In this document: positions 1 through 64,000 of the stretch, piece by piece
Position numbering within the stretch: position 1 is the stretch's first letter
How the letters are laid out: the number at the start of each line of letters is the position of its first letter
Origin: Paenibacillus taihuensis
GTDB taxonomy: Bacteria; Bacillota; Bacilli; Paenibacillales; Paenibacillaceae
Direction: 5' to 3'
Assembly (NCBI RefSeq): GCF_003386535.1
Contig: NZ_QTTN01000006.1
Coordinates: 62,001 to 126,000, forward strand
DNA: 64,000 nt
Notes under the pieces: model-generated
Told to the model about the DNA's origin: nothing
What the model saw: only the letters and a program-made list of their open reading frames with translations
Databases searched by the model: none
Program-made: the position numbers and the translations under genes

Positions 1-163
1 TCGAAATCTTCTCCAAGAATTGAATGGAAGGATTCGATTGAAGTCCGCGTTCAACGCTGCTTATATAAGATTTGGCAACATCAGCACGTTCGGCGAGCTC
101 GGATAAGGATATACTGCGTTCCGTGCGGAGCTGTTGAATTCTCTTGCCGATTTCTTCTATCAT
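1..163 (-). CDS. sinR: SinR-like XRE-family biofilm repressor (3' end outside window)
   Basis: The 54 visible N-terminal residues form a helix-turn-helix of the XRE class. They contain SLSELAERADVAKSYISS followed by VERGLQSNPSIQFLEKIS, which from memory is nearly the same as the DNA-binding domain of B. subtilis SinR. SinR represses the tapA-sipW-tasA and eps matrix operons. The start at 163 is supported by AGGAGG about 8 bases upstream (171-178 on the complement). The gene diverges from a sipW/tasA locus that carries GTTCTT-type sites, so the context supports a matrix-gene repressor. The C-terminal part, which would show whether a SinI-interaction domain is present, is beyond the window, so SlrR-like paralogues cannot be excluded. 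Confidence 0.88.
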   Translation of the reverse strand, partial: MIEEIGKRIQQLRTERSISLSELAERADVAKSYISSVERGLQSNPSIQFLEKIS

Positions 164-244
164 CGCTACGCCTCCTCTTATATGTAATGGTTGATTACGA
201 GATTTCATGTTTGTAAAAAACTTACAAATTCCTACAATAGATAA

Positions 245-330
245 ATTTATCTTACGTTTAACCTAGTCGTTTGTAAAGGTTTGCGTAAGGTATTCCTACA
301 TCTGGCCATCATTGGTCAGATGTTTTTTGT
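245..330 (+). ncRNA. candidate short transcript or attenuated leader ending in an intrinsic terminator
   Basis: A possible promoter, TTGTAA (211-216), 16 bp, TACAAT (233-238), would start RNA near 245. The RNA would contain one hairpin (CTTACG 251-256 and AACC 260-263 pairing with GGTT 278-281 and CGTAAG 284-289). A second stem, ACATCTGGCC (298-307) with GGTCAGATGT (314-323), is followed by a run of T. The second hairpin has the form of a rho-independent terminator on the plus strand, with no plus-strand gene before it. It could be a small RNA of about 85 nt or a conditional leader of the matrix operon downstream. Promoter and transcript are inferred, not demonstrated. Confidence 0.35.
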
Positions 331-450
331 TTGCAGTTCTTTCGATCTCTTCTACTCTCGCAGCTTCGAAGAGGGTTATACCTATGATAATCTTTTGAAC
401 GTCTCTCCAGCAAACGAAATCTGCCTGTTTTATTGATTTTGTCTTCATTC

Positions 451-466
451 GTTCTTTAAAACGAAC
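451..466. promoter_or_regulatory. candidate SinR operator (inverted repeat 1)
   Basis: GTTCTTTAAAACGAAC is an inverted repeat of the GTTCTYT-type heptamer recognised by SinR in B. subtilis. A second site at 603-618 is the same at 14 of 16 positions. Isolated GTTCTT half-sites are also present at 336-342 and 525-531. Binding by the adjacent SinR-like protein is inferred. Confidence 0.55.
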
Positions 467-602
467 AAAAAATGGAGATAACATAAGATAACTGGCGATA
501 AATGGAGTGATTCAGTGTGAAAATGTTCTTAAATGAGAAAATTCGATTCAATTTGGGACTTTTCAAAAATAAGGAAGCTGGGCTATATTAAATGTGCGAG
601 TT

Positions 603-630
603 GTTCTTGATAACGAACGAAATGTTCTTT
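603..630. promoter_or_regulatory. candidate SinR operator (inverted repeat 2 plus extra half-site)
   Basis: GTTCTTGATAACGAAC (603-618) is followed by a third GTTCTTT heptamer at 624-630. It lies just upstream of the ribosome binding site of the first matrix gene and downstream of a possible -10 (TATATT, 584-589). A repressor here would sit over the start of transcription. The 152-bp separation from the first inverted repeat would also allow looping. Confidence 0.55.
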
Positions 631-650
631 GTAAAGACAGGAGGGGCCAC

Positions 651-1700
651 TTGCTCAAAAGAACTGAAAAACGAAAACGAAGGCGAAAGTCGCGAAATCA
701 GAAGGTTCTCTTCCTTGCCATTAACTCCGTCTCCATCGTGTTTCTCATATTCGTTGCCATATCCAGCCGTACGGGTAAGACATACGGGTTATTCACGGCC
801 AGAGCTGAGATCGATGGCGGCTCAATCGGAATTTGCTCGGTGTATCCGAGTCAGATCGAGGAGCTGCTGAGCCAATTCGTTCAACATATGAACTTGGCTG
901 GAACTGATTACCTGAGTATCGCTGGCTATTCTGGTTCGGCCGGTGAAGGGATCGCGGATCTGGACTTAGCCGGGGCTACAGACGAACAGCTTAACCAATG
1001 GATAAACGAAATAAACGCGAAGGTCGGCAATATTTCGGACCGCCGGCAATCCATCGAGAGTCTCTCAAGCGGCAATACATCTGCTTTTGAAAGCACGCAA
1101 AGTGAACTTGCTTCGGCAGCAGCAGTGCTGTCTCAGCTCTCTGGATATATCGGCAGCGTAAGCATGAACTGCATTACACCGAGCGAATCCAGCTTGAGCG
1201 AATTCCTGAGCTCGATGCAAGCAGGCGGTGCCGCTTCAGAGTCGCTGAAGAATCAAGCTCGAGCGATTCACAGCGCATTGTCAGGCAGCCAACCGGAGCT
1301 TAGTGCCGTGGGACTCTCCAACAATGACGGTTCGACGATAAGTCCTGCTGCGATTGGCTTCTATCAAGGCGCTCAACAATCACTAGCAGGCGCGAACAGC
1401 TCACTCGCACAACAAAGCTCGACCCTGCAACAGCAGCTTGCGCAAATAAATGATGAGATTGCGAGTCGAGAACAAGCGAAGGCCGTTTCGGAGGATTCAG
1501 TGAATGCCGACGAACCTGCCGGGGATGAGATAGATAAGTCAGAACAGGAAGAGCCGGCACAACCTCAAGAACAACCCCAAGATCCATCAAAGGATCAGCA
1601 AGAGGACCAACAACAAGAGGACCAACAACAAGAGGACCAACCGTCCGATCAAGGCCAGGATCAATTAGCACTTCAGCAGCCGATTTTGGAAACAAATTAA
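651..1700 (+). CDS. secreted TapA-position protein of the biofilm fibre operon
   Basis: 349 residues. I chose the TTG start at 651 because AGGAGGGG (639-646) sits directly before it; upstream in-frame starts have no such site. A basic N-terminus (about residues 2-17) and one hydrophobic segment (about 18-38) form a signal or anchor. The middle is Ser/Ala/Gln-rich and probably helical or coiled-coil. The C-terminal 60 residues are acidic, Pro/Gln/Glu-rich, with a DQQEDQQQEDQ repeat (DNA repeat near 1600-1640). Gene order (this gene, sipW, tasA) and the acidic Gln/Glu tail match the place of TapA, which assembles TasA fibres on the cell wall in B. subtilis. I see no clear sequence similarity to the TapA core, so function is inferred from position. 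It ends 15 nt before sipW. Confidence 0.6.
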   Translation: MLKRTEKRKRRRKSRNQKVLFLAINSVSIVFLIFVAISSRTGKTYGLFTARAEIDGGSIGICSVYPSQIEELLSQFVQHMNLAGTDYLSIAGYSGSAGEGIADLDLAGATDEQLNQWINEINAKVGNISDRRQSIESLSSGNTSAFESTQSELASAAAVLSQLSGYIGSVSMNCITPSESSLSEFLSSMQAGGAASESLKNQARAIHSALSGSQPELSAVGLSNNDGSTISPAAIGFYQGAQQSLAGANSSLAQQSSTLQQQLAQINDEIASREQAKAVSEDSVNADEPAGDEIDKSEQEEPAQPQEQPQDPSKDQQEDQQQEDQQQEDQPSDQGQDQLALQQPILETN

Positions 1701-1715
1701 GGAGTGGTAGCAGCA

Positions 1716-2297
1716 ATGAGAGTGAAAAAGTGGGTTAGCAATTTTGTCACTGGAGTATTGCTAGTTCTGATGCTTGCCGTAGGGCTTGCTGTATTTGCAT
1801 CAAAGTCAGGTGGCGAGTCAAGCTTCTTTGGATATCAGCTCAAAACGGTACTCTCCGGTTCCATGGAACCAGGTATCAAAACAGGCTCCATTATTGCAAT
1901 TAAACCGATTCAGGATGCATCAAAACTTAAAAAAGGCGATGTCATCACATTTCGGCAAGTGATGAACGGACAAGAGATTGTCATTACGCACCGAATCATA
2001 GATGTCCTTAATACCGGCAATGGCCAAGTGATGTACCAAACGAAAGGTGATAACAACCCAGCTCCGGATACGGATAAGGTGCTCTCTCAAAATGTTGTCG
2101 CTACTTACTCTGGCTTTACGGTACCGCAACTCGGGTACTTTATAGATTTTGCTAAATCCAAGCCAGGCTCGCTATGGCTTCTAATTGTACCTGGCGTACT
2201 GTTGATACTTTACTCGATCACTAACATTTGGAAAATTATATCCAAATTAGAGATCAAACCGAAGGAATCTAAAGCAGATTCCAATGTCTCTGGTTGA
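1716..2297 (+). CDS. sipW: SipW-type (ER-type) signal peptidase I
   Basis: 193 residues. The ATG at 1716 is preferred over the GTG at 1704, which overlaps the AAGGAG ribosome binding site. An N-terminal membrane helix (about 12-28) is followed by VLSGSMEPG, whose serine (S49) is the nucleophile. THRI has a histidine (H92) where bacterial type I peptidases have lysine, and KGDNN follows with D112. Ser-His-Asp identifies the archaeal/eukaryotic-like SipW subfamily. A second helix lies near 150-172. SipW removes the special signal peptides of TasA and TapA. The neighbours on both sides have such signals, so they are the likely substrates. Confidence 0.9.
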   Translation: MRVKKWVSNFVTGVLLVLMLAVGLAVFASKSGGESSFFGYQLKTVLSGSMEPGIKTGSIIAIKPIQDASKLKKGDVITFRQVMNGQEIVITHRIIDVLNTGNGQVMYQTKGDNNPAPDTDKVLSQNVVATYSGFTVPQLGYFIDFAKSKPGSLWLLIVPGVLLILYSITNIWKIISKLEIKPKESKADSNVSG

Positions 2298-2320
2298 AAT
2301 CTTTATCCTAGATAAAGATT
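2298..2320 (+). promoter_or_regulatory. perfect 10-bp hairpin between sipW and tasA
   Basis: AATCTTTATC (2298-2307) pairs with GATAAAGATT (2311-2320) across a 3-base loop, starting right after the sipW stop. There is no T-run behind it, so it is not a normal terminator. It may be an mRNA processing or stability element that lets the abundant fibre protein be made in excess of its peptidase (inference). Confidence 0.45.
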
Positions 2321-2366
2321 CAATATATAAAAATAAACCCGGTGGGGTAAATGGAGGAATTATCAA

Positions 2367-3050
2367 ATGAGTATTAAAGCAAAATTGGGTATGGGTATTA
2401 TTACGGCAAGCTTGGGTCTTTCACTGATTGGCGGCGGTACATATGCTTACTTCAACGACGCTGGTTCATCGATTCAAAACTCCTTCGCATCCGGTACTAT
2501 CAATCTTAACGCTACTAAAGCATGGGATTTCCCGGCTAACTTTGATCTGGTCAATATGAAACCAGGCGACGTTACTGAAAGACAATTCGTTCTTCAAAAC
2601 ATCGGTTCCCTGGATATCGCTAACACGTTGATGAGCTTTACTTCCGATGCAGGCAGCGATGCTGGTTTGCTGAATACGTTGACAATCAGCTACTTTGTAA
2701 GTGTTGGCAATAACAATGAATATCTGCTCATGAACTCGCAAGATATCACATTGTCGGATGCAATTGCTGGTAACTATGCTGGCAAAATCAAGGCTGAATA
2801 TCTGACTGCCGATGGCAAGCTTAACCTGACTCCAGACGGTATTAAAGCTGGTGCAGGCGTCGACGACCACCGCTTCCGTATGATGGTTAAATTCCCTGAA
2901 ACCAACGTTCCTCAAAATGACCTCCAAGGCAAGCAAGCGCATCTGACATTCAACTTCGATGCTAGACAGGGTGCAGGTACTGTGAATAACCAAAACATTG
3001 GCAATGCTAACCCTGCCACAATTGCAAATCCAATCACAAACGCTAACTAA
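2367..3050 (+). CDS. tasA: TasA/camelysin-family biofilm fibre protein
   Basis: 227 residues, start supported by GGAGG at 2353-2357. The N-terminus has the SipW-type signal, with GGGTYAYFNDAG around residue 22-33 and likely cleavage after A27. It is followed by FASGTINLN and NMKPGD, then QFVLQNIGSLDIANTLMSF. This is the same order of motifs as in TasA (FASGTLDLS, NLKPGD, NNGSL). The C-terminal end is Asn/Ala-rich. TasA is secreted and polymerises into extracellular matrix fibres. The gene has its own hairpin before it and a strong terminator after it, which fits high expression as the last gene of the unit. Confidence 0.88.
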   Translation: MSIKAKLGMGIITASLGLSLIGGGTYAYFNDAGSSIQNSFASGTINLNATKAWDFPANFDLVNMKPGDVTERQFVLQNIGSLDIANTLMSFTSDAGSDAGLLNTLTISYFVSVGNNNEYLLMNSQDITLSDAIAGNYAGKIKAEYLTADGKLNLTPDGIKAGAGVDDHRFRMMVKFPETNVPQNDLQGKQAHLTFNFDARQGAGTVNNQNIGNANPATIANPITNAN

Positions 3051-3072
3051 GGCTTAATTCACGCATAAAACG

Positions 3073-3103
3073 AAAGGGTGGGGCGTCCCACCCTTTTCTT
3101 ATT
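3073..3103 (+). terminator. terminator of the tasA operon
   Basis: AAAGGGTGGG (3073-3082), loop GCGT, CCCACCCTTT (3087-3096), then TTTCTT. Perfect 10-bp GC-rich stem. Confidence 0.9.
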
Positions 3104-3136
3104 CATATCTGTTACTTTGGAGGAGCGTATCGAGGT

Positions 3137-4045
3137 ATGAAATGGAGTGTAAAGTACCGCATATTCGCAGCAATAAGTTTGTTGATTATCGTTATCATCG
3201 GGCTTGCTTGGCATGCCGATCCGGCAAGCGCAGATGTTATTAAACTCGAAATCGACGCTAACCCTGTTAGCTTTCTGAATATAGGCAATATGAAGCCTGG
3301 AGACAGCCAGATCTCCCAACTAACGATACGCAATGTTGATGACGAAGCGCTCGCGTATGAATTGGCGGCCCGATTTATTTCCGGTGACAGAAGCTTCTTT
3401 GAGCTGCTGGACTTCGGTATTCGCGACGGAGACACGATTATTTATGAAGGCAAATTAAGCGGCATTACCCAGCAAACGAAGCTTGGTGAGCTCGATGTAA
3501 AGAAAGAAGATACAATCGTTTTTACGATTGCAATGCCGCCGGAAGCCGGCAATGAATTTCAAGGTAAAGAAGTGAAGGTTGCATTTGATTTTGATGCTGT
3601 CACGAACCCAGCGCCTGTCCCAGATCCGGGTAGTTCCAATCCGCCGGAGCAGCAGCCTGGGCAGCAGCCGGATCAGACACCAACTGAAACGCCGGAACAA
3701 ACACCAGATCAATTACCGGATCAGACACCAGATCAAGTACCAGATCAAACACCAACAGCACAGACAACAGAGCCGCCGTCGGTAACTATACCTGCAGCGT
3801 CGCAACCGAATGAAGATTCAACGCAAGGCGCAGGCCAAGCGCAGTCCAGTGAACTAGAGCTGACACAAGGGCCTCTTGCTGCTCTGGTTGGTGATGCTCC
3901 TCCTGCGATGCCTATGACATTGCCCAAAACAGCTGCGAATTGGTACAACTTGGTTCTGGTTAGTTCACTCCTGATTGCAGCATCGGGATTCCTGCTCATT
4001 AAGTTAAGACAAAAGCCTGAAGTGAAGCGGCAAGGGCGTCGATGA
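3137..4045 (+). CDS. cell-wall-anchored TasA-like protein with LPKTA sorting signal
   Basis: 302 residues. The signal peptide is about residues 1-32, ending near PASA. The following domain repeats the TasA layout: FLNIGNMKPGDSQISQL, then TIRNVDDEALAYEL, and ends with a FDFDAV strand. A Pro/Gln/Thr/Asp-rich region follows (about 155-225), with repeated DQTP/DQLP/DQVP units that would span the wall. The end is a textbook sorting signal: LPKTA at about 262-266, a hydrophobic helix, and a basic tail. The stop overlaps the start of a sortase gene by 4 bases (ATGA). I infer that this is a wall-bound TasA-family subunit or fibre base linked to peptidoglycan by that sortase, doing by covalent linkage what TapA does in B. 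subtilis. Confidence 0.82.
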   Translation: MKWSVKYRIFAAISLLIIVIIGLAWHADPASADVIKLEIDANPVSFLNIGNMKPGDSQISQLTIRNVDDEALAYELAARFISGDRSFFELLDFGIRDGDTIIYEGKLSGITQQTKLGELDVKKEDTIVFTIAMPPEAGNEFQGKEVKVAFDFDAVTNPAPVPDPGSSNPPEQQPGQQPDQTPTETPEQTPDQLPDQTPDQVPDQTPTAQTTEPPSVTIPAASQPNEDSTQGAGQAQSSELELTQGPLAALVGDAPPAMPMTLPKTAANWYNLVLVSSLLIAASGFLLIKLRQKPEVKRQGRR

Positions 4046-4722
4046 GAAGCATTGCGGTTATGGTTGCGAAGATCGTGCTGCTACTCTCCGTTGGCGTGCT
4101 TGTGTATGCAGGCTATCAGATAGTGTCCGCACCGCTGAGAGAAAGTTCGGCGCTTAAAGAATGGGAGCAGCTGAAACAAGCCCATGCAGCGCATGCAGAC
4201 CTATCGGAGGAGATTATTGTTCCGGCTGGACTCGTTAGTCCTGCCCGGACTGATGAGAATGTGTTGAAGCCCGCCCAAGACGAAGATGGCAGTACGCTCC
4301 AGGGCGGCGCGCCATCAGATGGTCCAGACGATATTTTAGGCGAGCTGTATATCCCGCGGCTGAGAAAACATTTTGCCATTCTGGAGGGTACAGAAAGCAA
4401 GCAGTTGGGTAGAGGGATCGGACACTATACGGGGAGCAGCAGCCTCGGATCAATAGGGAATAGTGTTCTCGCTGGGCACCGAGAGACTGTTTTCCGGGAT
4501 CTAGGCCGCTTGCAGATTGGCGACAACCTTGAAGTCACCACATTCGCAGGTACGCTTGATTATGTCATAACGAATACGGACATTGTGGATGCGGATGAGA
4601 GGAACGCGATCGTGCAATCCGAGGACCATCTGCTGACTTTAGTTACTTGTTATCCATTTCAGTTTGTCGGAACAGCGCCTCAGCGATATCTGGTTACGGC
4701 CAGGCTTAGACCTAGTTCGTAG
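4042..4722 (+). CDS. srtD: class D-like sortase dedicated to the preceding LPKTA protein
   Basis: 226 residues with one N-terminal membrane helix (about 5-25), a variable linker, and a sortase barrel starting at DILGELYIPRL. The catalytic set is visible: LAGHRET (H146), TLVTCYPF (C203) and QRYLV (R215). The first residues and the four-base overlap with the substrate gene indicate translational coupling. The TLVTCYP form and the single N-terminal anchor fit class D sortases of Bacillales. It probably joins the upstream LPKTA protein to the cell wall. Confidence 0.88.
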   Translation: MRSIAVMVAKIVLLLSVGVLVYAGYQIVSAPLRESSALKEWEQLKQAHAAHADLSEEIIVPAGLVSPARTDENVLKPAQDEDGSTLQGGAPSDGPDDILGELYIPRLRKHFAILEGTESKQLGRGIGHYTGSSSLGSIGNSVLAGHRETVFRDLGRLQIGDNLEVTTFAGTLDYVITNTDIVDADERNAIVQSEDHLLTLVTCYPFQFVGTAPQRYLVTARLRPSS

Positions 4723-4728
4723 CCTATT

Positions 4729-4773
4729 CACTTCGTATTGCCGGATAAAGGCGGTACGAAGTGTTTTTTTTTT
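4729..4773 (+). terminator. terminator after the sortase gene
   Basis: CACTTCGTATTGCC (4729-4742) pairs with GGCGGTACGAAGTG (4750-4763) with two G-U pairs, followed by ten T. Confidence 0.9.
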
Positions 4774-4924
4774 GTGCCACAAATTCCCTAGTCGGCTGGC
4801 ATTCGGGTCAGGAAATGAAGTAAACTAAGTAAGATACCGCCAGCAGCAGCAGCTGAAACTCTGCTTCATTCGTATCGTATTGTAATAAGAATATTGAACT
4901 CATAGGAAAGTAGTGTGATCAGCC

Positions 4925-5767
4925 GTGAGTGACCAGATTATTGGGGGCAAGAGCTTTACCGCTGTCGCAATTAATTGCGCGGCCAAAGCTGGAGAATGGA
5001 TTAAGACGAAGCTCGGCAACCATACGAGCTTGTCGTTAAAATATTCCGCGCAGGATCTTGTGACCGAAGTTGATAAAGGCGCAGAGATGATGATTCGAAA
5101 TTTGGTACAGACGCATTTCCCGGATCATTCGTTTCTGGGGGAAGAAGGCGTTGAACCGGGACCGGAAGCATCGACTCGTGCGCTGCAATCCGTGAGGGAC
5201 GCCGAGTATCTGTGGGTCGTTGATCCGCTCGATGGAACGACGAACTTCGTGCACAGCTTCCCGTTCTTCTCCGTTTCGATTGCGCTTGCGCATCGTGGAG
5301 AAGTTATCGTAGGTGTCGTGTACGACCCTATTCGCGATGAACTGTTTGTAGCAGAGAAAGGCAAAGGCGCTTACGTGCGCGGTCGGCGTATGGGCGTGTC
5401 GTCCGAACAGAACCTGCGGGAGAGCTTGATCGCAACAGGCTTCCCGGCAGATCCGAACTACGCGCTTCCGCTGAATATGAAGGGGCTGCAGGCGCTTGTG
5501 CCGCAAGTGCGCAATATTCGCTCCGGGGGATCGGCGGCGTTACATATGGCGTATGTGGCGGCTGGTCGTCTGAGCGGATTCTGGGAGCTCGGACTCAATG
5601 CGTGGGATCTGGCAGCTGGCTCGCTGCTCGTCACCGAGTCCGGCGGACGTCTTACGGACATTAAAGGAAATCCATATGACCTCGGCGTGCGTCACGTCGT
5701 GGCCTCGAATGCTCATATCCATGACGAGTTTCTGCATGCGCTGCAGCAGGCGGAATCCGGCAACTAA
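4925..5767 (+). CDS. inositol monophosphatase family protein (SuhB-like)
   Basis: 280 residues, GTG start at 4925. The metal-binding motifs of the family are present in order: LGEEG, WVVDPLDGTTNFVH and NAWDLAAG. DLVTEVDKGAE near the N-terminus and the GGSAALHMAYVAAGRL segment also match. Members remove phosphate from myo-inositol monophosphate and related sugar or nucleotide phosphates with Mg2+. The exact substrate cannot be read from the sequence. It stands alone between two terminators, so it is probably monocistronic. Confidence 0.88.
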   Translation: MSDQIIGGKSFTAVAINCAAKAGEWIKTKLGNHTSLSLKYSAQDLVTEVDKGAEMMIRNLVQTHFPDHSFLGEEGVEPGPEASTRALQSVRDAEYLWVVDPLDGTTNFVHSFPFFSVSIALAHRGEVIVGVVYDPIRDELFVAEKGKGAYVRGRRMGVSSEQNLRESLIATGFPADPNYALPLNMKGLQALVPQVRNIRSGGSAALHMAYVAAGRLSGFWELGLNAWDLAAGSLLVTESGGRLTDIKGNPYDLGVRHVVASNAHIHDEFLHALQQAESGN

Positions 5768-5779
5768 TAGTTTGCTTAT

Positions 5780-5833
5780 AAAGAACGTCTCTTGAACCGT
5801 CCAGGCATGATGGGAGAAGAGGCGTTCTTTTGC
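5780..5833 (+). terminator. probable terminator after the inositol monophosphatase gene
   Basis: AAAGAACGTCTCTT (5780-5793) pairs with AAGAGGCGTTCTTT (5817-5830), one G-U pair. The T-run is short (4 T), so efficiency is uncertain. Confidence 0.55.
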
Positions 5834-5875
5834 ATAGAATAGCGTATGAAGCTTCATGGAGAGGAGGCTGGCTGC

Positions 5876-6289
5876 ATGTTGTATATTGAGCTTGATATAC
5901 AAGGCGATGTGCCGATGCATGAGCAGATTGCGCAGCAAATTATAGCCGGGATCGCTTCAGGTGCGATAGAGCCAGGCAAGACGCTTCCTTCGGCAAGGCG
6001 GCTCGCTTCCGCGCTGCGGGTCAAATCGCAGGTGGTGAACAAGGCGTACCATACGCTGCTCAAGGAAGGTTTCCTGCAGGAGCGCTATGACGGCAGGTTA
6101 GGCGTGCTCGTTCCATCTCTGGCCGAGATGCCGAAGGTGACGGAGGCGTATATGAACCGTCTGCAAAAGCAGCTCCAAGCGCTGGCGGCAGAAGGAAGAG
6201 CAAGAGGCATGTCAGAGGCCGAATTCAGCAAAGCATGTGTAAGCATATATCGCAGCGACTTAACGAGGATGGGAGACACTTTGGAATGA
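5876..6289 (+). CDS. GntR-family regulator (YtrA/YhcF subfamily)
   Basis: 137 residues. The ATG at 5876 follows GAGGAGG (5861-5867). It begins YIELDIQGDVPMHEQIAQQI, then GAIEPGKTLPSARRLASAL, the winged helix-turn-helix typical of short GntR proteins. There is no large effector domain, only a short helical tail, which is the YtrA subfamily layout. It overlaps the next gene by 4 bases (ATGA). YtrA-type regulators usually control membrane-protein or transporter genes in the same operon, so the membrane protein that follows is the likely target. Confidence 0.85.
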   Translation: MLYIELDIQGDVPMHEQIAQQIIAGIASGAIEPGKTLPSARRLASALRVKSQVVNKAYHTLLKEGFLQERYDGRLGVLVPSLAEMPKVTEAYMNRLQKQLQALAAEGRARGMSEAEFSKACVSIYRSDLTRMGDTLE

Positions 6290-6991
6290 CGGCAGGTATA
6301 CGGAATACGGGACGGGTGCGGGTTCCAGCGAGCTGGTATTTGGTCCAATGCATCCTTATCGCGGCATCGGTAATTGCGGCGGTGCTGCTATGGGATCGGA
6401 TACCGGAGCGGCTGGCGGTTCATTATGAAATTGCTTTTCACCCGGACCGTTATGAGGAGAAGAACGGCGGCAGCGTGTTTATTTTGAACATCATCCAGCT
6501 GTTTCTACTCGCCCTGTTGATGGGGGCCGAGCGTGTCGTTACTTCCGATGCGGCAGCGCTGGGAAGAGGAATGCCGGAGGAGAAGCAGCGACAATTTCGC
6601 TATGCGAACGGACTGCTTTTGTATGTGCTGTCGCTTGTGCTCGTCGCTTTTTTTAGTTATGTACAAGCAACGATCTTGTACGGCTGGCCGATTAGAGGCG
6701 CGATGTGGGCGACGATTATTTTGCTCATCTGCATCATTGCGGGGGTTGCCGCACTTATCGTCTATGTGAGGAAATTAGGCATCCATATGCAAAATGGAGA
6801 CGTCGGCGAAGGGGCGGGCAAATGGATCGCAGGGGGGCTTCTACTACAACCCGCAGGACCCTGCGCTTCTCGTGCCGAAGCGGCATGGTATCGGGTGGAC
6901 GGTCAATTTCGGCAGACCGCTTGGCTGGGTGATTTTTCTCGGGATATTGGCGGTGCCGTTCATCATCGTTGGGATCGTGGTTTGGGAGTGA
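6286..6991 (+). pseudogene. DUF1648/DUF5808-type membrane protein, interrupted by a frameshift in a G6 run
   Basis: The first frame (6286 to about 6831) gives an N-terminal DUF1648-like segment with DRIPERLAVHYEIAF and several membrane helices. It then goes out of frame. The next frame, from about 6836 to the TGA at 6989-6991, encodes GGFYYNPQDPALLVPKRHGI and WTVNFGRPLGWVIFL, the classic C-terminal DUF5808 motif. Both frames join if the run of six G at 6832-6837 is shortened by one. The gene may be a true pseudogene, a phase-variable or slippage-expressed gene, or carry a sequencing error. The GntR regulator before it is intact. Proteins of this type occur beside YtrA-like regulators, with unknown biochemical role. 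Confidence 0.75.
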
Positions 6992-7046
6992 AATAGGGGA
7001 GACGCGTCACCAGTCGGTGTGCGCGTTTTTTGTTAGGGGAGTGGAA

Positions 7047-7220
7047 GAAGTCCGGCAGACCAGCTACATTCGCGGAGAAAGAACAAAATCGCCGAAAGAA
7101 GTCCAGCAGACCAGCTACATGAGGTGGAAATGGGAAAATACAGCCGAAGAAGTCCAGCAGACCGGCTACATTGGCGGAGAATGTGGGAAATCGCCGAAAG
7201 AAGTCCAGCAAACCAGCTAC
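7047..7220. repeat. array A: four 21-nt units at an exact 51-bp period
   Basis: The units begin at 7047, 7098, 7149 and 7200 and read GAAGTCCAGCAGACCAGC followed by TAC, with one or two changes per copy. The 30-nt spacers are A-rich and contain AAAATCGCCGAAA or a close form. There is no reading frame of interest. It sits between the DUF1648 gene and array B. Spacing is 51 bp in all three steps. Confidence 0.9.
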
Positions 7221-7239
7221 ATGTGGCTCAATTCAGTAT

Positions 7240-7413
7240 GAGTGGTACGTGGTACCACACATTAGAGAAAATCGCCACCAAAACGTCAAAGAGTGGTACG
7301 TGGAACCACACATTAGAGAAAATCGCCACCAAAACGTCAAAGAGTGGTACGTGGAACCACACATTGGCGAAAATCACCCGCAAAACATAAAAGAGTGGTC
7401 CTAGGGACCACTC
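7240..7413. repeat. array B: four palindromic units at 51-bp period, last one the hemL terminator
   Basis: The units begin at 7240, 7291, 7342 and 7393. Each has arms GAGTGGT and ACCAC around a short centre (GAGTGGTACGTGG, then AACCACAC). Unit four is a full palindrome, GAGTGGTCC-TAG-GGACCACTC. The spacers contain GAGAAAATCGCCACCAAAA, similar to those of array A. The array lies downstream of the minus-strand hemL. Confidence 0.9.
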
Positions 7414-7417
7414 TTTC
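7390..7417 (-). terminator. terminator of hemL, formed by the last unit of array B
   Basis: On the minus strand AAAGAGTGGTCC pairs with GGACCACTCTTT around a 3-base loop and is followed by TTTTA. The hairpin is symmetrical and could also stop plus-strand transcripts. Confidence 0.75.
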
Positions 7418-7424
7418 GTCTTAT

Positions 7425-8741
7425 CTACCGCGCCATCTGAGCAAAAGCTCGCTCCGCCGCCGCGATCGTCGCGGCGATATCCTCGCTCGTATGCGCCGTG
7501 GTGAGGAACCACGCCTCATACTTGGACGGGGCGAGGCAGATGCCTTGGTCGAGCATCAGGCGGAAGAACTCCGCGAAGCGCTCGCCGTCGGTGTCCTGCG
7601 CCTCATCGTAGTTCGTCACCGGATGGTCGCAGAAGTGCGCGGAGAACGAGCCGCGGATGCGGTTAATGGTCAGCGGAATGCCATGCTTATCCGCTGACCC
7701 TTGCAGCGCGGACGCGAGCTCTATCGCTTGCGCATCCATCCGCTCGTACACGCCTGGCTGCTGGAGCACCTCCAAGCAGGCGATGCCTGCCGAGATGGAG
7801 GCCGGGTTGCCGGCCATCGTGCCCGCCTGATAGGCTGGGCCGAGCGGCGCGACCTGCTCCATCACATGCTTGCGGCCGCCGTAGGCGCCGATCGGCAAGC
7901 CGCCGCCGATGATCTTGCCAAGCGCCGTGAGATCTGGCCGGGTGGCAGCGTGATCCGGGAACGCGCTGTAGGTCTGCGCGCTGCCGTAATGGAACCGGAA
8001 GGCAGAGATGACTTCGTCGTAGATGACGAGCGCGCCGGCTTCACGTGTCATGCGGCACAAGCCTTCCAGGAAGCCCGGCTCCGGCATCACCATGCCGAAG
8101 TTGCCGACGATCGGCTCGACCATAACGGCGGCCACATCGTCGCCGAAGGTCTCAAGCGCGACGCTTAAGGCCTCTAGATCGTTGAACGGAACGGTGATGA
8201 CTTCGTTCGCGATACTGACCGGGACGCCTGCGCTGTCCGGGATGCCGAGCGTCGAAGGGCCGGAGCCTGCGGCAACGAGCACGAGATCGGAGTGGCCGTG
8301 GTAGCAGCCGGCGAACTTGATGATTTTGCTGCGCTTCGTGTAGGCGCGAGCGACGCGGATTGTCGTCATTACGGCCTCGGTGCCGGAGTTGACGAAGCGA
8401 ACCTTGTCCATCGAAGGGATCGCTTCCTTCAGCATGCGGGCAAGCGTAATTTCAAGCTCGGTCGGCGTGCCGTACAGCGTGCCATTCGCAGCTGCACGAG
8501 TGATGGCTTCGGTAATATGCGGATGCGCATGGCCGGTAATGATCGGGCCGTACGCACATAAGTAATCAATATAGCGGTTATCGTCGACGTCCCAGAAGTG
8601 CGCGCCTTGCGCGCGTTTCATGAAGACAGGCGCGCCGCCGCCAACGGCTTTGAAAGATCGGGACGGGCTGTTGACGCCGCCGACAATATGTTCGAGCGCT
8701 TCCGCATAGAGCTGTTCGGAGCGCGGTCGTTGAATAGTCAT
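7425..8741 (-). CDS. hemL: glutamate-1-semialdehyde 2,1-aminomutase
   Basis: 438 residues, the usual length. It converts glutamate-1-semialdehyde to 5-aminolevulinate in the C5 route to haem and other tetrapyrroles, using PLP. Visible motifs are [15 protein letters not shown] at the N-terminus, [36 protein letters not shown], and [16 protein letters not shown], which holds the PLP lysine. The start at 8741 has AGGAGG about 12 bases upstream. Bacilli often have two copies (HemL and GsaB). This one stands alone and not in a hem operon, so it may be the second, GsaB-like copy. Confidence 0.92.
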
Positions 8742-8802
8742 AACGAATTAGAACCTCCTGGCCGGATAATATTCCTTATTGTACCGCTACGAATGCGGCG
8801 AC

Positions 8803-8852
8803 ACAACAAAGGAGAGGCGAAACGGACCTGTCCAGTCCATTTCAGCCTCTCC
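8803..8852 (-). terminator. terminator of the LCP gene
   Basis: On the minus strand GGAGAGGCTGAAATGGAC pairs with GTCCGTTTCGCCTCTCC (plus-strand arms 8811-8827 and 8835-8852), followed by TTTGTTGT. It lies between the stop of the LCP gene and the start of hemL. Confidence 0.75.
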
Positions 8853-8862
8853 TCAACCGATT

Positions 8863-9972
8863 TTATTTGCTTGTGCCGTTCGCAGTGTTCCCGCTGTTCG
8901 TACTCGTCGAATTCGAACCCGTACCCGCGTTAGTGCCGCCGTCCGTGCTTGTGCTGCCATCCGCAGCCGGATCTGTTGCAGCAGGCGTGTTGTCTTTTGC
9001 CAACTCGTCTTGGACGAAAGCGAGCAGCTTACCATCGTCGCTAACCGCGAGCACGGAAGCGCCGCCGACCTTCTCGCCGCCAAGCAGCTCCATCGGAGGG
9101 ACTTGCGTTTGACCGGCTACGCTCGTCTTAACGCCTAGCTCAGCCAGCTTCATCATATCGGTCAATTCGATGTTGGATTCTACATACGGCTGAATGCTGT
9201 TCACGATTTTCTTCATTTTTAGCAGGTTCCAGCCGTTCTTCAGCTCATCGGCTACCGCAGAGAGCAGCTTGCGCTGACGCTCTGTACGTGTGAAGTCGCT
9301 CATCGCATCGTGACGGAAACGCACATATTGGAGCGCTTTTGTACCGTCAAGATCTTGAATGCCTTTCTTCAAGTGAATGTCGTAACGGTTGCCGTCGGCA
9401 TTATCGACGTAGTTCATATCCTTCTCGACATCGAAATCCTTGATGCCGCCGAGCGCATCGATCAGAGACTTGAATCCTTCGAAGTCGGTATACACATAAT
9501 ATTGAATATTAAGACCGAGCAAGTCGCCGATTGTCTTCATGGCCAGGTTAGGACCGCCAAGCGCGAGCGCTGTGTTAATTCGGCCATCGCCATGTCCGTC
9601 AATGTCTACATACGTATCACGCAGAACAGAGAATAAGTGCGCTTTCTTCGTAACCGGATCTACGGAAACGACCATCATCGAGTCGGAACGTGCTGTTTCA
9701 TTCTTCTTCAGACCGCGGTTATCGCCGCCCATAATGAGAATGTTGACGCGTTCTGTACCTGTCCATTCCGGCGGCTTCTCTTCCGGTTTAACTTCGAACT
9801 GTCCGAATCTGGACTCATCCTGCGGCTTGCTGATTCCGTCCAAGCCTTGTACGACTCCGACACCTTGATAAATAAAGAAACCGACAACCATGAGGATGGC
9901 TACACTTACGCCGAGTAGCGCCCATTTCCATGGCTTTCTCTTTTTGGGTTGCTGAGAACGTGCACGTGCCAT
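8863..9972 (-). CDS. LytR-CpsA-Psr (LCP) family cell-wall glycopolymer ligase
   Basis: 369 residues with the ATG at 9972, after AGGAGG at 9985-9990. The upstream extension of the open frame has no ribosome site. A basic N-terminus and one membrane helix (about 15-35) precede the LCP domain. The domain has NILIMGGDNRG, ARSDSMMVVSVDP, FSVLRDTYVDI, ALQYVRFRHDAMSDFTRTERQ and other core motifs with conserved Arg and Asp residues. The C-terminal 45 residues are a Thr/Ser/Gly/Asn-rich tail. LCP enzymes transfer teichoic acids or other phosphate-linked polymers from lipid carriers to peptidoglycan outside the membrane. The polymer substrate is unknown here. Confidence 0.9.
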   Translation of the reverse strand: MARARSQQPKKRKPWKWALLGVSVAILMVVGFFIYQGVGVVQGLDGISKPQDESRFGQFEVKPEEKPPEWTGTERVNILIMGGDNRGLKKNETARSDSMMVVSVDPVTKKAHLFSVLRDTYVDIDGHGDGRINTALALGGPNLAMKTIGDLLGLNIQYYVYTDFEGFKSLIDALGGIKDFDVEKDMNYVDNADGNRYDIHLKKGIQDLDGTKALQYVRFRHDAMSDFTRTERQRKLLSAVADELKNGWNLLKMKKIVNSIQPYVESNIELTDMMKLAELGVKTSVAGQTQVPPMELLGGEKVGGASVLAVSDDGKLLAFVQDELAKDNTPAATDPAADGSTSTDGGTNAGTGSNSTSTNSGNTANGTSK

Positions 9973-10128
9973 TTTCGTTGCTTTCCTCCTAAGACCGAAT
10001 TTTAATTTTTTGTATAGTCGAGTAAACGTGCCGACATTTTTGGTTAACCCTATAGCTTTACATATCTTAAAATTATAAAATGGATTGTCGTAGAGAAGCA
10101 AGTTTTATCTGCTAGAAACGAATAACGG

Positions 10129-10150
10129 CGACATTTCCCAGGAAATGTCG
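10129..10150. promoter_or_regulatory. perfect 22-bp palindrome before the ABC exporter operon
   Basis: CGACATTTCC (10129-10138), centre CA, GGAAATGTCG (10141-10150). The two-base centre is too tight for a good RNA hairpin, so this is more likely a DNA operator for a dimeric regulator. It lies directly before the AGAGGAG ribosome site of the ABC operon. The regulator is not identified. Confidence 0.55.
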
Positions 10151-10176
10151 AAAAGAGAGGAGCTGAGCATGATAAT

Positions 10177-11301
10177 ATGCTAGCAATAGATGTAAGAGAT
10201 TTGCGCAAGCAGTTTCAAGTTCAGAAGAACCGCGTAGGTCTTGGCGGTGCGCTAAAAGACCTGTTTAAGCGCGAGTATAATGATATTACTGCGGTCAAGG
10301 ACATTTCGTTTCAAATTCCGCAAGGTGAAATTTGCGGCTACATAGGCGAGAATGGCGCCGGAAAGTCGACGACGATCAAAATGCTTACAGGCATTCTAGT
10401 CCCAACCTCCGGTCATCTGCAGGTCAACGGGTTCGTGCCGTACAAGGAGCGGGAGAAGTTCGTACGCGGCATCGGCGTCGTATTCGGTCAGCGCAGTCAG
10501 CTGTGGTGGGATATCGGCGTTATCGAGTCGTTCCAGCTGCTGCGCAAGGTGTACCGGGTGCCGGAGGCGGAATTCCGTCAAAGGCTCGATGAATTGGTTG
10601 AGCGTCTTCACCTCGGTGATCTGCTAAATCGCCCTGTGCGTAAGCTCAGCCTAGGTCAGCGGATGCGCTGCGAGCTTGTAGCTTCGCTGCTGCATAACCC
10701 ATCCATAGTGTTTCTTGACGAGCCAACGATCGGTCTGGACATTGTCGTGAAGACGGAGATCCGTGAGTTTCTGAAAAAGATCAATAGGGAGCATGGCACC
10801 ACAATCCTGCTTACCACACATGATCTGCAAGACATCGAAGCACTTTGCTCGCGCGTTATTATGCTCGACGACGGCCGCATTATCTACGACGGCGGCCTTG
10901 ATGAGCTGAAAGCGAGATGGAGCAAAGGACGCGAGCTGCAGTTCCAATTCGGCGAATTGCCGCCGCTTGATGTACTGAAGCAGCTGACCGAAGGTCTGCA
11001 TGGCGTTACATGGACGGTCGACAACGAGCTTACCGCAACAATGTGGCTTCCGCATGAAGTGAACGTATCGGATGCGCTGGCACGTGTCGTGGGCAGCCGC
11101 GCGGACATTCGCGACATCAAGATCATGGAGACGAACACCGATGAGATCGTTCGTGAAATTTACCAATCCGGCTCTGCTTCGAGCGAGGCGGCAGATAAGC
11201 TGAGCCAGCCGTCAAGCGCGGAGGAAGCAGCGAACGAGACAGAGAGCGGCAAAGCGACAGTCGCTGCCGCGTCTGACGAGGAGAAGGTGCAGCAGCGATG
11301 A
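10177..11301 (+). CDS. ABC transporter ATP-binding protein (COG4586 type)
   Basis: 374 residues. Walker A is GENGAGKSTT, the signature is LSLGQRMRCELVASLLH, and Walker B is IVFLDEPTIGLD followed by TTHDLQDIEALC. The stretch VFGQRSQLWWDIGVIESF after the Q-loop is characteristic of the COG4586 ATPases that work with two ABC-2 type permeases. The C-terminal 45 residues are an acidic Ala/Ser/Glu-rich tail beyond the usual domain. It overlaps the first permease by 4 bases. The substrate is unknown; related three-gene sets have been linked to export of toxic compounds. Confidence 0.88.
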   Translation: MLAIDVRDLRKQFQVQKNRVGLGGALKDLFKREYNDITAVKDISFQIPQGEICGYIGENGAGKSTTIKMLTGILVPTSGHLQVNGFVPYKEREKFVRGIGVVFGQRSQLWWDIGVIESFQLLRKVYRVPEAEFRQRLDELVERLHLGDLLNRPVRKLSLGQRMRCELVASLLHNPSIVFLDEPTIGLDIVVKTEIREFLKKINREHGTTILLTTHDLQDIEALCSRVIMLDDGRIIYDGGLDELKARWSKGRELQFQFGELPPLDVLKQLTEGLHGVTWTVDNELTATMWLPHEVNVSDALARVVGSRADIRDIKIMETNTDEIVREIYQSGSASSEAADKLSQPSSAEEAANETESGKATVAAASDEEKVQQR

Positions 11302-12092
11302 ACAGCGCCTATCTCGAACTTATCCGTATCCGGTTCCTCATGATGCTCGCTTACCGCGTGAATTACTACAGCGGGATCGTTATCTACACGATCAACATCG
11401 GCGCGTACTATTTTCTCTGGGAAGCGATCTTCGGCGATCAGAAGGTGCTGGCGGGCTTCACGCTTGCCCAAATGACCACTTACGTCGCGGTATCCTGGAT
11501 GGCGAGAGCGTTCTACTTCAACAACCTGGACCGCGAGATCGCGAATGAAATTAGAGACGGCAGCGTAGCCGTCCAGTTCATCCGTCCATACAACTACTTG
11601 TTCGTGAAGCTCATGCAGGGCTTTGGCGAAGGATTATTCCGGCTGCTGCTGTTCATGGGGCCAGGCCTCGCGCTTGTCTGCCTGATATTCCCGGTGAAGC
11701 TGCCGACCGATCTCGGAACATGGGGCATATACCTCGTCATGCTGCTTTTCAGTTTCTTAATAAATACACAAATAAATATGCTGGTAGGCCTGTTCGCATT
11801 CTTCGTGGAGAACAATGAGGGGATGCTGCGGATGAAACGCGTCGTCGTGGACTTGTTCTCAGGCGTAATTGTTCCGGTGTCATTCTTCCCGGGGTGGCTC
11901 GCCGTGACGATGAAATGGCTGCCGTTCCAAGCGATCACGTACTTGCCGAGCTCCGTCTTCACGGGCCGCACGGCCGGCGATGATGTGCTGCGCGTATTCG
12001 GAATCCAACTCATCTGGTTCCTCGTGCTGATCATCCCGATCGCATTGATCTGGCGTATGGCGCGGACCCGGCTGTTCGTGCAAGGGGGTTAA
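11298..12092 (+). CDS. ABC-2 type permease, first subunit (COG4587 type)
   Basis: 264 residues with about six membrane helices. It begins MNSAYLELIRIRFLMMLAYRVNYYSG, as in the COG4587 permeases, and includes FYFNNLDREIANEIRDGSVAVQFIRPYNY, also typical. It is translationally coupled to the ATPase gene (ATGA) and is followed 4 bases later by the second permease. Together with the ATPase it forms a heterodimeric exporter in the cytoplasmic membrane. Confidence 0.85.
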   Translation: MNSAYLELIRIRFLMMLAYRVNYYSGIVIYTINIGAYYFLWEAIFGDQKVLAGFTLAQMTTYVAVSWMARAFYFNNLDREIANEIRDGSVAVQFIRPYNYLFVKLMQGFGEGLFRLLLFMGPGLALVCLIFPVKLPTDLGTWGIYLVMLLFSFLINTQINMLVGLFAFFVENNEGMLRMKRVVVDLFSGVIVPVSFFPGWLAVTMKWLPFQAITYLPSSVFTGRTAGDDVLRVFGIQLIWFLVLIIPIALIWRMARTRLFVQGG

Positions 12093-12096
12093 GGCA

Positions 12097-12888
12097 ATGT
12101 TCTATTGGTCACTTGCGATGGAGTATATGAAGAACTACGCGAAGACGAAGCTGACATATCGCGCGGATTTCTGGGTAGAGCTGCTGTCGGACCTCTTGTT
12201 CCAAGGGGTTAACCTGATCTTCATTCTGATCGTGTTCCAGCATACGCCGGCGCTTGGAGGCTGGTCGGAGGCGGAGGTTGTGTTCGTCTACGGCTACTTC
12301 ATGGTGCCAGCGGGCATCTTCGGCGCGTTCTTCAATATTTGGAATTTCAGCGATCGTTATATTGTCAAAGGCGAGTTCGACCGCGTGCTGACGCGTCCGG
12401 CTTACAATCTGTATCAGGTGCTGCTGGAAAATCTCGATCCGCCGTCTCTGTTCGGCTCGCTCGTAGGACTTGTCATTATGGTGCTCAGCTGGGGCGATCT
12501 CGGACTTGCGTTTAGCGTCGTGGATATCCTGATGATGGTCATTTTCACCATTGGTTCCATCATGATTTACGCGGGGTTGTTCACGGCACTGACAGCGATC
12601 TCGTTCTACTCGGATGCGCCGACGGGCATATTGCCGCTTATGTATAACATCTCGAACTATGGGCGTTATCCGGTTAATATTTATAACAAGATCATCCGTT
12701 TCACGCTGACGTGGCTTCTTCCGTTTGCTTTTGTCGGGGTAATCCCGGCTTCGTACTTCTTGGATAAGGACCATGCCGGTCTGTCCAAGCTTGCGATTCT
12801 GACGCCTGTTATGGGGATTGTCGTCGGAGCGATCGGGCTCGGGATATGGAACCTCGGCGTGAAGAAATATCGGGGAGCAGGATCGTAA
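12097..12888 (+). CDS. ABC-2 type permease, second subunit (COG3694 type)
   Basis: 263 residues with about six predicted helices. GEFDRVLTRPAYNLYQVLLE and YPVNIYNKIIRFTLTWLLPFAF match the COG3694 family, which always pairs with COG4587 and COG4586. It is the third and last gene of the transporter set, with a 20-base gap to the peroxiredoxin gene, which may be read through from this operon as no terminator is visible between them. Confidence 0.85.
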   Translation: MFYWSLAMEYMKNYAKTKLTYRADFWVELLSDLLFQGVNLIFILIVFQHTPALGGWSEAEVVFVYGYFMVPAGIFGAFFNIWNFSDRYIVKGEFDRVLTRPAYNLYQVLLENLDPPSLFGSLVGLVIMVLSWGDLGLAFSVVDILMMVIFTIGSIMIYAGLFTALTAISFYSDAPTGILPLMYNISNYGRYPVNIYNKIIRFTLTWLLPFAFVGVIPASYFLDKDHAGLSKLAILTPVMGIVVGAIGLGIWNLGVKKYRGAGS

Positions 12889-12908
12889 TTTCAAAGGTTA
12901 GTTAGGGG

Positions 12909-13400
12909 ATGAGTGAGATAGCTAGGGCGATTAAAGCAAAAGCGGTTGTAGGCAAAAAAGCGCCGGACTTCACATTGCCGGGGCGAGATGGACGCGAGGT
13001 TAGTCTCAGTCAGTTCATTGGACGCAAAGTCGTCCTCTTCTTCTATCCGAAGGACCTGACGCCGGCATGCACGCAGGAGTCTTGCGATTTCCGCGACTCC
13101 TATTCCGCATTCGGTGACAGCAATACGGTGCTGCTTGGCATCAGTATTGACGACGAAGCGACGCACGAGAGGTTCGCGGCGAAGTACCAGCTGCCCTTCG
13201 AGCTGCTGGCGGATCCAGAACATTGCGTATGCGAGCTGTACGGCGTCTGGCAGATGAAGAAGCTGTATGGCCGCGAGTATATGGGGCTTGTGCGCTCCAC
13301 GTTCCTGATCGATGCCAAAGGCAAGCTCGTTCAGGAGTGGCGGAACCTCCGCGTGAAAGGCCATGTGGAGGCTGTGCTGGAAGCGGCAAGAGCGCTATAG
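12909..13400 (+). CDS. bcp: thiol peroxiredoxin of the BCP/PrxQ class
   Basis: 163 residues. KAPDFTLPGRDG starts the thioredoxin fold, and FYPKDLTPACTQESCDFRD carries the peroxidatic cysteine and a second cysteine five residues later, as in atypical two-Cys PrxQ enzymes. R at VRSTFLID completes the active site. It reduces hydrogen peroxide and organic peroxides using thioredoxin. It probably shares transcription with the gene after it, 18 bases downstream. Confidence 0.9.
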   Translation: MSEIARAIKAKAVVGKKAPDFTLPGRDGREVSLSQFIGRKVVLFFYPKDLTPACTQESCDFRDSYSAFGDSNTVLLGISIDDEATHERFAAKYQLPFELLADPEHCVCELYGVWQMKKLYGREYMGLVRSTFLIDAKGKLVQEWRNLRVKGHVEAVLEAARAL

Positions 13401-13418
13401 ACTGAGGGGGAGTGCGGG

Positions 13419-14093
13419 ATGGGCAGCAAGCTGGCGTGTTTGCACGCGCATTATTCGAATATCGCGTATATCGAGCAGGCTTTTGCTTCCGGGGAAGTCC
13501 AGTTGGTGCACTATGTTGATCCTGGGCTGATGAGCCGTCTGTCGTCTTCAGACAGCGGGTTAGATGAAACGCAGGCACGAGCGAAGGTCGTAGAGCAAAT
13601 CGAATGGATCGCCAGCGCGCAGGTCGATGCGATTCTCATCACATGCACGAACTACATAGCGCTGCTGGATGAGGGGCTGCTGAAGACAGCGATCCCGATT
13701 ATTAAGATCGATGAGCCATTCTTCGCTGCGATCTGCAGCTCACGTGAGCCGCAAACGGTGCTGTTCACGAACCCGGCGACGGTAGACGGGACGATGAACC
13801 GCCTTCGTGCTTACGCGGCAGAACGCGGCATTGCGCTTGGACCGATTGAAGTGCAGGTCGTACCGAACACATTCGAGCTCATTATGCAGGGGAAAAAGGA
13901 AGCCTATATGCACGAGTTAACGGGCAGCATCCGAACCTTCTTTGCGGAGAATGGGGCCCATGCGAGGCTGTCGGTCGCTCAATTGTCGATGGTCGATGCC
14001 GCGGAGATGGTAGAGCGTGAGCTCGGTGTCCGGATCGTGCATCCACTTCGGACACTAGCTGCAGCTTGGAATGAGTACGGAACCAAATCATAG
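13419..14093 (+). CDS. Asp/Glu racemase-like protein with one catalytic cysteine
   Basis: 224 residues, ATG after GAGGGGGAG. The fold signature of the aspartate/glutamate racemase superfamily is visible: ILITCTNYIALL holds the first cysteine. Where a second cysteine is expected in true racemases, the sequence reads SVAQLSMVDAAEM, with no cysteine. It may therefore not racemise by the two-base mechanism; some superfamily members with one cysteine are hydrolases, decarboxylases or isomerases. The real substrate cannot be named. It is the last gene before a strong terminator. Confidence 0.65.
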   Translation: MGSKLACLHAHYSNIAYIEQAFASGEVQLVHYVDPGLMSRLSSSDSGLDETQARAKVVEQIEWIASAQVDAILITCTNYIALLDEGLLKTAIPIIKIDEPFFAAICSSREPQTVLFTNPATVDGTMNRLRAYAAERGIALGPIEVQVVPNTFELIMQGKKEAYMHELTGSIRTFFAENGAHARLSVAQLSMVDAAEMVERELGVRIVHPLRTLAAAWNEYGTKS

Positions 14094-14102
14094 ATTCATG
14101 TG

Positions 14103-14137
14103 AAATCGCCCTTCCGCGCTGGAAGGGCGATTTTGTT
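14103..14137 (+). terminator. terminator after the racemase-like gene
   Basis: AAATCGCCCTTCC (14103-14115), loop GCGCT, GGAAGGGCGATTT (14121-14133), then T. Perfect 13-bp stem. Confidence 0.9.
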
Positions 14138-14223
14138 ATGCGCGGGGGGTGTAAAGGCGGCGTTTGCTGGCGAAACTAGTACGACTAGCCATTCATAGAT
14201 TGCAAGAATAGGAGTTGAAATTC

Positions 14224-15243
14224 GTGATACCTAGACAGACGGTGCAGCAGGAGGAAACGATCGTTCAAGATATGTGGCCGGAAGCGGCGCAGCAGTCGCT
14301 GCAGCTGATGATGGCGCGGGTAAACAGCGTCCTGCTCGGGAAGAGCGACGTCGTGTCGCGTGTATTCAGCGCGCTGCTCGCAGGCGGGCATGTGCTGCTC
14401 GAGGATGTGCCCGGCGTGGGCAAAACCTTGCTCGTGCGGGCAATCGCAAGAGTCATGGGCGGAGACTTCCGCCGCATTCAGTTTACGTCGGATATGCAGC
14501 CGGCCGACGTTGTCGGAGGCATGGTGTGGGATGGCAAGCGGGGCGAGCTTGTCTGGCGCGAAGGTCCGCTCATGGCGAATGTCGTGCTCGCCGACGAGAT
14601 TAACCGGACGCCGCCGCGGACGCAATCGGCGCTGCTCGAGGCGATGGAGGAGAAGAGCGTAACGGCAGATGGCATCACCCGGCAGCTGCCGCAGCCGTTC
14701 ATGCTGCTCGCGACGCAAAATCCGCTGCGCGACGACGGAACCTATCCGCTGCCGGAAGCGCAGCTGGACCGGTTTATGATGCGGCTGTCCATCGGCTATC
14801 CGTCTCCGGCGGACGAGATCAGTATGCTGGAGGCGAAGACGGCGCAGCGCCTCGTGCCGGAGATGCTCCGCCCAGTTATCATCCCGGAGGAGTGGCTGCG
14901 CATGCAGCGCGATGCGCAATCGGTGCACGTACACCCTGCATTGATGGCGTATGCCGTGCACATCGCCTCGCAGACGCGTGCATCCAAGGAGCTGCTGCTC
15001 GGCGCAAGTCCGCGGGCGACGCTGGACTGGATTCGCGCGGCGCAGGCGACGGCATATATCGCCGGACGGCGGTTTGTCGTGCCGGATGATTTGAAGGAAA
15101 CGGCGGAGGCCGTGCTGGCGCACCGGTTCATCCTGCAGGACGAGGCGATGATCGGCGGTAAGAGCGCGCAAGCGGTGCTGGAGGCGATCATGTCGGTCTC
15201 GCCGGTTCCGATTCCGGCGTCAGACGGCGGGCGGCGCAGATGA
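14224..15243 (+). CDS. MoxR-type AAA+ ATPase
   Basis: 339 residues. The GTG at 14224 lies 9 bases after AGGAG (14210-14214); the TTG at 14215 abuts that site. Walker A is EDVPGVGKT, Walker B is VVLADEINRTPPRTQ, and ATQNPLRDDGTYPLPEAQLDRF is the sensor region typical of MoxR. The gene overlaps a DUF58 gene by 4 bases, and a transglutaminase gene follows. MoxR, DUF58 and transglutaminase-like proteins form a conserved trio. MoxR probably acts as a chaperone for its VWA-like DUF58 partner at the membrane. The physiological client is not known. Confidence 0.9.
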   Translation: MIPRQTVQQEETIVQDMWPEAAQQSLQLMMARVNSVLLGKSDVVSRVFSALLAGGHVLLEDVPGVGKTLLVRAIARVMGGDFRRIQFTSDMQPADVVGGMVWDGKRGELVWREGPLMANVVLADEINRTPPRTQSALLEAMEEKSVTADGITRQLPQPFMLLATQNPLRDDGTYPLPEAQLDRFMMRLSIGYPSPADEISMLEAKTAQRLVPEMLRPVIIPEEWLRMQRDAQSVHVHPALMAYAVHIASQTRASKELLLGASPRATLDWIRAAQATAYIAGRRFVVPDDLKETAEAVLAHRFILQDEAMIGGKSAQAVLEAIMSVSPVPIPASDGGRRR

Positions 15244-16817
15244 AGCAGGCCCGTGCAGCAGGGAAGCCGGGCAAAGGTGCGCTGGCGGGACAGTCGGGAG
15301 ATGCGGGGAAGCCAAGCAGAGCTGGGAAGAAAGGCGAAGCCGGGAAGAGCGGCGACGCGGGGAAGCAAGCGAAGAAGAACGAGGCTGGCAGGTCAAGGCT
15401 GCGCAGCAGGCATGTGGCTCGCGCGGTGACGCTGCTTATGTTCGCCATCTGCATAGCGGCCCTCTATGAGCGAGGCGGCGCGGTCGAATGGCTGCTCGTC
15501 ATTGTGGTGGGGGCGATTGTTTTTGGCAGTATGATTTTGCCCTATATGACGGTCGGGAAAATCTCGGTGGAGCGCTCCGTATCGGAAGCATCTCAGCTTA
15601 CGGATGGCGGCGAGCTGCAGGTCACGTTAACGCTGCGGCTGAGCGGGCTGCTGCCGTTTATGTGGGTGAGTGTTCGCGAGGAGCTTGCGCGTATAGGGGA
15701 GCAGACAGGTAAGGCGGGAAATGCAGGAAATGCAGGAAATGAAAAAGCAGGTCAAGTGATTAGGGCTAGAGCTCCTGGCGTATCCGTACTTGTCCAGCAT
15801 GCGTTCCTGCCAGGCTTCGCTCGTCAATTTCAGCTGAGCTATACCGTTAAGGGACTGACGCGCGGGGAGATGCTTTTTCAGCCGGTGCACGTGTCTGTGG
15901 GGGATATGCTTGGCTTGACGGTACGAGGGTTCGCTATCGACTGTTCTCCCGGTACGGTACTCGTAAAGGCTGCGCCGCCGCTGGGAGAGACTTTCGTGAA
16001 TCTGCCTGGGCATAGGCCTGGCGTACAGACGACCGGCGAACATCTGGTTGTTTCATTAGGCGGTCAGATGCAGACGCTGGCGGCACGCTTTGGCCGTCAT
16101 GGGGCAGGACCTGATGTGCGTTCCTATATGCCCGGCGATCCGCTCGGACGCGTCGACTGGCGCGCGATGGCGAGGGGACTTGGCCTTCAGACGCGCACCA
16201 GCAATGCGGAGTATAGCACCGAGTTGATCATACTGCTGGAGACGAGCGAGCAGGCGTACGGCGGAGACATCCGCTTGTTCGACGCGCATGTCGGCCGTGC
16301 TGCGCAGCTGATCAAGCAAGCGCATCAAGAAGGCAAGAGCGTTCTGCTGCTGAAGAACACTGCGGACGATCTCGGGCTGCAAGTCGATGCGGGTGATCGA
16401 GTCGCAGCACGAAGAGCTGAAGAGCAGCTCGCCCGGCTGGGGTGGGGCAGGTCAGAATCGATGTCGCTGCGCCTGTCGGATGCGGTAGCAAGTCTGACAC
16501 GAGGGTCTGCGCTAATTTGCCTCACGGCAGGTGAGCTGCAAGGGGATTCAACTAGCGAAGCGGGTATGATCATGTACAGCGCGAAGCTTGCTGCTGTCCG
16601 TGGCGTACAGCTGTACGTATTGCTGTCGGAGGCACGGGATATGCTGCCAGAGTATGCGGAGCAGAAATGGCGCGAACGGCTGCAAGGCGCAAAATGCAAA
16701 GTGCGAGCGATGCCTGTTCCACTAAGCTACCGTGGTATGGTGCCTGGGGTAACGGAGTTAACGATGACAACGGGCAGGGAAGGAGGCGTTATCGATGTCG
16801 GCAGTGCAAGGAGCTGA
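15240..16817 (+). CDS. DUF58 membrane protein with a Gly/Lys-rich N-terminal extension
   Basis: 525 residues. The first 50 or so residues are low complexity, rich in Gly, Lys, Ala and Asp ([18 protein letters not shown] and similar). Two membrane helices follow (about 60-100). The DUF58 motif [19 protein letters not shown] lies near residue 300, and a VWA-like fold follows. A short [12 protein letters not shown] insert is present near 160. It couples to the MoxR ATPase gene (ATGA overlap) and overlaps the transglutaminase gene by 23 bases. Confidence 0.85.
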
Positions 16818-19587
16818 CAGCGCGCAGGGCGGCGTGAAAGAGAACCAGAAGCCGAAGCGGCAGCAGGAGCGGGAAAGCTTGCATTTCTTCGGCTTCATGC
16901 CGAGGCGGCTGGTGACGAGCCTGTTGCTGTTTGGACTTATTGCGGAGTGGCTGCTGCCGCTCGTGCAGCTGAAGGATTTTACAGAGCTGAATGAGATTCG
17001 CCCGCTGCTCGCCGCAGTCGGTCTGTTTCTTGCCGTCGGTCTGGTCGTGCCGCCAACCTGGGCTTCCGTGCTGCTCAACGCCGTCATTACGGCAGGGACT
17101 GTGCTTGTCATGTTTAGTGTACATTATGGTTCCTGGCATGAAAGTGTCACGGGGCTGCTAGAGGCGCTGAGACATGATGCCATTACAGTGGCGAGCGGCA
17201 AAATCATGCTGAGCGGAGAGACGCGCACCTTGCTCCTAGTCAGCGGGCTTGGGATGATGACCGTCGCCGTGCAATCGCTAATTTGGCTGCGGCAGTGGGG
17301 GCTCGGATTGGCGGGGCTGACCGCGGTGTATTTGCTGCTGCTCTATAGCTTCCTGGGGCTCGATGTGCTGCCGGGATTGAAGCGGGTATGCGCAGAAGGG
17401 CTGCTGCTCGGCGCGCTCGTGACGGTGCCGCGGCTGGAACGGCTGCTGGGCAGTTCAACGTTATTCGACGGCCGTGCCGTCAAGAAATCGTTGGCAGGCT
17501 GGGCGGTGAATTGGTGGAATGGCGCAGCATGGCTCGCTGTTGTGGTGCTGGCCGCAGCAATCGTTGCGTCGGGAAGCTTGGCGAAGCCGGTTGTTGCGTC
17601 CGAGCCAGCCCCATGGGCGGCAGATGCCATGGATTGGGGGCAGAGGCGGCTGCTGGAGAATTATTCTGGTTTCAGCCATTCAGCCAGTTCCAAAACAGTT
17701 GCGGAAGAAGCGATGGCAGCCACAGGCTTAGGCGAACCTAGTGCGACAGGTTACGGCTTCGATGATTCCGCGCTTGGCGGTCCGATTACGCAGGATCATA
17801 CGGCGCTTTTCACCGTGGCAGAGAAGGAAGCGTCGTATTTGCGGGGCGAGAGCAAATCGTTCTATACCGGCAAAGGCTGGGAGCAGGTCGAGCATGCATG
17901 GCATACGGTGAGCGTGTCGGAATGGCAGGCGGACCATCGGGATGTGATGGGGAGCGGCGAAAATGGCGTAAGTGAGAGTGAGCGGAGTCGGAGTACGGGT
18001 GGCCAGGTCGATGAACCGTCTGACGATGTTTTCGTTCAGACGGTTACGACAGCTTTTCCGGCTGCGGGTTGGCCTCTGTTTGCTGGCAGCGCGGATGCCA
18101 AGGTGACGGATATCAAGACGGTGAACGGATCGGGCGACACGACTTCGTATCGGCAAGACGCAGTGACCGGAGCGCTCTATCCGGCGTCGGAGGAGGATCG
18201 GGTCGTCCGTTATACGGTGGCGTCCGTGATGCCGGATGAAGCGCTGAAGCGGCTTCGGCAGGTGGAGTCTTCTGTTGATGCGTCGGCAGGGGTGGAAGAC
18301 GGTGACGGCGTGGTAGGCGGTGTGGCGTCGAGTGATGAAGATACGTCGGGTGCGTCAAGTGCATCAGGTGTATCAGGTGCGTCGAGTGCGTCCAGTGTGT
18401 CGAGTGCATCAAGTGCATCAAGTGCATCAAGTGCATCGAGTGCAATAGACGGAGAGAAGAATGAATATGTTGAAACGGCGGCGCTCGATGCCGCCTATAC
18501 GCAGCTGCCAGACAAGCTGCCTGCGGAGATTGGTACGCTCACGGCGGAGATTTTGGCGGCGGCGGGAAATCCGACGAGCCGCTACGAGCAAGTGAAAGCG
18601 GTCGAGGGATATCTCCGCAGCAACTACAAGTACACGCTGCAGCCGAAGGCTACGGCATCGACAGCTGATTTCGTCGATGATTTCCTGTTCAATCAGCGGG
18701 AAGGCTACTGCGTGCACTTCGCTTCGGCGATGGCGGTCATGCTGCGGACGCAGGGGATCCCTGCGCGGTATGTGAAGGGTTTTGCGCCGGGCGAGCCTAC
18801 GGAAGAGTCTGCGTCCGGCGAGGCGGGGATCTACACCGTGCGTGCAAGTGACGCGCACGCTTGGGTAGAGGTGTTCTTCCCGGGCGTCGGCTGGGTTCAG
18901 TTCGAGCCGACGCCGGGCTTTGCGGCACCGGGCAGCGGTGCCGCCGGCGAAGCCTTATCGTCTGCTGCGGCAGGCGATGCGGCGAAGCCTGCACTTGCCG
19001 CAAGCGCTGACGGCGCTGCGGCCGGCGGCGAAGCCGCTGGCGCCCGCGCGCTGGTGAATCGCGCGGCTGCAGCGGCGCAGCGCGGGGCCGATGCCCTCGC
19101 GCAAGCGGCGCGAAGCGCCATGGCGGCCCCGCCGTGGGCGAAGGCCTCCGTCGCCGCAGGCGCCACGGGCGCCGCCGGCCTCGCGCTGGCGGCGCGGCGC
19201 GGCCGCGAACGCTTCGCGTTCGCCAAGGCGCTGCATCGCTATGGCAGCGCCCTCGAGGCGGGCCGGCATACAGCGGCCCGCCGGCAGTTCCTCCAGCTCG
19301 CGGATGCCTGCTGGCGCGAGCTGTACAAGCGGTGCGGTGCGAAGCCGATGCACCGCACGGCGCGGGAGTATGCGGCGGAGCTGAGCTTGCCGCCGCATAC
19401 CGCGCAGCTAGTCGCGGAGCTGGTGCGCTGGGACGAAGCAGCGTGCTTCGACGTCAGCTGGCAGAACCGGCCGACGAAGCAGCAGCTGACCGAGCTGGTG
19501 TCGAAGCTCCAGTCGATTCATGAGAGATCGGGTACGGTCTCTCAGCATCAAACAGCTGCGGATCCGAAGCTGAGAGACCCTATATGA
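16795..19587 (+). CDS. TgpA-like membrane transglutaminase (DUF3488, transglutaminase core, DUF4129)
   Basis: 930 residues. Up to six N-terminal helices (about 35-270) are followed by an extracellular transglutaminase core. The core includes [19 protein letters not shown] and [20 protein letters not shown] with the catalytic cysteine, then [18 protein letters not shown] with the histidine, and FEPTPGF. An Ala/Gly-rich stretch leads to another helix and a C-terminal DUF4129 region near [19 protein letters not shown] Ser/Ala-rich run made of [13 protein letters not shown] repeats sits near residues 518-548. The last 20 or so codons lie inside repeat array C, whose first two palindromes fall within or over the end of the gene, so the C-terminus may have been extended by the repeats. 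Confidence 0.88.
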
Positions 19588-19706
19588 TCTCTCGACCAGC
19601 AAAGCACCTGTTATTATGCTCTTAACTGTTCTGAGAGGCCTAATACGATCTCTCAGCACGAAAACGCCACAAAAAAGAAGCCGAGAGATCGTATTTGATC
19701 TCTCGG
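19521..19706. repeat. array C: four palindromes spaced 50, 61 and 50 bp
   Basis: The units start at 19521, 19571, 19632 and 19682. Each has arms GAGAGATC and GATCTCTC or a close variant around a 6-base centre (GGTACG-like, TATAT-like, GTATTT). The first lies inside the transglutaminase gene, the second spans its stop codon, and the fourth is the bidirectional terminator. The spacing pattern is nearly the same as in the two pur-operon arrays. Confidence 0.9.
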
Positions 19707-19712
19707 CTTCTT
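19675..19712. terminator. bidirectional terminator between the transglutaminase and bactofilin genes
   Basis: GAAGCCGAGAGATC (19677-19690) pairs perfectly with GATCTCTCGGCTTC (19697-19710), with an A-run before and TTCTGTCTT after it. It serves two convergent genes and is unit four of array C. Confidence 0.8.
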
Positions 19713-19717
19713 CTGTC

Positions 19718-20836
19718 TTACCAATTCTTCAGTAAATCCGCGGCATCCGAAGCACTGCGGCCGCTCGATGAATACACGTCGTCAGATGCATCGCTCACAG
19801 TCTCAATAGCTTCAACAACTTCCACACTAATATCTACAGTATCTTCCGCGACACTCAAGCTCTCAACGGTCTCAACGGGCTTAATTGTCTCTTCATGATC
19901 CACTGTTCCCATTGTCTCAACCGCCTCAACGCTCTCAACTGTCTCAACGGTCTCAACCGCCTCAACCGCCTCAACCGTCTCATCATGCTCAACTACTTCA
20001 GCCATACTATCTTCCAAGCCAACCGCAATCTCTTCAGCCGCATCCGCGACTTCTTCCCGAGCTTGAGCAGCCGTCTCATTCTTTATCTCAACTGCTTCTG
20101 CGAGCAGTATACCGCTAAGCGCTGATCGCTCCCCCGCACTCAGACCCTCGTTCAACCTGTTGTTTGCCAGCTGTGCTGCAGCTGCATTTTCGCCGGACTC
20201 CTTCGTGCCGCCGGCAATGCTATGTATGAAAGCTCTTCCGCTCTCTCTTAGCGGATCTATATTATCTTTGGCGGTCTCCGTTGTTGCTATCACCTCAAAT
20301 GTACCATCTGCCTCATCAGCCGACGGCTTTTCAATCGCGCGATAGCTGATTTTCTTCGGAATCGCCGGCACTTCGCCTTCTGCCAGATTGCGACGGTCGA
20401 AGCCGCTGCGGCGTTCCGGACCGTGATAGGGCAGAGTGGAGACGCGGCGATCTGCACCGGAGCGGCGCTCGGTCAGAGCGGGCTCGTCCTGATCCATTGC
20501 GCTGCTGCCTTGCAGCAAGCCGCCTTCTTCGATCGTTAGCGCTGCTGCCGTCATATTACCGTACAGCTTGCCTGTCGACATAATCGTAAGCTTGCCTGTA
20601 ATCGTAACGTTGCCGTTCACTTGACCAGCCAGAACAACGTTATTAGCGGTTATATTCGAGACGGCAAAGCCGCTTTCTCCAAGAATGACGTCGCCTTCGC
20701 ACGAAATATCGCCGCGCAGCTGGCCTTCCAGACGCAGGCTTCCCGCTGAACGAACGGTACCTTCTACGATGGTGCCTTCACCAATAAAGGTATCAGTCAT
20801 TTTGGAGCTAATCTTGTCTTTTTTCCACTTGAACAT
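19718..20836 (-). CDS. bactofilin with a long acidic Val/Glu-repeat tail
   Basis: 372 residues. The bactofilin domain (about 13-115) has the right-handed beta-helix pattern: DTFIGEGTIVEGTVRSAGSL, EGQLRGDISCEGDV, AGQVNGNVTITGKL. Bactofilins form nucleotide-free polymers and recruit cell-wall enzymes. A tail of about 250 residues follows. Its last 100 residues are built of VEAVETVE-like units (DNA repeats 19850-20000), acidic and probably extended or coiled. Normal bactofilins are 100-200 residues, so the tail is unusual. The gene overlaps the 3' end of the M23 peptidase gene by 29 bases, the common bactofilin/M23 pairing. Confidence 0.9.
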   Translation of the reverse strand: MFKWKKDKISSKMTDTFIGEGTIVEGTVRSAGSLRLEGQLRGDISCEGDVILGESGFAVSNITANNVVLAGQVNGNVTITGKLTIMSTGKLYGNMTAAALTIEEGGLLQGSSAMDQDEPALTERRSGADRRVSTLPYHGPERRSGFDRRNLAEGEVPAIPKKISYRAIEKPSADEADGTFEVIATTETAKDNIDPLRESGRAFIHSIAGGTKESGENAAAAQLANNRLNEGLSAGERSALSGILLAEAVEIKNETAAQAREEVADAAEEIAVGLEDSMAEVVEHDETVEAVEAVETVETVESVEAVETMGTVDHEETIKPVETVESLSVAEDTVDISVEVVEAIETVSDASDDVYSSSGRSASDAADLLKNW

Positions 20837-21821
20837 CAGCTGAATTCCCCTTTATCGCCATTTTTAAATAAGGTCTTGGATCGACAGACTCGCCGCGTTT
20901 CATCACTTCAAAATGAAGATGAGGCCCTGTGCTTCTCCCCGATGAACCGACTTTGCCGATGACAACGCCCTGATGGATGCGGTCTCCGGTTTTCACTTCG
21001 ATCCGGCTGAGATGAAAGTATCTCGTAGTTAGCCCCATCGCATGCGTAACGACGACATAATTGCCGCGCTCGCTCATTGTACCGGTATCGGACACGCGGC
21101 CGTCGGCTGCTGCAAATACGGGATCGCCCATATGCCCTGCAATATCAATCCCTTTATGTATGCCAGGCTCGCCGGAGAACGGATCCATCCGAACGCCGAA
21201 GAACGATGTAATTCGCTGCGATTGCGTCGGCCAGTACGTCGGCGTGACACGAAGCGTTTGGAGACGCTTCTGCGCTAGCTCCTTGGTAGAGGTCAACCGC
21301 TCCTTCAGATCGGTAATCTCACCGTCAAGCGAGTTTAAGACTGTGCTCGTATTGTGAGCCAGCTCCTCAAGCTCGTCATCTTGAATGGCCACATATTCGC
21401 CGCCGACGCCGTCTTCGGAAGGTTCAGCAGGGCCTGTTTCTTCTTCTGGAATGCCGACAAGTGACTTCACGTCGGATTCCAGCTTGTTCAGCTCCTCGAT
21501 CCGCATCTCCACCGACTCCGCTTGCTGCGCAAGCTGGGCTAGTTCGACCTGCAGCTGCTTGATCGTGCCTTCTTTCATCGCTAGCTGCTTCGAATACGTC
21601 TCATTCGCTGTGGAGAGCTTACTATGAAGTTGGTCCAGCTGTCCGCGTGCATGATCATGCAGCATGTACAGCGTTGATGCTATAGCCATCAGCGCAACGA
21701 AGATGATTGGAAGCAGAACCAGGAGGATGGCGTGTACCCGAAAGCGCAGTACAGGGCGTGCGCCGTCCGGCAAGACAAGAAAAGTGAAATGCTTGCCCCT
21801 TGGAACTACAGATTTTTTCAT
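20808..21821 (-). CDS. M23-family peptidoglycan endopeptidase, membrane-anchored
   Basis: 337 residues. One membrane helix (about 28-50) is followed by a coiled coil (about 60-190). The C-terminal M23 domain has FFGVRMDPFSGEPGIHKGID, with the zinc-binding His and Asp, and GPHLHFEV with the HxH motif. These enzymes cut peptide cross-links in the wall. It is translated first in a two-gene unit with bactofilin, and the polymer probably positions this hydrolase. A divergent actin-like gene lies 190 bases upstream. Confidence 0.92.
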   Translation of the reverse strand: MKKSVVPRGKHFTFLVLPDGARPVLRFRVHAILLVLLPIIFVALMAIASTLYMLHDHARGQLDQLHSKLSTANETYSKQLAMKEGTIKQLQVELAQLAQQAESVEMRIEELNKLESDVKSLVGIPEEETGPAEPSEDGVGGEYVAIQDDELEELAHNTSTVLNSLDGEITDLKERLTSTKELAQKRLQTLRVTPTYWPTQSQRITSFFGVRMDPFSGEPGIHKGIDIAGHMGDPVFAAADGRVSDTGTMSERGNYVVVTHAMGLTTRYFHLSRIEVKTGDRIHQGVVIGKVGSSGRSTGPHLHFEVMKRGESVDPRPYLKMAIKGNSADVQVEKRQD

Positions 21822-22012
21822 GTCTACCTCCTATATCAATTTTCAAAGATGGTACTTCCCGCTCAAAAAATAAGCATATACGGATAGTTATCGGCGACAT
21901 AGGACGAAAAACTTAGTTTTCGTAAAAAAGTCGAAAAAAAGGATTTTGTGCCGATATATAGAATAGAGTGATCGAACTTTGCTAGCTTTACTGAATGAAC
22001 GGGGGATATTTC

Positions 22013-23143
22013 GTGATTAAACTCGCAGGCATTGACGTAGGAAACGATAGTGTAAAACTCGTTGTAGATGGTTCTTCTGAACCGATCGTAATACCTAGCA
22101 TTCTCTCTCCCGGCTATGAGAGACATGTGTTCCAAGAAGAAGATTCTCCGCTTAAGGCGCTTGACGTGCGGGTATATAGCCCTAAGCTGAAGAAGAACAA
22201 TCAGCGCTATTTCGTCGGGCTCCTGGCGATGGAGGATCAAGATAATTCCGAGCTGGAAGAGACGGACAACAAAGCGACCAGCGATCAAGCATTGATCGTC
22301 GCATTGACTGCGCTCGCATACGCAGGCTTGACGAGCCAGAACTATGAATCAGCAGAAGGCCAGTCCACGCAAGTCGTGGAATATGTCATCGGTACAGGAC
22401 TTCCAGTGCGTACATATGCAGGCTTCCATAAAACGTTCGAAGAGCGTCTGGTCGGCGAGCATGAAGTGTCGTTCCTATCGACGCCGAAGCTGCGCGGCCG
22501 TACGATTCGCGTCATTATTAAACGTGCCGTCATCTCGATTGAAGGCGCAGCGGCACTGTTCCACATGGCGACGCACGACAACCTGTCGGTTCGCAATGAA
22601 GAGCTGTATTATGGCTGCATCGGCATCTGTGAGATGGGCGCGCTGACGACTGATTTTCCAGTCATTCGCCGGATGAGCATCGATAATCAGCACAGCACAG
22701 GCGAGCAGTTCGGTCTGGCGAGCTACCTCGATAACATTATCCGCGACGTGGAAGACCAATTCGGCCACCGGTTCCAAAGCCGGACAAAGCTTATTCAGCG
22801 GATTAAGACGCGCGATTATGTCATTCAGCGCATTGGCGAGGGGCAGGCGGATATCCGTCCGATCATCGACAACTACTTTACTCGCGCGGCGAACAAAGTG
22901 GTTGATCTGATCCTAAAGCGTTGGAAGAAGAATCCGGACATTCAATGCTTCTATGTACTCGGCGGCGGCGCTGTCGCACTGCGCGATTACATTAACGAAG
23001 CGGCAGGCAACGTGCGTCTTCGTTTCGTGACGGAGAGCGAATTCCAGAACGTGTACGGTTATTTGAAGCTTGCGCGGAATAAGCAGAACCAAGCGCTTGC
23101 AGCACAGCAGCAAACAGCTGCATCGAGCGAGCCGCAGCAATAA
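22013..23143 (+). CDS. ParM/StbA-like actin-family ATPase, chromosomal
   Basis: 376 residues from the GTG at 22013, which follows GGGGGAT (22001-22007); the ATG at 21995 is further upstream without a clear site. Actin-fold phosphate loops are visible: LAGIDVGNDSVKLVVDG at the start, then GICEMGALTTDFPV and FYVLGGGAVALRDYI. The C-terminus is Gln/Ala-rich. ParM-like proteins polymerise to move plasmids. I see no partner adaptor (ParR) or centromere repeats next to it. Beside bactofilin and a wall peptidase, a cytoskeletal role in this organism is possible but unproven. Confidence 0.8.
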   Translation: MIKLAGIDVGNDSVKLVVDGSSEPIVIPSILSPGYERHVFQEEDSPLKALDVRVYSPKLKKNNQRYFVGLLAMEDQDNSELEETDNKATSDQALIVALTALAYAGLTSQNYESAEGQSTQVVEYVIGTGLPVRTYAGFHKTFEERLVGEHEVSFLSTPKLRGRTIRVIIKRAVISIEGAAALFHMATHDNLSVRNEELYYGCIGICEMGALTTDFPVIRRMSIDNQHSTGEQFGLASYLDNIIRDVEDQFGHRFQSRTKLIQRIKTRDYVIQRIGEGQADIRPIIDNYFTRAANKVVDLILKRWKKNPDIQCFYVLGGGAVALRDYINEAAGNVRLRFVTESEFQNVYGYLKLARNKQNQALAAQQQTAASSEPQQ

Positions 23144-23153
23144 TAAGCAAATT

Positions 23154-23192
23154 AAAAAGCATGGGGCCTGGGGGCTCCATGCTCTTTTTTTA
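23154..23192 (+). terminator. terminator after the ParM-like gene
   Basis: AAAGCATGGGGCC pairs with GGCTCCATGCTCTTT across TGGG, followed by TTTTTTT (to 23191). Confidence 0.85.
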
Positions 23193-23288
23193 GGGAAGTA
23201 TTAGCATTGAGACGATCGTTAAACGTTTTCATATTTAATAGCATTTTAAAATGTCAACGTCTGTCCTCTTCTCGTGCTTCTTGTCGCC

Positions 23289-23317
23289 TTGACTGTCCCA
23301 TACCGCCTATATATAAT
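23289..23317 (+). promoter_or_regulatory. sigma-A type promoter of guaA
   Basis: TTGACT (23289-23294), 17 bp, TATAAT (23312-23317), 32 bases before the GTG start. The leader is too short for a purine riboswitch and none is seen. Confidence 0.75.
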
Positions 23318-23349
23318 TGACACAATGATTTGAGGGAGGACTCCAAAAA

Positions 23350-24888
23350 GTGAATAAGCCAAATGAAATGATCGTCGTTCTTGATTTCGGCGGACAGTAC
23401 AACCAGTTGATTGCAAGACGTATCCGCGATTTAGGCGTATACAGCGAATTGCTGCCCTACAATACCTCGGTAGAACGGATCCGCGAGCTGCAGCCGAAAG
23501 GCATCGTGTTCTCGGGTGGACCGGCAAGTGTATATGAGGAGAATTCGCCGCTTGTAGATCCTGCGATTTATGATCTGGGACTGCCGATCTTCGGCATCTG
23601 CTACGGCATGCAGCTGATCTCGCATCAGCTGGGCGGTAAAGTTGAGCGCGCAGGCAAGCGCGAGTACGGCAAAGCTGATGTTGCATTCGTATCGGGCAGC
23701 GACCTCGTGCATGGCCTCGATTCGAGCCAAACGGTATGGATGAGCCACGGCGATCACGTAACGGAGCTGCCAACAGGCTTCCGCGTTGATGCGAGCACGG
23801 ACCATGCGCCAATTGCGGCGATGAGCCACCCGGATCGCAAGGTGTTCGCGGTGCAATTCCACCCGGAGGTGCGCCACTCCGTTCAAGGTAACGAAATGAT
23901 CCGCAACTTCCTCTACAATGTGTGCGGCTGTGAAGGCAATTGGAGCATGAGCACGTTCATCGACGATACGATTCGCGATATCCGCGCGCAAGTCGGCAAT
24001 GGCAAAGTGCTTTGCGCATTGTCCGGCGGCGTTGATTCGTCCGTCGTTGCGATTCTTCTTCACAAAGCGATCGGCGATCAGCTGACATGTATGTTCATCG
24101 ACCACGGCTTGCTGCGTAAGGGCGAGGCGGAGAGCGTAATGGAGACGTTCGTCGGCAAGTTCGATATGAAAGTCGTGAAGATCGATGCGAGCGAGCGTTT
24201 CCTTGGCAAGCTGCAAGGCGTCGACGATCCGGAGCAGAAGCGCAAAATCATCGGCAACGAGTTCATCTACGTGTTCCAAGAAGAGTCCGCGAAGTTCGAT
24301 GACTTCGAATTCCTCGCACAAGGCACGCTGTATACGGATATCGTAGAGAGCGGCACGGCAACCGCACAAACGATCAAGTCGCACCACAACGTTGGCGGCT
24401 TGCCTGAAGATATTAAGTTCAAGCTTGTTGAGCCGCTGAAGGCGCTCTTCAAGGATGAAGTTCGTAAAGTCGGCGAAGAATGCGGACTTCCGGAAGCGAT
24501 CGTATGGCGTCAGCCGTTCCCGGGTCCGGGTCTTGCGATCCGTGTACTTGGCGAAGTAACGGAGGACAAGCTGAAGATCGTCCGTGAGTCGGATGCGATC
24601 CTTCGTGATGAGATTGCAAAAGCTGGCCTCGACCGTGAAATTTGGCAGTACTTCACAGCATTGCCGAACATGAAGAGCGTTGGCGTTATGGGTGACGCGC
24701 GTACGTACTCGTACACCGTCGGCATCCGCGCGGTTACTTCCATCGACGGCATGACAGCGGACTGGGCGCGTATCCCATGGGACGTACTCGAGAAAATCTC
24801 GGTTCGTATCGTCAACGAAGTGGACAACGTTAACCGTATCGTGTACGACGTAACGTCCAAGCCGCCTGCGACGATCGAGTGGGAATAG
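23350..24888 (+). CDS. guaA: GMP synthase (glutamine-hydrolysing)
   Basis: 512 residues, GTG start after GAGGGAGGA. The N-terminal class I glutamine amidotransferase has [21 protein letters not shown] with the nucleophile cysteine, and FHPEVRHS. The synthetase half has the PP-loop [12 protein letters not shown] and the C-terminal dimerisation domain. It turns XMP, ATP and glutamine into GMP. Length and domains are complete. It stands alone with its own promoter and terminator, apart from the pur operon. Confidence 0.97.
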
Positions 24889-24899
24889 GTTAGAAACGA

Positions 24900-24953
24900 T
24901 AATTGCTCTCTTCCGTTTGCAGCATTTGCAAATGGAAGGGGGCAATTTTTTTT
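24900..24953 (+). terminator. terminator of guaA
   Basis: ATTGCTCTCTTCCGTTTGCA pairs with TGCAAATGGAAGGGGGCAAT, then eight T. Confidence 0.9.
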
Positions 24954-25050
24954 AGCTATTCTTTGGTTTCTATATCCATAGCTATGAGATAAAATTCGAT
25001 ATGAACGCATTCATCAATTGTTATCGAATATGACTCTAGCGGAGGGCTAA

Positions 25051-26121
25051 ATGGTGAGTAAAAGTAAACGCAGTATTCTGGTTCGTAGAGTGGGTATAGC
25101 TGCTATGATTGTAGCGGGAATGACGGTCGCGGCAGGTGCGGGGGCGTACGCTGCAACGAAAATGACGTTGTTCGTGAATGGCCAGAAATCAGCAGTAGAA
25201 CCCGTAATCATGAAAGGTGTTACCTACGTTCCAATCCGCTCCGCTGCTGAGATGCTCGGCGCTAACGTGAACTACAACGCCGCTTCGAATTCCGTCACGA
25301 TTGCCAGCAAATCCGGCAATGTCGGCAATGCAGCGGTCGCTTCGGTTAATGGCGTCACCATTACGAAGAACCAGCTGTACGATGCGATGGTTGCAGTCGG
25401 CGGCAAGCAGACTTTGGACAACCTTATTCAGGACGAGCTAGTTAAGCAAGAAGCGAAGAAGAAAGGAATCGTCATTACTGACAAGGATGTAGATGCGGAG
25501 ATTGCGAAGATCAAGAAGCAGTTTCCTACCGAAGCGGACTTTCAATCTGCCTTGCAGCAAGCGGGCATGACGCTCGACGATTTGAAGAAACAAACCCCGG
25601 CGCAGCTTCGCATTACCAAACTTGTGGAGCCAAGCGTGAAGGTGACGGATGCGGATGTGAAACAATATTTTGAGCAAAATAAAGAACAATATGATCAACC
25701 TGAACAGGTGAAAGCATTGCATATTCTGGTCGCAACGAAAGAAGAAGCGGATGAAATTCTGAAGCAGCTGAATGCAGGGGCAGACTTTGCCAAGCTGGCG
25801 GAAGAAAAGTCGCTCGATACAGGCAGCAAGGACGCTGGCGGCGATCTTGGTTATTTCGGTAAAGGAACAATGGTCGCTGAGTTTGAGCAAGCCGCGTTCT
25901 CGCTTAAGGTTGGCGAGCTGAGTGAACCGGTGAAGACGCAGTTTGGCTACCACATTATCAAGGTGACGGACCATAAAGCCGCGAAGGCTGCAACGCTCGA
26001 TCAATATCAGGCCGAAATCAAGGAAACGCTCACTCGCCAGAAGATTTCCGAGCTTGCTGCGACATGGCTTGAAGATTTAAAGGCGAAGGCGAATATTTCG
26101 AATACGCTTACGGAAAAGTAA
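25051..26121 (+). CDS. secreted PrsA-like peptidyl-prolyl isomerase with a copper-amine-oxidase-type N-terminal domain
   Basis: 356 residues with a signal peptide ending at AYA (about residue 35) and no lipobox cysteine. A copper-amine-oxidase N-like domain follows (about 36-95; [20 protein letters not shown] and [14 protein letters not shown]), a wall-associated stalk found in many Paenibacillus proteins. Next comes a SurA-N-like helical region and a PpiC rotamase domain ([33 protein letters not shown]). It probably folds exported proteins outside the membrane. Classic PrsA is a lipoprotein, so this version differs in its anchoring. Confidence 0.85.
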
Positions 26122-26202
26122 ATGTAGGCAGCAAAATGGCATTCGGCGCAAACTTTTTTTGCCTTATGTCAGCTATTCTTTCATTTGTTACAGCCTTTCC
26201 CA

Positions 26203-26232
26203 TTGACAGCGGAATCAGTTAGTCGCTATTAT
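26203..26232 (+). promoter_or_regulatory. promoter of pbuG
   Basis: TTGACA (26203-26208), 18 bp, TATTAT (26227-26232). It lies about 40 bases before the riboswitch aptamer. Confidence 0.7.
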
Positions 26233-26274
26233 GTTCAAGGAATCATTATAAACAAACACAAACAGCATATTTTT

Positions 26275-26453
26275 TTCGTATAATCTCAAGAATCGGCTTG
26301 AGAGTCTCTACGAGGTCACCGTAAATGACCTGTCTACGAAGAAGCAAGACGATTTATGGCGCGCGAACGGTCCATTCGCCTGCGTTACGTCTTGTTTTGC
26401 GTGGAGTCTAGATAGAGCAAAAGCCGGTCATCACTGATGATCGGCTTTTTTTT
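26275..26453 (+). ncRNA. purine (guanine-class) riboswitch controlling pbuG
   Basis: P1 is TTCGTA (26275-26280) with TACGAA (26335-26340). TATAATCTCAAG begins P2 with the usual J1/2 sequence, GAGAGTCTCTACGAGG spans J2/3, and CACCGTAAATG is the loop of P3, as in the xpt aptamer. The base before the closing TAC, at the specificity position, is C, which selects guanine or hypoxanthine over adenine. The expression platform ends in a terminator: AAAAGCCGGTCATC (26419-26432) pairs with GATGATCGGCTTTT (26436-26449) and eight T follow. Guanine binding should turn off the permease. Confidence 0.92.
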
Positions 26454-26506
26454 ATTCTAGAATCCTGTTTGTTCTGACACATTTTTTGGGGAGGGTATTA
26501 TCAAAA

Positions 26507-27901
26507 ATGGATAGTTTCTTTCGACTGAAGGAACGCGGAACAAATGTAAGGACAGAGATTATGGCGGGCCTTACAACTTTTATGACGATGGCATATATTC
26601 TTGCCGTCAACCCGGGTATTCTGGGCAATGCAGGACTTGATACTTACTCGGTATTCTTGGCAACGGCACTCGCAGGCGGTATTTTTACGGCAGCAATGGG
26701 CTTGTTCGCAAACTTCCCGGTAGCACTCGCGCCTGGTATGGGACTTAACGCGTACTTCGCGGCTACGGTACTCGCTTCGAAAGCAACGAACACGCCGATT
26801 TCACCATCGGTTGGACTAACAGCCGTATTCATTTCCGGTATTATCTTCTTCATCCTGACGATTACACAAATTCGTCAGCTTCTCATCGTAGCTGTTCCTG
26901 ACAGCTTGAAGCACTCGATTACAGTTGGTATCGGTCTGTTCATCACGATTATCGGTCTGAAGAACAGCGGCGTCATGACGATTGGCGTAGAGAATACAGT
27001 AACGGACATCCCTAAAGGTGTATTCACCGATGTTCTTGGTTTTGAATCCGTGTTCCATATGGGCAGCCTGGAAAGCCCAGACGTTTACTTGACGCTGATC
27101 GGCGTTCTGCTTATCGCGATTCTATTGGTGCTTCGCGTACCGGGCGCCATTCTGTTCGGTATTATCGGCGTAACGATCATCGCAATCATCACGGGCAACG
27201 TTGATGTTGCTGCTACATTGAAAGGCCAATCGTGGAGCCCGGACTTCAGCAAAGGCAACTTCTGGGACTTCGACTTCAAAGGCGCTTTCGATACAGGTTT
27301 GATCTCCATCATCGCAACGTTCACATTCGTTGAGTTGTTCGATACATTCGGTACACTCGTTGGTACTGCGAACCGTGCGGGCTACATGAAAGACCCTGAG
27401 AAGGGCAAGAAGCTTGTCGGTAAAGCAATGCTCGTTGACGCTGTCGGCGTTAGCGGCGGCGCAATCCTTGGTACAAGCACAGTTACAGCATTCGTTGAGA
27501 GCTCCGCAGGTATCGCGCAAGGCGGACGTACAGGTCTTACTGCGGTAACGACTGGCGTAGCGTTCTTGGCTGCATTGTTCCTGTGGCCGGTCATCTCGTT
27601 GATCCCGGGCTCTGCTACTGCAGCGGCACTGATCATCGTAGGTGTTCTGATGGTTCAATCGATCAAAGAAATCGACTTCCAAGACCTTGTCTATGGTATT
27701 CCTTCGTTCTTGACGATCGCGCTGATGCCATTCACGTACAACATCGCTAACGGTGTTTCGTTCGGTATCGTATCGTACGTTGTTCTTGCAACAGCTGGCA
27801 ATCTAGTGGGCAAGAAGGGCAGCTACAAAGTGCACTGGCTCATGTGGGTGCTCGCGATTCTGATCGTCGCACGTTACGCGTTTATCGGCAGCCAAGGCTA
27901 A
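26507..27901 (+). CDS. pbuG: guanine/hypoxanthine permease (AzgA/NCS2 family)
   Basis: 464 residues. The ATG at 26507 follows GGGGAGGG. It begins MDSFFRLKERGTNVRTEIMA, with GLTTFMTMAYILAVNP, then ALAPGMGLNAYFA and about twelve membrane helices. This is the PbuG/AzgA pattern. It imports hypoxanthine and guanine for salvage. Control by a guanine riboswitch in the leader agrees with this substrate. Confidence 0.93.
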   Translation: MDSFFRLKERGTNVRTEIMAGLTTFMTMAYILAVNPGILGNAGLDTYSVFLATALAGGIFTAAMGLFANFPVALAPGMGLNAYFAATVLASKATNTPISPSVGLTAVFISGIIFFILTITQIRQLLIVAVPDSLKHSITVGIGLFITIIGLKNSGVMTIGVENTVTDIPKGVFTDVLGFESVFHMGSLESPDVYLTLIGVLLIAILLVLRVPGAILFGIIGVTIIAIITGNVDVAATLKGQSWSPDFSKGNFWDFDFKGAFDTGLISIIATFTFVELFDTFGTLVGTANRAGYMKDPEKGKKLVGKAMLVDAVGVSGGAILGTSTVTAFVESSAGIAQGGRTGLTAVTTGVAFLAALFLWPVISLIPGSATAAALIIVGVLMVQSIKEIDFQDLVYGIPSFLTIALMPFTYNIANGVSFGIVSYVVLATAGNLVGKKGSYKVHWLMWVLAILIVARYAFIGSQG

Positions 27902-27936
27902 GGCAAACGTAGGCTTAAGTTAAAATAGAGAGAAAA

Positions 27937-27975
27937 AAAGGACAGCGCTGGACCGGCGCTGTCCTTTTTATTTTG
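27937..27975. terminator. terminator after pbuG, probably bidirectional
   Basis: AAAAGGACAGCGC pairs with GCGCTGTCCTTTT around a loop of TGGACCG, with A- and T-runs on the two sides. The convergent TetR gene ends at 27978. Confidence 0.85.
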
Positions 27976-27977
27976 CG

Positions 27978-28631
27978 CTAAGCGCGATACACTCCGTACT
28001 TGATCATATCGAGGTAATCATCGATTTCCTTCATCAGCTTCTCTTCAGCGCCGATAAACGGGTGAGGCTGCCCTTTATGCAGCTGCAAATATTTCATCGA
28101 CAATGCGTTCAAAGTGAGCGTGACCAGGCTGAATACCTTCTCTGGCGTAATGCCTTCACGCAGCGGCACCGTTTTGAGCAGATCGCCCTTGTAGATCATT
28201 TCCAGCATCTTCGGCGTCGTAAACCTCGATTGAAAGTCGGCAATGAGCTTCTCGATTTCCGCTTCGACGGCTTTCGGCGGGTGGCTGATAACGCGCTGCG
28301 TAATTTCTGTTTCTTGATGGTACTGCAGCGTGACGCGCTGCTTCGCGAGCACGATCTCCTTGATCCGGTCGAAGAAATCCGTCGTCTCAATTGCATCGAC
28401 CGCCTGCAGCGATTTCTCGATCAACACTTCCATCGCATGATGGACGACGGCGAGATAGAGGTTCTTCTTGCTTTTGAAATAATGAAACAAAATGCCTTTC
28501 GATATGCCGGCTCGCGCCGTAATGGTATCGGTGGACGTATTCGTGTAGCCGTTGCTGGCGAATTCCTCGATACAGATCGTCATGATAAGCTCCTGCTTCT
28601 CTTCAGGCAGCTTGGCGAAGGCGGGATACAC
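27978..28631 (-). CDS. TetR-family regulator of the adjacent ABC exporter
   Basis: 217 residues, GTG start at 28631 with GAGGTG upstream. The helix-turn-helix is near the N-terminus: CIEEFASNGYTNTSTDTITA and RAGISKGILFHYFKSKKNLY. The remaining three quarters is a variable ligand domain. It is the third gene of a minus-strand operon behind an ABC ATPase and permease. Two matching inverted repeats lie over the operon promoter, so self-control and control of the exporter are likely. The ligand is unknown. Confidence 0.87.
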   Translation of the reverse strand: MYPAFAKLPEEKQELIMTICIEEFASNGYTNTSTDTITARAGISKGILFHYFKSKKNLYLAVVHHAMEVLIEKSLQAVDAIETTDFFDRIKEIVLAKQRVTLQYHQETEITQRVISHPPKAVEAEIEKLIADFQSRFTTPKMLEMIYKGDLLKTVPLREGITPEKVFSLVTLTLNALSMKYLQLHKGQPHPFIGAEEKLMKEIDDYLDMIKYGVYRA

Positions 28632-28655
28632 AGCTTACACCTCAGTTCATAGGGG

Positions 28656-29453
28656 CTAGACCGTAATGTCTTTCCTACTATAATACCAGTGCCCTGCCAA
28701 TACGCAACCGACGATGACGACAGCCATAATCGTGATGTATTGCGGATCGAAGTCGTTCTCGGTTATTATCGTCGCCGCTTCGGCATACTTAAAGGGACTG
28801 ACATATTTCAGAAAGCTGAACGTGTCCGAGACGCCCGCGATAATGCTGAAGAAGTACATAATGAACACGAGTGCGAGCGAAGAAGAGACGACGGTTCTTG
28901 TTCGTTTCACAATGGTGGAAATGAGAAAAGCGACGCTAGCGAACGTCAGATGCATCAGAACGACCGCTGATTCCAGCAAGAAGAAGGTGGAGTAGGAGAC
29001 GTCCGCGCCTTTGGTGAATTGAAACCCGATGATGCTGGCTAGCACAATGACGATGTTGAAGATCAAGACGTTTGTGAACACGGCAGCCCATTTCTCCGTA
29101 ATAATCTGCTGTCTTGTGAACGGCTTCGCGAGCAGAAACTCAATCGTCTTCTCGCCTTGTTCCTTCGCGACAATATTCGATGCAAGCATAGCGGCAAAAA
29201 TACTTCCGAGCAGCGTATTCATCAAATGAATCTCGATCCCATAGAACCCAAGCGCCGTGCCCATCGTGAGCCGATCCATCCCGAACGCTTTCTTCATACC
29301 CTCGGGCATGGAGCTCATCATTTCATCGAGACTATGCTGCTGCTTCGCCATCTCTGGGAAGATGCTCAAATACAGCAAAATGATCGCGGCTATTATAATG
29401 CTCCAAATAATGAGGCTCCGCAGGTTTCGTTTAAATTCTCTTCTAAACAGCAT
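28656..29453 (-). CDS. ABC-2 type permease
   Basis: 265 residues and about six membrane helices. MLFRREFKRNLRSLIIWSII opens the first helix; NIVAKEQGEKTIEFLLAKPF and TRQQIITEKW are typical of Nat/ABC-2 permeases. It starts 14 bases after its ATPase gene and is followed by the TetR gene. It probably forms a homodimeric exporter with the ATPase. Confidence 0.86.
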   Translation of the reverse strand: MLFRREFKRNLRSLIIWSIIIAAIILLYLSIFPEMAKQQHSLDEMMSSMPEGMKKAFGMDRLTMGTALGFYGIEIHLMNTLLGSIFAAMLASNIVAKEQGEKTIEFLLAKPFTRQQIITEKWAAVFTNVLIFNIVIVLASIIGFQFTKGADVSYSTFFLLESAVVLMHLTFASVAFLISTIVKRTRTVVSSSLALVFIMYFFSIIAGVSDTFSFLKYVSPFKYAEAATIITENDFDPQYITIMAVVIVGCVLAGHWYYSRKDITV

Positions 29454-29467
29454 GCGCCATAACCCCC

Positions 29468-30355
29468 TTATTCTTTCTCATAATAATGAATGAAGATTTC
29501 TTCAAGCGACGGTTCCTCGATGAGGATATCGTTAAAAGGCGCGTCTGCGATTGCAGCAACAAGCTTCTTCATATCGCCGCCGTACAGCAGCTTCAGATGT
29601 GTACCGGCAGTCTCTTGCTTGATGACGCCGCTTAATGCAGACAGGTTGATTGCAGCTGGATTTGATGCGGTCAGCGTTACGTTCTTCAGGTTGTTTTTGA
29701 GCAAATTTTCGACGGATTCGACTTTAATCAGTGCCCCTTCTTTAATAATGGCCACGCGATCGCACATCTTCTGCACCTCGCTGAGGATGTGGGACGAGAA
29801 GAAGATCGTCGTTCCTTTGCTCCGCTCCTCCTTCAGCAGCTCGAAGAACGTGTTCTGCATAAGCGGGTCGAGCCCGCCGGTCGGTTCGTCGAGGATGAGC
29901 AGCTTCGGCTCATGCAGCAAAGCTTGGACGATGCCGACCTTCTTGCGGTTGCCGAACGAGAGGTCCTCGATTTTGCGGGTTGTATCGAGATCGAGCCGCT
30001 CCGACAGCTCATGAATGCGTCCCAGATTCTTATAATGATGGAAGGATGCCGAATAGCGAAGCAGGTCGATCACTTTCATGTCGTCGTAGTAGAAAATCTC
30101 CGAAGGCAGGTAGCCGATCTGTTGGCGAATGGCTTTGGCCTGCTTCACGATGTCTTTGCCGAAGATCGTCGCATTTCCGGAGGTGGGGAAAATAAAGTTC
30201 AGCAGCGTACGGATCGTCGTGCTCTTGCCGGCGCCGTTCGGACCGATGAAGCCGAATACTTCGCCTTCCTCGATTGAGAAGGTGATATTCGAGATCCCGC
30301 GGCTTTTGCCGTAGGTTTTGGTTAGCTGCTTGATGTCCACGATAGGTTGGGTCAC
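29468..30355 (-). CDS. ABC transporter ATP-binding protein (CcmA/NatA type)
   Basis: 295 residues. Walker A GPNGAGKSTTIRTLL, signature LSFGNRKKVGIVQALLH, Walker B LLILDEPTGGLDPLM, and FFSSHILSEVQKMCDRVAI. The C-terminal 80 residues form the extra domain common in ABC-2 export ATPases. It is the first gene of a three-gene unit (ATPase, permease, TetR). Substrate unknown. Confidence 0.9.
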   Translation of the reverse strand: MTQPIVDIKQLTKTYGKSRGISNITFSIEEGEVFGFIGPNGAGKSTTIRTLLNFIFPTSGNATIFGKDIVKQAKAIRQQIGYLPSEIFYYDDMKVIDLLRYSASFHHYKNLGRIHELSERLDLDTTRKIEDLSFGNRKKVGIVQALLHEPKLLILDEPTGGLDPLMQNTFFELLKEERSKGTTIFFSSHILSEVQKMCDRVAIIKEGALIKVESVENLLKNNLKNVTLTASNPAAINLSALSGVIKQETAGTHLKLLYGGDMKKLVAAIADAPFNDILIEEPSLEEIFIHYYEKE

Positions 30356-30390
30356 GCGGATTGGCCTCCTTTAGAGGATTAATGATATAG

Positions 30391-30440
30391 ATTGACTAAC
30401 GAGTCAATGTGATTGTAATCCTCGTTGACTGACGAGTCAA
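30391..30440 (-). promoter_or_regulatory. promoter with twin TetR-type operators
   Basis: Two inverted repeats share TTGACT-N4-AGTCAA arms: 30392-30407 and 30425-30440, with centres 33 bp (about three turns) apart. On the minus strand the upstream one supplies the -35 (TTGACT, 30440-30435), and 17 bp further is TACAAT (30417-30412) as -10. The other repeat covers the expected transcription start. A dimer on each site would block the operon. Confidence 0.75.
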
Positions 30441-30514
30441 TAGTCATTTTGGTTCGTGGAGAACAGGTTGTCAGTTCCGTCAATTCCGATTGGGATTACC
30501 GAAAGAGTGTGTCA

Positions 30515-30558
30515 AAATACGAACTTTTAAAGTCAATTATTATTTAATGTTCGTGTTT
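30515..30558 (+). promoter_or_regulatory. pair of convergent PurBoxes (PurR operator) of the pur operon
   Basis: Box 1, AAATACGAACTTT (30515-30527), matches the B. subtilis PurBox consensus AWWWCCGAACWWT at 12 of 13 positions. Box 2 is on the other strand (30546-30558; complement AAACACGAACATT), with two mismatches. The 18-bp gap is close to the 16-17 bp known for such pairs, and the pair lies directly before the promoter. PurR, relieved by PRPP, is the expected repressor; purR itself is not in the window. Confidence 0.75.
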
Positions 30559-30563
30559 TCGCG

Positions 30564-30592
30564 TTGACATTTGGTGGTGGGCTTGTTAAACT
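30564..30592 (+). promoter_or_regulatory. promoter of the pur operon
   Basis: TTGACA (30564-30569), 17 bp, TAAACT (30587-30592). The expected start near 30599 is about 32 bases before the riboswitch. Confidence 0.72.
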
Positions 30593-30630
30593 ACTAATAG
30601 TTAATACGCTAAAATTAAATCATACACACA

Positions 30631-30872
30631 CTCGTATATACTCGGGAATCAGGCCTGAGAGTATCTACCCGGAAACCTTAATTTTCGGACTACGAGCCTA
30701 AGCTGGAAGGAAACAGGTTGCCGCTATTATGGGGCAGCCTGATGTTGTCTTACTGCCCGTGTTTGCCAATATTTAGTTATGGATATCGGTGCCGGGCGCG
30801 AGACTGCTTTCCGCTATGGTCTTAAAGTCCCGAAGCCTTCCGGTCATGGAATGTGTGCTTTGGGACTTTTTT
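30631..30872 (+). ncRNA. purine (guanine-class) riboswitch controlling the pur operon
   Basis: P1 CTCGTA (30631-30636) pairs with TACGAG (30691-30696). J1/2 TATACTC, P2 around CTCGGGAATCAGGCCTGAG, J2/3 GTATCTACCC and the P3 arm CGGAAACC match the xpt class, though the P3 loop (TTAATT) is less standard. The C before TACGAG is the guanine-specifying base. A long leader follows. It ends with a terminator: AAAGTCCCGAAGC (30824-30836) pairs with GCTTTGGGACTTT (30857-30869), then T. With the PurBoxes it gives two-level control by guanine and PRPP, as in B. subtilis. Confidence 0.9.
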
Positions 30873-30940
30873 ATATCAACAAGATGTCGTTACCAACACG
30901 AGTATCCTATCTCCTCTTAAGAAAAGGTGGTCATTAGCAA

Positions 30941-31426
30941 ATGTCAGTTGAAGTGGGCGTCATTATGGGCAGCAAGTCGGATTGGGAAACAATGAAACTG
31001 GCCTGCGACGTTCTGGATGAGCTGCAAATCCCTTACGAGAAGAAGGTTGTCTCGGCTCACCGGACACCTGATCTGATGTTCGAATACGCAGAGACTGCCG
31101 CAGCCCGCGGTTTGAAAGTGATTATTGCGGGAGCAGGCGGCGCTGCGCATCTGCCCGGCATGGTCGCTGCGAAGACGATCTTGCCGGTCATTGGCGTGCC
31201 TGTGAAGTCCTCGAATTTGAACGGTCTTGATTCGCTGCTGTCGATCGTCCAGATGCCAGGCGGCATTCCGGTAGCGACGGTCGCGATCGGCAATGCAGGC
31301 GGAACGAATGCCGGCCTGTTGGCAGGGCAAATGATCGGAGCTTTTAACCCGGACGTGCAAGCACGCGTACAAGCCCGCCGCGATCGGATTCAGCGAGAAG
31401 TGCTGGAAAGCAGTGAGACGCTATGA
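30941..31426 (+). CDS. purE: N5-carboxyaminoimidazole ribonucleotide mutase
   Basis: 161 residues, AAAGGTGG ribosome site. [29 protein letters not shown] and [16 protein letters not shown] are the class I PurE active-site motifs. It moves the carboxyl group of N5-CAIR to form CAIR in purine synthesis. First gene of the operon; its stop overlaps purK by 4 bases. Confidence 0.97.
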
Positions 31427-32601
31427 GCGGGGGAAAGGCAGGTAACGGTAAAGGGCGGGTAATTCTTCCCGGCGCTACGGTCGGTATTCTGGGCGGCGGC
31501 CAGCTCGGCCGGATGATGGCGAATGCGGGAAGCGCGATGGGGTATCGGTTCGTCGCGCTGGATCCGACGCCGGATGCGCCGACCGGACAGGTCGCGCAGC
31601 AGATCGTGGCAGCGTACGATGACAAGGGCGCGGCCAGAGAGCTGGCGCAGCGCGCGGATGTCATCACGTACGAGTTCGAGAATGTCGACGCAGGCGTTGC
31701 GGCGATGCTCATGGAAGAATCGTATGTGCCGCAAGGCAGCGAGCTGCTCTATACGACGCAGCATCGCTTGCGCGAGAAGCGAGCGATCGAAGCGGCAGGC
31801 GTGAAGGTCGCGCCGTACGCGGAGGTGCGAAGCAGCGATGAGCTTCGCGAAGCGGCGGGCCGGTTCGGACTGCCGTGCGTGCTGAAGACCGCGACTGGCG
31901 GGTATGACGGCAAAGGCCAGTGGGTCATCCGCAGCGCGGACGAGATTGAAGAAGCGTTCGAGACATTGAAGCGCGCGGGAACGGATCTGGTGCTGGAGCA
32001 GTTCATTCGCTTCAGCAAGGAGCTGTCCGTCATTGCGGCGAGAAGCACGCAAGGCGAGATTCGCACATTCCCAGCTGCGGAGAATGTCCATGTCGATAAT
32101 ATTTTGCATCTGTCGATCGTGCCTGCACGGATCGACGAGGCGCTGCAGCGCGAAGCGGAAGTGCTTGCGGCTCGCATCGCTGAAGGGCTCGGCGTCGTCG
32201 GCTTGATCGCGGTTGAGCTGTTCCTGACTGAAGACGGCGAGCTGCTCGTGAACGAGCTGGCGCCGCGTCCGCACAACAGCGGCCACTACACGATGGAAGC
32301 TTGCCGGACCTCGCAGTTCGAGCAGCATGTGCGCGCGATATGCGGATTGCCGCTCGGCGACACGTCGCTCCTGACGCCGGTCGTTATGGTGAATGTGCTC
32401 GGCGAGCACGTTGCGCCGCTGCTGGATCTAGTCGCGAAGCCGGATGCTAGCGCAGAACGCCTCGGCGTCGCGCCTAAAATTCATTTATATGGGAAACATG
32501 AAGCCAAACATAAACGGAAAATGGGTCATGTCAACGTGCTTGCCGCGAATGTGGATGAGGCGCTGGCGTGGATTTCCGAAACGAACACTTGGAGGGTTTA
32601 A
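31423..32601 (+). CDS. purK: N5-carboxyaminoimidazole ribonucleotide synthetase
   Basis: 392 residues, ATP-grasp enzyme. [17 protein letters not shown] opens the N-terminal domain; [15 protein letters not shown] and [18 protein letters not shown] are diagnostic of PurK. It uses ATP and bicarbonate to make N5-CAIR from AIR, the substrate of PurE. It overlaps purE (ATGA) and is followed 5 bases later by purB. Confidence 0.96.
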
Positions 32602-32606
32602 AGTAG

Positions 32607-33902
32607 ATGTTAGATCGTTACAGCAGACCGGAAATGAGAGCAATTTGGACGGAAGAGAACAAATTCAAAGCATGGCTCGAGGTTGAGCTTTGCGCATGCG
32701 AGGCTTGGGTAGAGCTTGGCGTTATCCCGCGCGAAGATGTTGAGGCGCTTCGCGAGAATGCAACATTCAACATCGACCGCATCAACGAGATCGAATTGGA
32801 AACTCGCCACGACGTTATCGCGTTCACGCGCGCGGTATCCGAGACAGTCGGTCCTGAGCGCAAATGGGTACATTACGGCCTGACGTCTACTGATGTCGTA
32901 GACACAGCAATGGGCTATCTGCTTCGCCAAGCGAACGAGATTCTGGAGAAGGACATTACGAACTTCATCGAGATCCTTCGCGGTCAAGCGGTTGTTTATA
33001 AAGATACAGCAATGATGGGCCGTACGCACGGCGTTCATGCTGAGCCTACGACATTCGGTCTGAAGCTGGCACTGTGGTACGAGGAAATGAAACGCAACCT
33101 GGAGCGCTTCCGCCATGCGGCAAACGGCGTTCAATTCGGCAAAATCTCCGGTGCGGTCGGTACGTACGCGAACATCGATCCATTCGTAGAAGAGTTCACT
33201 TGCAAGAAGCTCGGCATCTCGCCGGCTCCGATCTCGACGCAAACGCTGCAGCGTGACCGTCATGCGGAGTATGTAGGTACACTCGCGCTGATTGCAACAT
33301 CGCTCGATAAGTTCGCTACTGAAATTCGCGCTTTGCAGAAGAGCGAATTCCGTGAAGTGGAAGAGCCGTTCGCGAAGGGGCAAAAGGGCTCGTCGGCTAT
33401 GCCGCACAAGCGCAACCCGATCGGCTGCGAGAACATCTCCGGTCTGTCCCGCGTTATCCGCGGTCACATGCTGACTGCGTACGAGAACGTAACGCTGTGG
33501 CATGAGCGCGACATCAGCCACTCGTCGGCAGAGCGCGTGATCTTGCCGGACTCGACGATGCTGCTCAACTACATGTTGAACCGCCTCGGCAACATCATCA
33601 AGAACCTGCAAGTGTTCCCTGAGAACATGAAGCGCAATATGCAGCGTACGTTCGGCGTGCCGTTCTCCGGCCGCGTCATGACGAAGCTGATCGATAAAGG
33701 CCTTAGCCGCGAGCAAGCGTACGACACTGTACAACCGCGCGCGATGCAAGCATGGGAAGAACAGCGCCAATTCCGCGACATCATCGAAGCGACGCCGGAG
33801 ATTACGGCGCATCTGTCGGCTGAGGAAATCGCAGATGCGTTTAACCCGGCTTGGCATCTGAAGCACGTTGATACGATTTTCAGACGATTGGAATTGATCT
33901 AA
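32607..33902 (+). CDS. purB: adenylosuccinate lyase
   Basis: 431 residues, start after [40 protein letters not shown] and the family signature [10 protein letters not shown] are present. It releases fumarate in two steps: from SAICAR on the way to IMP and from adenylosuccinate to AMP. It ends one of the tight groups of the operon; a 263-nt gap with a structured element follows before purC. Confidence 0.97.
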
Positions 33903-33914
33903 GGGCATGACTGC

Positions 33915-34083
33915 GCATGCATGAACGTCCTCCGATCGCTGTTGTACCTGGAATTCCTTTGAACAGTAAGTGATTAGAGGTAGGAATTCTTGTACAAAGG
34001 CGCAAATGACGTGCGTAGCTTAGGCAACGCACATCATTTCGCCTAGGCGAACGCTAGCGCTTCTTCGGACCGTTCATGCCTGC
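33915..34083 (+). ncRNA. structured intra-operon element, copy 1 (purB-purC gap)
   Basis: The core at about 33938-34002 begins CGCTGTTGTACC and ends TTGTACAAAGGCG. Its arms (TTGTAC..GAATTCC and GGAATTC..GTACAA) form a long hairpin around a conserved loop with GTAAGTGATTAGAGG. A second hairpin follows (33999-34016 with 34027-34043). The whole is closed by GCATGAACG (33919-33927) with CGTTCATGC (34071-34079) and TCCGA (33931-33935) with TCGGA (34065-34069). The core recurs at 40272-40336 with a covarying pair, but the closing stems differ. Function unknown; it could be a cis RNA, a processing site or a small mobile repeat. Confidence 0.55.
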
Positions 34084-34165
34084 TCCGTCACTCAACCTTA
34101 AGATCAACTGCAAAACTGAAACCTGCAACAAAATCAATACCAAGCCTAAAGGAGAGGGAACAGGA

Positions 34166-35053
34166 ATGACACAAGCGTTGTCCACGGCTGTGGGATATGT
34201 GAAAGCGCCGCTGCTTTATAAAGGCAAAGTGCGTGAGCTGTACGATCTTGGCGAGCATTTTCTGATCGTCGTAACGGATCGCATCAGCGCGTTCGATTAT
34301 GTGCTTGATCCGGCCGTGCCGGAGAAAGGGAACGTGCTGAACCGATTGTCGGCGTTCTGGTTTGAGCAAACGGCTGAGATGATGCCGAATCATATTGTAC
34401 ACACTGACGTGTACAAGCTTGGCGACCTCGTGACTGAGCCTGAGCTGCTGAAGAACCGCATCATGGTTTCGAAGAAAGCCGAGCGAATCGATATTGAATG
34501 TGTCGTTCGCGGCTATATCACCGGAGGCGGCTGGAGACAATATACAAAAACTTCGGCAATTAACGGCATCGAGCTTCCAGCGGGACTTCGCAAGAACGAA
34601 CGCTTCGAGAAGCCGATCTTCACGCCGGCTGCGAAGAACGATGTCGGCCATGACGAAGACATTCCTTTCGAACGGATGAAAGAGATGGTTGGCGCTGAAT
34701 TGGCTGAAGAGCTTCGCGACAAGAGCATTGCGCTCTATGAATTCGCTGCGGCGCGCTGCGAAGAGCGCGGCATCATCCTCGCGGATTGCAAATTCGAATT
34801 CGGACTTATCGATGGCAAAGTCATCCTGATCGACGAGATCTTCACGCCGGACTCCTCGCGTTTCTGGGCTAAAGACAAGTTCGCCTACGACGTCGAGATC
34901 GACAGCATGGACAAAGAACCGGTTCGCACGTATCTTCTTGGTTCCGACTGGGACAGAGACAGCAAACCAGATCCATTGCCGCAAGCGGTTGTCGAAGAAA
35001 CAACAAATCGTTACCTAGCTATCTACAAGGCGTTGACGGGCGAGGACTTGTAA
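34166..35053 (+). CDS. purC: phosphoribosylaminoimidazole-succinocarboxamide (SAICAR) synthase
   Basis: 295 residues. I chose the ATG at 34166, which follows AAAGGAGAGGG; the open frame extends 30 codons further upstream without a ribosome site. LYKGKVRELYDLGEHFLIVV, TDRISAFDYVL, VRGYITGGGWRQY and DEIFTPDSSRFW are SAICAR synthase motifs. It joins aspartate to CAIR. The length is that of the longer SAICAR synthase type rather than the roughly 240-residue B. subtilis type. It stands between two long gaps and so is translated separately. Confidence 0.95.
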   Translation: MTQALSTAVGYVKAPLLYKGKVRELYDLGEHFLIVVTDRISAFDYVLDPAVPEKGNVLNRLSAFWFEQTAEMMPNHIVHTDVYKLGDLVTEPELLKNRIMVSKKAERIDIECVVRGYITGGGWRQYTKTSAINGIELPAGLRKNERFEKPIFTPAAKNDVGHDEDIPFERMKEMVGAELAEELRDKSIALYEFAAARCEERGIILADCKFEFGLIDGKVILIDEIFTPDSSRFWAKDKFAYDVEIDSMDKEPVRTYLLGSDWDRDSKPDPLPQAVVEETTNRYLAIYKALTGEDL

Positions 35054-35067
35054 GCCACTCTCGCGTT

Positions 35068-35255
35068 CTATAGTGGATTTATCCAATAGAGAACGGCATT
35101 TATAGCTCAAATCGCATCCTATAATGGAAAAATCCACTCATTTCTGCTCGAAAAAGCCCTTTTGGCCTGTTTTGAACGAAAATGAATGGATAAATCCAAT
35201 ATAGCCAAGCAAAATCGCTGAATTTGCACAAAATGTGTGGATTTATCCAATATAG
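35068..35255. repeat. array D1: four palindromes spaced 51, 65 and 51 bp
   Basis: The units begin at 35068, 35119, 35184 and 35235, of the form CTATAGTGGATTTATCCA followed by a complementary TATAG-like arm. The spacer after unit 3 is GCCAAGCAAAATCGCTGAAT and on. The array is homologous to D2 at 45486-45672 (same unit, same order, same spacing). It lies right after purC and has no terminator T-run, so the operon can read through. Confidence 0.9.
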
Positions 35256-35601
35256 CCGGTGACCCAGCAAGCGTATCACGCACTCGGAGCCAGAACGGCA
35301 CGAAGTGCCGTTCAAGTAACAAGGACTCGTGAGCGAGGCAAGATGGCTCGATCACAAGAAACCCGCGAGCCAAGCAAAGATGGCTCGCACCATATAAATC
35401 AGGCGATGCAAGAGGCGGCGAATAGCCCCGCGAAGCGAGCCCATGATGCTCCCAAGAGCATCATGGAGAAATGTTTCAAGAAGTTACCGCAAGTAATTGT
35501 TCAAAGTTTCCGTTCGTTCAACAGCGACGTAGTCCAACATACCCGCGTTTTGCGAAGCTATTCCAACCCCAATTTCACATTTTCCAGGAGGCGACCCCCC
35601 A
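35256..35601 (+). other. purC-purS gap with several hairpins, no gene seen
   Basis: Three short perfect hairpins follow array D1: AACGGCA/TGCCGTT (35294-35312), GCGAGCCA/TGGCTCGC (35365-35388) and CATGATGCTC/GAGCATCATG (35442-35465). None has a T-run. The open frame across this stretch has poor codon use and no ribosome site. The last 15 bases carry the AGGAGG site of purS. Confidence 0.6.
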
Positions 35602-35844
35602 ATGAAGGCTAAAGTCTACGTAACAATCAAACAAAACGTGCTCGACCCGCAAGGCAGCGCAGTACAAGGCGCATTGCATTCCATGGGCTTCGATGAAGTC
35701 GGCAAAGTTCGTATCGGCAAATTTCTGGAGCTCAACCTGAGCACATCGGATCGCACGGAAGCAGAAGCGCGCCTGACGGCAATGTGCGAGAAGCTGCTGG
35801 CGAACACGGTTATTGAAGACTACCGTTTTGAATTGGAGGGATAA
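35602..35844 (+). CDS. purS: FGAM synthase, PurS subunit
   Basis: 80 residues, ATG after AGGAGG. KAKVYVTIKQNVLDPQGSAV and LHSMGFDEVGKVRIGKFLEL are typical. PurS bridges PurL and PurQ in the three-part formylglycinamidine ribonucleotide synthase. The gene is 3 bases from purQ. Confidence 0.96.
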   Translation: MKAKVYVTIKQNVLDPQGSAVQGALHSMGFDEVGKVRIGKFLELNLSTSDRTEAEARLTAMCEKLLANTVIEDYRFELEG

Positions 35845-35847
35845 ACG

Positions 35848-36543
35848 ATGAAGTTCGCGGTACTCGTTTTTCCAGGTTCCAACTGCGATATCGACTGCTA
35901 CAAAGCAGTCGAAGACACAATCGGCCAATCCGTTGACTACGTATGGCACACAGCGACTGACTTGTCCGCTTACGATGCCATTCTCGTTCCCGGCGGCTTC
36001 TCTTACGGCGACTACCTGCGCTGCGGCGCAATCGCTCGTTTTGCCCCTGTAATGAGCGAAGTGGTCAAAGCTGCCGAGCAAGGCAAGTTCATTCTCGGCA
36101 TCTGCAACGGATTCCAAATCTTGACTGAAGCTGGCCTGCTGCCTGGCGCACTTCGCCGCAACAACGGCATGAAGTTCATTTGCGCTCAAACGCAGCTTGA
36201 GGTCGTTAACAATACATCTGCTTTCACTGGCGAATACAACAAAGGTGAAATCATCGATATTCCAATCGCGCACGGCGAAGGCAACTACTACTGTGATGAG
36301 GAAACACTGGCACAGTTGAAGAAGAACAACCAGATCGTGTTCCGTTACGCGGGCGATACGAACCCGAACGGCTCGATCGAGAACATTGCAGGGATCTGCA
36401 ACGAGCGCGGCAACGTCGTTGGCATGATGCCTCACCCGGAGCGCGCCGTAGATGAAATTCTCGGCTCGGCGGACGGCAAACGGATGTTTACATCGATTTT
36501 GAATGCATGGAGGGAACAACATGGCGCAGCAGTTAACGGCTAA
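35848..36543 (+). CDS. purQ: FGAM synthase, glutaminase subunit
   Basis: 231 residues. [45 protein letters not shown] with the nucleophile cysteine, and GMMPHPERA show a class I glutamine amidotransferase of PurQ type. It hands ammonia to PurL. It overlaps the start of purL by 23 bases. Confidence 0.97.
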
Positions 36544-38764
36544 GGAGCCAACAGCAGAACAAATCGCGGATCAGCGTATCTACACGCAGTTCGGCGTGAC
36601 AGATTATGAATATGAGCTCGTTTGCGGTTTTCTAGGCCGTAAGCCGAACTACACGGAGATCGGCGTGTTCAGCGTCATGTGGTCCGAGCATTGTTCCTAT
36701 AAGAATTCGAAGAAGATCCTGAAGAAGTTCCCGATCGATGGACCGAAGGTTCTGATGGGACCGGGCGAAGGCGCGGGTATTGTGGATATCGGCGATAACC
36801 AAGCAGTCGTGTTCAAGATCGAATCGCATAACCATCCATCCGCGGTTGAGCCGTACCAAGGCGCAGCAACAGGGGTTGGCGGCATTATCCGTGACATTTT
36901 TTCGATGGGCGCGCGTCCTGTAGCTCTTCTGAACAGCTTGCGTTTCGGCAACTTGGAAAATGCACGCGTGAAGTATCTGTTCGAGAACGTGGTTAGCGGT
37001 ATCGCTGGTTATGGTAACTGTATCGGTATCCCGACAGTTGCGGGCGAAGTGATGTTCGACGAGAGCTACGAGGGTAATCCGCTCGTTAACGCTATGTGCG
37101 TCGGTCTGATCGATCATGACAAGATCCAACGCGGCGTTGCAAAAGGTGTAGGTAACCCGGTGTTCTACGTTGGTCCAGCAACGGGCCGTGACGGTATCCA
37201 TGGTGCGACATTCGCATCGGTTGAGCTTTCCGAGGAATCCGAAGAGAAGCGTACAGCGGTACAAGTGGGCGATCCGTTCATGGAGAAGCTCGTTATGGAA
37301 GCAACGCTTGAGCTGATCAATGCCGGCATCGTAGTCGGTATTCAAGATATGGGTGCAGCAGGTCTGACTTGCTCCAGCGCAGAGATGGCATCCAAAGCCG
37401 GCAACGGCCTTGAGCTCTACCTCGACGAAGTGCCGCAGCGTGAAGAAGGCATGACGCCTTACGAAATGATGCTGTCCGAGTCGCAGGAACGTATGCTGTT
37501 CGTCGTTGAGCCGCAGCATGAAGCACAGGCGCAAGAGATTTTTGACCGTTGGGGCATTATCTGCGTGAAGGTGGGTAAAGTGACGGACGATGGCCGTCTG
37601 CGCCTGTTCCACAAAGGCGAAGAAGTGGCGAATATGCCGGTGAAAGCGCTCGTTGACGAGTGCCCGATGTATGACAAACCATCCGCCGAGCCAGCGTACT
37701 ACGCGGCTAACGGTGCAATTGATACTACAGCTTATCCAGAAGTAACTGACCTGACTGGCGCGCTTAAGCAAGTGCTGGCTTCTCCGACAGTAGCGAGCAA
37801 AGAGTGGGTCTACAACCAATACGACTACATGGTTCGCACGAGCACAGCTGTTCAACCGGGTTCTGATGCAGCAGTTGTAACGATCCGCGGTACTCGCAAA
37901 GCACTTGCGATGACTACGGACTGCAACGGCCGTTACGTATACCTCGATCCGGAGGTTGGCGGACGTATTGCGGTTGCGGAAGCGGCTCGTAACATCGTTT
38001 GCTCCGGCGCCGAACCGCTTGCGATTACGGACAACCTGAACTTCGGTAACCCGGAGAAGCCGGAAGTGTTCTGGCAAATCGAGAAGGCAGCAGACGGTAT
38101 TTCCGAAGCTTGCCGTACGCTCGATACGCCGGTTATCGGCGGTAACGTCAGCTTGTACAACGAGAATGCCAAAGGCGCGATCTACCCGACGCCGGTTATC
38201 GGTATGGTTGGTCTCGTTCACGACATTGATCATATTACGACTCAAGGCTTCAAAGCTGAGGGCGATGTCATCATCCTCGCAGGCGAAACGAAGCATGAGA
38301 TGGGCGGCAGCGAGCTGCAATACGTGCTGAGCGGCAAGAGCGAAGGACGTCCTCCGCAAATCGACCTGGCAACAGAGAAGATGCTGCTTGACGGCGTGCT
38401 TGGCGCAATTCGCGAAGGTTATGTCGCTTCGGCGCATGACTTGTCCGAGGGCGGCCTTGCAGCAGCGCTTGCGGAATCGGCAATCAGCGGCAAGCTTGGC
38501 GCTGAAGTGAATGTAGAGACAAGCCTGCGCGCGGATGCGGCGCTGTTCAGCGAATCGCAATCCCGTATTCTGCTCTCGGCGAAGCCGGAGCAGGCAGCAG
38601 AGCTGACGAACTACCTAACGGCTCACGGGGTTCCGAATGCCGTTATCGGTAAGGTTGGCGGCAAAGACGTTGTTGCTTCGGTTAACGGCAAACCGGGCAT
38701 CAATGCCAGCATTGCAGAATTGGAACAGGTTTGGAAGGATGCGATTCCATGTCTGATGAAATAA
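36521..38764 (+). CDS. purL: FGAM synthase, PurL subunit (small form)
   Basis: 747 residues, ATG at 36521 after GGAGGG inside the end of pur[39 protein letters not shown] and [16 protein letters not shown] mark the ATP-binding and active-site regions. The length is that of the bacterial PurS/PurQ-dependent type, not the 1300-residue fused type. It converts FGAR to FGAM with ATP and ammonia from PurQ. It overlaps purF by 16 bases. Confidence 0.97.
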
Positions 38765-40227
38765 AACAGCTGCCGAAGCTGTGGACTGGCGATCACTATA
38801 ACGAAGGCATTGGCCGGGACGATATTTTTGATAAATTGCGTGAGGAGTGCGGCGTATTCGGGGTGTTCGGCATCCCGGATGCGTGCTCGCTCGGTTACTA
38901 CGGTCTACACGCGCTGCAGCATCGCGGCGAAGAAAGCTCTGGCATGGCTTCGGTTGAATCCGAAACCGGCAAGTTCTCCTACCACCGCGGCATGGGCCTC
39001 GTGAAGGAAGTGTTCGACCAGAAGACGCTGGACGGTCTCCCAGGCGACCGCGTCATCGGTCACGTTCGTTACTCTACTGCAGGCGAGAGCAAGCTGGCGA
39101 ATGCGCAGCCGCTCATCTTCAAGTATCGCGACGGCGATCTTGCCGTAGCGACGAACGGTAATATCGTGAACGCGCCATCGATCCGTGAAGAACTCGAACG
39201 TTCAGGCTCAATCTTCCAAACGTCAAGCGACACGGAAGTTATCGCGCATTTGATCGCTCGATCGAGCAAGGATTTTGTCAGTGCGGCAAAGGATGCGCTG
39301 CAGCGGCTTATTGGCGGCTTCGCTTTCCTTCTGATGACCAACGACAAGCTTGTCGTCGCGTCGGATCCGAATGGCTTGCGCCCGCTCGTAATGGGCAAGC
39401 TGGCTGGCGGATATGTGTTTGCATCGGAAACTTGCGCGCTTGAAACATGCGGCGCGGAGTACGTACGCGATGTGCAGCCTGGCGAGATGCTGGTGCTCGA
39501 TCGTGACGGACTCCGTGAAGATCGCTTCGATCAGCTGGAGCGCCGCGCGACTTGCGCGATGGAATATATTTATTTTGCCCGCCCGGACAGCGACATCAAC
39601 GGCATCAACCTGCACTCGGCTCGCAAAAGAATGGGTCAGCGCCTGGCGCTCGAAGCATTCATCGATGCGGACGTTGTAACTGGCGTGCCGGATTCGTCGA
39701 TTTCGGCGGCAATCGGTTACGCGGAGCAGACGGGTATCCCGTACGAGCTCGGCTTGATCAAGAACAAGTACACCGGCCGTACCTTCATTCAGCCTTCGCA
39801 AGAGCTTCGCGAGAAGGGCGTGAAGATGAAGCTGTCCGCCGTGCGCAAAGTCGTCGAGGGCAAGCGCGTCGTCATGATCGATGACTCGATCGTGCGCGGT
39901 ACGACAAGCCTTCGCATCGTGAACCTGCTTCGCGAAGCGGGCGCGACTGAAGTGCATGTGTGCATCACGTCGCCTCCGTTCAAGAACCCTTGCTACTACG
40001 GCATCGATACGCCGGACCGCAAGGAACTGATCGCTTCGCAGAAGTCGGTCGAGGAGATTCGCGCGGCAATCAATGCGGATTCGCTGCATTTCTTGAGCCA
40101 CGATGGTTTCATTGAAGCGGTAGGCGGCAATGACGGCGAGTACAACCGCGGCATGTGCCTGGCTTGCTTCGATAATGATTATCCGACGCCGGTTGATCCG
40201 ACTTCGGAGAAGAGCTGCAGCTGCTAG
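38749..40227 (+). CDS. purF: amidophosphoribosyltransferase
   Basis: 492 residues. The glutaminase domain begins [10 protein letters not shown], whose cysteine (about C34) becomes the N-terminal nucleophile after removal of a propeptide. The propeptide of about 33 residues is longer than the 11 of B. subtilis. The phosphoribosyltransferase signature is [14 protein letters not shown]. Cysteines near the end ([15 protein letters not shown]) fit the 4Fe-4S cluster of the Bacillus-type enzyme. It performs the first committed step, PRPP to phosphoribosylamine. Confidence 0.97.
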
Positions 40228-40229
40228 TT

Positions 40230-40387
40230 AGGTGAGTGCGTATGGCCTGCGGCTGATATGAGTTTCCAATCGCTGTTGTACCTAGAATTTCCTTGAACAA
40301 TAAGTGATTAGAGGTAGAAATTCCTGTACAAAGGCGACCGCTGACGCTTTTCCAACTTCATATCAGCCTTCGTCCTCCTCCTCACCT
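40230..40387 (+). ncRNA. structured intra-operon element, copy 2 (purF-purM gap)
   Basis: The core at about 40271-40336 is nearly the same as copy 1: CGCTGTTGTACC, AATAAGTGATTAGAGGTA and GTACAAAGGCGA. A change in the left arm (GAATTCC to GAATTTC) is matched by a change in the right arm (GGAATTC to GAAATTC), so pairing is kept. Around it are stems not seen in copy 1: GGCTGATATGA (40251-40261) with TCATATCAGCC (40358-40368), and AGGTGAG (40230-40236) with CTCACCT (40381-40387). No T-run follows, so it is not a terminator. Confidence 0.55.
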
Positions 40388-40496
40388 CGGGGTATAAGAA
40401 CAGATTATTCAACCGTCGTTTACCCGACTGGTTGGCATATAAAGTGATAAGGCAAAGGACGAAACCTTTGCAAAAAACCATTAAGGAGTGACTATC

Positions 40497-41540
40497 GTGT
40501 CAGAAGCTTATAAACAAGCCGGCGTCGATATTGCGGCGGGTAATGAAGCAGTCGAACGGATGAAGAAGCACGTGAAGAAGACGTTCCGTCCGGAAGTGCT
40601 GACGGATCTTGGCGGTTTCGGCGCGCTGTTCGGTCTGAACAAAGACAAGTATGAGGAGCCGGTGCTTGTTTCGGGTACTGACGGTGTAGGCACGAAGCTG
40701 AAGATCGCTTTCGCGATGGATAAGCATGACACGATCGGTATCGACGCCGTTGCGATGTGCGTGAACGATATCGTGGTACAAGGCGCGGAGCCGCTCTTCT
40801 TCCTCGACTACCTCGCTTGCGCAAAGGTAGAGCCGGAGAAGATCGAAGCGATCATCAAAGGCATTTCCGACGGCTGCGTGCAGTCCGGCTGCGCATTGAT
40901 CGGCGGCGAAACGGCTGAAATGCCGGGCATGTACCAAGGCGACGAGTATGATATTGCTGGTTTCACGGTCGGCATCGTAGATAAGAAGAAAATCATCGAC
41001 GGCAAGAGCATCCAGCCGGGCGACGTGGTGCTTGGCCTCGCATCGAGCGGCATTCACAGCAACGGCTTCTCGCTCGTTCGCCGTTTGCTGCTTGATCAAG
41101 CTGGCTATAGCTTGAACGATTCGCTTCCTGAGCTGGAAGGCAAGAAGCTTGGCGATGTCGTCATCGAACCGACTCGCATCTATGTGAAATCGGTGCTGGA
41201 GCTGATCAACCGCGTAACGGTGAAAGGCATGGCGCACATCACAGGCGGCGGCTTCATCGAGAACATTCCGCGCGTGCTGCCGGAAGGCGTGAACGTGGAC
41301 ATCGAGATGGGCTCATGGCCGATCCAACCTATCTTCAAGCTGATGCAGGCTCAAGGCAGCATCTCCGACCGTGACATGTTCACAACGTTCAACATGGGCG
41401 TTGGCATGGTCGTCGTCGTTGGCGCTGAACAAGCTGAGGAAGCGCTTCGCGCGGCTCAAGAGCTTGGCGAAGATGCGTATATCATCGGCAAAGTGACTTC
41501 GGGCAACAAGATCGTCACGTTCGGAGGCGCCGAGCTGTAA
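40497..41540 (+). CDS. purM: phosphoribosylformylglycinamidine cyclo-ligase (AIR synthase)
   Basis: 347 residues. The GTG at 40497 is 8 bases after AAGGAG; the GTG at 40488 overlaps that site. [46 protein letters not shown] and [16 protein letters not shown] are the PurM hallmarks. It closes the imidazole ring to AIR. Its stop overlaps purN by one base (TAATG). Confidence 0.97.
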
Positions 41541-42169
41541 TGACGGACGGGAACTCGCGGCTGCGCATCGCCGTATTTGCATCCGGCAACGGGGGCAATT
41601 TTCAGGCGCTTGCCGAAGCAGTCCGCGAGGAAGCGTTCCCCGCAGAGATCGCGCTGCTCGTATGCGACAAGCCGGCGGCGAAGGTCGTGCAGCGCGCTGA
41701 GGCGCTGGACGTCAAGGCATATCTTTTCGACCCGAAGTCGTATGCTTCCCGCGAAGCTTGCGAAGAAGAGATTGTCGGCCTCCTGCGACGGGAAGGCATT
41801 GATCTGATCGTGCTTGCCGGGTACATGCGGATCATTACCGACGTGCTCGTGAAGCCCTACTATGGGCGCATCATTAACGTGCACCCGGCGCTTCTGCCTG
41901 CTTTTCCGGGTGTGCGAGGCGTTCGTCAGGCGCTGGAATACGGCGTCAAGGTGACGGGTGTAACCGTCCACTTCGTGGATGGCGGCATGGACACGGGGCC
42001 GATCATGATGCAGCAGGCGGTCGAAGTCCAAGACGACGATACGGAAGAAACGCTCGGCGAGCGAATCCATGCGGTGGAGCACGAGCTGCTGCCGCTGGCG
42101 GTCCGCTCAATTGCTGAAGGACGCGTCGCGCTGGACGGACGCAAGGTTACGGTAAGAAGCGGCGGCTAG
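41540..42169 (+). CDS. purN: phosphoribosylglycinamide formyltransferase
   Basis: 209 residues. IAVFASGNGGNFQAL, LAGYMRIITDVLVKPY, NVHPALLPAFPG and VHFVDGGMDTGPI contain the Asn-His-Asp catalytic set. It adds a formyl group from 10-formyltetrahydrofolate to GAR. It is coupled to purM. Confidence 0.96.
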   Translation: MTDGNSRLRIAVFASGNGGNFQALAEAVREEAFPAEIALLVCDKPAAKVVQRAEALDVKAYLFDPKSYASREACEEEIVGLLRREGIDLIVLAGYMRIITDVLVKPYYGRIINVHPALLPAFPGVRGVRQALEYGVKVTGVTVHFVDGGMDTGPIMMQQAVEVQDDDTEETLGERIHAVEHELLPLAVRSIAEGRVALDGRKVTVRSGG

Positions 42170-42213
42170 TTCCGCGCGAAGACGGGATACGAGAAAGGAC
42201 GAAGAACGAATTT

Positions 42214-43395
42214 ATGAGCGATATTAAAGAAATTGCTTTGCGATACGGGATGAACCCTCACCAGAAGGAAGCGAAAATCTACTCCGCAGACGGCAAGGCG
42301 CTTCCGCTTACTGTCGTTAACGGCGACCCTGGCTTCATCAATCTGCTTGACGCATTGAACGCGTACCAGCTTGTGCGCGAGCTGCGCCAAGCAACAGGAC
42401 TTCCTGCGGCGGCTTCGTTCAAGCACGTAAGCCCAGCGGGCGTTGCGGTATACGCGCCGATGTCGGCAGAACTGGCAAAGGCTTACTTTGTTGACGGCAT
42501 GGAGCTGTCGGAGCTGGCAACGGCATACGCACGTGCCCGCGGCGCGGACCGTATGTCTTCGTTCGGCGACGCTGCCGCGCTCAGCGACATCGTTGACGCA
42601 TCGACGGCGCAGCTGCTCAAGCGTGAAGTGTCTGACCTTGTCGTAGCGCCAGGCTATACGCCGGAAGCGCTCGACATTCTGAAGCAGAAGAAGGGCGGCA
42701 AGTACCTGATTCTCCAGATCGATCCCGACTATGTGGCGGATCCAGTCGAAACGCGCACGCTGTTCGGTATGAAAATGCAGCAAGAACGTAACAGCGCCGT
42801 TCCGGATGCTTCGGTATTCGATAAAGTCGTTACGGCGAACAAAGAGTTGACGGAGGGCGCGAAGCGCGACATGCTCGTTGCGCTTGTTACGCTGAAATAT
42901 ACGCAATCCAACTCGATCTGCTATACGCTGGACGGTCAAACGATCGGCATCGGCGCGGGTCAGCAATCGCGTATTCACTGTACGCGTCTTGCAGGCGACA
43001 AGGCGGATCGCTGGTATCTTCGCCAGCACCCGGCTGCGCTGAACATGAAGTTCCGCGAAGGCGTGTCGCGCGCGGAGCAGAACAACGCGATCGACCTGTG
43101 GCTCGAAGACGAAGTAACGCCGGTTGAACAAGCAGCTTGGGAGCGTTGCTTCGAAAAAGTGCCCGCGCGTCTCACTCGCGAGCAGAAGCGTGAATGGTTG
43201 AACGGTCTGCAAGGCGTTTCTTACGGTTCCGATGCGTTCCTGCCATTCCGCGACAATCTCGACCGGGCAAGCCGCAGCGGCGTGAAATACGTCATTCAAG
43301 CAGGCAGCTCGCTTCGCGACGAAGAGGTCGTGCAAGCGGCGAACGATTACGGCATGGTCATGGTATACTCGGGCGTACGCCTGTTTCATCACTGA
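42214..43395 (+). CDS. purH: AICAR formyltransferase, single-domain PurH lacking IMP cyclohydrolase
   Basis: 393 residues, against about 512 for the usual bifunctional PurH of Bacillales. The sequence starts directly in the formyltransferase half (EIALRYGMNPHQKEAKIY) and contains the catalytic SFKHVSPAGVAVY (Lys-His) and RMSSFGDAAALSDIV. The N-terminal MGS-like cyclohydrolase domain is missing and there is no room for it in the 44 bases before the start. It transfers the formyl group from folate to AICAR to give FAICAR. Ring closure to IMP must be done by another protein, most likely the next gene product. Confidence 0.9.
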   Translation: MSDIKEIALRYGMNPHQKEAKIYSADGKALPLTVVNGDPGFINLLDALNAYQLVRELRQATGLPAAASFKHVSPAGVAVYAPMSAELAKAYFVDGMELSELATAYARARGADRMSSFGDAAALSDIVDASTAQLLKREVSDLVVAPGYTPEALDILKQKKGGKYLILQIDPDYVADPVETRTLFGMKMQQERNSAVPDASVFDKVVTANKELTEGAKRDMLVALVTLKYTQSNSICYTLDGQTIGIGAGQQSRIHCTRLAGDKADRWYLRQHPAALNMKFREGVSRAEQNNAIDLWLEDEVTPVEQAAWERCFEKVPARLTREQKREWLNGLQGVSYGSDAFLPFRDNLDRASRSGVKYVIQAGSSLRDEEVVQAANDYGMVMVYSGVRLFHH

Positions 43396-43416
43396 TAGGA
43401 GTAGGAGGCGACGAGG

Positions 43417-44175
43417 ATGTCCACGAACACAACGACAAAATGGAAGACGCTCGCGGATGCAACCGTACAGCGTTTGCAAGAGAACAGCTATCCAGGGCGC
43501 GGTATCATCATCGGCTTGACGCCGGACGCGACGCGCTTCGTGCAAGTCTATTGGATCATGGGACGCAGCGAGAACAGCCGCAACCGTGTATTCATTCCGG
43601 AGAAGAACGGCTTCCTTCGTACGGAAGCTCGCGATCCAGCGAAGCTGACTGATCCATCGCTGATCATCTATTATCCGCTTCGCCATGAAGGCGGCGCGCA
43701 TATTGTTACGAACGGCGACCAGACCGATACGATCTGGGAAGCGATCAAAGCAGGCGGTACGTTCGAAGGTGCGCTCGCAACACGCACGTACGAGCCGGAT
43801 CCACCGAACTTTACGCCGCGTATCTCGGGTATCGTTGATCTGAACGATGCAAAGAACGCATACAAGCTGTCGATTCTGAAATCGAACGAGAACGACGAAT
43901 CGCAGACGAAGCGTCAATATTTCCACTATGAGCAAGCGATTCCGGGTTACGGACACTTCATCTCCACGTATGTGGGCGATGGCAATCCGCTGCCTTCGTT
44001 CGCCGGCGAGCCGCAAATGGCGCCGTTGTTCGACGATGAAGAGAAGACGGCACGCTTCTACTGGGACATGCTTGATGCGGACAACAAAATCTCGCTGCTC
44101 GTGAAGTCGATCCGCATTAGCGACGGAGAGTCGACGCTGACGGTCGTGAACCGTTCGGCCGAAGGAGGCGCGTAA
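43417..44175 (+). CDS. purO: PurO-like (archaeal-type) IMP cyclohydrolase
   Basis: 252 residues, start after TAGGAGTAGGAGG. LQENSYPGRGIIIGLTPDAT is the PurO-family opening, and YPLRHEGGAHIVTNGDQTD and PRISGIVDLNDAKNAYKL are compatible with the NTN-hydrolase fold of archaeal IMP cyclohydrolase (COG3363). It lies exactly between a formyltransferase-only purH and purD, and supplies the activity missing from that PurH: FAICAR to IMP. The family call is from memory of motifs and needs a profile search; the pathway argument is strong. Confidence 0.78.
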   Translation: MSTNTTTKWKTLADATVQRLQENSYPGRGIIIGLTPDATRFVQVYWIMGRSENSRNRVFIPEKNGFLRTEARDPAKLTDPSLIIYYPLRHEGGAHIVTNGDQTDTIWEAIKAGGTFEGALATRTYEPDPPNFTPRISGIVDLNDAKNAYKLSILKSNENDESQTKRQYFHYEQAIPGYGHFISTYVGDGNPLPSFAGEPQMAPLFDDEEKTARFYWDMLDADNKISLLVKSIRISDGESTLTVVNRSAEGGA

Positions 44176-44178
44176 ACG

Positions 44179-45444
44179 ATGCGTATTCTCGTTATCGGCA
44201 GCGGCGGTCGTGAGCATGCGATCGTATGGGCGCTGAACAAGAGCGATAAAGTAAGCAAAATCTTCTGTGCGCCTGGCAACGCCGGCATTGCAGAGCTGGC
44301 GGAATGCGCGCCGATTCCGGTTAACCGGTTCGACGACCTGATCCAGTTCTCATGCGACAACGAGATCGACCTCGTTGTCGTCGGCCCGGATGATCCGCTT
44401 GCGGACGGCATCGTCGATGCGTTCGAAGAGCGCAACGTTCCGATCTACGGACCGCGGAAGAATGCGGCAGAGATTGAAGGCAGCAAGATTTTCATGAAAA
44501 ATCTGCTGAAGAAATACAACGTTCCGACTGCGAAGTACGAGACGTTCACCGATTATGAGACGGCACTGACTTACTTGCGTCAGCAAGAAATTCCTGTCGT
44601 TGTCAAAGCGGACGGACTCGCGGCAGGCAAAGGCGTTACCGTCGCTTTCTCGATGGAGGAAGCGGAGGAAGCGCTGCAAGGGATGATGGTCGGCAAAGTG
44701 TTCGGCGAATCCGGCGGACGCGTCGTCATCGAAGAGTTCCTCGAGGGACAAGAGATGTCGATTCTCGCATTCGTCGATGGCGAGACGGTTCGCGCGATGG
44801 TGCCTGCTCAAGACCATAAGCAAGTCTTCGACAATGACAAAGGCCCGAACACAGGCGGCATGGGTACATACTCCCCGCTGCCGCATATCGATCCGGCGCT
44901 TGTCGAAGATGCGATCGAGAACATCATCAAGCCGACGGCGCGTGCGATGGTCAGCGAAGGCCGTCCGTTCCGCGGCGTTCTCTTCGCAGGTCTGATGATG
45001 ACGAAATCTGGAGTCAAGACGATCGAGTTCAACGCGCGCATGGGCGATCCGGAGACGCAAGTCGTGCTCCCGCGCCTGAAGACCGATCTGCTCGATATTA
45101 TTCTCGCTTCGATGAACGGAAGACTCGATCAGCTTCAGATCGAGTGGAGCGACGAAGCAGCGGTGTGCGTCATCGCCGCATCGGAAGGCTATCCGGCACC
45201 GTATCCGAAAGGCCGCGTCATCACTGGCCTGGAAGCTGCTCGGGCGCAAGGCGCGCTCGTGTTCCACGCGGGCACTGCGCTTGCGGACGGCAATATCGTC
45301 ACGAACGGCGGACGTGTGCTCGGCATCGTCGGCCGCGGCCGCGATATTGCGGAAGCGCGCGCGAAGGCGTACGAGGCCGTGAGCGCGATTCATTTTGAAG
45401 GTATGCACAGCCGTACCGATATCGCTGCGAAAGCATTGCGATAA
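44179..45444 (+). CDS. purD: phosphoribosylamine-glycine ligase
   Basis: 421 residues, 3 bases after the PurO-like gene, with GAAGGAGG inside the latter. MRILVIGSGGREHAIVWAL, VVVKADGLAAGKGVTVAFS, GPNTGGMGTYSP and IEFNARMGDPETQVVLPRL are ATP-grasp GAR synthetase motifs. It joins glycine to phosphoribosylamine. It is the last gene of the operon. Confidence 0.97.
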   Translation: MRILVIGSGGREHAIVWALNKSDKVSKIFCAPGNAGIAELAECAPIPVNRFDDLIQFSCDNEIDLVVVGPDDPLADGIVDAFEERNVPIYGPRKNAAEIEGSKIFMKNLLKKYNVPTAKYETFTDYETALTYLRQQEIPVVVKADGLAAGKGVTVAFSMEEAEEALQGMMVGKVFGESGGRVVIEEFLEGQEMSILAFVDGETVRAMVPAQDHKQVFDNDKGPNTGGMGTYSPLPHIDPALVEDAIENIIKPTARAMVSEGRPFRGVLFAGLMMTKSGVKTIEFNARMGDPETQVVLPRLKTDLLDIILASMNGRLDQLQIEWSDEAAVCVIAASEGYPAPYPKGRVITGLEAARAQGALVFHAGTALADGNIVTNGGRVLGIVGRGRDIAEARAKAYEAVSAIHFEGMHSRTDIAAKALR

Positions 45445-45485
45445 ACGAGTTATTGGCAGGAAGCCGTTTTCTCGGAGCTCTGTAG

Positions 45486-45672
45486 CTATATTGGAAAAAT
45501 CCATTATAAAACAGGCTAAAAGCAGAAAATAACAGCCTATATTGGAAATATCCACTCATTTTGCGTCGATGGCCGTTATTTCGGCTATTTCGCCGAAAAT
45601 GAATGGAATAATCCAATATAGCCAAGTGAAATCGCTGATTTCAGCACAAATGAGTGGATTTATCCACTATAG
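45486..45672. repeat. array D2: four palindromes spaced 51, 64 and 51 bp
   Basis: The units begin at 45486, 45537, 45601 and 45652, with CTATATTGGAAAAATCCA-type sequence; the last is a full palindrome around GTGGATTTATCCAC. The spacer after unit 3 (GCCAAGTGAAATCGCTGATT) matches that of D1. It lies between purD and the operon terminators. Confidence 0.9.
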
Positions 45673-45680
45673 CAAACCGA

Positions 45681-45750
45681 ACCCCTCGTTCCTGTTAAAC
45701 GAGGGGTCTCTATTGAAGACCGCAGCCCAATCTGGCTGCGGTCTTTTTGC
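45681..45750 (+). terminator. two successive hairpins, second a strong terminator, ending the pur operon
   Basis: ACCCCTCGTT (45681-45690) pairs with AACGAGGGGT (45698-45707). Then AAGACCGCAGCC pairs with GGCTGCGGTCTT (45717-45744), followed by TTT. Confidence 0.88.
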
Positions 45751-45919
45751 GTTGCCTCACTCGCCTCGCTGTCTCGCTGCCTTGCCGGGCAACCTGCATC
45801 GTGGCTAGCATTTCCAGCTTTTATGTTACCTCTTTGTAACTACATCACCCCCTCAACTCTATTAAGATAAGGTATAGTAGGGTCATAGATTCTTTTCTTT
45901 GAATGGCGAGGGGATTAAA

Positions 45920-46939
45920 ATGCGGTTACCTGTTCGATTAGGAAGCAGAAGTAGAATAGCCGCAATGATTGTGGCAACCCTGATGATAGGCACGCTTACA
46001 ACGAGCTGCGGCATTAAGCCGCATTCGATGAAGCATGCAGCGATAATAGATGTGAATTGGTCCGAAGATCAGAACCGGGATGGAGCGAAGCCAGAGCTTG
46101 CGGCAACAGCGGATTCGAATCCGAAGCAGGATAGCGGGATTACGCTCGCTACAGCGACACCGCCGAAGTCGAAGCCGAACGCACCGGCCAAGGCGGGCAC
46201 TGCTGAGCAGGCGGGCAAGACGTCGACGACTCCTCCAGTGCTGCCGCCGGTGCCGATCCTGCTGCAAAAACCGACCGAGCCGGCAGTGGACTATGTGCCG
46301 AAGAAGGGGGCGAAGCTGGTTGCTCTGACGTTCGACGATGGGCCGGATGGACGGTTTACGCCGGAGATTCTCTCGATTCTCAAGGCGAGCAAGATTCATG
46401 CCACATTCTTCACGGTTGGCATTCAAGTGAACCACTACGGCTCGATGATGAAGCGTATCAAGGCCGAAGGCAACGAAATCGGGAACCACAGCTATTCGCA
46501 TAAGGATCTGAGCAAGCTGGATCGCAATCAAATTCTTAGCCAAATTAAGCAGGCGGATGTGCTCATTAACAAGCAGTGCGGTTATGTGCCGCGGATTGTC
46601 CGTGCACCATATGGTGCGGTATCGCCGCTGCTGCGGACGATTATGAAAGAAAATCACCGCGACCTGATCGGTTGGTCTGTCGATACGCGGGACTGGGCGG
46701 GCAGCTCAGTCGCGACGATGCGGGCGAATGTGAACAAGAACACGCATCCAGGCGGCATTATTCTCATGCATTCTTTCGGCAGCAAGCTCGACAATACGGT
46801 ACAGCTGCTGCCGCTTATTATTAAAGATTTGAAGAACAAGGGCTATACGTTCGTCACAGTAAGCGAGCTGCTGGCGGCCAAAGCGGATGCCAAAGCGAAA
46901 GCGAAGGCTGCTAGCCAGTCAAGCCAATCGAAGAAGTAA
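45920..46939 (+). CDS. lipoprotein polysaccharide deacetylase (NodB domain)
   Basis: 339 residues. The ATG at 45920 follows GCGAGGGG. The signal ends in a lipobox, GTLTTSCG, so it is probably anchored to the outer face of the membrane. A Pro/Ala/Lys-rich linker leads to the NodB domain (about 130-310): LTFDDGPDGRFTPEIL, GNEIGNHSYSHKDL with the metal histidines, and RAPYGAVSP. The C-terminus is Ala/Lys-rich. Such enzymes remove N-acetyl groups from peptidoglycan or other glycans. Substrate not known. Confidence 0.9.
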   Translation: MRLPVRLGSRSRIAAMIVATLMIGTLTTSCGIKPHSMKHAAIIDVNWSEDQNRDGAKPELAATADSNPKQDSGITLATATPPKSKPNAPAKAGTAEQAGKTSTTPPVLPPVPILLQKPTEPAVDYVPKKGAKLVALTFDDGPDGRFTPEILSILKASKIHATFFTVGIQVNHYGSMMKRIKAEGNEIGNHSYSHKDLSKLDRNQILSQIKQADVLINKQCGYVPRIVRAPYGAVSPLLRTIMKENHRDLIGWSVDTRDWAGSSVATMRANVNKNTHPGGIILMHSFGSKLDNTVQLLPLIIKDLKNKGYTFVTVSELLAAKADAKAKAKAASQSSQSKK

Positions 46940-46967
46940 GCGCGAGGCGCGAGGAGGGAAGGCGACG

Positions 46968-48386
46968 ATGAAACGAAGAAACAAAATACGTAGAAGAGCG
47001 CTCCTCCTCAGCGGACTGCTAGCGTTGTTCATTCTATCCGGCTGCTCGTTCACAGCGACTCCGGCCGACTTGCTATTAGGTCCGCGTTCATCGCCGGACA
47101 GTGCTGCCCTTGCTGCAGCCGTGCAAAGTGAGCTCCCCTCAAGGGCGAAGCTGACTGTTGTGATGCAGGAGACGACGAACACGGCGGTGCTGAAGATGGA
47201 CGCAGACGGCGACGGCCGGCAGGAAGCGTTCGTTACCTATGCCGATGACAGCGGCAATCAGCATGTGATGGTGCTGCAAAATGTGAATGGGACATGGCGC
47301 AAATGGTTTATTTTCGCGGAGACTTCGAGCTATGGGATTGATGTGCTGCGCACAGCCGACCTGGACCGGGACGGCCAGCCGGAGCTGCTTATCGGATGGA
47401 ATCAATACGGGGAGCCGCAGCATGTGCTCTCGATATACCATGTCCGCACGGGTGTAGATGAGGTGAATTTGCCGAAACCGATTGCGGAGCTGCCGTACGA
47501 TACGATGGGGATTGGCGATGCGCAAGGCGATGGAAGCCCGGAGCTTGGGCTCATCAAGCTGCAGCGTGATAAGATGCAAGCGACCATCGGGATCTATAAA
47601 TTTGCCGCTGACAACGTGCAGAAGATCGGCGCTGCAGCACTTGATGGATCGGTGAACGACTACTTGCAATTGAAGCTCGGCAAGGTGTCTCCAACTGGTC
47701 TTTATGGCATCGTTGCGGATGCTACGGTTGGAGCGAATTCGTCTACGACGACGGTGCTCGCTTGGGAAGCGGGCAAGCTCGTCTCGGTATATCCGCCGAT
47801 GGAGACAGGCGATGATCAGGTGCAAATTAATGCTCGAACCCAGCTGAGCGGCGATCGCAACGGGGACGGCATTCTGGATATCACGATGCTGCATGAGGCG
47901 CCGGGGCAGTCCAATGGCGTTGCCTACAGCGATCTGCTCTGGATTGAGCAGTATAAGCAATGGGACGGCAGGAGCAGCTTCGCCGTCGTCGGTCAGCAGT
48001 ATGTGGATCCGAGCCAAACGTATTCGATTACAATTCCGGAGCAATGGAGTAATTATACATTTAGCCAATTGAAGGATGGGGGCGGCAGCGATGTATCGCT
48101 GGATGCCTACAATCCGGAGAGAGGGCTGCACGAGCAAGTATTGGCGCTTCGGGTCATTCCGATGGCCGATTGGAGCAAAGAGGTGCATCAGCTGAACGAG
48201 GACGGCAGCCGTTACCTCGAGCTTGGTACGGGGAGCGGACTTGTCTATGTGGCGATCTGGCATGATAAGCCTTCGGCAGATGATGAGGATAGCGCGGATG
48301 AGCAGCAGGGGCGTAAAGCAAGCGGGTTGTTCCCGCCTGATGAAGCAGAGATCATGCAGCTGTTCAGGCTGCTGCCGGAAGCTTAA
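46968..48386 (+). CDS. lipoprotein with FG-GAP/VCBS-like Asp-rich repeats
   Basis: 472 residues. The ATG at 46968 follows GAGGAGGGAAGG. Signal and lipobox: LFILSGCS. Calcium-loop-like repeats are present: MDADGDGRQEAFV, ADLDRDGQPELLIGW, and SGDRNGDGILDITML, which suggest a beta-propeller. I recognise no catalytic motif. Directly after it come a response regulator and sensor kinase, so it may be an extracytoplasmic sensing or binding partner of that system; this is inference from position. Confidence 0.7.
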   Translation: MKRRNKIRRRALLLSGLLALFILSGCSFTATPADLLLGPRSSPDSAALAAAVQSELPSRAKLTVVMQETTNTAVLKMDADGDGRQEAFVTYADDSGNQHVMVLQNVNGTWRKWFIFAETSSYGIDVLRTADLDRDGQPELLIGWNQYGEPQHVLSIYHVRTGVDEVNLPKPIAELPYDTMGIGDAQGDGSPELGLIKLQRDKMQATIGIYKFAADNVQKIGAAALDGSVNDYLQLKLGKVSPTGLYGIVADATVGANSSTTTVLAWEAGKLVSVYPPMETGDDQVQINARTQLSGDRNGDGILDITMLHEAPGQSNGVAYSDLLWIEQYKQWDGRSSFAVVGQQYVDPSQTYSITIPEQWSNYTFSQLKDGGGSDVSLDAYNPERGLHEQVLALRVIPMADWSKEVHQLNEDGSRYLELGTGSGLVYVAIWHDKPSADDEDSADEQQGRKASGLFPPDEAEIMQLFRLLPEA

Positions 48387-48418
48387 GGAGCTGCCGCTAC
48401 AAAGGAGGAAGAAGCAGA

Positions 48419-49282
48419 TTGCGTATTTTATATGTAGAGGATGAAGAGGCGATCCGCGGATTCGTCCGCATTAATTTGCGCCGGGGCGGCATGGACGTGA
48501 CGGAGGCGGAAGACGGAGAGAGCGCGCTTGTGCTCGCGCAAAACGCGAATCCGCCCTTCGACGTCGCGCTGCTCGATGTGATGCTGCCGAAAATGAGCGG
48601 TTTTGAAGTGTGCGAGCAGCTGCGTCAGCAGTTCCCGCGCATGGGTATTATTATGTTGACCGCGAAATCGCAGGAAGAAGATAAGATTCGCGGCCTTGAG
48701 CTCGGGGCTGACGATTACGTGCAGAAGCCGTTCAGCCCGGGCGAGCTTGTCGCGCGGCTGCATGCGCTGAAGCGGCGCATGATGCCGCTTGGCGACGACG
48801 CCGGCGCAGCTGCGGCTAGCGGCGGCGAGAGCGGCGCGACAGCGGGAGCCAGCGCGGCAGCGGTACGCGACGCTGCAGCAGTCGATGTACCGCCGCAGAT
48901 CGTCGGCCCGGCGCCGAGCGCGCAACAGCCAGCGGCGGCGATGGAATCCGCCGCGCGCTCCTCAGCCGCGGGGGAGCTTCGCTCCGGCGCGTTCCGCCTC
49001 TCTTCGGCGGAGCGCCGGCTGTGGAAGTCCGGCGTCGAGATCGTGCTGACGCCGACGGAATGGACGCTTGTGAAGCTGCTTATGGAGCGGGAGGGCGAGG
49101 GCCTGAGCCGCGATGATATCTTGAACTCGGTATGGGGTCGCCATTACGTCGGGGACCTGAAGATCGTCGACGTCAATATCCGCCGTCTCCGGCAGAAGCT
49201 CGAGAATAACCCCTCCGAACCGCAGCATATCGAGACGCTGTGGGGCTTCGGCTATCGCTGGAAGAGGGGCGAGGAGCAATGA
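48419..49282 (+). CDS. OmpR/PhoB-family response regulator with a long Ala-rich linker
   Basis: 287 residues. The TTG start at 48419 lies 10 bases after AGGAGG. The receiver domain (1-120) has YVEDEEAI, LLDVMLPKMSGFEV with the phospho-accepting Asp, MLTAK, and YVQKPFSPGEL. The winged helix (about 185-285) has LTPTEWTLVKLLMEREGEGL, then VWG and VDVNIRRLRQKL. Between them is a roughly 60-residue stretch rich in Ala, Ser, Gly and Pro, much longer than the usual 10-20 residue linker. It overlaps the kinase gene by 4 bases. Confidence 0.93.
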   Translation: MRILYVEDEEAIRGFVRINLRRGGMDVTEAEDGESALVLAQNANPPFDVALLDVMLPKMSGFEVCEQLRQQFPRMGIIMLTAKSQEEDKIRGLELGADDYVQKPFSPGELVARLHALKRRMMPLGDDAGAAAASGGESGATAGASAAAVRDAAAVDVPPQIVGPAPSAQQPAAAMESAARSSAAGELRSGAFRLSSAERRLWKSGVEIVLTPTEWTLVKLLMEREGEGLSRDDILNSVWGRHYVGDLKIVDVNIRRLRQKLENNPSEPQHIETLWGFGYRWKRGEEQ

Positions 49283-50742
49283 GCGGCAGTCTTCGAACCC
49301 GTATCGTTCGAAGCTACGGCATCCTGATCGTTCTCGTTGTCGTGATGCTTGGCACGATGTTCGGCACGCTCGTGTGGAACTACTACTACAGCAGCGCCGT
49401 CGGTTCCGTCCTCCAACGGGCGGAGACCGAATCGGCGATACATACCCGCATGATCGCGTATGAGCCGATGAAAGCGAAAGCCAGATACATGCTGCAAAAT
49501 ATGTCCGAAGGCACCACGCATCTTCAGCTGCTGACTAGCGCAGGCGAGCTCGTCGTGGACAGCAACGGGCTTGGGGCGAACAGCGGCAGTGGCAGCAATA
49601 GCGGTGCCGCGGCTGGCGAGCAGCAGGCTGAGCTGACGCCTGACGTCGATCAGGCGATGAAGGGGAAGAAAGGAATCTGGCGCGGCTCCGATCCAGTCAC
49701 CGGAGAGCGCATCGCAGCCGTGACGCTGCCCGTCATGCAAGGGCCGCGCGTCGTGGCGATGTTCCGGTACACGGCATCGCTGGAGGAGGTCGATAAGACC
49801 GTCCGCAGCATACTGTCGATCACGGTGCTCGTCGGTTCATTCGTCGTCCTGCTCTTCTTCACGATGAGCGTGCTCATCGCGAACCGAATTGCTAAGCCGA
49901 TTCGGAACTTGACGCGCGTAGCGGAGAAGATGGCAGAAGGCGATTGGACGCGCCGCGCCGTCCATCTCCATGATCGCGATGAGATCGGCCGGCTTGCGGA
50001 GACGCTCAATACGATGGCTTCCGAGCTGACGCGCCGGGAGAAGCTGAAGGAGGACTTCATCTCCTCCATCTCGCATGAACTGCGGACGCCGCTTACGTCG
50101 ATCAGAGGCTGGAGCGAGACGCTCGCATCCGGCGATCCCGGCGACGTCGAGGAGCTGAATATGGGGCTGTCGATCATCGGGCGGGAGACAGAGCGGCTGT
50201 CCGGGCTGGTCGAGGACCTGCTCGACTTTTCCAAGCTGTATGCGAAGAGCATCGTGCTTCATCCGGAGGCGCTTGATATCAGGCGTACAATTGGAGAGAC
50301 GCTGCGGCAATTCATCGCCCGCGGACAGCGGGAGTCCATTCGCATCATCGGCAAATACAGCGATGAACCGCTCGTAGCACGGGTGGACGCCAACCGGCTG
50401 AAGCAGGTATTCATCAACGTGCTCGATAATGCATTGAAGTTCACCCCTAGCGGCGGAACGGTGACGGTGACTGGGGAGCGCAGGTCCGGCGAAGCGCATA
50501 TCACGATTCAGGACACGGGACCTGGCATCCCGCCCGAGGATCTGCCGCATGTGACGGAGAAGTTCTACAAAGGGACAAGCCAGCGTTCCGGAAGCGGTCT
50601 TGGCCTTGCGATATGCAAAGAAATCGTCGAGCTGCATGGCGGGCAGTTCCAGGTGAGCAGCGCTGCGGGCGAAGGAACGACAGTGCTCATTTCCATCCCG
50701 CTCGTGCCTGACGAGGAGCGGCAGGAGCCGGCTTCCGACTAA
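49279..50742 (+). CDS. membrane sensor histidine kinase
   Basis: 487 residues, ATG at 49279 (ATGA overlap). One helix (about 12-35), an extracytoplasmic domain of about 140 residues with a Gly/Ser/Asn-rich patch, and a second helix (about 176-198). Then HAMP (IAKPIRNLTRVAEKMAEGDW), HisKA (FISSISHELRTPLTSIRGWS) and the ATPase domain (NVLDNALKFTPSGGTVTV, DTGPGIPPEDLPHV, GSGLGLAICKEIVELHGG). Partner of the preceding regulator. The signal is not known. Confidence 0.94.
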   Translation: MSGSLRTRIVRSYGILIVLVVVMLGTMFGTLVWNYYYSSAVGSVLQRAETESAIHTRMIAYEPMKAKARYMLQNMSEGTTHLQLLTSAGELVVDSNGLGANSGSGSNSGAAAGEQQAELTPDVDQAMKGKKGIWRGSDPVTGERIAAVTLPVMQGPRVVAMFRYTASLEEVDKTVRSILSITVLVGSFVVLLFFTMSVLIANRIAKPIRNLTRVAEKMAEGDWTRRAVHLHDRDEIGRLAETLNTMASELTRREKLKEDFISSISHELRTPLTSIRGWSETLASGDPGDVEELNMGLSIIGRETERLSGLVEDLLDFSKLYAKSIVLHPEALDIRRTIGETLRQFIARGQRESIRIIGKYSDEPLVARVDANRLKQVFINVLDNALKFTPSGGTVTVTGERRSGEAHITIQDTGPGIPPEDLPHVTEKFYKGTSQRSGSGLGLAICKEIVELHGGQFQVSSAAGEGTTVLISIPLVPDEERQEPASD

Positions 50743-50757
50743 AGTTGAACAACCCAA

Positions 50758-50807
50758 ATAACCCGATTAGCAAGGTGCTGTCCGCAGCACGTAGCTCATC
50801 GGGTTAT
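50758..50807. terminator. hairpin between the kinase gene and a small minus-strand gene
   Basis: ATAACCCGAT (50758-50767) pairs with ATCGGGTTAT (50798-50807), with an inner GTGCTG/CAGCAC stem. The T-runs are weak; it may serve both strands. Confidence 0.6.
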
Positions 50808-50823
50808 CTTGTCCAAGCGCGCA

Positions 50824-50943
50824 CTATTCCTTGTAGAACAGGGATTTATGATTCTTGGTGACGAAGAAGACGGCGATCGCCAAGAGAACAATGATGGTGA
50901 CCGAAAACCAATGATGCGATATCCAATGTAGAACGGTTGGCAT
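50824..50943 (-). CDS. 39-residue single-helix membrane protein
   Basis: On the minus strand an ATG at 50943 follows AGGAGG (50954-50959) by 10-11 bases and gives MPTVLHWISHHWFSVTII followed by VLLAIAVFFVT and KNHKSLFYKE. One membrane helix (about 13-29) with a basic cytoplasmic end. The good ribosome site, hydrophobic pattern and position in an otherwise empty gap support a real small gene. Function unknown. Confidence 0.6.
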   Translation of the reverse strand: MPTVLHWISHHWFSVTIIVLLAIAVFFVTKNHKSLFYKE

Positions 50944-51120
50944 CGTACGAACAGCCTCCTGACTGCTTGCGCTAGAGCTTTACGGTAGTGCTAGTATGCG
51001 AAGGATGCGTGCTTTCAATTCCAGCCAAGGATGGAAGAGACTGCTACCCTTTGCGGGGTGTAATGAAGTATAATCCTCGTACGACGACAAAATTCTCCAA
51101 AAGAAAGCGGGTATGCAGAT

Positions 51121-52224
51121 ATGAATGCGAATCAGAATCGAGTGAAGCGTACGATCGGCTTTGGCGCGACGCTGCTGCTTGCAGCGGTAATGGTAACCGG
51201 CTGCGGCGGCGAGAACAACTCGAACGCGAATACGTCCGAGCCGGTAACGGCACCAGCAACGAATGCGGACAAGCCGGCTGACACCGCTCCAATCGATCCT
51301 CCTGCAGTGGACCCGCCTCAATATATCGCGCCGCTGACGGGGCTCGCGCAGGATACGGAAGCGAAGAATCGCCCGATCGCGGTGATGGTGAACAATTTCT
51401 CCGCAGCCCGTCCACAGTCCGGACTGCCGAATGCCGACGTAGTCTGGGAAGTGCTCGCCGAGGGTGGTATCACGCGGCTCGTTGCGGTGTTCCAAAGCTA
51501 CACGGGGAGCGATCCAATCGGCCCGATTCGCAGCAATCGACCGTATCTCATTCGCATCGGTGACGGCTATAACGCCATTCTCGCTCACGCTGGGGCAAGC
51601 CAGCAGGGCTATGATATCCTGCAGCATCACGGCAAGGACTATCTCGACGAAATCTCGAACGCAGGCGCTTATTTCTACCGCGAATCGTTCCGCAAGGCGC
51701 CGCACAATCTGTACTCGAACCTGGAGAAGCTGCGTGCAGGCGCCGCGAAGAAGAAGTACAAGGATACGGTGCATATTCCAACGTTCCAGTGGTCGGAGAC
51801 AGGTGCGACAGAGAGCGGAAATCCGGCCTCGAAGGTCGTCATTCATTTTCTGCTGAAGGACTACAAGCTCTCGTACATCTACAATCCGAGCACGGAGCTG
51901 TACGACCGGTTCATCAACGATAAGCCGCATACGGACTTGACGACGAACAACCAGCTTAAGGCTGCGAACCTTGTCATTATTGGCGCGAAGCATAAGACGT
52001 ACGACGACTACGGACGGCTTGAGGTTGACCTGGAGTCAGGCGGACCAGCGATGCTGTTCGAGCTTGGCAAGAAGATCGACGCCGCATGGGAGCGCGGAAG
52101 CGACGGGGCGATCCGCATTATGAAGGATGGCAAGGAGCTGCCGTTCGTGCCGGGCCATACGTTCTATCACATCGTGCCGATGACGCCGACGTTCGAAGGC
52201 CATGTGGAGATTGCGGCTGAATAG
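51121..52224 (+). CDS. yerB: YerB-like DUF3048 lipoprotein
   Basis: 367 residues. Signal and lipobox: VMVTGCGG. An Asn/Thr/Pro/Asp-rich linker is followed by the DUF3048 domain: PIAVMVNNFSAARPQSGLPN, ADVVWEVLAEGGITRLVAVF, DPIGPIRSNRPY and ILAHAGASQQG. The C-terminal part has the VPGHTFYHIVP motif. YerB of B. subtilis is a lipoprotein of unknown biochemical role located near yerC; a yerC homologue is 3 kb downstream here. The ribosome site is weak. Confidence 0.88.
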   Translation: MNANQNRVKRTIGFGATLLLAAVMVTGCGGENNSNANTSEPVTAPATNADKPADTAPIDPPAVDPPQYIAPLTGLAQDTEAKNRPIAVMVNNFSAARPQSGLPNADVVWEVLAEGGITRLVAVFQSYTGSDPIGPIRSNRPYLIRIGDGYNAILAHAGASQQGYDILQHHGKDYLDEISNAGAYFYRESFRKAPHNLYSNLEKLRAGAAKKKYKDTVHIPTFQWSETGATESGNPASKVVIHFLLKDYKLSYIYNPSTELYDRFINDKPHTDLTTNNQLKAANLVIIGAKHKTYDDYGRLEVDLESGGPAMLFELGKKIDAAWERGSDGAIRIMKDGKELPFVPGHTFYHIVPMTPTFEGHVEIAAE

Positions 52225-52280
52225 AAATGGAATAGCAACTGGAGTAGTAAGTGGAGCATTAACTGGAGTATGAGCTGGAT

Positions 52281-52325
52281 AAGAAGCTTAGAACCTTACC
52301 CTGAGGTTCCAGGCTTCTTTTTTGC
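52281..52325 (+). terminator. terminator of the yerB-like gene
   Basis: AAGAAGC and GAACCT pair with AGGTTC and GCTTCTT around a small loop, then TTTT. Confidence 0.75.
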
Positions 52326-52426
52326 TGAGAAGGCGGTTAAAATCGGGAGCACTAGAAAACACTAGGAGGGCATGAAGCCGGCTGTCGAAAAATATATTTC
52401 GGATTTTGAAATAAAGTCATAAAACC

Positions 52427-52458
52427 TTTACAATCGCTTAACAATTGGAAGGTATACT
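52427..52458 (+). promoter_or_regulatory. candidate PhoP box and -10 before the DUF47/Pit operon
   Basis: TTTACA (52427-52432) and TTAACA (52438-52443) are direct repeats 11 bp apart, as in B. subtilis PhoP sites (TT[ACT]A[CT]A). TATACT (52453-52458) would be the -10. Only two repeats are seen (known sites usually have four), so control by phosphate is a suggestion. Confidence 0.4.
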
Positions 52459-52549
52459 ATGTTAAGATATTGTCGGTTTCCTGTGGATTTTGGCGAAAAA
52501 TACTAGGGCCGCCAGTGTAAACCAAGCACGTTAAACGAAGGGGATAACT

Positions 52550-53164
52550 ATGTTTAAGAAAAAAGACGACGTTTTCTTTACAACGCTGGAGTCGATGGCG
52601 GACACGATTTTGGAAGGCGTGCATTACTTCGAGCAGAACGTTTCGAAGATCAAGGATGCTACCGTGTTTGCAAAGTCGATGAAAGAGTATGAAAGCAAGT
52701 GCGATCGCTACGTACATAAAATACTGACAGAATTGAACAAGACGTTCATTACCCCAATCGAGCGTGAAGATATCCTGAAGCTGACGACGTCGCTTGACGA
52801 TGTGCTTGACGGTATCGAGGCATGCGCTTCCCGTTTCGAGATGTACAACATCACGGAGCCGGACGAGTATGTAACATTGTTCGCGGACAACATCCTGCGC
52901 TGCGCGCAGCAAATCAAGAAGGCGATCTACCTCCTATCGGACAAGAAGCTGCTTGCGATGCGTGAGCCGGCGATTCATATCAACGAGCTGGAGAACCAGG
53001 CAGATGACCTGCTTCGCGTCAGCGTCAAGAGCTTGTTTACCAACGTGAAAGACCCGATCGAGCTGATTAAGCGCAAAGAGATCTACGAGCGCCTGGAGCA
53101 AACGACCGATTACTGCGAAGACGTTGCAAACACACTCGAAACCATCATTATGCGTAATAGCTAA
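52550..53164 (+). CDS. DUF47 (PhoU-like) accessory protein of the Pit transporter
   Basis: 204 residues, AAGGGG ribosome site. FKKKDDVFFTTLESMADTIL, KSMKEYESKCDRYVHKILTE, and TPIEREDILKLTTSLDDVLD match the PhoU-like DUF47 family (TIGR00153). It is all helical. The gene ends 18 bases before pit. DUF47 proteins are thought to regulate Pit-type phosphate transporters encoded with them. Confidence 0.92.
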   Translation: MFKKKDDVFFTTLESMADTILEGVHYFEQNVSKIKDATVFAKSMKEYESKCDRYVHKILTELNKTFITPIEREDILKLTTSLDDVLDGIEACASRFEMYNITEPDEYVTLFADNILRCAQQIKKAIYLLSDKKLLAMREPAIHINELENQADDLLRVSVKSLFTNVKDPIELIKRKEIYERLEQTTDYCEDVANTLETIIMRNS

Positions 53165-53182
53165 GGAGCGGGGACGAGCAGG

Positions 53183-54184
53183 ATGGACACGATATATATT
53201 TGGGTTGGCGTAGTTATTTTCTTAGCACTCGCATTTGACTTTATCAATGGCTTCCATGATACGGCTAATGCGATTGCAACCTCCGTATCAACACGGGCGT
53301 TGTCGCCGCGCATGGCGATTCTTCTTGCATCGTGCATGAACTTCATCGGTGCGGTTATGTTTACAGGCGTCGCCAAGACGATCGGGGGCAAGGTTGCGAA
53401 TCCGGCAACGCTTGATCACGGTGTGCAAGTTGTCGTCGCTACATTGATTGGAGCCATTGCGTGGAACTTGATCACGTGGTGGCTAGGGATTCCATCGTCA
53501 TCGTCCCACGCGCTCATCGGCGCGTTGACCGGTGCCGTAATTAGCTCTGCCGGCTTCGGCGCGGTTAATGCAAGCGGCTTTACAGATATCGTGAAAGCAC
53601 TTATTTTCTCGCCGCTCATTGCATTCGCCGGTGGTTTCATCGTCATGTGGATCCTGAAGCAGATATTCGCCAGATCGAATCCGCATCTTGTGAACAAAGG
53701 CTTCCGCTCCGGACAGATTCTGACAGCTGCCTTCCAGTCGTTCACGCACGGCACGAACGATGCGCAGAAGGCGATGGGGATCATTACGTTCGCCCTTGTC
53801 GCGGCTGGCATTCAAGACACGACGGACCATATCCCGATGTGGGTTAAGATCTCTGCGGCATTGGCGATGGCACTTGGTACGTCAATCGGCGGATGGAAGA
53901 TCATCAAGACGATGGGCACGAAGATATTCAAAATCGAGCCGATCAACGGTTTCGCGGCGGATATCGTATCTGCGAGCATTATCTTCTCGGCAACGAGCAT
54001 TCATTTGCCCGTCAGTACGACGCATGTCATCACGTCTTCCATTCTCGGCGTAGGCAGCGCGAAGCGCTTCTCCGCCGTGAAGTGGGATCTCGCTGGACGA
54101 ATCATTTTGTCGTGGATCATCACGATTCCGATCGCGGCGATTCTGTCGGCGCTGATCTATCAAGTTATTGCCTTGTTTATCTAA
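53183..54184 (+). CDS. pit: low-affinity inorganic phosphate transporter
   Basis: 333 residues, about ten helices. DFINGFHDTANAIATSVSTR and FTHGTNDAQKAMGI are the two signature repeats of the PiT family. It takes up phosphate (as a metal-phosphate complex) coupled to protons. Operon with the DUF47 gene. Confidence 0.94.
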   Translation: MDTIYIWVGVVIFLALAFDFINGFHDTANAIATSVSTRALSPRMAILLASCMNFIGAVMFTGVAKTIGGKVANPATLDHGVQVVVATLIGAIAWNLITWWLGIPSSSSHALIGALTGAVISSAGFGAVNASGFTDIVKALIFSPLIAFAGGFIVMWILKQIFARSNPHLVNKGFRSGQILTAAFQSFTHGTNDAQKAMGIITFALVAAGIQDTTDHIPMWVKISAALAMALGTSIGGWKIIKTMGTKIFKIEPINGFAADIVSASIIFSATSIHLPVSTTHVITSSILGVGSAKRFSAVKWDLAGRIILSWIITIPIAAILSALIYQVIALFI

Positions 54185-54192
54185 AATGTGAA

Positions 54193-54261
54193 AAAGGCCG
54201 GGAACCTCGGGAGGCGGGGCGCTTGACGCGCATCGCTCTTGGTGAGGTTTCCGGCTTTATT
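54193..54261 (+). terminator. terminator of the pit operon
   Basis: AAAGGCCGGGAACCTC pairs with GAGGTTTCCGGCTTT across a 36-base loop with its own small stem, then AT-rich sequence. Could also serve the convergent minus-strand gene. Confidence 0.65.
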
Positions 54262-54278
54262 AGTGATTGTTGATACGG

Positions 54279-54929
54279 TTAGACGCTTGGCGGGCGGCGT
54301 TTCGGGCGTGGGCGTGGACTTCCTGGGGTCACGCTGCTCGTGCCTTTGCCCTTGCCTTTGCCTGTCGTCCGTTTGCGCGCTTTCTTCCGGCGGCGTTTGA
54401 CCGGTGCTTCATCATCGTCATCATCCGAGATCTTGGCTGCGCCTTTCTTGCCTGGCGTGAACGATGTGGCAAGCACCTTGATAAGCGGCGCCATCTGCGA
54501 GATGCTTCCGACGACCTTCTGTACTTTGCCCATCGTCGTCACGATGCCGTCGAGACCGCCCATCCGGTCGACGACGCTCTTCAGATCATTCAGGCTGGTC
54601 GCGAGATTGAAGCCGGACTTCTCCGTCTTCGTCTCCGTCGCTAATGCCGGGAGGACCGAAGTATTGGACTCGGGAAGCGGGATGATCTGCGTATTCGAAG
54701 CGGGTTGAATCGTAATGGTAGGGACACCGTTCGAGAATTCATTCGACATTTCGGTCGTGCTAAAAGGAACGGGCGAGGTGAGCCCGACGCTTTTATTGAT
54801 GTTTTTGCCGATGAAAGGGTCGGAGATGCCCGGGAATTGGCTTTGCCCCTGGTTTTGCAGGCCTTGACCTGGCCCTGGACCGCCTTGCGGCGGCGTGTTG
54901 CGGCCGTACGGATCGTAGCGGTAGTTCAC
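54279..54929 (-). CDS. hypothetical protein, Pro/Gly/Gln-rich N-terminus and basic C-terminus
   Basis: 216 residues. The N-terminal 35 residues are rich in Pro, Gly, Gln and Tyr. A central helix-forming part (about 105-155) reads LKSVVDRMGGLDGIVTTMGK followed by VQKVVGSISQMAPLIKVLA. An acidic stretch DDDDDE and a strongly basic end (KRRRKKARKRTTGKGKGKG) follow. The middle faintly resembles the YqfQ/VrrA spore-coat-like pattern, but I cannot confirm it. No signal peptide or membrane helix. Confidence 0.5.
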   Translation of the reverse strand: MNYRYDPYGRNTPPQGGPGPGQGLQNQGQSQFPGISDPFIGKNINKSVGLTSPVPFSTTEMSNEFSNGVPTITIQPASNTQIIPLPESNTSVLPALATETKTEKSGFNLATSLNDLKSVVDRMGGLDGIVTTMGKVQKVVGSISQMAPLIKVLATSFTPGKKGAAKISDDDDDEAPVKRRRKKARKRTTGKGKGKGTSSVTPGSPRPRPKRRPPSV

Positions 54930-55142
54930 GGGAGATCACACCTTTGTGCCTTATTTTATACATTAGTCTATGGGGTAGGCGAACATACGGATTGGACGAT
55001 AGCCCGTATTTGGATAAATAATTTCCGCGCTTGCCTCCGTGCAAACGTCTAACCCTTCTATTCTGTAAAGCGGTGACGCTTGAAAATTCTACTAGAAAGG
55101 ACTACAATGAGCATATTAGTTCATGGCAGGAGTGAGCGGACG

Positions 55143-55433
55143 ATGCAACTTAAGAAGCTGAATGACAAGACAATCGACCAGCTGTTCGAGGCGGTTCTAA
55201 CGCTGAAGACAGTGGAAGAATGCTATATTTTCTTTGACGATCTTTGTACGGTGAACGAGATTCAGTCGCTGTCCCAGCGGCTTGAAGTGGCGCGCATGCT
55301 TGGCAAGGGCGCGACTTATAATCAGATCGAAGCGGAGACAGGCGCGAGCACGGCGACGATTTCGCGCGTGAAGCGGTGCCTGAACTACGGCAACGACGGA
55401 TACAAAATGGCGCTGGAGCGTTCGGGACGCTAG
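55143..55433 (+). CDS. yerC: YerC/YecD-family TrpR-like DNA-binding protein
   Basis: 96 residues. The ATG at 55143 gives MQLKKLNDKTIDQLFEAVL, and VEECYIFFDDLCTVNEIQSL, SQRLEVARMLGKGATYNQIE and ETGASTATISRVKRCLNYGND are almost identical to B. subtilis YerC. The helix-turn-helix resembles TrpR. Target genes are not known to me from this sequence. With the yerB-like gene upstream it keeps part of the yerABC neighbourhood. Confidence 0.92.
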   Translation: MQLKKLNDKTIDQLFEAVLTLKTVEECYIFFDDLCTVNEIQSLSQRLEVARMLGKGATYNQIEAETGASTATISRVKRCLNYGNDGYKMALERSGR

Positions 55434-55458
55434 GTTCCGCTTCAGTCCGGGTGAGCAA

Positions 55459-56412
55459 ATGAATGTGATGAAGCCAAGTGTAAACTTAGAAGTAAGACCA
55501 GAAGTGAAACTAGCCGTGAAACCGGGAGTGCTGGTTGTGAGCCACGGCTCGCGCGAAGCGGATTGGGTGCGGCTCGTGGATGATGCGGTGGCAGCTTGCT
55601 CGGCTCTTATGGGCAGCGAGGTGCCGGTCGTGTCTGCTTTTCTAGAGCTTGTTGAAGGCCGTCTGATCCAGGACGGCGTGAATGCATTGGAAGCGGAAGA
55701 CGTGACGGATCTGTACGTCCTTCCGCTTTTTGTGTCGTCCGGAAGCACGCATGTGGACGACATTGCGCAAGCATTCGGCATGGCGCCGGTGTCGGCGACG
55801 CGTGCAGGCGAGCTTGAGCCGTTCGCGGTGCGCGAGGGTATGCGCGTGCGGTTCGGCGCGCCGATCGACGACGACGGAGATATTGCGGAGCTGCTGCTGC
55901 GCAATATTGAGGGGTTGTCGTCGGAGGCGGCGTGGGAGCTCGGCGCGGCGCGGGAAGGCGCGCTGGGCGCGGGAGCTGAGCCGGTGCGGCGGCGCGAGCG
56001 CTTGCTGCTCGTCGCGCATGGCTCGCGCGAAGCGGTGTTTCACGGCCGCTGGCGCGATGGTATGGCGGCGCTGGCGGAACGGGTGCGCGAGCTCGGCGGC
56101 TTCGCGGGCGCGCATAGCGCGATGCTGCTGCCGAATCAGGCGGCGTGCAAGCTCGGGGCATTGCAGCGGCGGTATCCAGATGATGCGTTCATCGTGGTGC
56201 CGCTTTTTCTTAGTGAGGGCTTTTTTACGCGTACGGTCATTCCGACTCGTCTTGCCGGTTTGAATTATCGGTATAACGGGCGGGCGCTGCTGCCGTCACC
56301 GCAAATTGCGCGCTGGATGGAGCGGCAGATTCGGGAATGGCTTCGGGATTTGGATGATATAGATAAGATGGATGATATGGGCAGCGCTGGAAGCGGCAGT
56401 TTGGGAAGTTAG
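55459..56412 (+). CDS. CbiX/SirB-type sirohydrochlorin chelatase-like protein, two-domain
   Basis: 317 residues. Two CbiX halves are present, each opening with the HGSR metal-binding motif: GVLVVSHGSREADW (about 24) and LLLVAHGSREAVFHGR (about 188). LYVLPLFVSSGSTHVDDI and FIVVPLFLSEGFFTRTVIP match each other as the end of each half. It would insert cobalt or iron into sirohydrochlorin (cobalamin or siroheme). No other tetrapyrrole genes are adjacent, so the metal is uncertain. The first 20 residues contain short VNLEVRPEVKLAVKPG repeats. Confidence 0.8.
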   Translation: MNVMKPSVNLEVRPEVKLAVKPGVLVVSHGSREADWVRLVDDAVAACSALMGSEVPVVSAFLELVEGRLIQDGVNALEAEDVTDLYVLPLFVSSGSTHVDDIAQAFGMAPVSATRAGELEPFAVREGMRVRFGAPIDDDGDIAELLLRNIEGLSSEAAWELGAAREGALGAGAEPVRRRERLLLVAHGSREAVFHGRWRDGMAALAERVRELGGFAGAHSAMLLPNQAACKLGALQRRYPDDAFIVVPLFLSEGFFTRTVIPTRLAGLNYRYNGRALLPSPQIARWMERQIREWLRDLDDIDKMDDMGSAGSGSLGS

Positions 56413-56476
56413 CCCGTTATCGTGTATAGTAGAAGGTAAGTGTGTAAGGTGCGGATGTACTGGAGGTGGTCGCGGA

Positions 56477-57391
56477 GTGACAATTAAACGGGCAAGACTG
56501 ATTTATAACCCGACGTCGGGGCGGGAAGAGATTAAGAAGCGGCTCCCCGACATTTTGCAACGGCTGGAACGCGGCGGCATCGAGACGAGCTGCCATGCGA
56601 CTTCCAGCGAAGGCGACGCGACGATCGCGGCTGCGGAAGCGGCGGATCGCGGGTTCGATATGATCATTGCGGCGGGCGGAGATGGTACGCTGTATGAAGT
56701 GATCAACGGCTTGGCGGAGAAGGACGTGCGGCCCCCGCTCGGAATATTGCCGCTTGGGACGACGAATGATTTTGCCCGGGCGCTTGGCATTCCGAAGCAT
56801 TGGGAGTACGCGTGCGATCTGATTATCCAGCAATACGCGCGGCCGATCGATCTCGGACGGGCGAATCAGCGGTATTTTATCAATATTGCCGGCGGCGGCT
56901 CGCTTACGGAGCTCACCTATGAGGTGCCGAGCAAGCTGAAGACGATGATCGGCCAGTTGGCCTATTATATGAAGGGTCTGGAGAAAATGACCCGCCTCCG
57001 TCCAACGGAGCTTCGCTTGCGCGCGAAGGAAATTGGCGAGATCCATGATGAGATCATGATGTTCCTCATCTGTAATAGCAACTCGGTCGGCGGCTTCGAG
57101 AAGCTGGCCCCGGATGCAAGCCTCAATGACGGGTTGTTTGATGTCGTGGTGATTAAGAAGTGCAACCTCGGCGAGTTCATTCGCCTGGCGTCGCTGGCGC
57201 TGCGCGGGGAGCACTTGAACGATCCGCATGTCGTGCATTTCCAAACAAGCGAGCTTTCGGTGCTGACACCGGATTACGTGCAGCTGAACCTGGACGGCGA
57301 GTATGGCGGCACGCTGCCATGCACGTTCACGATGCTGCCGTCGCATTTGAATATTTTTGTCGATGAAGCAGGCAATTCTACTTATAAATAG
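56477..57391 (+). CDS. dgkB: diacylglycerol kinase
   Basis: 304 residues. The GTG at 56477 follows GGAGGTGG. RARLIYNPTSGREEIKKRLP, IIAAGGDGTLYEVINGLA (nucleotide loop), GILPLGTTNDFARALGIP and the C-terminal NLDGEYGGTLP match DgkB. It recycles diacylglycerol from lipoteichoic acid synthesis to phosphatidic acid. As in B. subtilis, rlmCD (yefA) is next. Confidence 0.93.
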   Translation: MTIKRARLIYNPTSGREEIKKRLPDILQRLERGGIETSCHATSSEGDATIAAAEAADRGFDMIIAAGGDGTLYEVINGLAEKDVRPPLGILPLGTTNDFARALGIPKHWEYACDLIIQQYARPIDLGRANQRYFINIAGGGSLTELTYEVPSKLKTMIGQLAYYMKGLEKMTRLRPTELRLRAKEIGEIHDEIMMFLICNSNSVGGFEKLAPDASLNDGLFDVVVIKKCNLGEFIRLASLALRGEHLNDPHVVHFQTSELSVLTPDYVQLNLDGEYGGTLPCTFTMLPSHLNIFVDEAGNSTYK

Positions 57392-57410
57392 GGGTTTTTA
57401 GAGCAAGAAC

Positions 57411-57462
57411 GGATGGCAAGGGCAAGATCAAGAACGGGATGGCAGAGGCAAGATCAAGAGCC
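57411..57462. repeat. 26-bp imperfect tandem duplication
   Basis: GGATGGCAAGGGCAAGATCA (57411 on) is repeated at 57437 as GGATGGCAGAGGCAAGATCA. It lies between dgkB and rlmCD, a recent local duplication with no clear role. Confidence 0.7.
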
Positions 57463-57495
57463 ATCACTTATGGAAAACGGAGCGGGTAGGGAACG

Positions 57496-58950
57496 ATGAA
57501 GGGCAAAGCAGTGCAAGCGCCAGTGGCGAAGAATGAAGAGGTCGTCGTCGACATTGTCGGCTTGACGCATGAAGGCGAAGGGGTAGGCCGTGCAGACGGC
57601 TTTACCCTTTTTATACAGGGAGCACTTCCCGGCGAGCGCGTGCGCGCGAAGGTGCTGAAAGTGAAGAAAACTTACGGCTATGCGAAGCTGCAGGAGCTGT
57701 TGGTGGAGAGCCCGGACCGCGTCGAGGCGCGATGCCCGATCTATAAGCAATGCGGCGGCTGCCAGCTTCAGCATCTGAGCTACGAGGCGCAGCTTGCGTG
57801 GAAGCGGCAGCATGTGGTGGATAATCTGGAGCGCATTGGGAAGCTCCGGATTGGGGAAGCCGCGGCAGATGGCGCGGTTGTAGTGCATCCGACGCTCGGC
57901 ATGTCCGAGCCGTGGCGTTACCGCAACAAAGCAGCCGTGCCGATGGGCATGGCGGCTGCAGTAACAGGCGGCGACGGCGATGGCTTAGTGTCGCCGGAGC
58001 GCTTGATCGGCGGCTTCTACGCGCGCGGAAGCCACCGCATTATCGACATGGACGAGTGCATGATTCAGCACTCGCGCAATGACGAGATCGTCGCTCGCGT
58101 CAAGGACATCGGACGCGAGCTCGGCATCACGGCCTACAACGAAGAGACAGGCCGCGGTCTGTTGCGCCATGTGATGGTGCGCGTCGGCTTCGTCTCCGGC
58201 GAAGCGATGATCGTGCTCATCACGAACGGCGAGCGCATTCCGCAGGTGGAGCGTTGGGTGGAGATGATTCGTTCGGCTGTGCCAGGCGTGAAGAGTATCG
58301 TGCAAAACGTAAACACGCGTGACACGAACGTCATCTTCGGCGACAAGACCCGCGTCCTCTGGGGCAGCGAGGTCATCTACGACGAGCTCGACGGCATCCG
58401 CTTCGCGATCTCAGCACGCTCGTTCTATCAAGTGAATCCCGTGCAGACGGTGGAACTCTACCGCCGCGCGGTCGAATACGCCGCACTCACCGGCGGCGAG
58501 CGTGTCATCGATGCCTACTGCGGCATCGGGACAATCTCGTTATTCTTAGCCCGCGCAGCTGGTAACGTCTACGGTGTAGAGATCGTGCCGGAAGCCATCG
58601 AAGACGCTAAGCGCAACGCCGAGCTGAACGGCATCACGAACACTTCGTTTGAAGCCGGCCCAGCCGAAGTCGTCATCCCGCGCTGGCGCAAAGAAGGCAT
58701 CGTAGCTGACGTCATCGTCGTCGACCCGCCACGCAAAGGCTGCGACGAAGCGCTTCTGGAGACGATTCTGGCAATGAAGCCGGAGCGCGTGGTGTACGTG
58801 TCTTGTAATCCGTCGACACTGGCACGCGACCTGCGTGTGCTGGAAGACGGCGGCTACCGCACGGTAGAAGTGCAGCCGGTGGATATGTTTCCGCATACGG
58901 TGCACGTAGAATCCGTAGCTTTGTTGGTGCGGAATGGTACAGATCGCTGA
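57496..58950 (+). CDS. rlmCD: 23S rRNA (uracil-5-)-methyltransferase (RlmCD type)
   Basis: 484 residues. A TRAM RNA-binding domain (about 15-70), iron-sulfur cysteines ([13 protein letters not shown] and later DECMIQH), and the methyltransferase with [34 protein letters not shown] and the catalytic [13 protein letters not shown]. In Gram-positive bacteria this single enzyme methylates U747 and U1939. No terminator is seen within 100 bases, but one lies at 59133. Confidence 0.93.
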
Positions 58951-59132
58951 GATTGCAGTGGTGGAGCGGCTTTGGGGAGTAGTACAGATGGTACGGAAGT
59001 GTGAAACAGAGGCTAGGAAATAAGTGAGTTGACTGATTGTTGACGAAAATGGTTGCTAAAATGAATAGCTTTTCTGAGCATCGTCACTAACCTTACACTC
59101 GAAAGTTTATACTTGAGGAAGTTGGAACTATG

Positions 59133-59174
59133 GAGGCATCCTTTCTAGGGGGACTAGGAAGGTGTCTCTTTTTA
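59133..59174 (+). terminator. terminator downstream of rlmCD
   Basis: GAGGCATCCTTTCTAG (from 59133) pairs with CTAGGAAGGTGTCTC (to 59168) with some G-U pairs, then TTTTT. The 180 bases between the rlmCD stop and this hairpin hold no gene. Confidence 0.75.
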
Positions 59175-59256
59175 TGTTTATGTTATGGAACTGAAAGTTT
59201 ATATGCCGTATGCCAATAAATAAATTAGCCCGACGTAACCAAAGAATTCAAAAAGA

Positions 59257-60210
59257 TTGAGGAAGCGAGAAGATGGGAAAGTGTATCGAGCTGGAAAAAC
59301 GATTTGGGACGAGGGCGAGAGTATTGGATTCGTCATCTATGCCGCCACGGTCAAAAAAGCCTGTGCTCACCATAGTGACAATGCATCACCGTTGTGGCAG
59401 AAAGGACAATTTACTTTAATCCACATCAATCTGGGCATATACGACTGCTTGCTTGAGTATGTGGGAGGTGCACTGCAATGAGCTTGACCCACGATCGCGA
59501 CGAGATTTCCGCCTCTGCAAGAAGCTCGTGCTCAGCTAACGTGCGGTAACTCTATACGAGACGGAAGCTACGCCCAAGCAGGAGGAGTTTCTATACCGCG
59601 TACTCGCCAAAGAAATGGAGAGCTGGGAGCGAAGCCGCAGCCGCCTCATGAGCCGGCCGGGTTTCCGGTCTACAAGACGCTCGACGGTTATGCCCGGCAT
59701 GGCGTCAAGCTGCCGACATCGCTGTAATGGAGCGATTTAGCGGAGGGCACCTTCATTCAAGGCGGCCGGAATCTTGTACTCTACGGCCCCGTCGGTACGG
59801 GGAAGACTCACCTTGCGATTGAGACAGGGCTCCGCGCGTGCGAACTTGGCATGACCGTAAAGTTCTACCGTGGCTGAACTTGTGATGCGACTGGCCGAAG
59901 CCAAAAGAGCCGGCACGCTCGAGAGGCTCATGACCGAGATCCAACGGACCCAACTCCTCATTCTGGACGAGTGGGGTTACAACCCGTTGACAAGGAAGGC
60001 TCGCAGTTGCTCTTCCGCGTGATAGCCGACAGCTACGAGAGCTGCAGCCTTGTCATTACCACCAATCTCGAGTTCTCCAAATGGGGCTCCGTCTTCACCG
60101 ACGACCAGATGGCCGTGGCCATGATCGACCGGCTGGCGCACCGCTGCCATCTGCTCGTATTTGAAGGCGAGAGTTACCGGATGAAGCATGCCCTGATGAA
60201 AGAACATTAG
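59257..60210 (+). mobile_element. decayed IS21-family remnant with broken istB-like ATPase
   Basis: An AAA+ helper protein of the IstB type is readable only by changing frames: LVLYGPVGTGKTHLAIETGL (Walker A) in one frame, VAELVMRLAEAKRAGTLERL and TQLLILDEWGY (Walker B) in the next, then SQLLFRVIADSYESCSLVIT and ending MKHALMKEH at 60207. There is an in-frame TAA at 59725 and at least three frameshifts (before 59700, near 59869 and 59985). The frame before it (59257-59481), ending IYDCLLEYVGGALQ, could be the end of an istA transposase. No complete transposase or clear terminal repeats are seen, so it is inactive. Confidence 0.75.
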
Positions 60211-60684
60211 GAGACGACCTCGAACGAACCTACGAGTGGATAGCAATAGTCTCGCCGAAATGGAAGTTGCCATTGAACGCTTGCGAAAAGAATTCCGACA
60301 ACTGAAAGCAACGCGACGCTCTCGAAGAAGGAAGTCTAGCGCTGTGCCGTAAGCTCACTGAACCTGCAGAACTCGATTTTTGAAGCCAAAACCGCGAAGA
60401 GAAATAGCCATGTGAACGCTGGGGAAAATTGCACGATTTTTCGGGGGGATTTTGCTTGAAGAAATAATGCTTAAGAGAGCCCAGCGACATCCAAACAGCA
60501 TTACACGCGCGGGATACCTCAGCTCAAAAGAGCGAGAACCCGATCCAAAGAGACTTCAAATCCTCAGCTCCTAACCAAAAGTGGCTACAGGATATCAGGT
60601 AAAATGTCGTAATATGTATATAGGACTTTAGAATGTTTTAGTTTTTGGTAACTAATTTCTTTATGGATGTTATGGAGGTTTAAT
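60211..60684. other. transition region between IS remnant and AT-rich gene, no gene seen
   Basis: To about 60600 the composition matches the IS remnant and there are only short broken frames. From about 60600 on, base composition shifts abruptly to AT-rich. The last 15 bases hold the ribosome site TATGGAGG of the next gene. A search for IS21-type ends here was not conclusive. Confidence 0.5.
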
Positions 60685-63600
60685 ATGGTGTTTAGTTCAT
60701 ATAGTTACGTAAAAATGAGTGAAAGTCAGAAATATATAGAAACCTTATGTAATGAATACATAGAAAAGCATATAAAGGAACAAGAACGTGATGAGCTTAT
60801 TCATGAAAATAACATAGAAAAGCGTGATATTAAGGGGTATCATGGAAGAGAAATTCTTGAATTGCTGCAAAATGCAGATGATGCTTACCAGAAGAGTATT
60901 GATGAAGGAAATAAACCAGACTGTGAACTAGAAGTATTAATTGAGTTTAAAAATAATATACTTAAAGTTTCAAACACAGGTACATTTTTTGATAAGGATG
61001 GCATTAAGGCTATAGTACAAGGAAATAACAGTTCAAAATCAGGTAAGTATATTGGCAATAAGGGGACTGGTTTTCGTTCAGTATTAAACTGGGCTGATGA
61101 GATAAGAATACATTCAGGAGAATTTAATATCAGGTTTGCTAAAGAAATTGCTGATGAACTATTTCAAAAAAATAAATCAGAAAAACAAATTGCTAAGCAG
61201 TTAAATAAGCAGCTTAACTTATATATTCCAATATTAGCTGTTCCCCAAAATATTGAACCCTGTCAAAAAGATAGAATGACATCGATAGAAATTTTTGTGA
61301 ATCCAGTAAAAACGCTAGATGATTTTGGAGTATTACAACAAATTAATAATATTGATCTGAGAATTCTTCTATTTCTCCCTAACATTAGCCGCATTACTAT
61401 TGAAACTGAAGAGAAGAATTTTATTTATGAGAGAGAAGTAAATAATGGTGAACTTAGATGTTTAACATTAAAAAAGTATGTTAACGATGAGAACCAAATA
61501 CTAGAGACTTTTTACGTTTTTGATAAAGTAATTGAAAATGCAATTGAAGAGGATGACATTAAGAAGGATATCCGTTTAGCAATCGCAGTGCCGCAGAATT
61601 TTAAAAGTTTCCAAGCAGGAAATATATATTCATTCTTTCCTTTATTAAATGTGGAGTCTCCATTTAATTGTGTGATGCATGCGTCATACATTTTGGGGGA
61701 CCATCGTGATTCAATAAGCAGAACTGATGCGAATAAGATGATCATTATAGAGCAATTAAAATTTTTAGTTGAGGTTGGTGAAAAATTCACATCCAACCAA
61801 TATGCTGATACAGCTTTACGTTTGCTAACTCCAGTTAATATAAAGCAAACGAATTGGAAGTTTCCGCTTTCGTTTTCGCAATTTGGAGATTTAGAAGATT
61901 ATTATTTTCAATTACTTGAACATGCTAAAGTTTTGCAAACAGTAAATGATGAATATATCTCAGTTAAAGATAATCCGAAAATTTTTGATACTGGGTATCC
62001 TCAATTTTTTTTAGGTGAGAAGTTTAAAACTTTTCTAAAGCCTTTACCCAGTGAGAGTGCTATGTTTATTCAATCTATGTTGAGACGATTGTTTAAAAGT
62101 CTAACTGCCGATGAATTTGAACTATTGCCAATAATTAATAGCTTAACAAATGAATGGACAATATCACAAAGGGTTGAAGTATTTAACTGGTGGAATCGTA
62201 ACTATTCAAAATCATTACCTGAATTGTTAAAAACACAAAATGGTAATTGGTTAAAGTTCGATATGGATTGTTATTTCTTAGTAGGAGAATTTTCTAACAA
62301 AGGACTTCCTTCATGGGTAAACGTACCGTCTTTAGATAGTGAGTATCAGCAGCTATTATTTAAAGGTGCAGAACAATTACCAGAGGTACGTAAAATTAGA
62401 GAAACTGATAAGGAAACACATATTTCACGTATAATATCTCAAAGAAAAATATATCCATTGGTTAAATTTACCTATCGTGATCGTAGTAATATTATATCTA
62501 CGGTAAATAGTTCAGTAGATAGTTATAGCAAAGCAATAGATTTTGTAAAGTGGCTTTGGAGTAATTATAGAAAAGAAGAGGACAGTTGGACACCTCCAAA
62601 AGGTTCAGAACAATCTCCTATCAAATATAATTTCCCCAATGCGAAAGACAACAAAGTACAAAATAGCCAGCAATTATATTTTGGACGTGCGTATGAGAGA
62701 GAGTGGGTAAGAAATCTATTTGATGACACATATGAAGAATTTCCGTCTCCCGATCTTTTTTCAATCAGCAATGAGGAAGCTTTAGACTTTGTAAGTTTTA
62801 TATCAAAATTTGGAGTGAAAAAGTTTCCTGCAATTGCAACAGTGCAGATCGTAACACCATTAGATTCTTACGTAACAGAGTATAAGAAGTTAATTCAACA
62901 AAATGCAGATCTCGGATCTTCAACTACTATTTATGTTCGCTGTAAGTTGCCATTTATATCCCATCTCCAAGACAAGTTAAAAAATATAACTACAACAGAT
63001 ATTATAAAGTGGATATATGAAGATTATACGCTAAGATCATATTTGACCAGTCCATACTATTCTGAAAATGCTGAAATAACATATCAAGGTAATTTACAAC
63101 AATATGAAAGAAGATATCAAGGTCCAATTAAAAACTATCTATTGCGCGTGTTTAATGAAGTCAAATGGATTGAAATAGGTGGAAAGAGATATGCACCAAA
63201 GCAAATTTTGAAAGACATAAACTCAAGGAATAACGGAAAATTCTCTGATTTAATACCAGTAATAGACGTTCAGTATATTCAGGATATAGCATATCGTTTA
63301 GGGATCGATTATTACGAAGTTCTTGGAATTATAGAGCTTTTTGACTTCTGCGACAAAGTTACGGATCTTTCTTCTAATGATTTTTATAGTTTGATGCTGA
63401 AACTTCCCGAGTATAATTTTGAAAAAAGTGTGGAATTGTCAAAGTTAATTTATCGAATCATTGAACAATCACATTTCACAAAAAAATATGAAGACTCTGA
63501 AAATAAAAAGAGGTTTTTTGAGGCTGGTAAGGTATTAGTTCAATTCCAAGGTGTACTCCAACACTATCCAGCTAAAAAAGCATATTTGCCAAGTTCGAGG

Positions 63601-64000
63601 ATAATTAGTAAGAATAATGTGCCAATTGTTGAAAAAGGACAACGTACCAATAATGACAATTTTATTAGAACGTTTGGTTGCCAATTGTACAATAAAGATT
63701 ACGCAATTATAAAAGAGTCAGTCTCAGAAAGTAAAAGTAATCCTGACTTTCAACTCTATTTCAATGAGTTTCTAAAGTATGCCGCATCATATAGTGAGCG
63801 AAATGAAAATTTTGAACGTGATATTAAAAGACTTTCCGTTGTGTTGGTGGATAAAATTTCAATTATTGAAAATGATCAAGTGGCAGAAATTACAGATGAA
63901 TATATCTGCATTAGGGAAACTGCTACGAGCTGGTATATTACCGTTTTTGGAAATGAGTTTGAAATTAATCTAGTTTCGGAAGCGATAGAAAATATATGTG
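60685..64000 (+). CDS. giant sacsin-like GHKL ATPase, partial (runs off window)
   Basis: At least 1105 residues without a stop. The ATG at 60685 follows GGAGG (60674-60678). The N-terminal GHKL ATP-binding fold is readable: HGREILELLQNADDAYQ (N box, about 53-69), LKVSNTGTFFDKDGI (about 93-107) and IGNKGTGFRSVLNWADEI (glycine-rich lid, about 123-140). CVMHASYILGDHRDSISRTD near 330-350 resembles the Arg segment after sacsin-type ATPase domains. The remaining 750 residues are unassigned. Codon use and AT content are quite unlike the upstream genes, and an IS21 remnant adjoins, so it was probably acquired by transfer. Large proteins with this ATPase are often found in phage-defence islands; that role is inference here. 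Confidence 0.8.
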   Translation, partial: MVFSSYSYVKMSESQKYIETLCNEYIEKHIKEQERDELIHENNIEKRDIKGYHGREILELLQNADDAYQKSIDEGNKPDCELEVLIEFKNNILKVSNTGTFFDKDGIKAIVQGNNSSKSGKYIGNKGTGFRSVLNWADEIRIHSGEFNIRFAKEIADELFQKNKSEKQIAKQLNKQLNLYIPILAVPQNIEPCQKDRMTSIEIFVNPVKTLDDFGVLQQINNIDLRILLFLPNISRITIETEEKNFIYEREVNNGELRCLTLKKYVNDENQILETFYVFDKVIENAIEEDDIKKDIRLAIAVPQNFKSFQAGNIYSFFPLLNVESPFNCVMHASYILGDHRDSISRTDANKMIIIEQLKFLVEVGEKFTSNQYADTALRLLTPVNIKQTNWKFPLSFSQFGDLEDYYFQLLEHAKVLQTVNDEYISVKDNPKIFDTGYPQFFLGEKFKTFLKPLPSESAMFIQSMLRRLFKSLTADEFELLPIINSLTNEWTISQRVEVFNWWNRNYSKSLPELLKTQNGNWLKFDMDCYFLVGEFSNKGLPSWVNVPSLDSEYQQLLFKGAEQLPEVRKIRETDKETHISRIISQRKIYPLVKFTYRDRSNIISTVNSSVDSYSKAIDFVKWLWSNYRKEEDSWTPPKGSEQSPIKYNFPNAKDNKVQNSQQLYFGRAYEREWVRNLFDDTYEEFPSPDLFSISNEEALDFVSFISKFGVKKFPAIATVQIVTPLDSYVTEYKKLIQQNADLGSSTTIYVRCKLPFISHLQDKLKNITTTDIIKWIYEDYTLRSYLTSPYYSENAEITYQGNLQQYERRYQGPIKNYLLRVFNEVKWIEIGGKRYAPKQILKDINSRNNGKFSDLIPVIDVQYIQDIAYRLGIDYYEVLGIIELFDFCDKVTDLSSNDFYSLMLKLPEYNFEKSVELSKLIYRIIEQSHFTKKYEDSENKKRFFEAGKVLVQFQGVLQHYPAKKAYLPSSRIISKNNVPIVEKGQRTNNDNFIRTFGCQLYNKDYAIIKESVSESKSNPDFQLYFNEFLKYAASYSERNENFERDIKRLSVVLVDKISIIENDQVAEITDEYICIRETATSWYITVFGNEFEINLVSEAIENIC

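Follow-up and report, generated by a model that had tools for sequence, protein, structure and literature searches.

Site arrays with fixed spacing, phased A/T tracts and changing site sequences in the chromosome of Paenibacillus taihuensis

Sequence-encoded rotational phasing over about 190 bp, together with a fixed spacing of sites, is known for nucleosomes and, more loosely, for DNA gyrase. Precedents for DNA wrapping on phased A/T tracts are the gyrase motif (PMC6379681) and RemA (PMC8481266). The accessible part of the gyrase study describes a 130-bp E. coli motif with periodic GC, whose AT/GC alternation is taken as DNA lying on a protein surface and likened to nucleosomes, and reports cutting of BIME-2 (PMC6379681). 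In Bacillus subtilis, RemA is a ring-shaped protein for which DNA wrapping is proposed; it protects AT-rich 7-bp stretches 3 bp apart (a period of 10) over a region of 107-159 bp, and the sites covered by the accessible part of that source lie upstream of promoters and are poorly conserved (PMC8481266). The same text cites the Lrp/LrpC octamer for nucleosome-like wrapping, termed right-handed for LrpC in a title that it cites (PMC8481266). Because Lrp/LrpC consists of four dimers, one particle would naturally take up four palindromic sites. Its sites are spaced about three turns apart, which is shorter than in the arrays described here.

These arrays share a periodic AT/GC alternation with the gyrase motif; unlike that motif they have a period of 10.14 (in D) rather than 10.75 bp and carry repeated 24-bp sites, which the accessible description lacks (PMC6379681). 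At the level of sequence they share with RemA sites a recurrence of AT-rich tracts at 10-bp intervals along more than 100 bp, yet they follow a 51-bp site pattern of which the accessible RemA description has none (PMC8481266). RemA-like genes are present here and in 39 of the 39 genomes searched, and therefore do not track the arrays. The REP and BIME elements of Gammaproteobacteria are likewise extragenic, present in many copies, built of species-specific palindromic units in regular arrays and targeted by insertion sequences, according to the accessible parts of two studies (PMC2817692, PMC1525189), whereas the present arrays have fixed 51- and 62-bp steps, a 10.1-bp A/T phase and several unrelated families per genome. 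CRISPR differs in its constant direct repeats: in the family that we call D the two halves of an element are inverted, and sites vary between families. B. subtilis is said to carry a 190-bp repeat in ten copies; our literature search returned nothing on this repeat, nor any description of such arrays in Paenibacillus, most subscription papers lying outside its scope.

The window, a stretch of 64,000 nucleotides, holds five arrays at the places given by an earlier sequence-only reading. Array A (7045..7224, + strand) has four direct units, GAAGTCCRGCAGACCRGCTACAT, the fourth with AAACC; the units (GAAGTCC...) start at 7047, 7098, 7149 and 7200, and further copies of the family occur elsewhere in the genome. 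Array B (7240..7416, + strand) has units (GAGTGG...) starting at 7240, 7291, 7342 and 7393, three of them GAGTGGTACGTGGWACCACACATT and the last GAGTGGTCCTAGGGACCACTC, a terminator-like hairpin on both strands. Both arrays, with steps of 51/51/51, lie in the gap where a DUF1648 gene (6235-6996, +) and hemL (7425-8741, -) converge with their 3' ends. Array C (19521..19712, no strand given) consists of four palindromic units, GAGAGnnnnnnnnnnnnCTCTC, with steps of 50/61/50, between a transglutaminase-domain gene (16795-19587, +), whose frame extends into the array, and a bactofilin gene (19718-20836, -). Palindromic B and C units are also able to fold as RNA hairpins.

The two remaining arrays belong to family D. 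Element D1 (35066..35257, +) is built of a palindromic end unit followed by a forward and two reverse units, and lies between purC (34076-35053) and purS (35602-35844, assigned by eye). Element D2 (45484..45674, +) follows purD (44179-45444) and precedes a polysaccharide-deacetylase-like gene (45899-46939). The outer steps of 51 bp first read for both stand, as do the steps of A, B and C; the middle steps of 65 and 64 had been counted start-to-start on asymmetric units, and measured core-to-core the elements are 51/62/51 (D1) and 51/61/51 (D2). Other generalizations of the sequence-only reading need correction. Not every array marks the end of an operon, as purQ and purL continue downstream of D1 on the same strand. 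The number of units is not always four, one B array having 13 and C arrays sometimes being longer. Most units had been called palindromic, and A, E and CTAACGAA units are not so over their whole length (by eye). The supposed shared spacer motif, AAAATCGCC, is not conserved; it is one instance of A/T tracts that recur about every 10.1 bp.

Families A-D recur genome-wide, as do further families of units. Without being given any unit sequence, a detector that searched for steps of 49-53 bp against five control step ranges found 11 arrays in 464 kb of the genome's own DNA (the window plus 20 sampled stretches) and none in any control; one of the 11, at window position 18962, falls within a coding frame. 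In the 20 sampled stretches by themselves it found seven arrays (controls 0,0,0,0,0). The 19 arrays detected in the same genus comprise seven from 44 stretches drawn irrespective of arrays (controls 0,1,0,3,0) and 12 from 20 stretches chosen beside purD or hemL (controls 1,1,1,3,0). Distances between palindromes, again without a unit sequence (400 kb, threshold 8), peak at 51, 113 and 62 bp with 9, 9 and 8 pairs. The spacing is thus kept in samples of own and same-genus DNA, where its absence was to have counted against the arrays.

Step lengths are kept within families. Among 40 D arrays, outer steps of 50/51/52 bp number 1/76/1 and middle steps of 61/62/63/67 bp number 4/33/1/1, with one merged step of 122, most of these loci coming from whole-element BLAST, which favours equal spacing; in the 11 arrays found by single-unit pattern or A/B search (L075, L089, L090, L093, L095, L097, L099, L101, L114, L117, L118), the outer step is 51 in 19/21 cases and the middle step 62 in 10/11. 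For other families, counted as neighbour distances up to 120 bp, the step is 51 in 37/42 cases for B, 14/14 for E and 8/11 for A, 50 in 16/18 for the CTAACGAA family and 50-51 in 7/8 for the TAACGGTT family; C steps are 49-52 or 61-62 in 35/39 cases in the own genome and 33/40 in the relatives G001 and G018. Steps within a long tandem array are not independent of one another.

What is new is that the A/T content of the spacers oscillates in step with the sites. In D the period is 10.14 bp (95% 10.10-10.16), and six other families lie near the same value. For D, a period of 10.1 was measured over 33 gapless copies (the 38 elements with 51-bp outer steps to which the search was limited, minus five with another middle step), also with the spacers taken alone; the phase power is 1.13 against a column-shuffle mean of 0.13, reached in 0 of 1000 shuffles. 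AA/TT steps have a period of 10.2, GC is in antiphase to them (+31 versus -152 degrees), and TA occurs at 0.58 of expectation. With neighbouring units unmasked, seven of eight sets from other families (C counted twice) have a period of 10.0-10.2 with p<0.01 against jitter, and the eighth, of four windows, has p=0.29; with neighbours masked, p<=0.02 in all eight. The phase of E is off (-154 degrees) relative to the chosen unit centre, which is arbitrary. In A/T phase, all 38 D elements lie above the 99th percentile of 964 overlapping intergenic windows without arrays, as do 23 of 41 de novo arrays; the 18 that singly fall below it include C at 19521 and the false coding match at 18962. D copies share spacer ancestry, so part of their phase is inherited; a split-half test, in which the G/C side is weak (0.39), deals with this for D alone. 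Nuclease-resistant segments of E. coli DNA are depleted of A-tracts, according to the accessible part of the source (PMC4761138), and A-tract phase is therefore no general mark of protein-covered bacterial DNA.

Family D shows both dispersal and retention. It was copied whole: mean spacer identity is 46% inside the element against 26% outside, and the ends are sharp. At 12 of 12 D sites compared with G001 and/or G018, the relative has no array or one of another family. The core site, TGGA-W4-TCCA, differs between copies by 3.5% and the spacers by 54%, and in nearest-neighbour pairs by 4% and 39%. Where a spacer column is A/T-rich, 70% of the bases that depart from the consensus remain A/T, whereas one third is expected if all changes are equal. 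A half-element model gave 127 matches at E<=1e-3 in the genome, so that the family, like REP/BIME, is extragenic and many-copy, although 6 of 38 elements overlap a called ORF. Convergent gene gaps are over-represented (14 of 35 classed elements versus 35 of 188 background gaps), and beside tandem genes nine elements have the same orientation and seven the opposite one, which is no strand preference. Two repeated sequences are located within or next to the cores of D units. At seven D loci near contig ends, where rRNA operons were considered as the reason for the position and none was found, Rfam returned one tRNA and one group II intron. What the sequences show directly is the sites with their spacing and A/T phase, the persistence of these in D while other bases changed, the dispersal of D and the turnover of families between species.

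We propose, with a probability of roughly 0.6, that the elements are chromosomal DNA that bends or wraps on a core of protein, which keeps the sites at distances of five or six helical turns. A sequence-specific protein would bind the sites of about 24 bp, probably as a dimer at palindromic sites with A/T in the middle, as in D. Sites would lie five turns (50-51 bp) apart, and in elements of the C and D types successive pairs would be separated by about six (61-63 bp); at whole turns, all contacts would fall on one side of the double helix. A-tracts that recur every 10.1 bp or so and alternate with G/C would narrow the minor groove on the side facing the core. The earlier suggestion of an array for a DNA-binding protein, its sites all facing the same way on the helix, gains support from the genome-wide steps and from the A/T phase in register with the sites. 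To account for one geometry in families with different sites, the site-reading protein may change specificity or have paralogues while the core stays. Copies of D would have spread whole into intergenic gaps, often at the 3' ends of genes, after which selection would have maintained site, spacing and A/T phase. Judged from sequence, the local role of such a particle might be to hold a DNA domain or to absorb supercoils at gene ends. The elements are about 190 bp long, with four sites of about 24 bp, and occur in many copies between genes. A bolder reading, which we hold only tentatively and consider rather doubtful, is a bacterial counterpart of positioned nucleosomes: a clade-wide particle placed at gene ends, which wraps some 190 bp of DNA carrying a rotational signal of 10.1 bp and whose site reader changes specificity fast, within as well as between species, so that families turn over under a constant geometry. 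If the arrays are protein-bound, they would be positioned particles in a bacterial chromosome that can be counted from sequence alone, and the question whether bacterial genomes encode local wrapping of their DNA at the ends of genes would become testable. The turnover of site sequences under a constant geometry, a changing lock in a fixed frame, is an evolutionary puzzle in itself.

The dispersal of D, with its shared spacer consensus and sharp ends, the relatives lacking an array or having another family at the compared sites, and the inverted halves seen in D and in several families of the relatives would all suit MITE-like non-autonomous elements without host function, in which the four sites are transposase sites of two inverted ends (forward-forward and reverse-reverse) and phased DNA helps to build the transpososome. 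Like MITEs, D elements are short, dispersed and non-coding; unlike them, they have no detected target duplication, contain no transposase and show constraint after insertion. In 33 copies, with ends assumed to be CTATA/TATAG plus 0-2 bp, there were no direct repeats of at least 3 bp (3-9 bp searched), and 2-bp repeats numbered 1, 2 and 5 at three offsets against 2.1 expected. Half-elements bracketing a gene were not seen among the 127 matches (by eye, in an 85-contig draft), the contrast between spacers and cores in nearest-neighbour copies is unexpected for an inert MITE, and a 13-unit tandem array at 51 bp is not a transposon end. We therefore regard this alternative as unlikely. A self-spreading hairpin family copying nearby terminators, as proposed earlier, holds as to the spreading of D as a whole element and fails as to the rest: D has no covariation and no strand preference, and nothing suggests terminator copying. 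A phage or plasmid origin was rejected, as searches of 50,697 phage and 72,556 plasmid records gave no match to D2 and the exact D unit pattern does not occur in viral contigs; a loose C-unit pattern matches three viral contigs once each.

It is less probable still that these are BIME-like palindromic arrays serving as strong sites of gyrase or another topoisomerase at gene 3' ends, where they would absorb transcription supercoils. The intergenic position, the excess in convergent gaps and the repeated sequences at D cores, which recall insertion-sequence targeting of REP/BIME, agree with it, as does the periodic GC of the E. coli gyrase motif. The period does not: flanking GC at 10.75 bp, the mark of a strong gyrase site, is not found in D, where spacer power at 10.75 is 0.02 of the best, and the motif as described in the accessible text has no conserved 24-bp site every 51 bp (PMC6379681). 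Membership in the RAYT-associated REP/BIME was rejected, since the Y1/RAYT transposase (PF01797) has no match in the own genome; 20 of 21 same-genus genomes are negative, and G016 has one weak match (24.1 bits, cut-off 23). A 5' GTAG or GGAG beside a hairpin in each unit is absent (by eye) in C and D, which start CTGAG and CTATA; A and E units contain GTAG on the other strand, but their arrays are direct tandems.

Tandem 3' UTR hairpins acting as terminators, roadblocks or RNA-protein sites are very improbable as a general explanation. Fold z-scores are -3.0 (A/B), -7.2 (C), -4.7 (D1) and -8.2 (D2), values that inverted repeats must give, and an Rfam scan of the window found only two purine riboswitches, the arrays having no match at gathering score. 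The terminator-like final unit of array B fits such hairpins, as do inner stem positions of C, which covary (0.71 versus 0.31 expected and 0.96 versus 0.63), so that C may be RNA; judged by eye, neither A nor CTAACGAA units are hairpins. For D, RNA structure was rejected: none of 14 consensus pairs shows both-sided change over 38 copies, the W4 centres of units 2 and 3 pair less than shuffled (33/132 versus 42.6), spacers 1 and 3 pair exactly as shuffled (270/825 versus 270.0), and D1 is embedded in a gene series whose downstream members keep to the same strand. The use of both orientations beside tandem genes, together with the lack of covariation, points to duplex DNA.

The detector match in a coding frame at 18962 has no A/T phase (-0.01), and coding repeats were rejected as the origin of the arrays because steps of 50, 61 and 62 are not multiples of 3.

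The five four-unit arrays described by the sequence-only reading were all found at their places: A (7045..7224) and B (7240..7416) flanked by a DUF1648 gene and hemL, C (19521..19712) flanked by genes for a transglutaminase-domain protein and a bactofilin, D1 (35066..35257) between purC and purS, and D2 (45484..45674) after purD. When each array was searched against the whole genome (6.79 Mb, 85 contigs), C gave 60 match rows, A/B 47, and D2 at least 108 (E<=1; scoring covered 40 of 104 candidates, and one element may match on both strands), full-length D2 matches being mostly 69-77% identical. A half-element model of D, a ~190-bp element of four sites with TGGA-W4-TCCA cores and inverted halves, matched 127 times at E<=1e-3, many elements contributing both of their halves. 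Reading the matched loci added unit families E (CTCCAGGTATCTACATT, period 51) and F (GAGTATCCCTSAGGGCTACACATC), and one sampled stretch held a further family, ATAAGTGC-n6-GCACTTAT. Unlike the four-unit D elements, one long B-type tandem array (L062, G000:C39:8267-8811) has 13 units at exactly 51 bp. At L127:19043 a second four-unit element, CTAAGGAATCGTACGGTGCTTATT, also with inverted halves, lies ~90 bp past a D element; families thus stack in one gap.

What unites these families is their spacing. Among 40 D arrays from fetched loci, mostly picked by whole-element BLAST, a choice favouring equal spacing, the outer core-to-core step was 51 bp in 76/78 cases and the middle step 62 in 33/39; the 11 arrays reached through a pattern of one unit or through the A/B search gave 51 in 19/21 and 62 in 10/11. 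Counting neighbours <=120 bp apart in the other families, steps were 51 in 37/42 for B and 14/14 for E (not independent, because long tandem arrays are included, one of 13 units), 51 in 8/11 for A, 50 in 16/18 for the CTAACGAA family, 50-51 in 7/8 for the TAACGGTT family, and 49-52 or 61-62 for C (35/39 in its own genome, 33/40 in the relatives G001 and G018). A detector blind to unit sequence, set to steps of 49-53, found 11 four-site arrays in the window plus 400 kb of own-genome samples, against 0 in each of five control step ranges; one of them (window 18962) falls within a coding frame. By themselves, the 20 sampled stretches held 7 (controls 0, 0, 0, 0, 0). The 65 same-genus stretches (1.3 Mb from 19 genomes) yielded 19 arrays (controls 1, 2, 1, 6, 0), with 7 in the 44 picked regardless of arrays (0, 1, 0, 3, 0), 12 in the 20 chosen beside purD and hemL (1, 1, 1, 3, 0), and none in L183, picked for a D-like match. 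Eleven stretches from the same family but outside the genus gave 0 arrays (controls 0-2).

These arrays are probably DNA elements bent or wrapped around a protein core, a reading to which their base composition points. In the 33 D copies, A/T content rises and falls every 10.1 bp along the element and stays flat beyond its ends; masking the sites leaves this period in the spacers (10.14, 95% 10.10-10.16; power 1.13 versus 0.13 for shuffled columns, 0 of 1000). A best-period test of 8 sets from other families, neighbouring units left unmasked, gave 10.0-10.2 for C, both in its own genome and in relatives, and for B, A, E, CTAACGAA and TAACGGTT sites (p<0.01 versus jittered alignment) and no significant period for G016 units. 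In spacers next to units only, the 10.14-bp amplitude exceeded jitter in 8/8 sets (p<=0.02). A/T-rich positions lie <=50 degrees from the unit centre in seven of the 8; for E, where the choice of centre is arbitrary, they lie at -154 degrees. Against 964 overlapping intergenic windows, all 38 D elements and 23/41 de novo arrays exceeded the 99th percentile, the other 18, including the window's C array, falling below it. AA/TT peaks near D site centres. GC, GG/CC and CG run in antiphase to it, and TA is depleted. When spacer columns were chosen in one half of the D copies and scored in the other, 70% of non-consensus bases in A/T-rich columns were A or T (one third expected if changes were equal); on the G/C side, the corresponding figure for G/C-rich columns was 39%. 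In D the phase, at least on its A/T side, is thus kept while bases change. The DNA helix in solution has a period of 10.5 bp; that of the arrays is shorter, on the nucleosome side and not the gyrase side, from which we infer that the wrapping sense would be opposite to that of gyrase.

The D copies argue for an element that is copied and then constrained. Thirty-three align gap-free, with 74% identity in sites, 46% in spacers and 26% outside, and end sharply at CTATA...TATAG, where no target duplication >=3 bp was found. TGGA/TCCA cores differ by 3.5% and spacers by 54%; nearest-neighbour pairs still differ by 39% in spacers and 4% in cores, which argues for constraint after insertion. The low fold energies arise because the units are inverted repeats. 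Several results point to D acting as DNA, not RNA: the A/T centres of its sites lack covariation of the kind base pairs would give, spacers 1 and 3 pair no better than shuffles, RNAalifold on 38 copies predicted 14 pairs, none with two-sided change, and orientation beside tandem genes is mixed (9 same, 7 opposite). Inner stem positions of C do covary, as they would in hairpins or if separate dimers each read a subfamily; C may act as RNA.

Arrays of relatives share a common frame, with differing site units: GCTGTAGCAAGG-n5-CCTTGCTACAGC in G016, CTAACGAATCGTAGAGGTCTTATTT in G003 and G014, TAACGGTTGCCACAGAGGCTATTT in G005 and G014, AATGTTGCATATTGTGCAACATTT in G014, and still others. Exact matches to the D unit pattern number 105 in its own genome and one across 58 relatives. 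The collection of named genomes yielded one locus, from Cohnella laeviribosi, with D-like cores at 257, 308, 371 and 422 (51/63/51, 0 to 3 mismatches; A/T phase score 0.25). For the C pair pattern the counts are 30 in its own genome, 88 in G001, 68 in G018 and one each in G005 and G185, with none in the remaining 192 of 197 family genomes; reversing the pattern as a control gave 0 matches.

In G001 and G018, whose aligned blocks are mostly 78-91% identical to ours, the A/B site is occupied by A-type and B-like arrays that differ in composition, the C site by one and two TAACGGTT units, and the D1 and D2 sites by no array. At 4/10 further D sites at least one of these relatives has another family (C arrays in both at L002, an A array in G001 at L015, CTAACGAA units in G018 and none in G001 at L287, one C unit in G001 at L289c). 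Five others (L008, L013, L014, L018, L288) are a short gap in G001, as is L289a in G018, the sole relative read there. Arrays of other families lie downstream of purD in G005, G014 and G016, in a survey that left out minus-strand loci, for which the listing displayed the gene's other side. By eye, the transglutaminase-domain gene stops near window 19520 in G001 and G018 and its own-genome frame continues into the C array to 19587; the stop codon seems to have been displaced by the array (window 19500-19590).

By looks, the nearest class is REP/BIME, but its RAYT transposase was absent from the genome searched, and C and D units are without its 5' tetranucleotide. One study describes a 130-bp E. 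coli gyrase motif in which the GC content of the flanks changes periodically, every 10.75 bp, taken as DNA lying on protein, and BIME-2 elements cut by gyrase (PMC6379681). Bacillus RemA, in another, gives 7-bp AT-rich protections with 3 bp between over 107-159 bp of DNA. It assembles into rings that are proposed to wrap DNA, and the same paper cites Lrp-type octamers as nucleosome-like (PMC8481266). The arrays resemble these in principle. RemA-like genes occur in 39/39 genomes searched, and so as candidates explain nothing about which genomes have arrays. A-tracts are depleted in E. coli nuclease-resistant DNA (PMC4761138), which counts against a general link between A-tracts and protein cover. 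Such elements were not found described in the open-access literature searched. The class probably works like known wrapped sites. The arrays lack a defining feature of each known family tested, with the exception of RemA sites, which were compared on their sequence feature.

Among 38 D elements placed by simple ORF calls (3 unclassed, 6 overlapping a called ORF), the 35 classed lie in 14 convergent, 16 tandem and 5 divergent gaps; background gaps >=60 bp number 35, 114 and 39. Small open frames, putative genes at most, cross D elements on the minus strand (window 35119-35373 and 45299-45625), and two purine riboswitches (Rfam RF00167; window 26256-26356 and 30612-30712) precede the purine gene region. 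Two distinct repeats, probably insertion sequences, form junctions with D unit cores (L023, L299 at G000:C10:200-420, L030, L298 at G000:C70:200-420). One occurs twice at the identical place, before TAAATCCA; the other lies within or next to the core in two D elements. An ORF in one of the repeats has a sub-threshold match to DUF4372, and the second repeat had no family match. Fourteen contig ends have a half-element D match <=600 bp away, so that D sites look like landing sites, comparable with REP elements (PMC1525189). A group II intron (Rfam RF00029; L068 1740-1810, minus strand) follows a B array at a short distance, close to the end of a contig.
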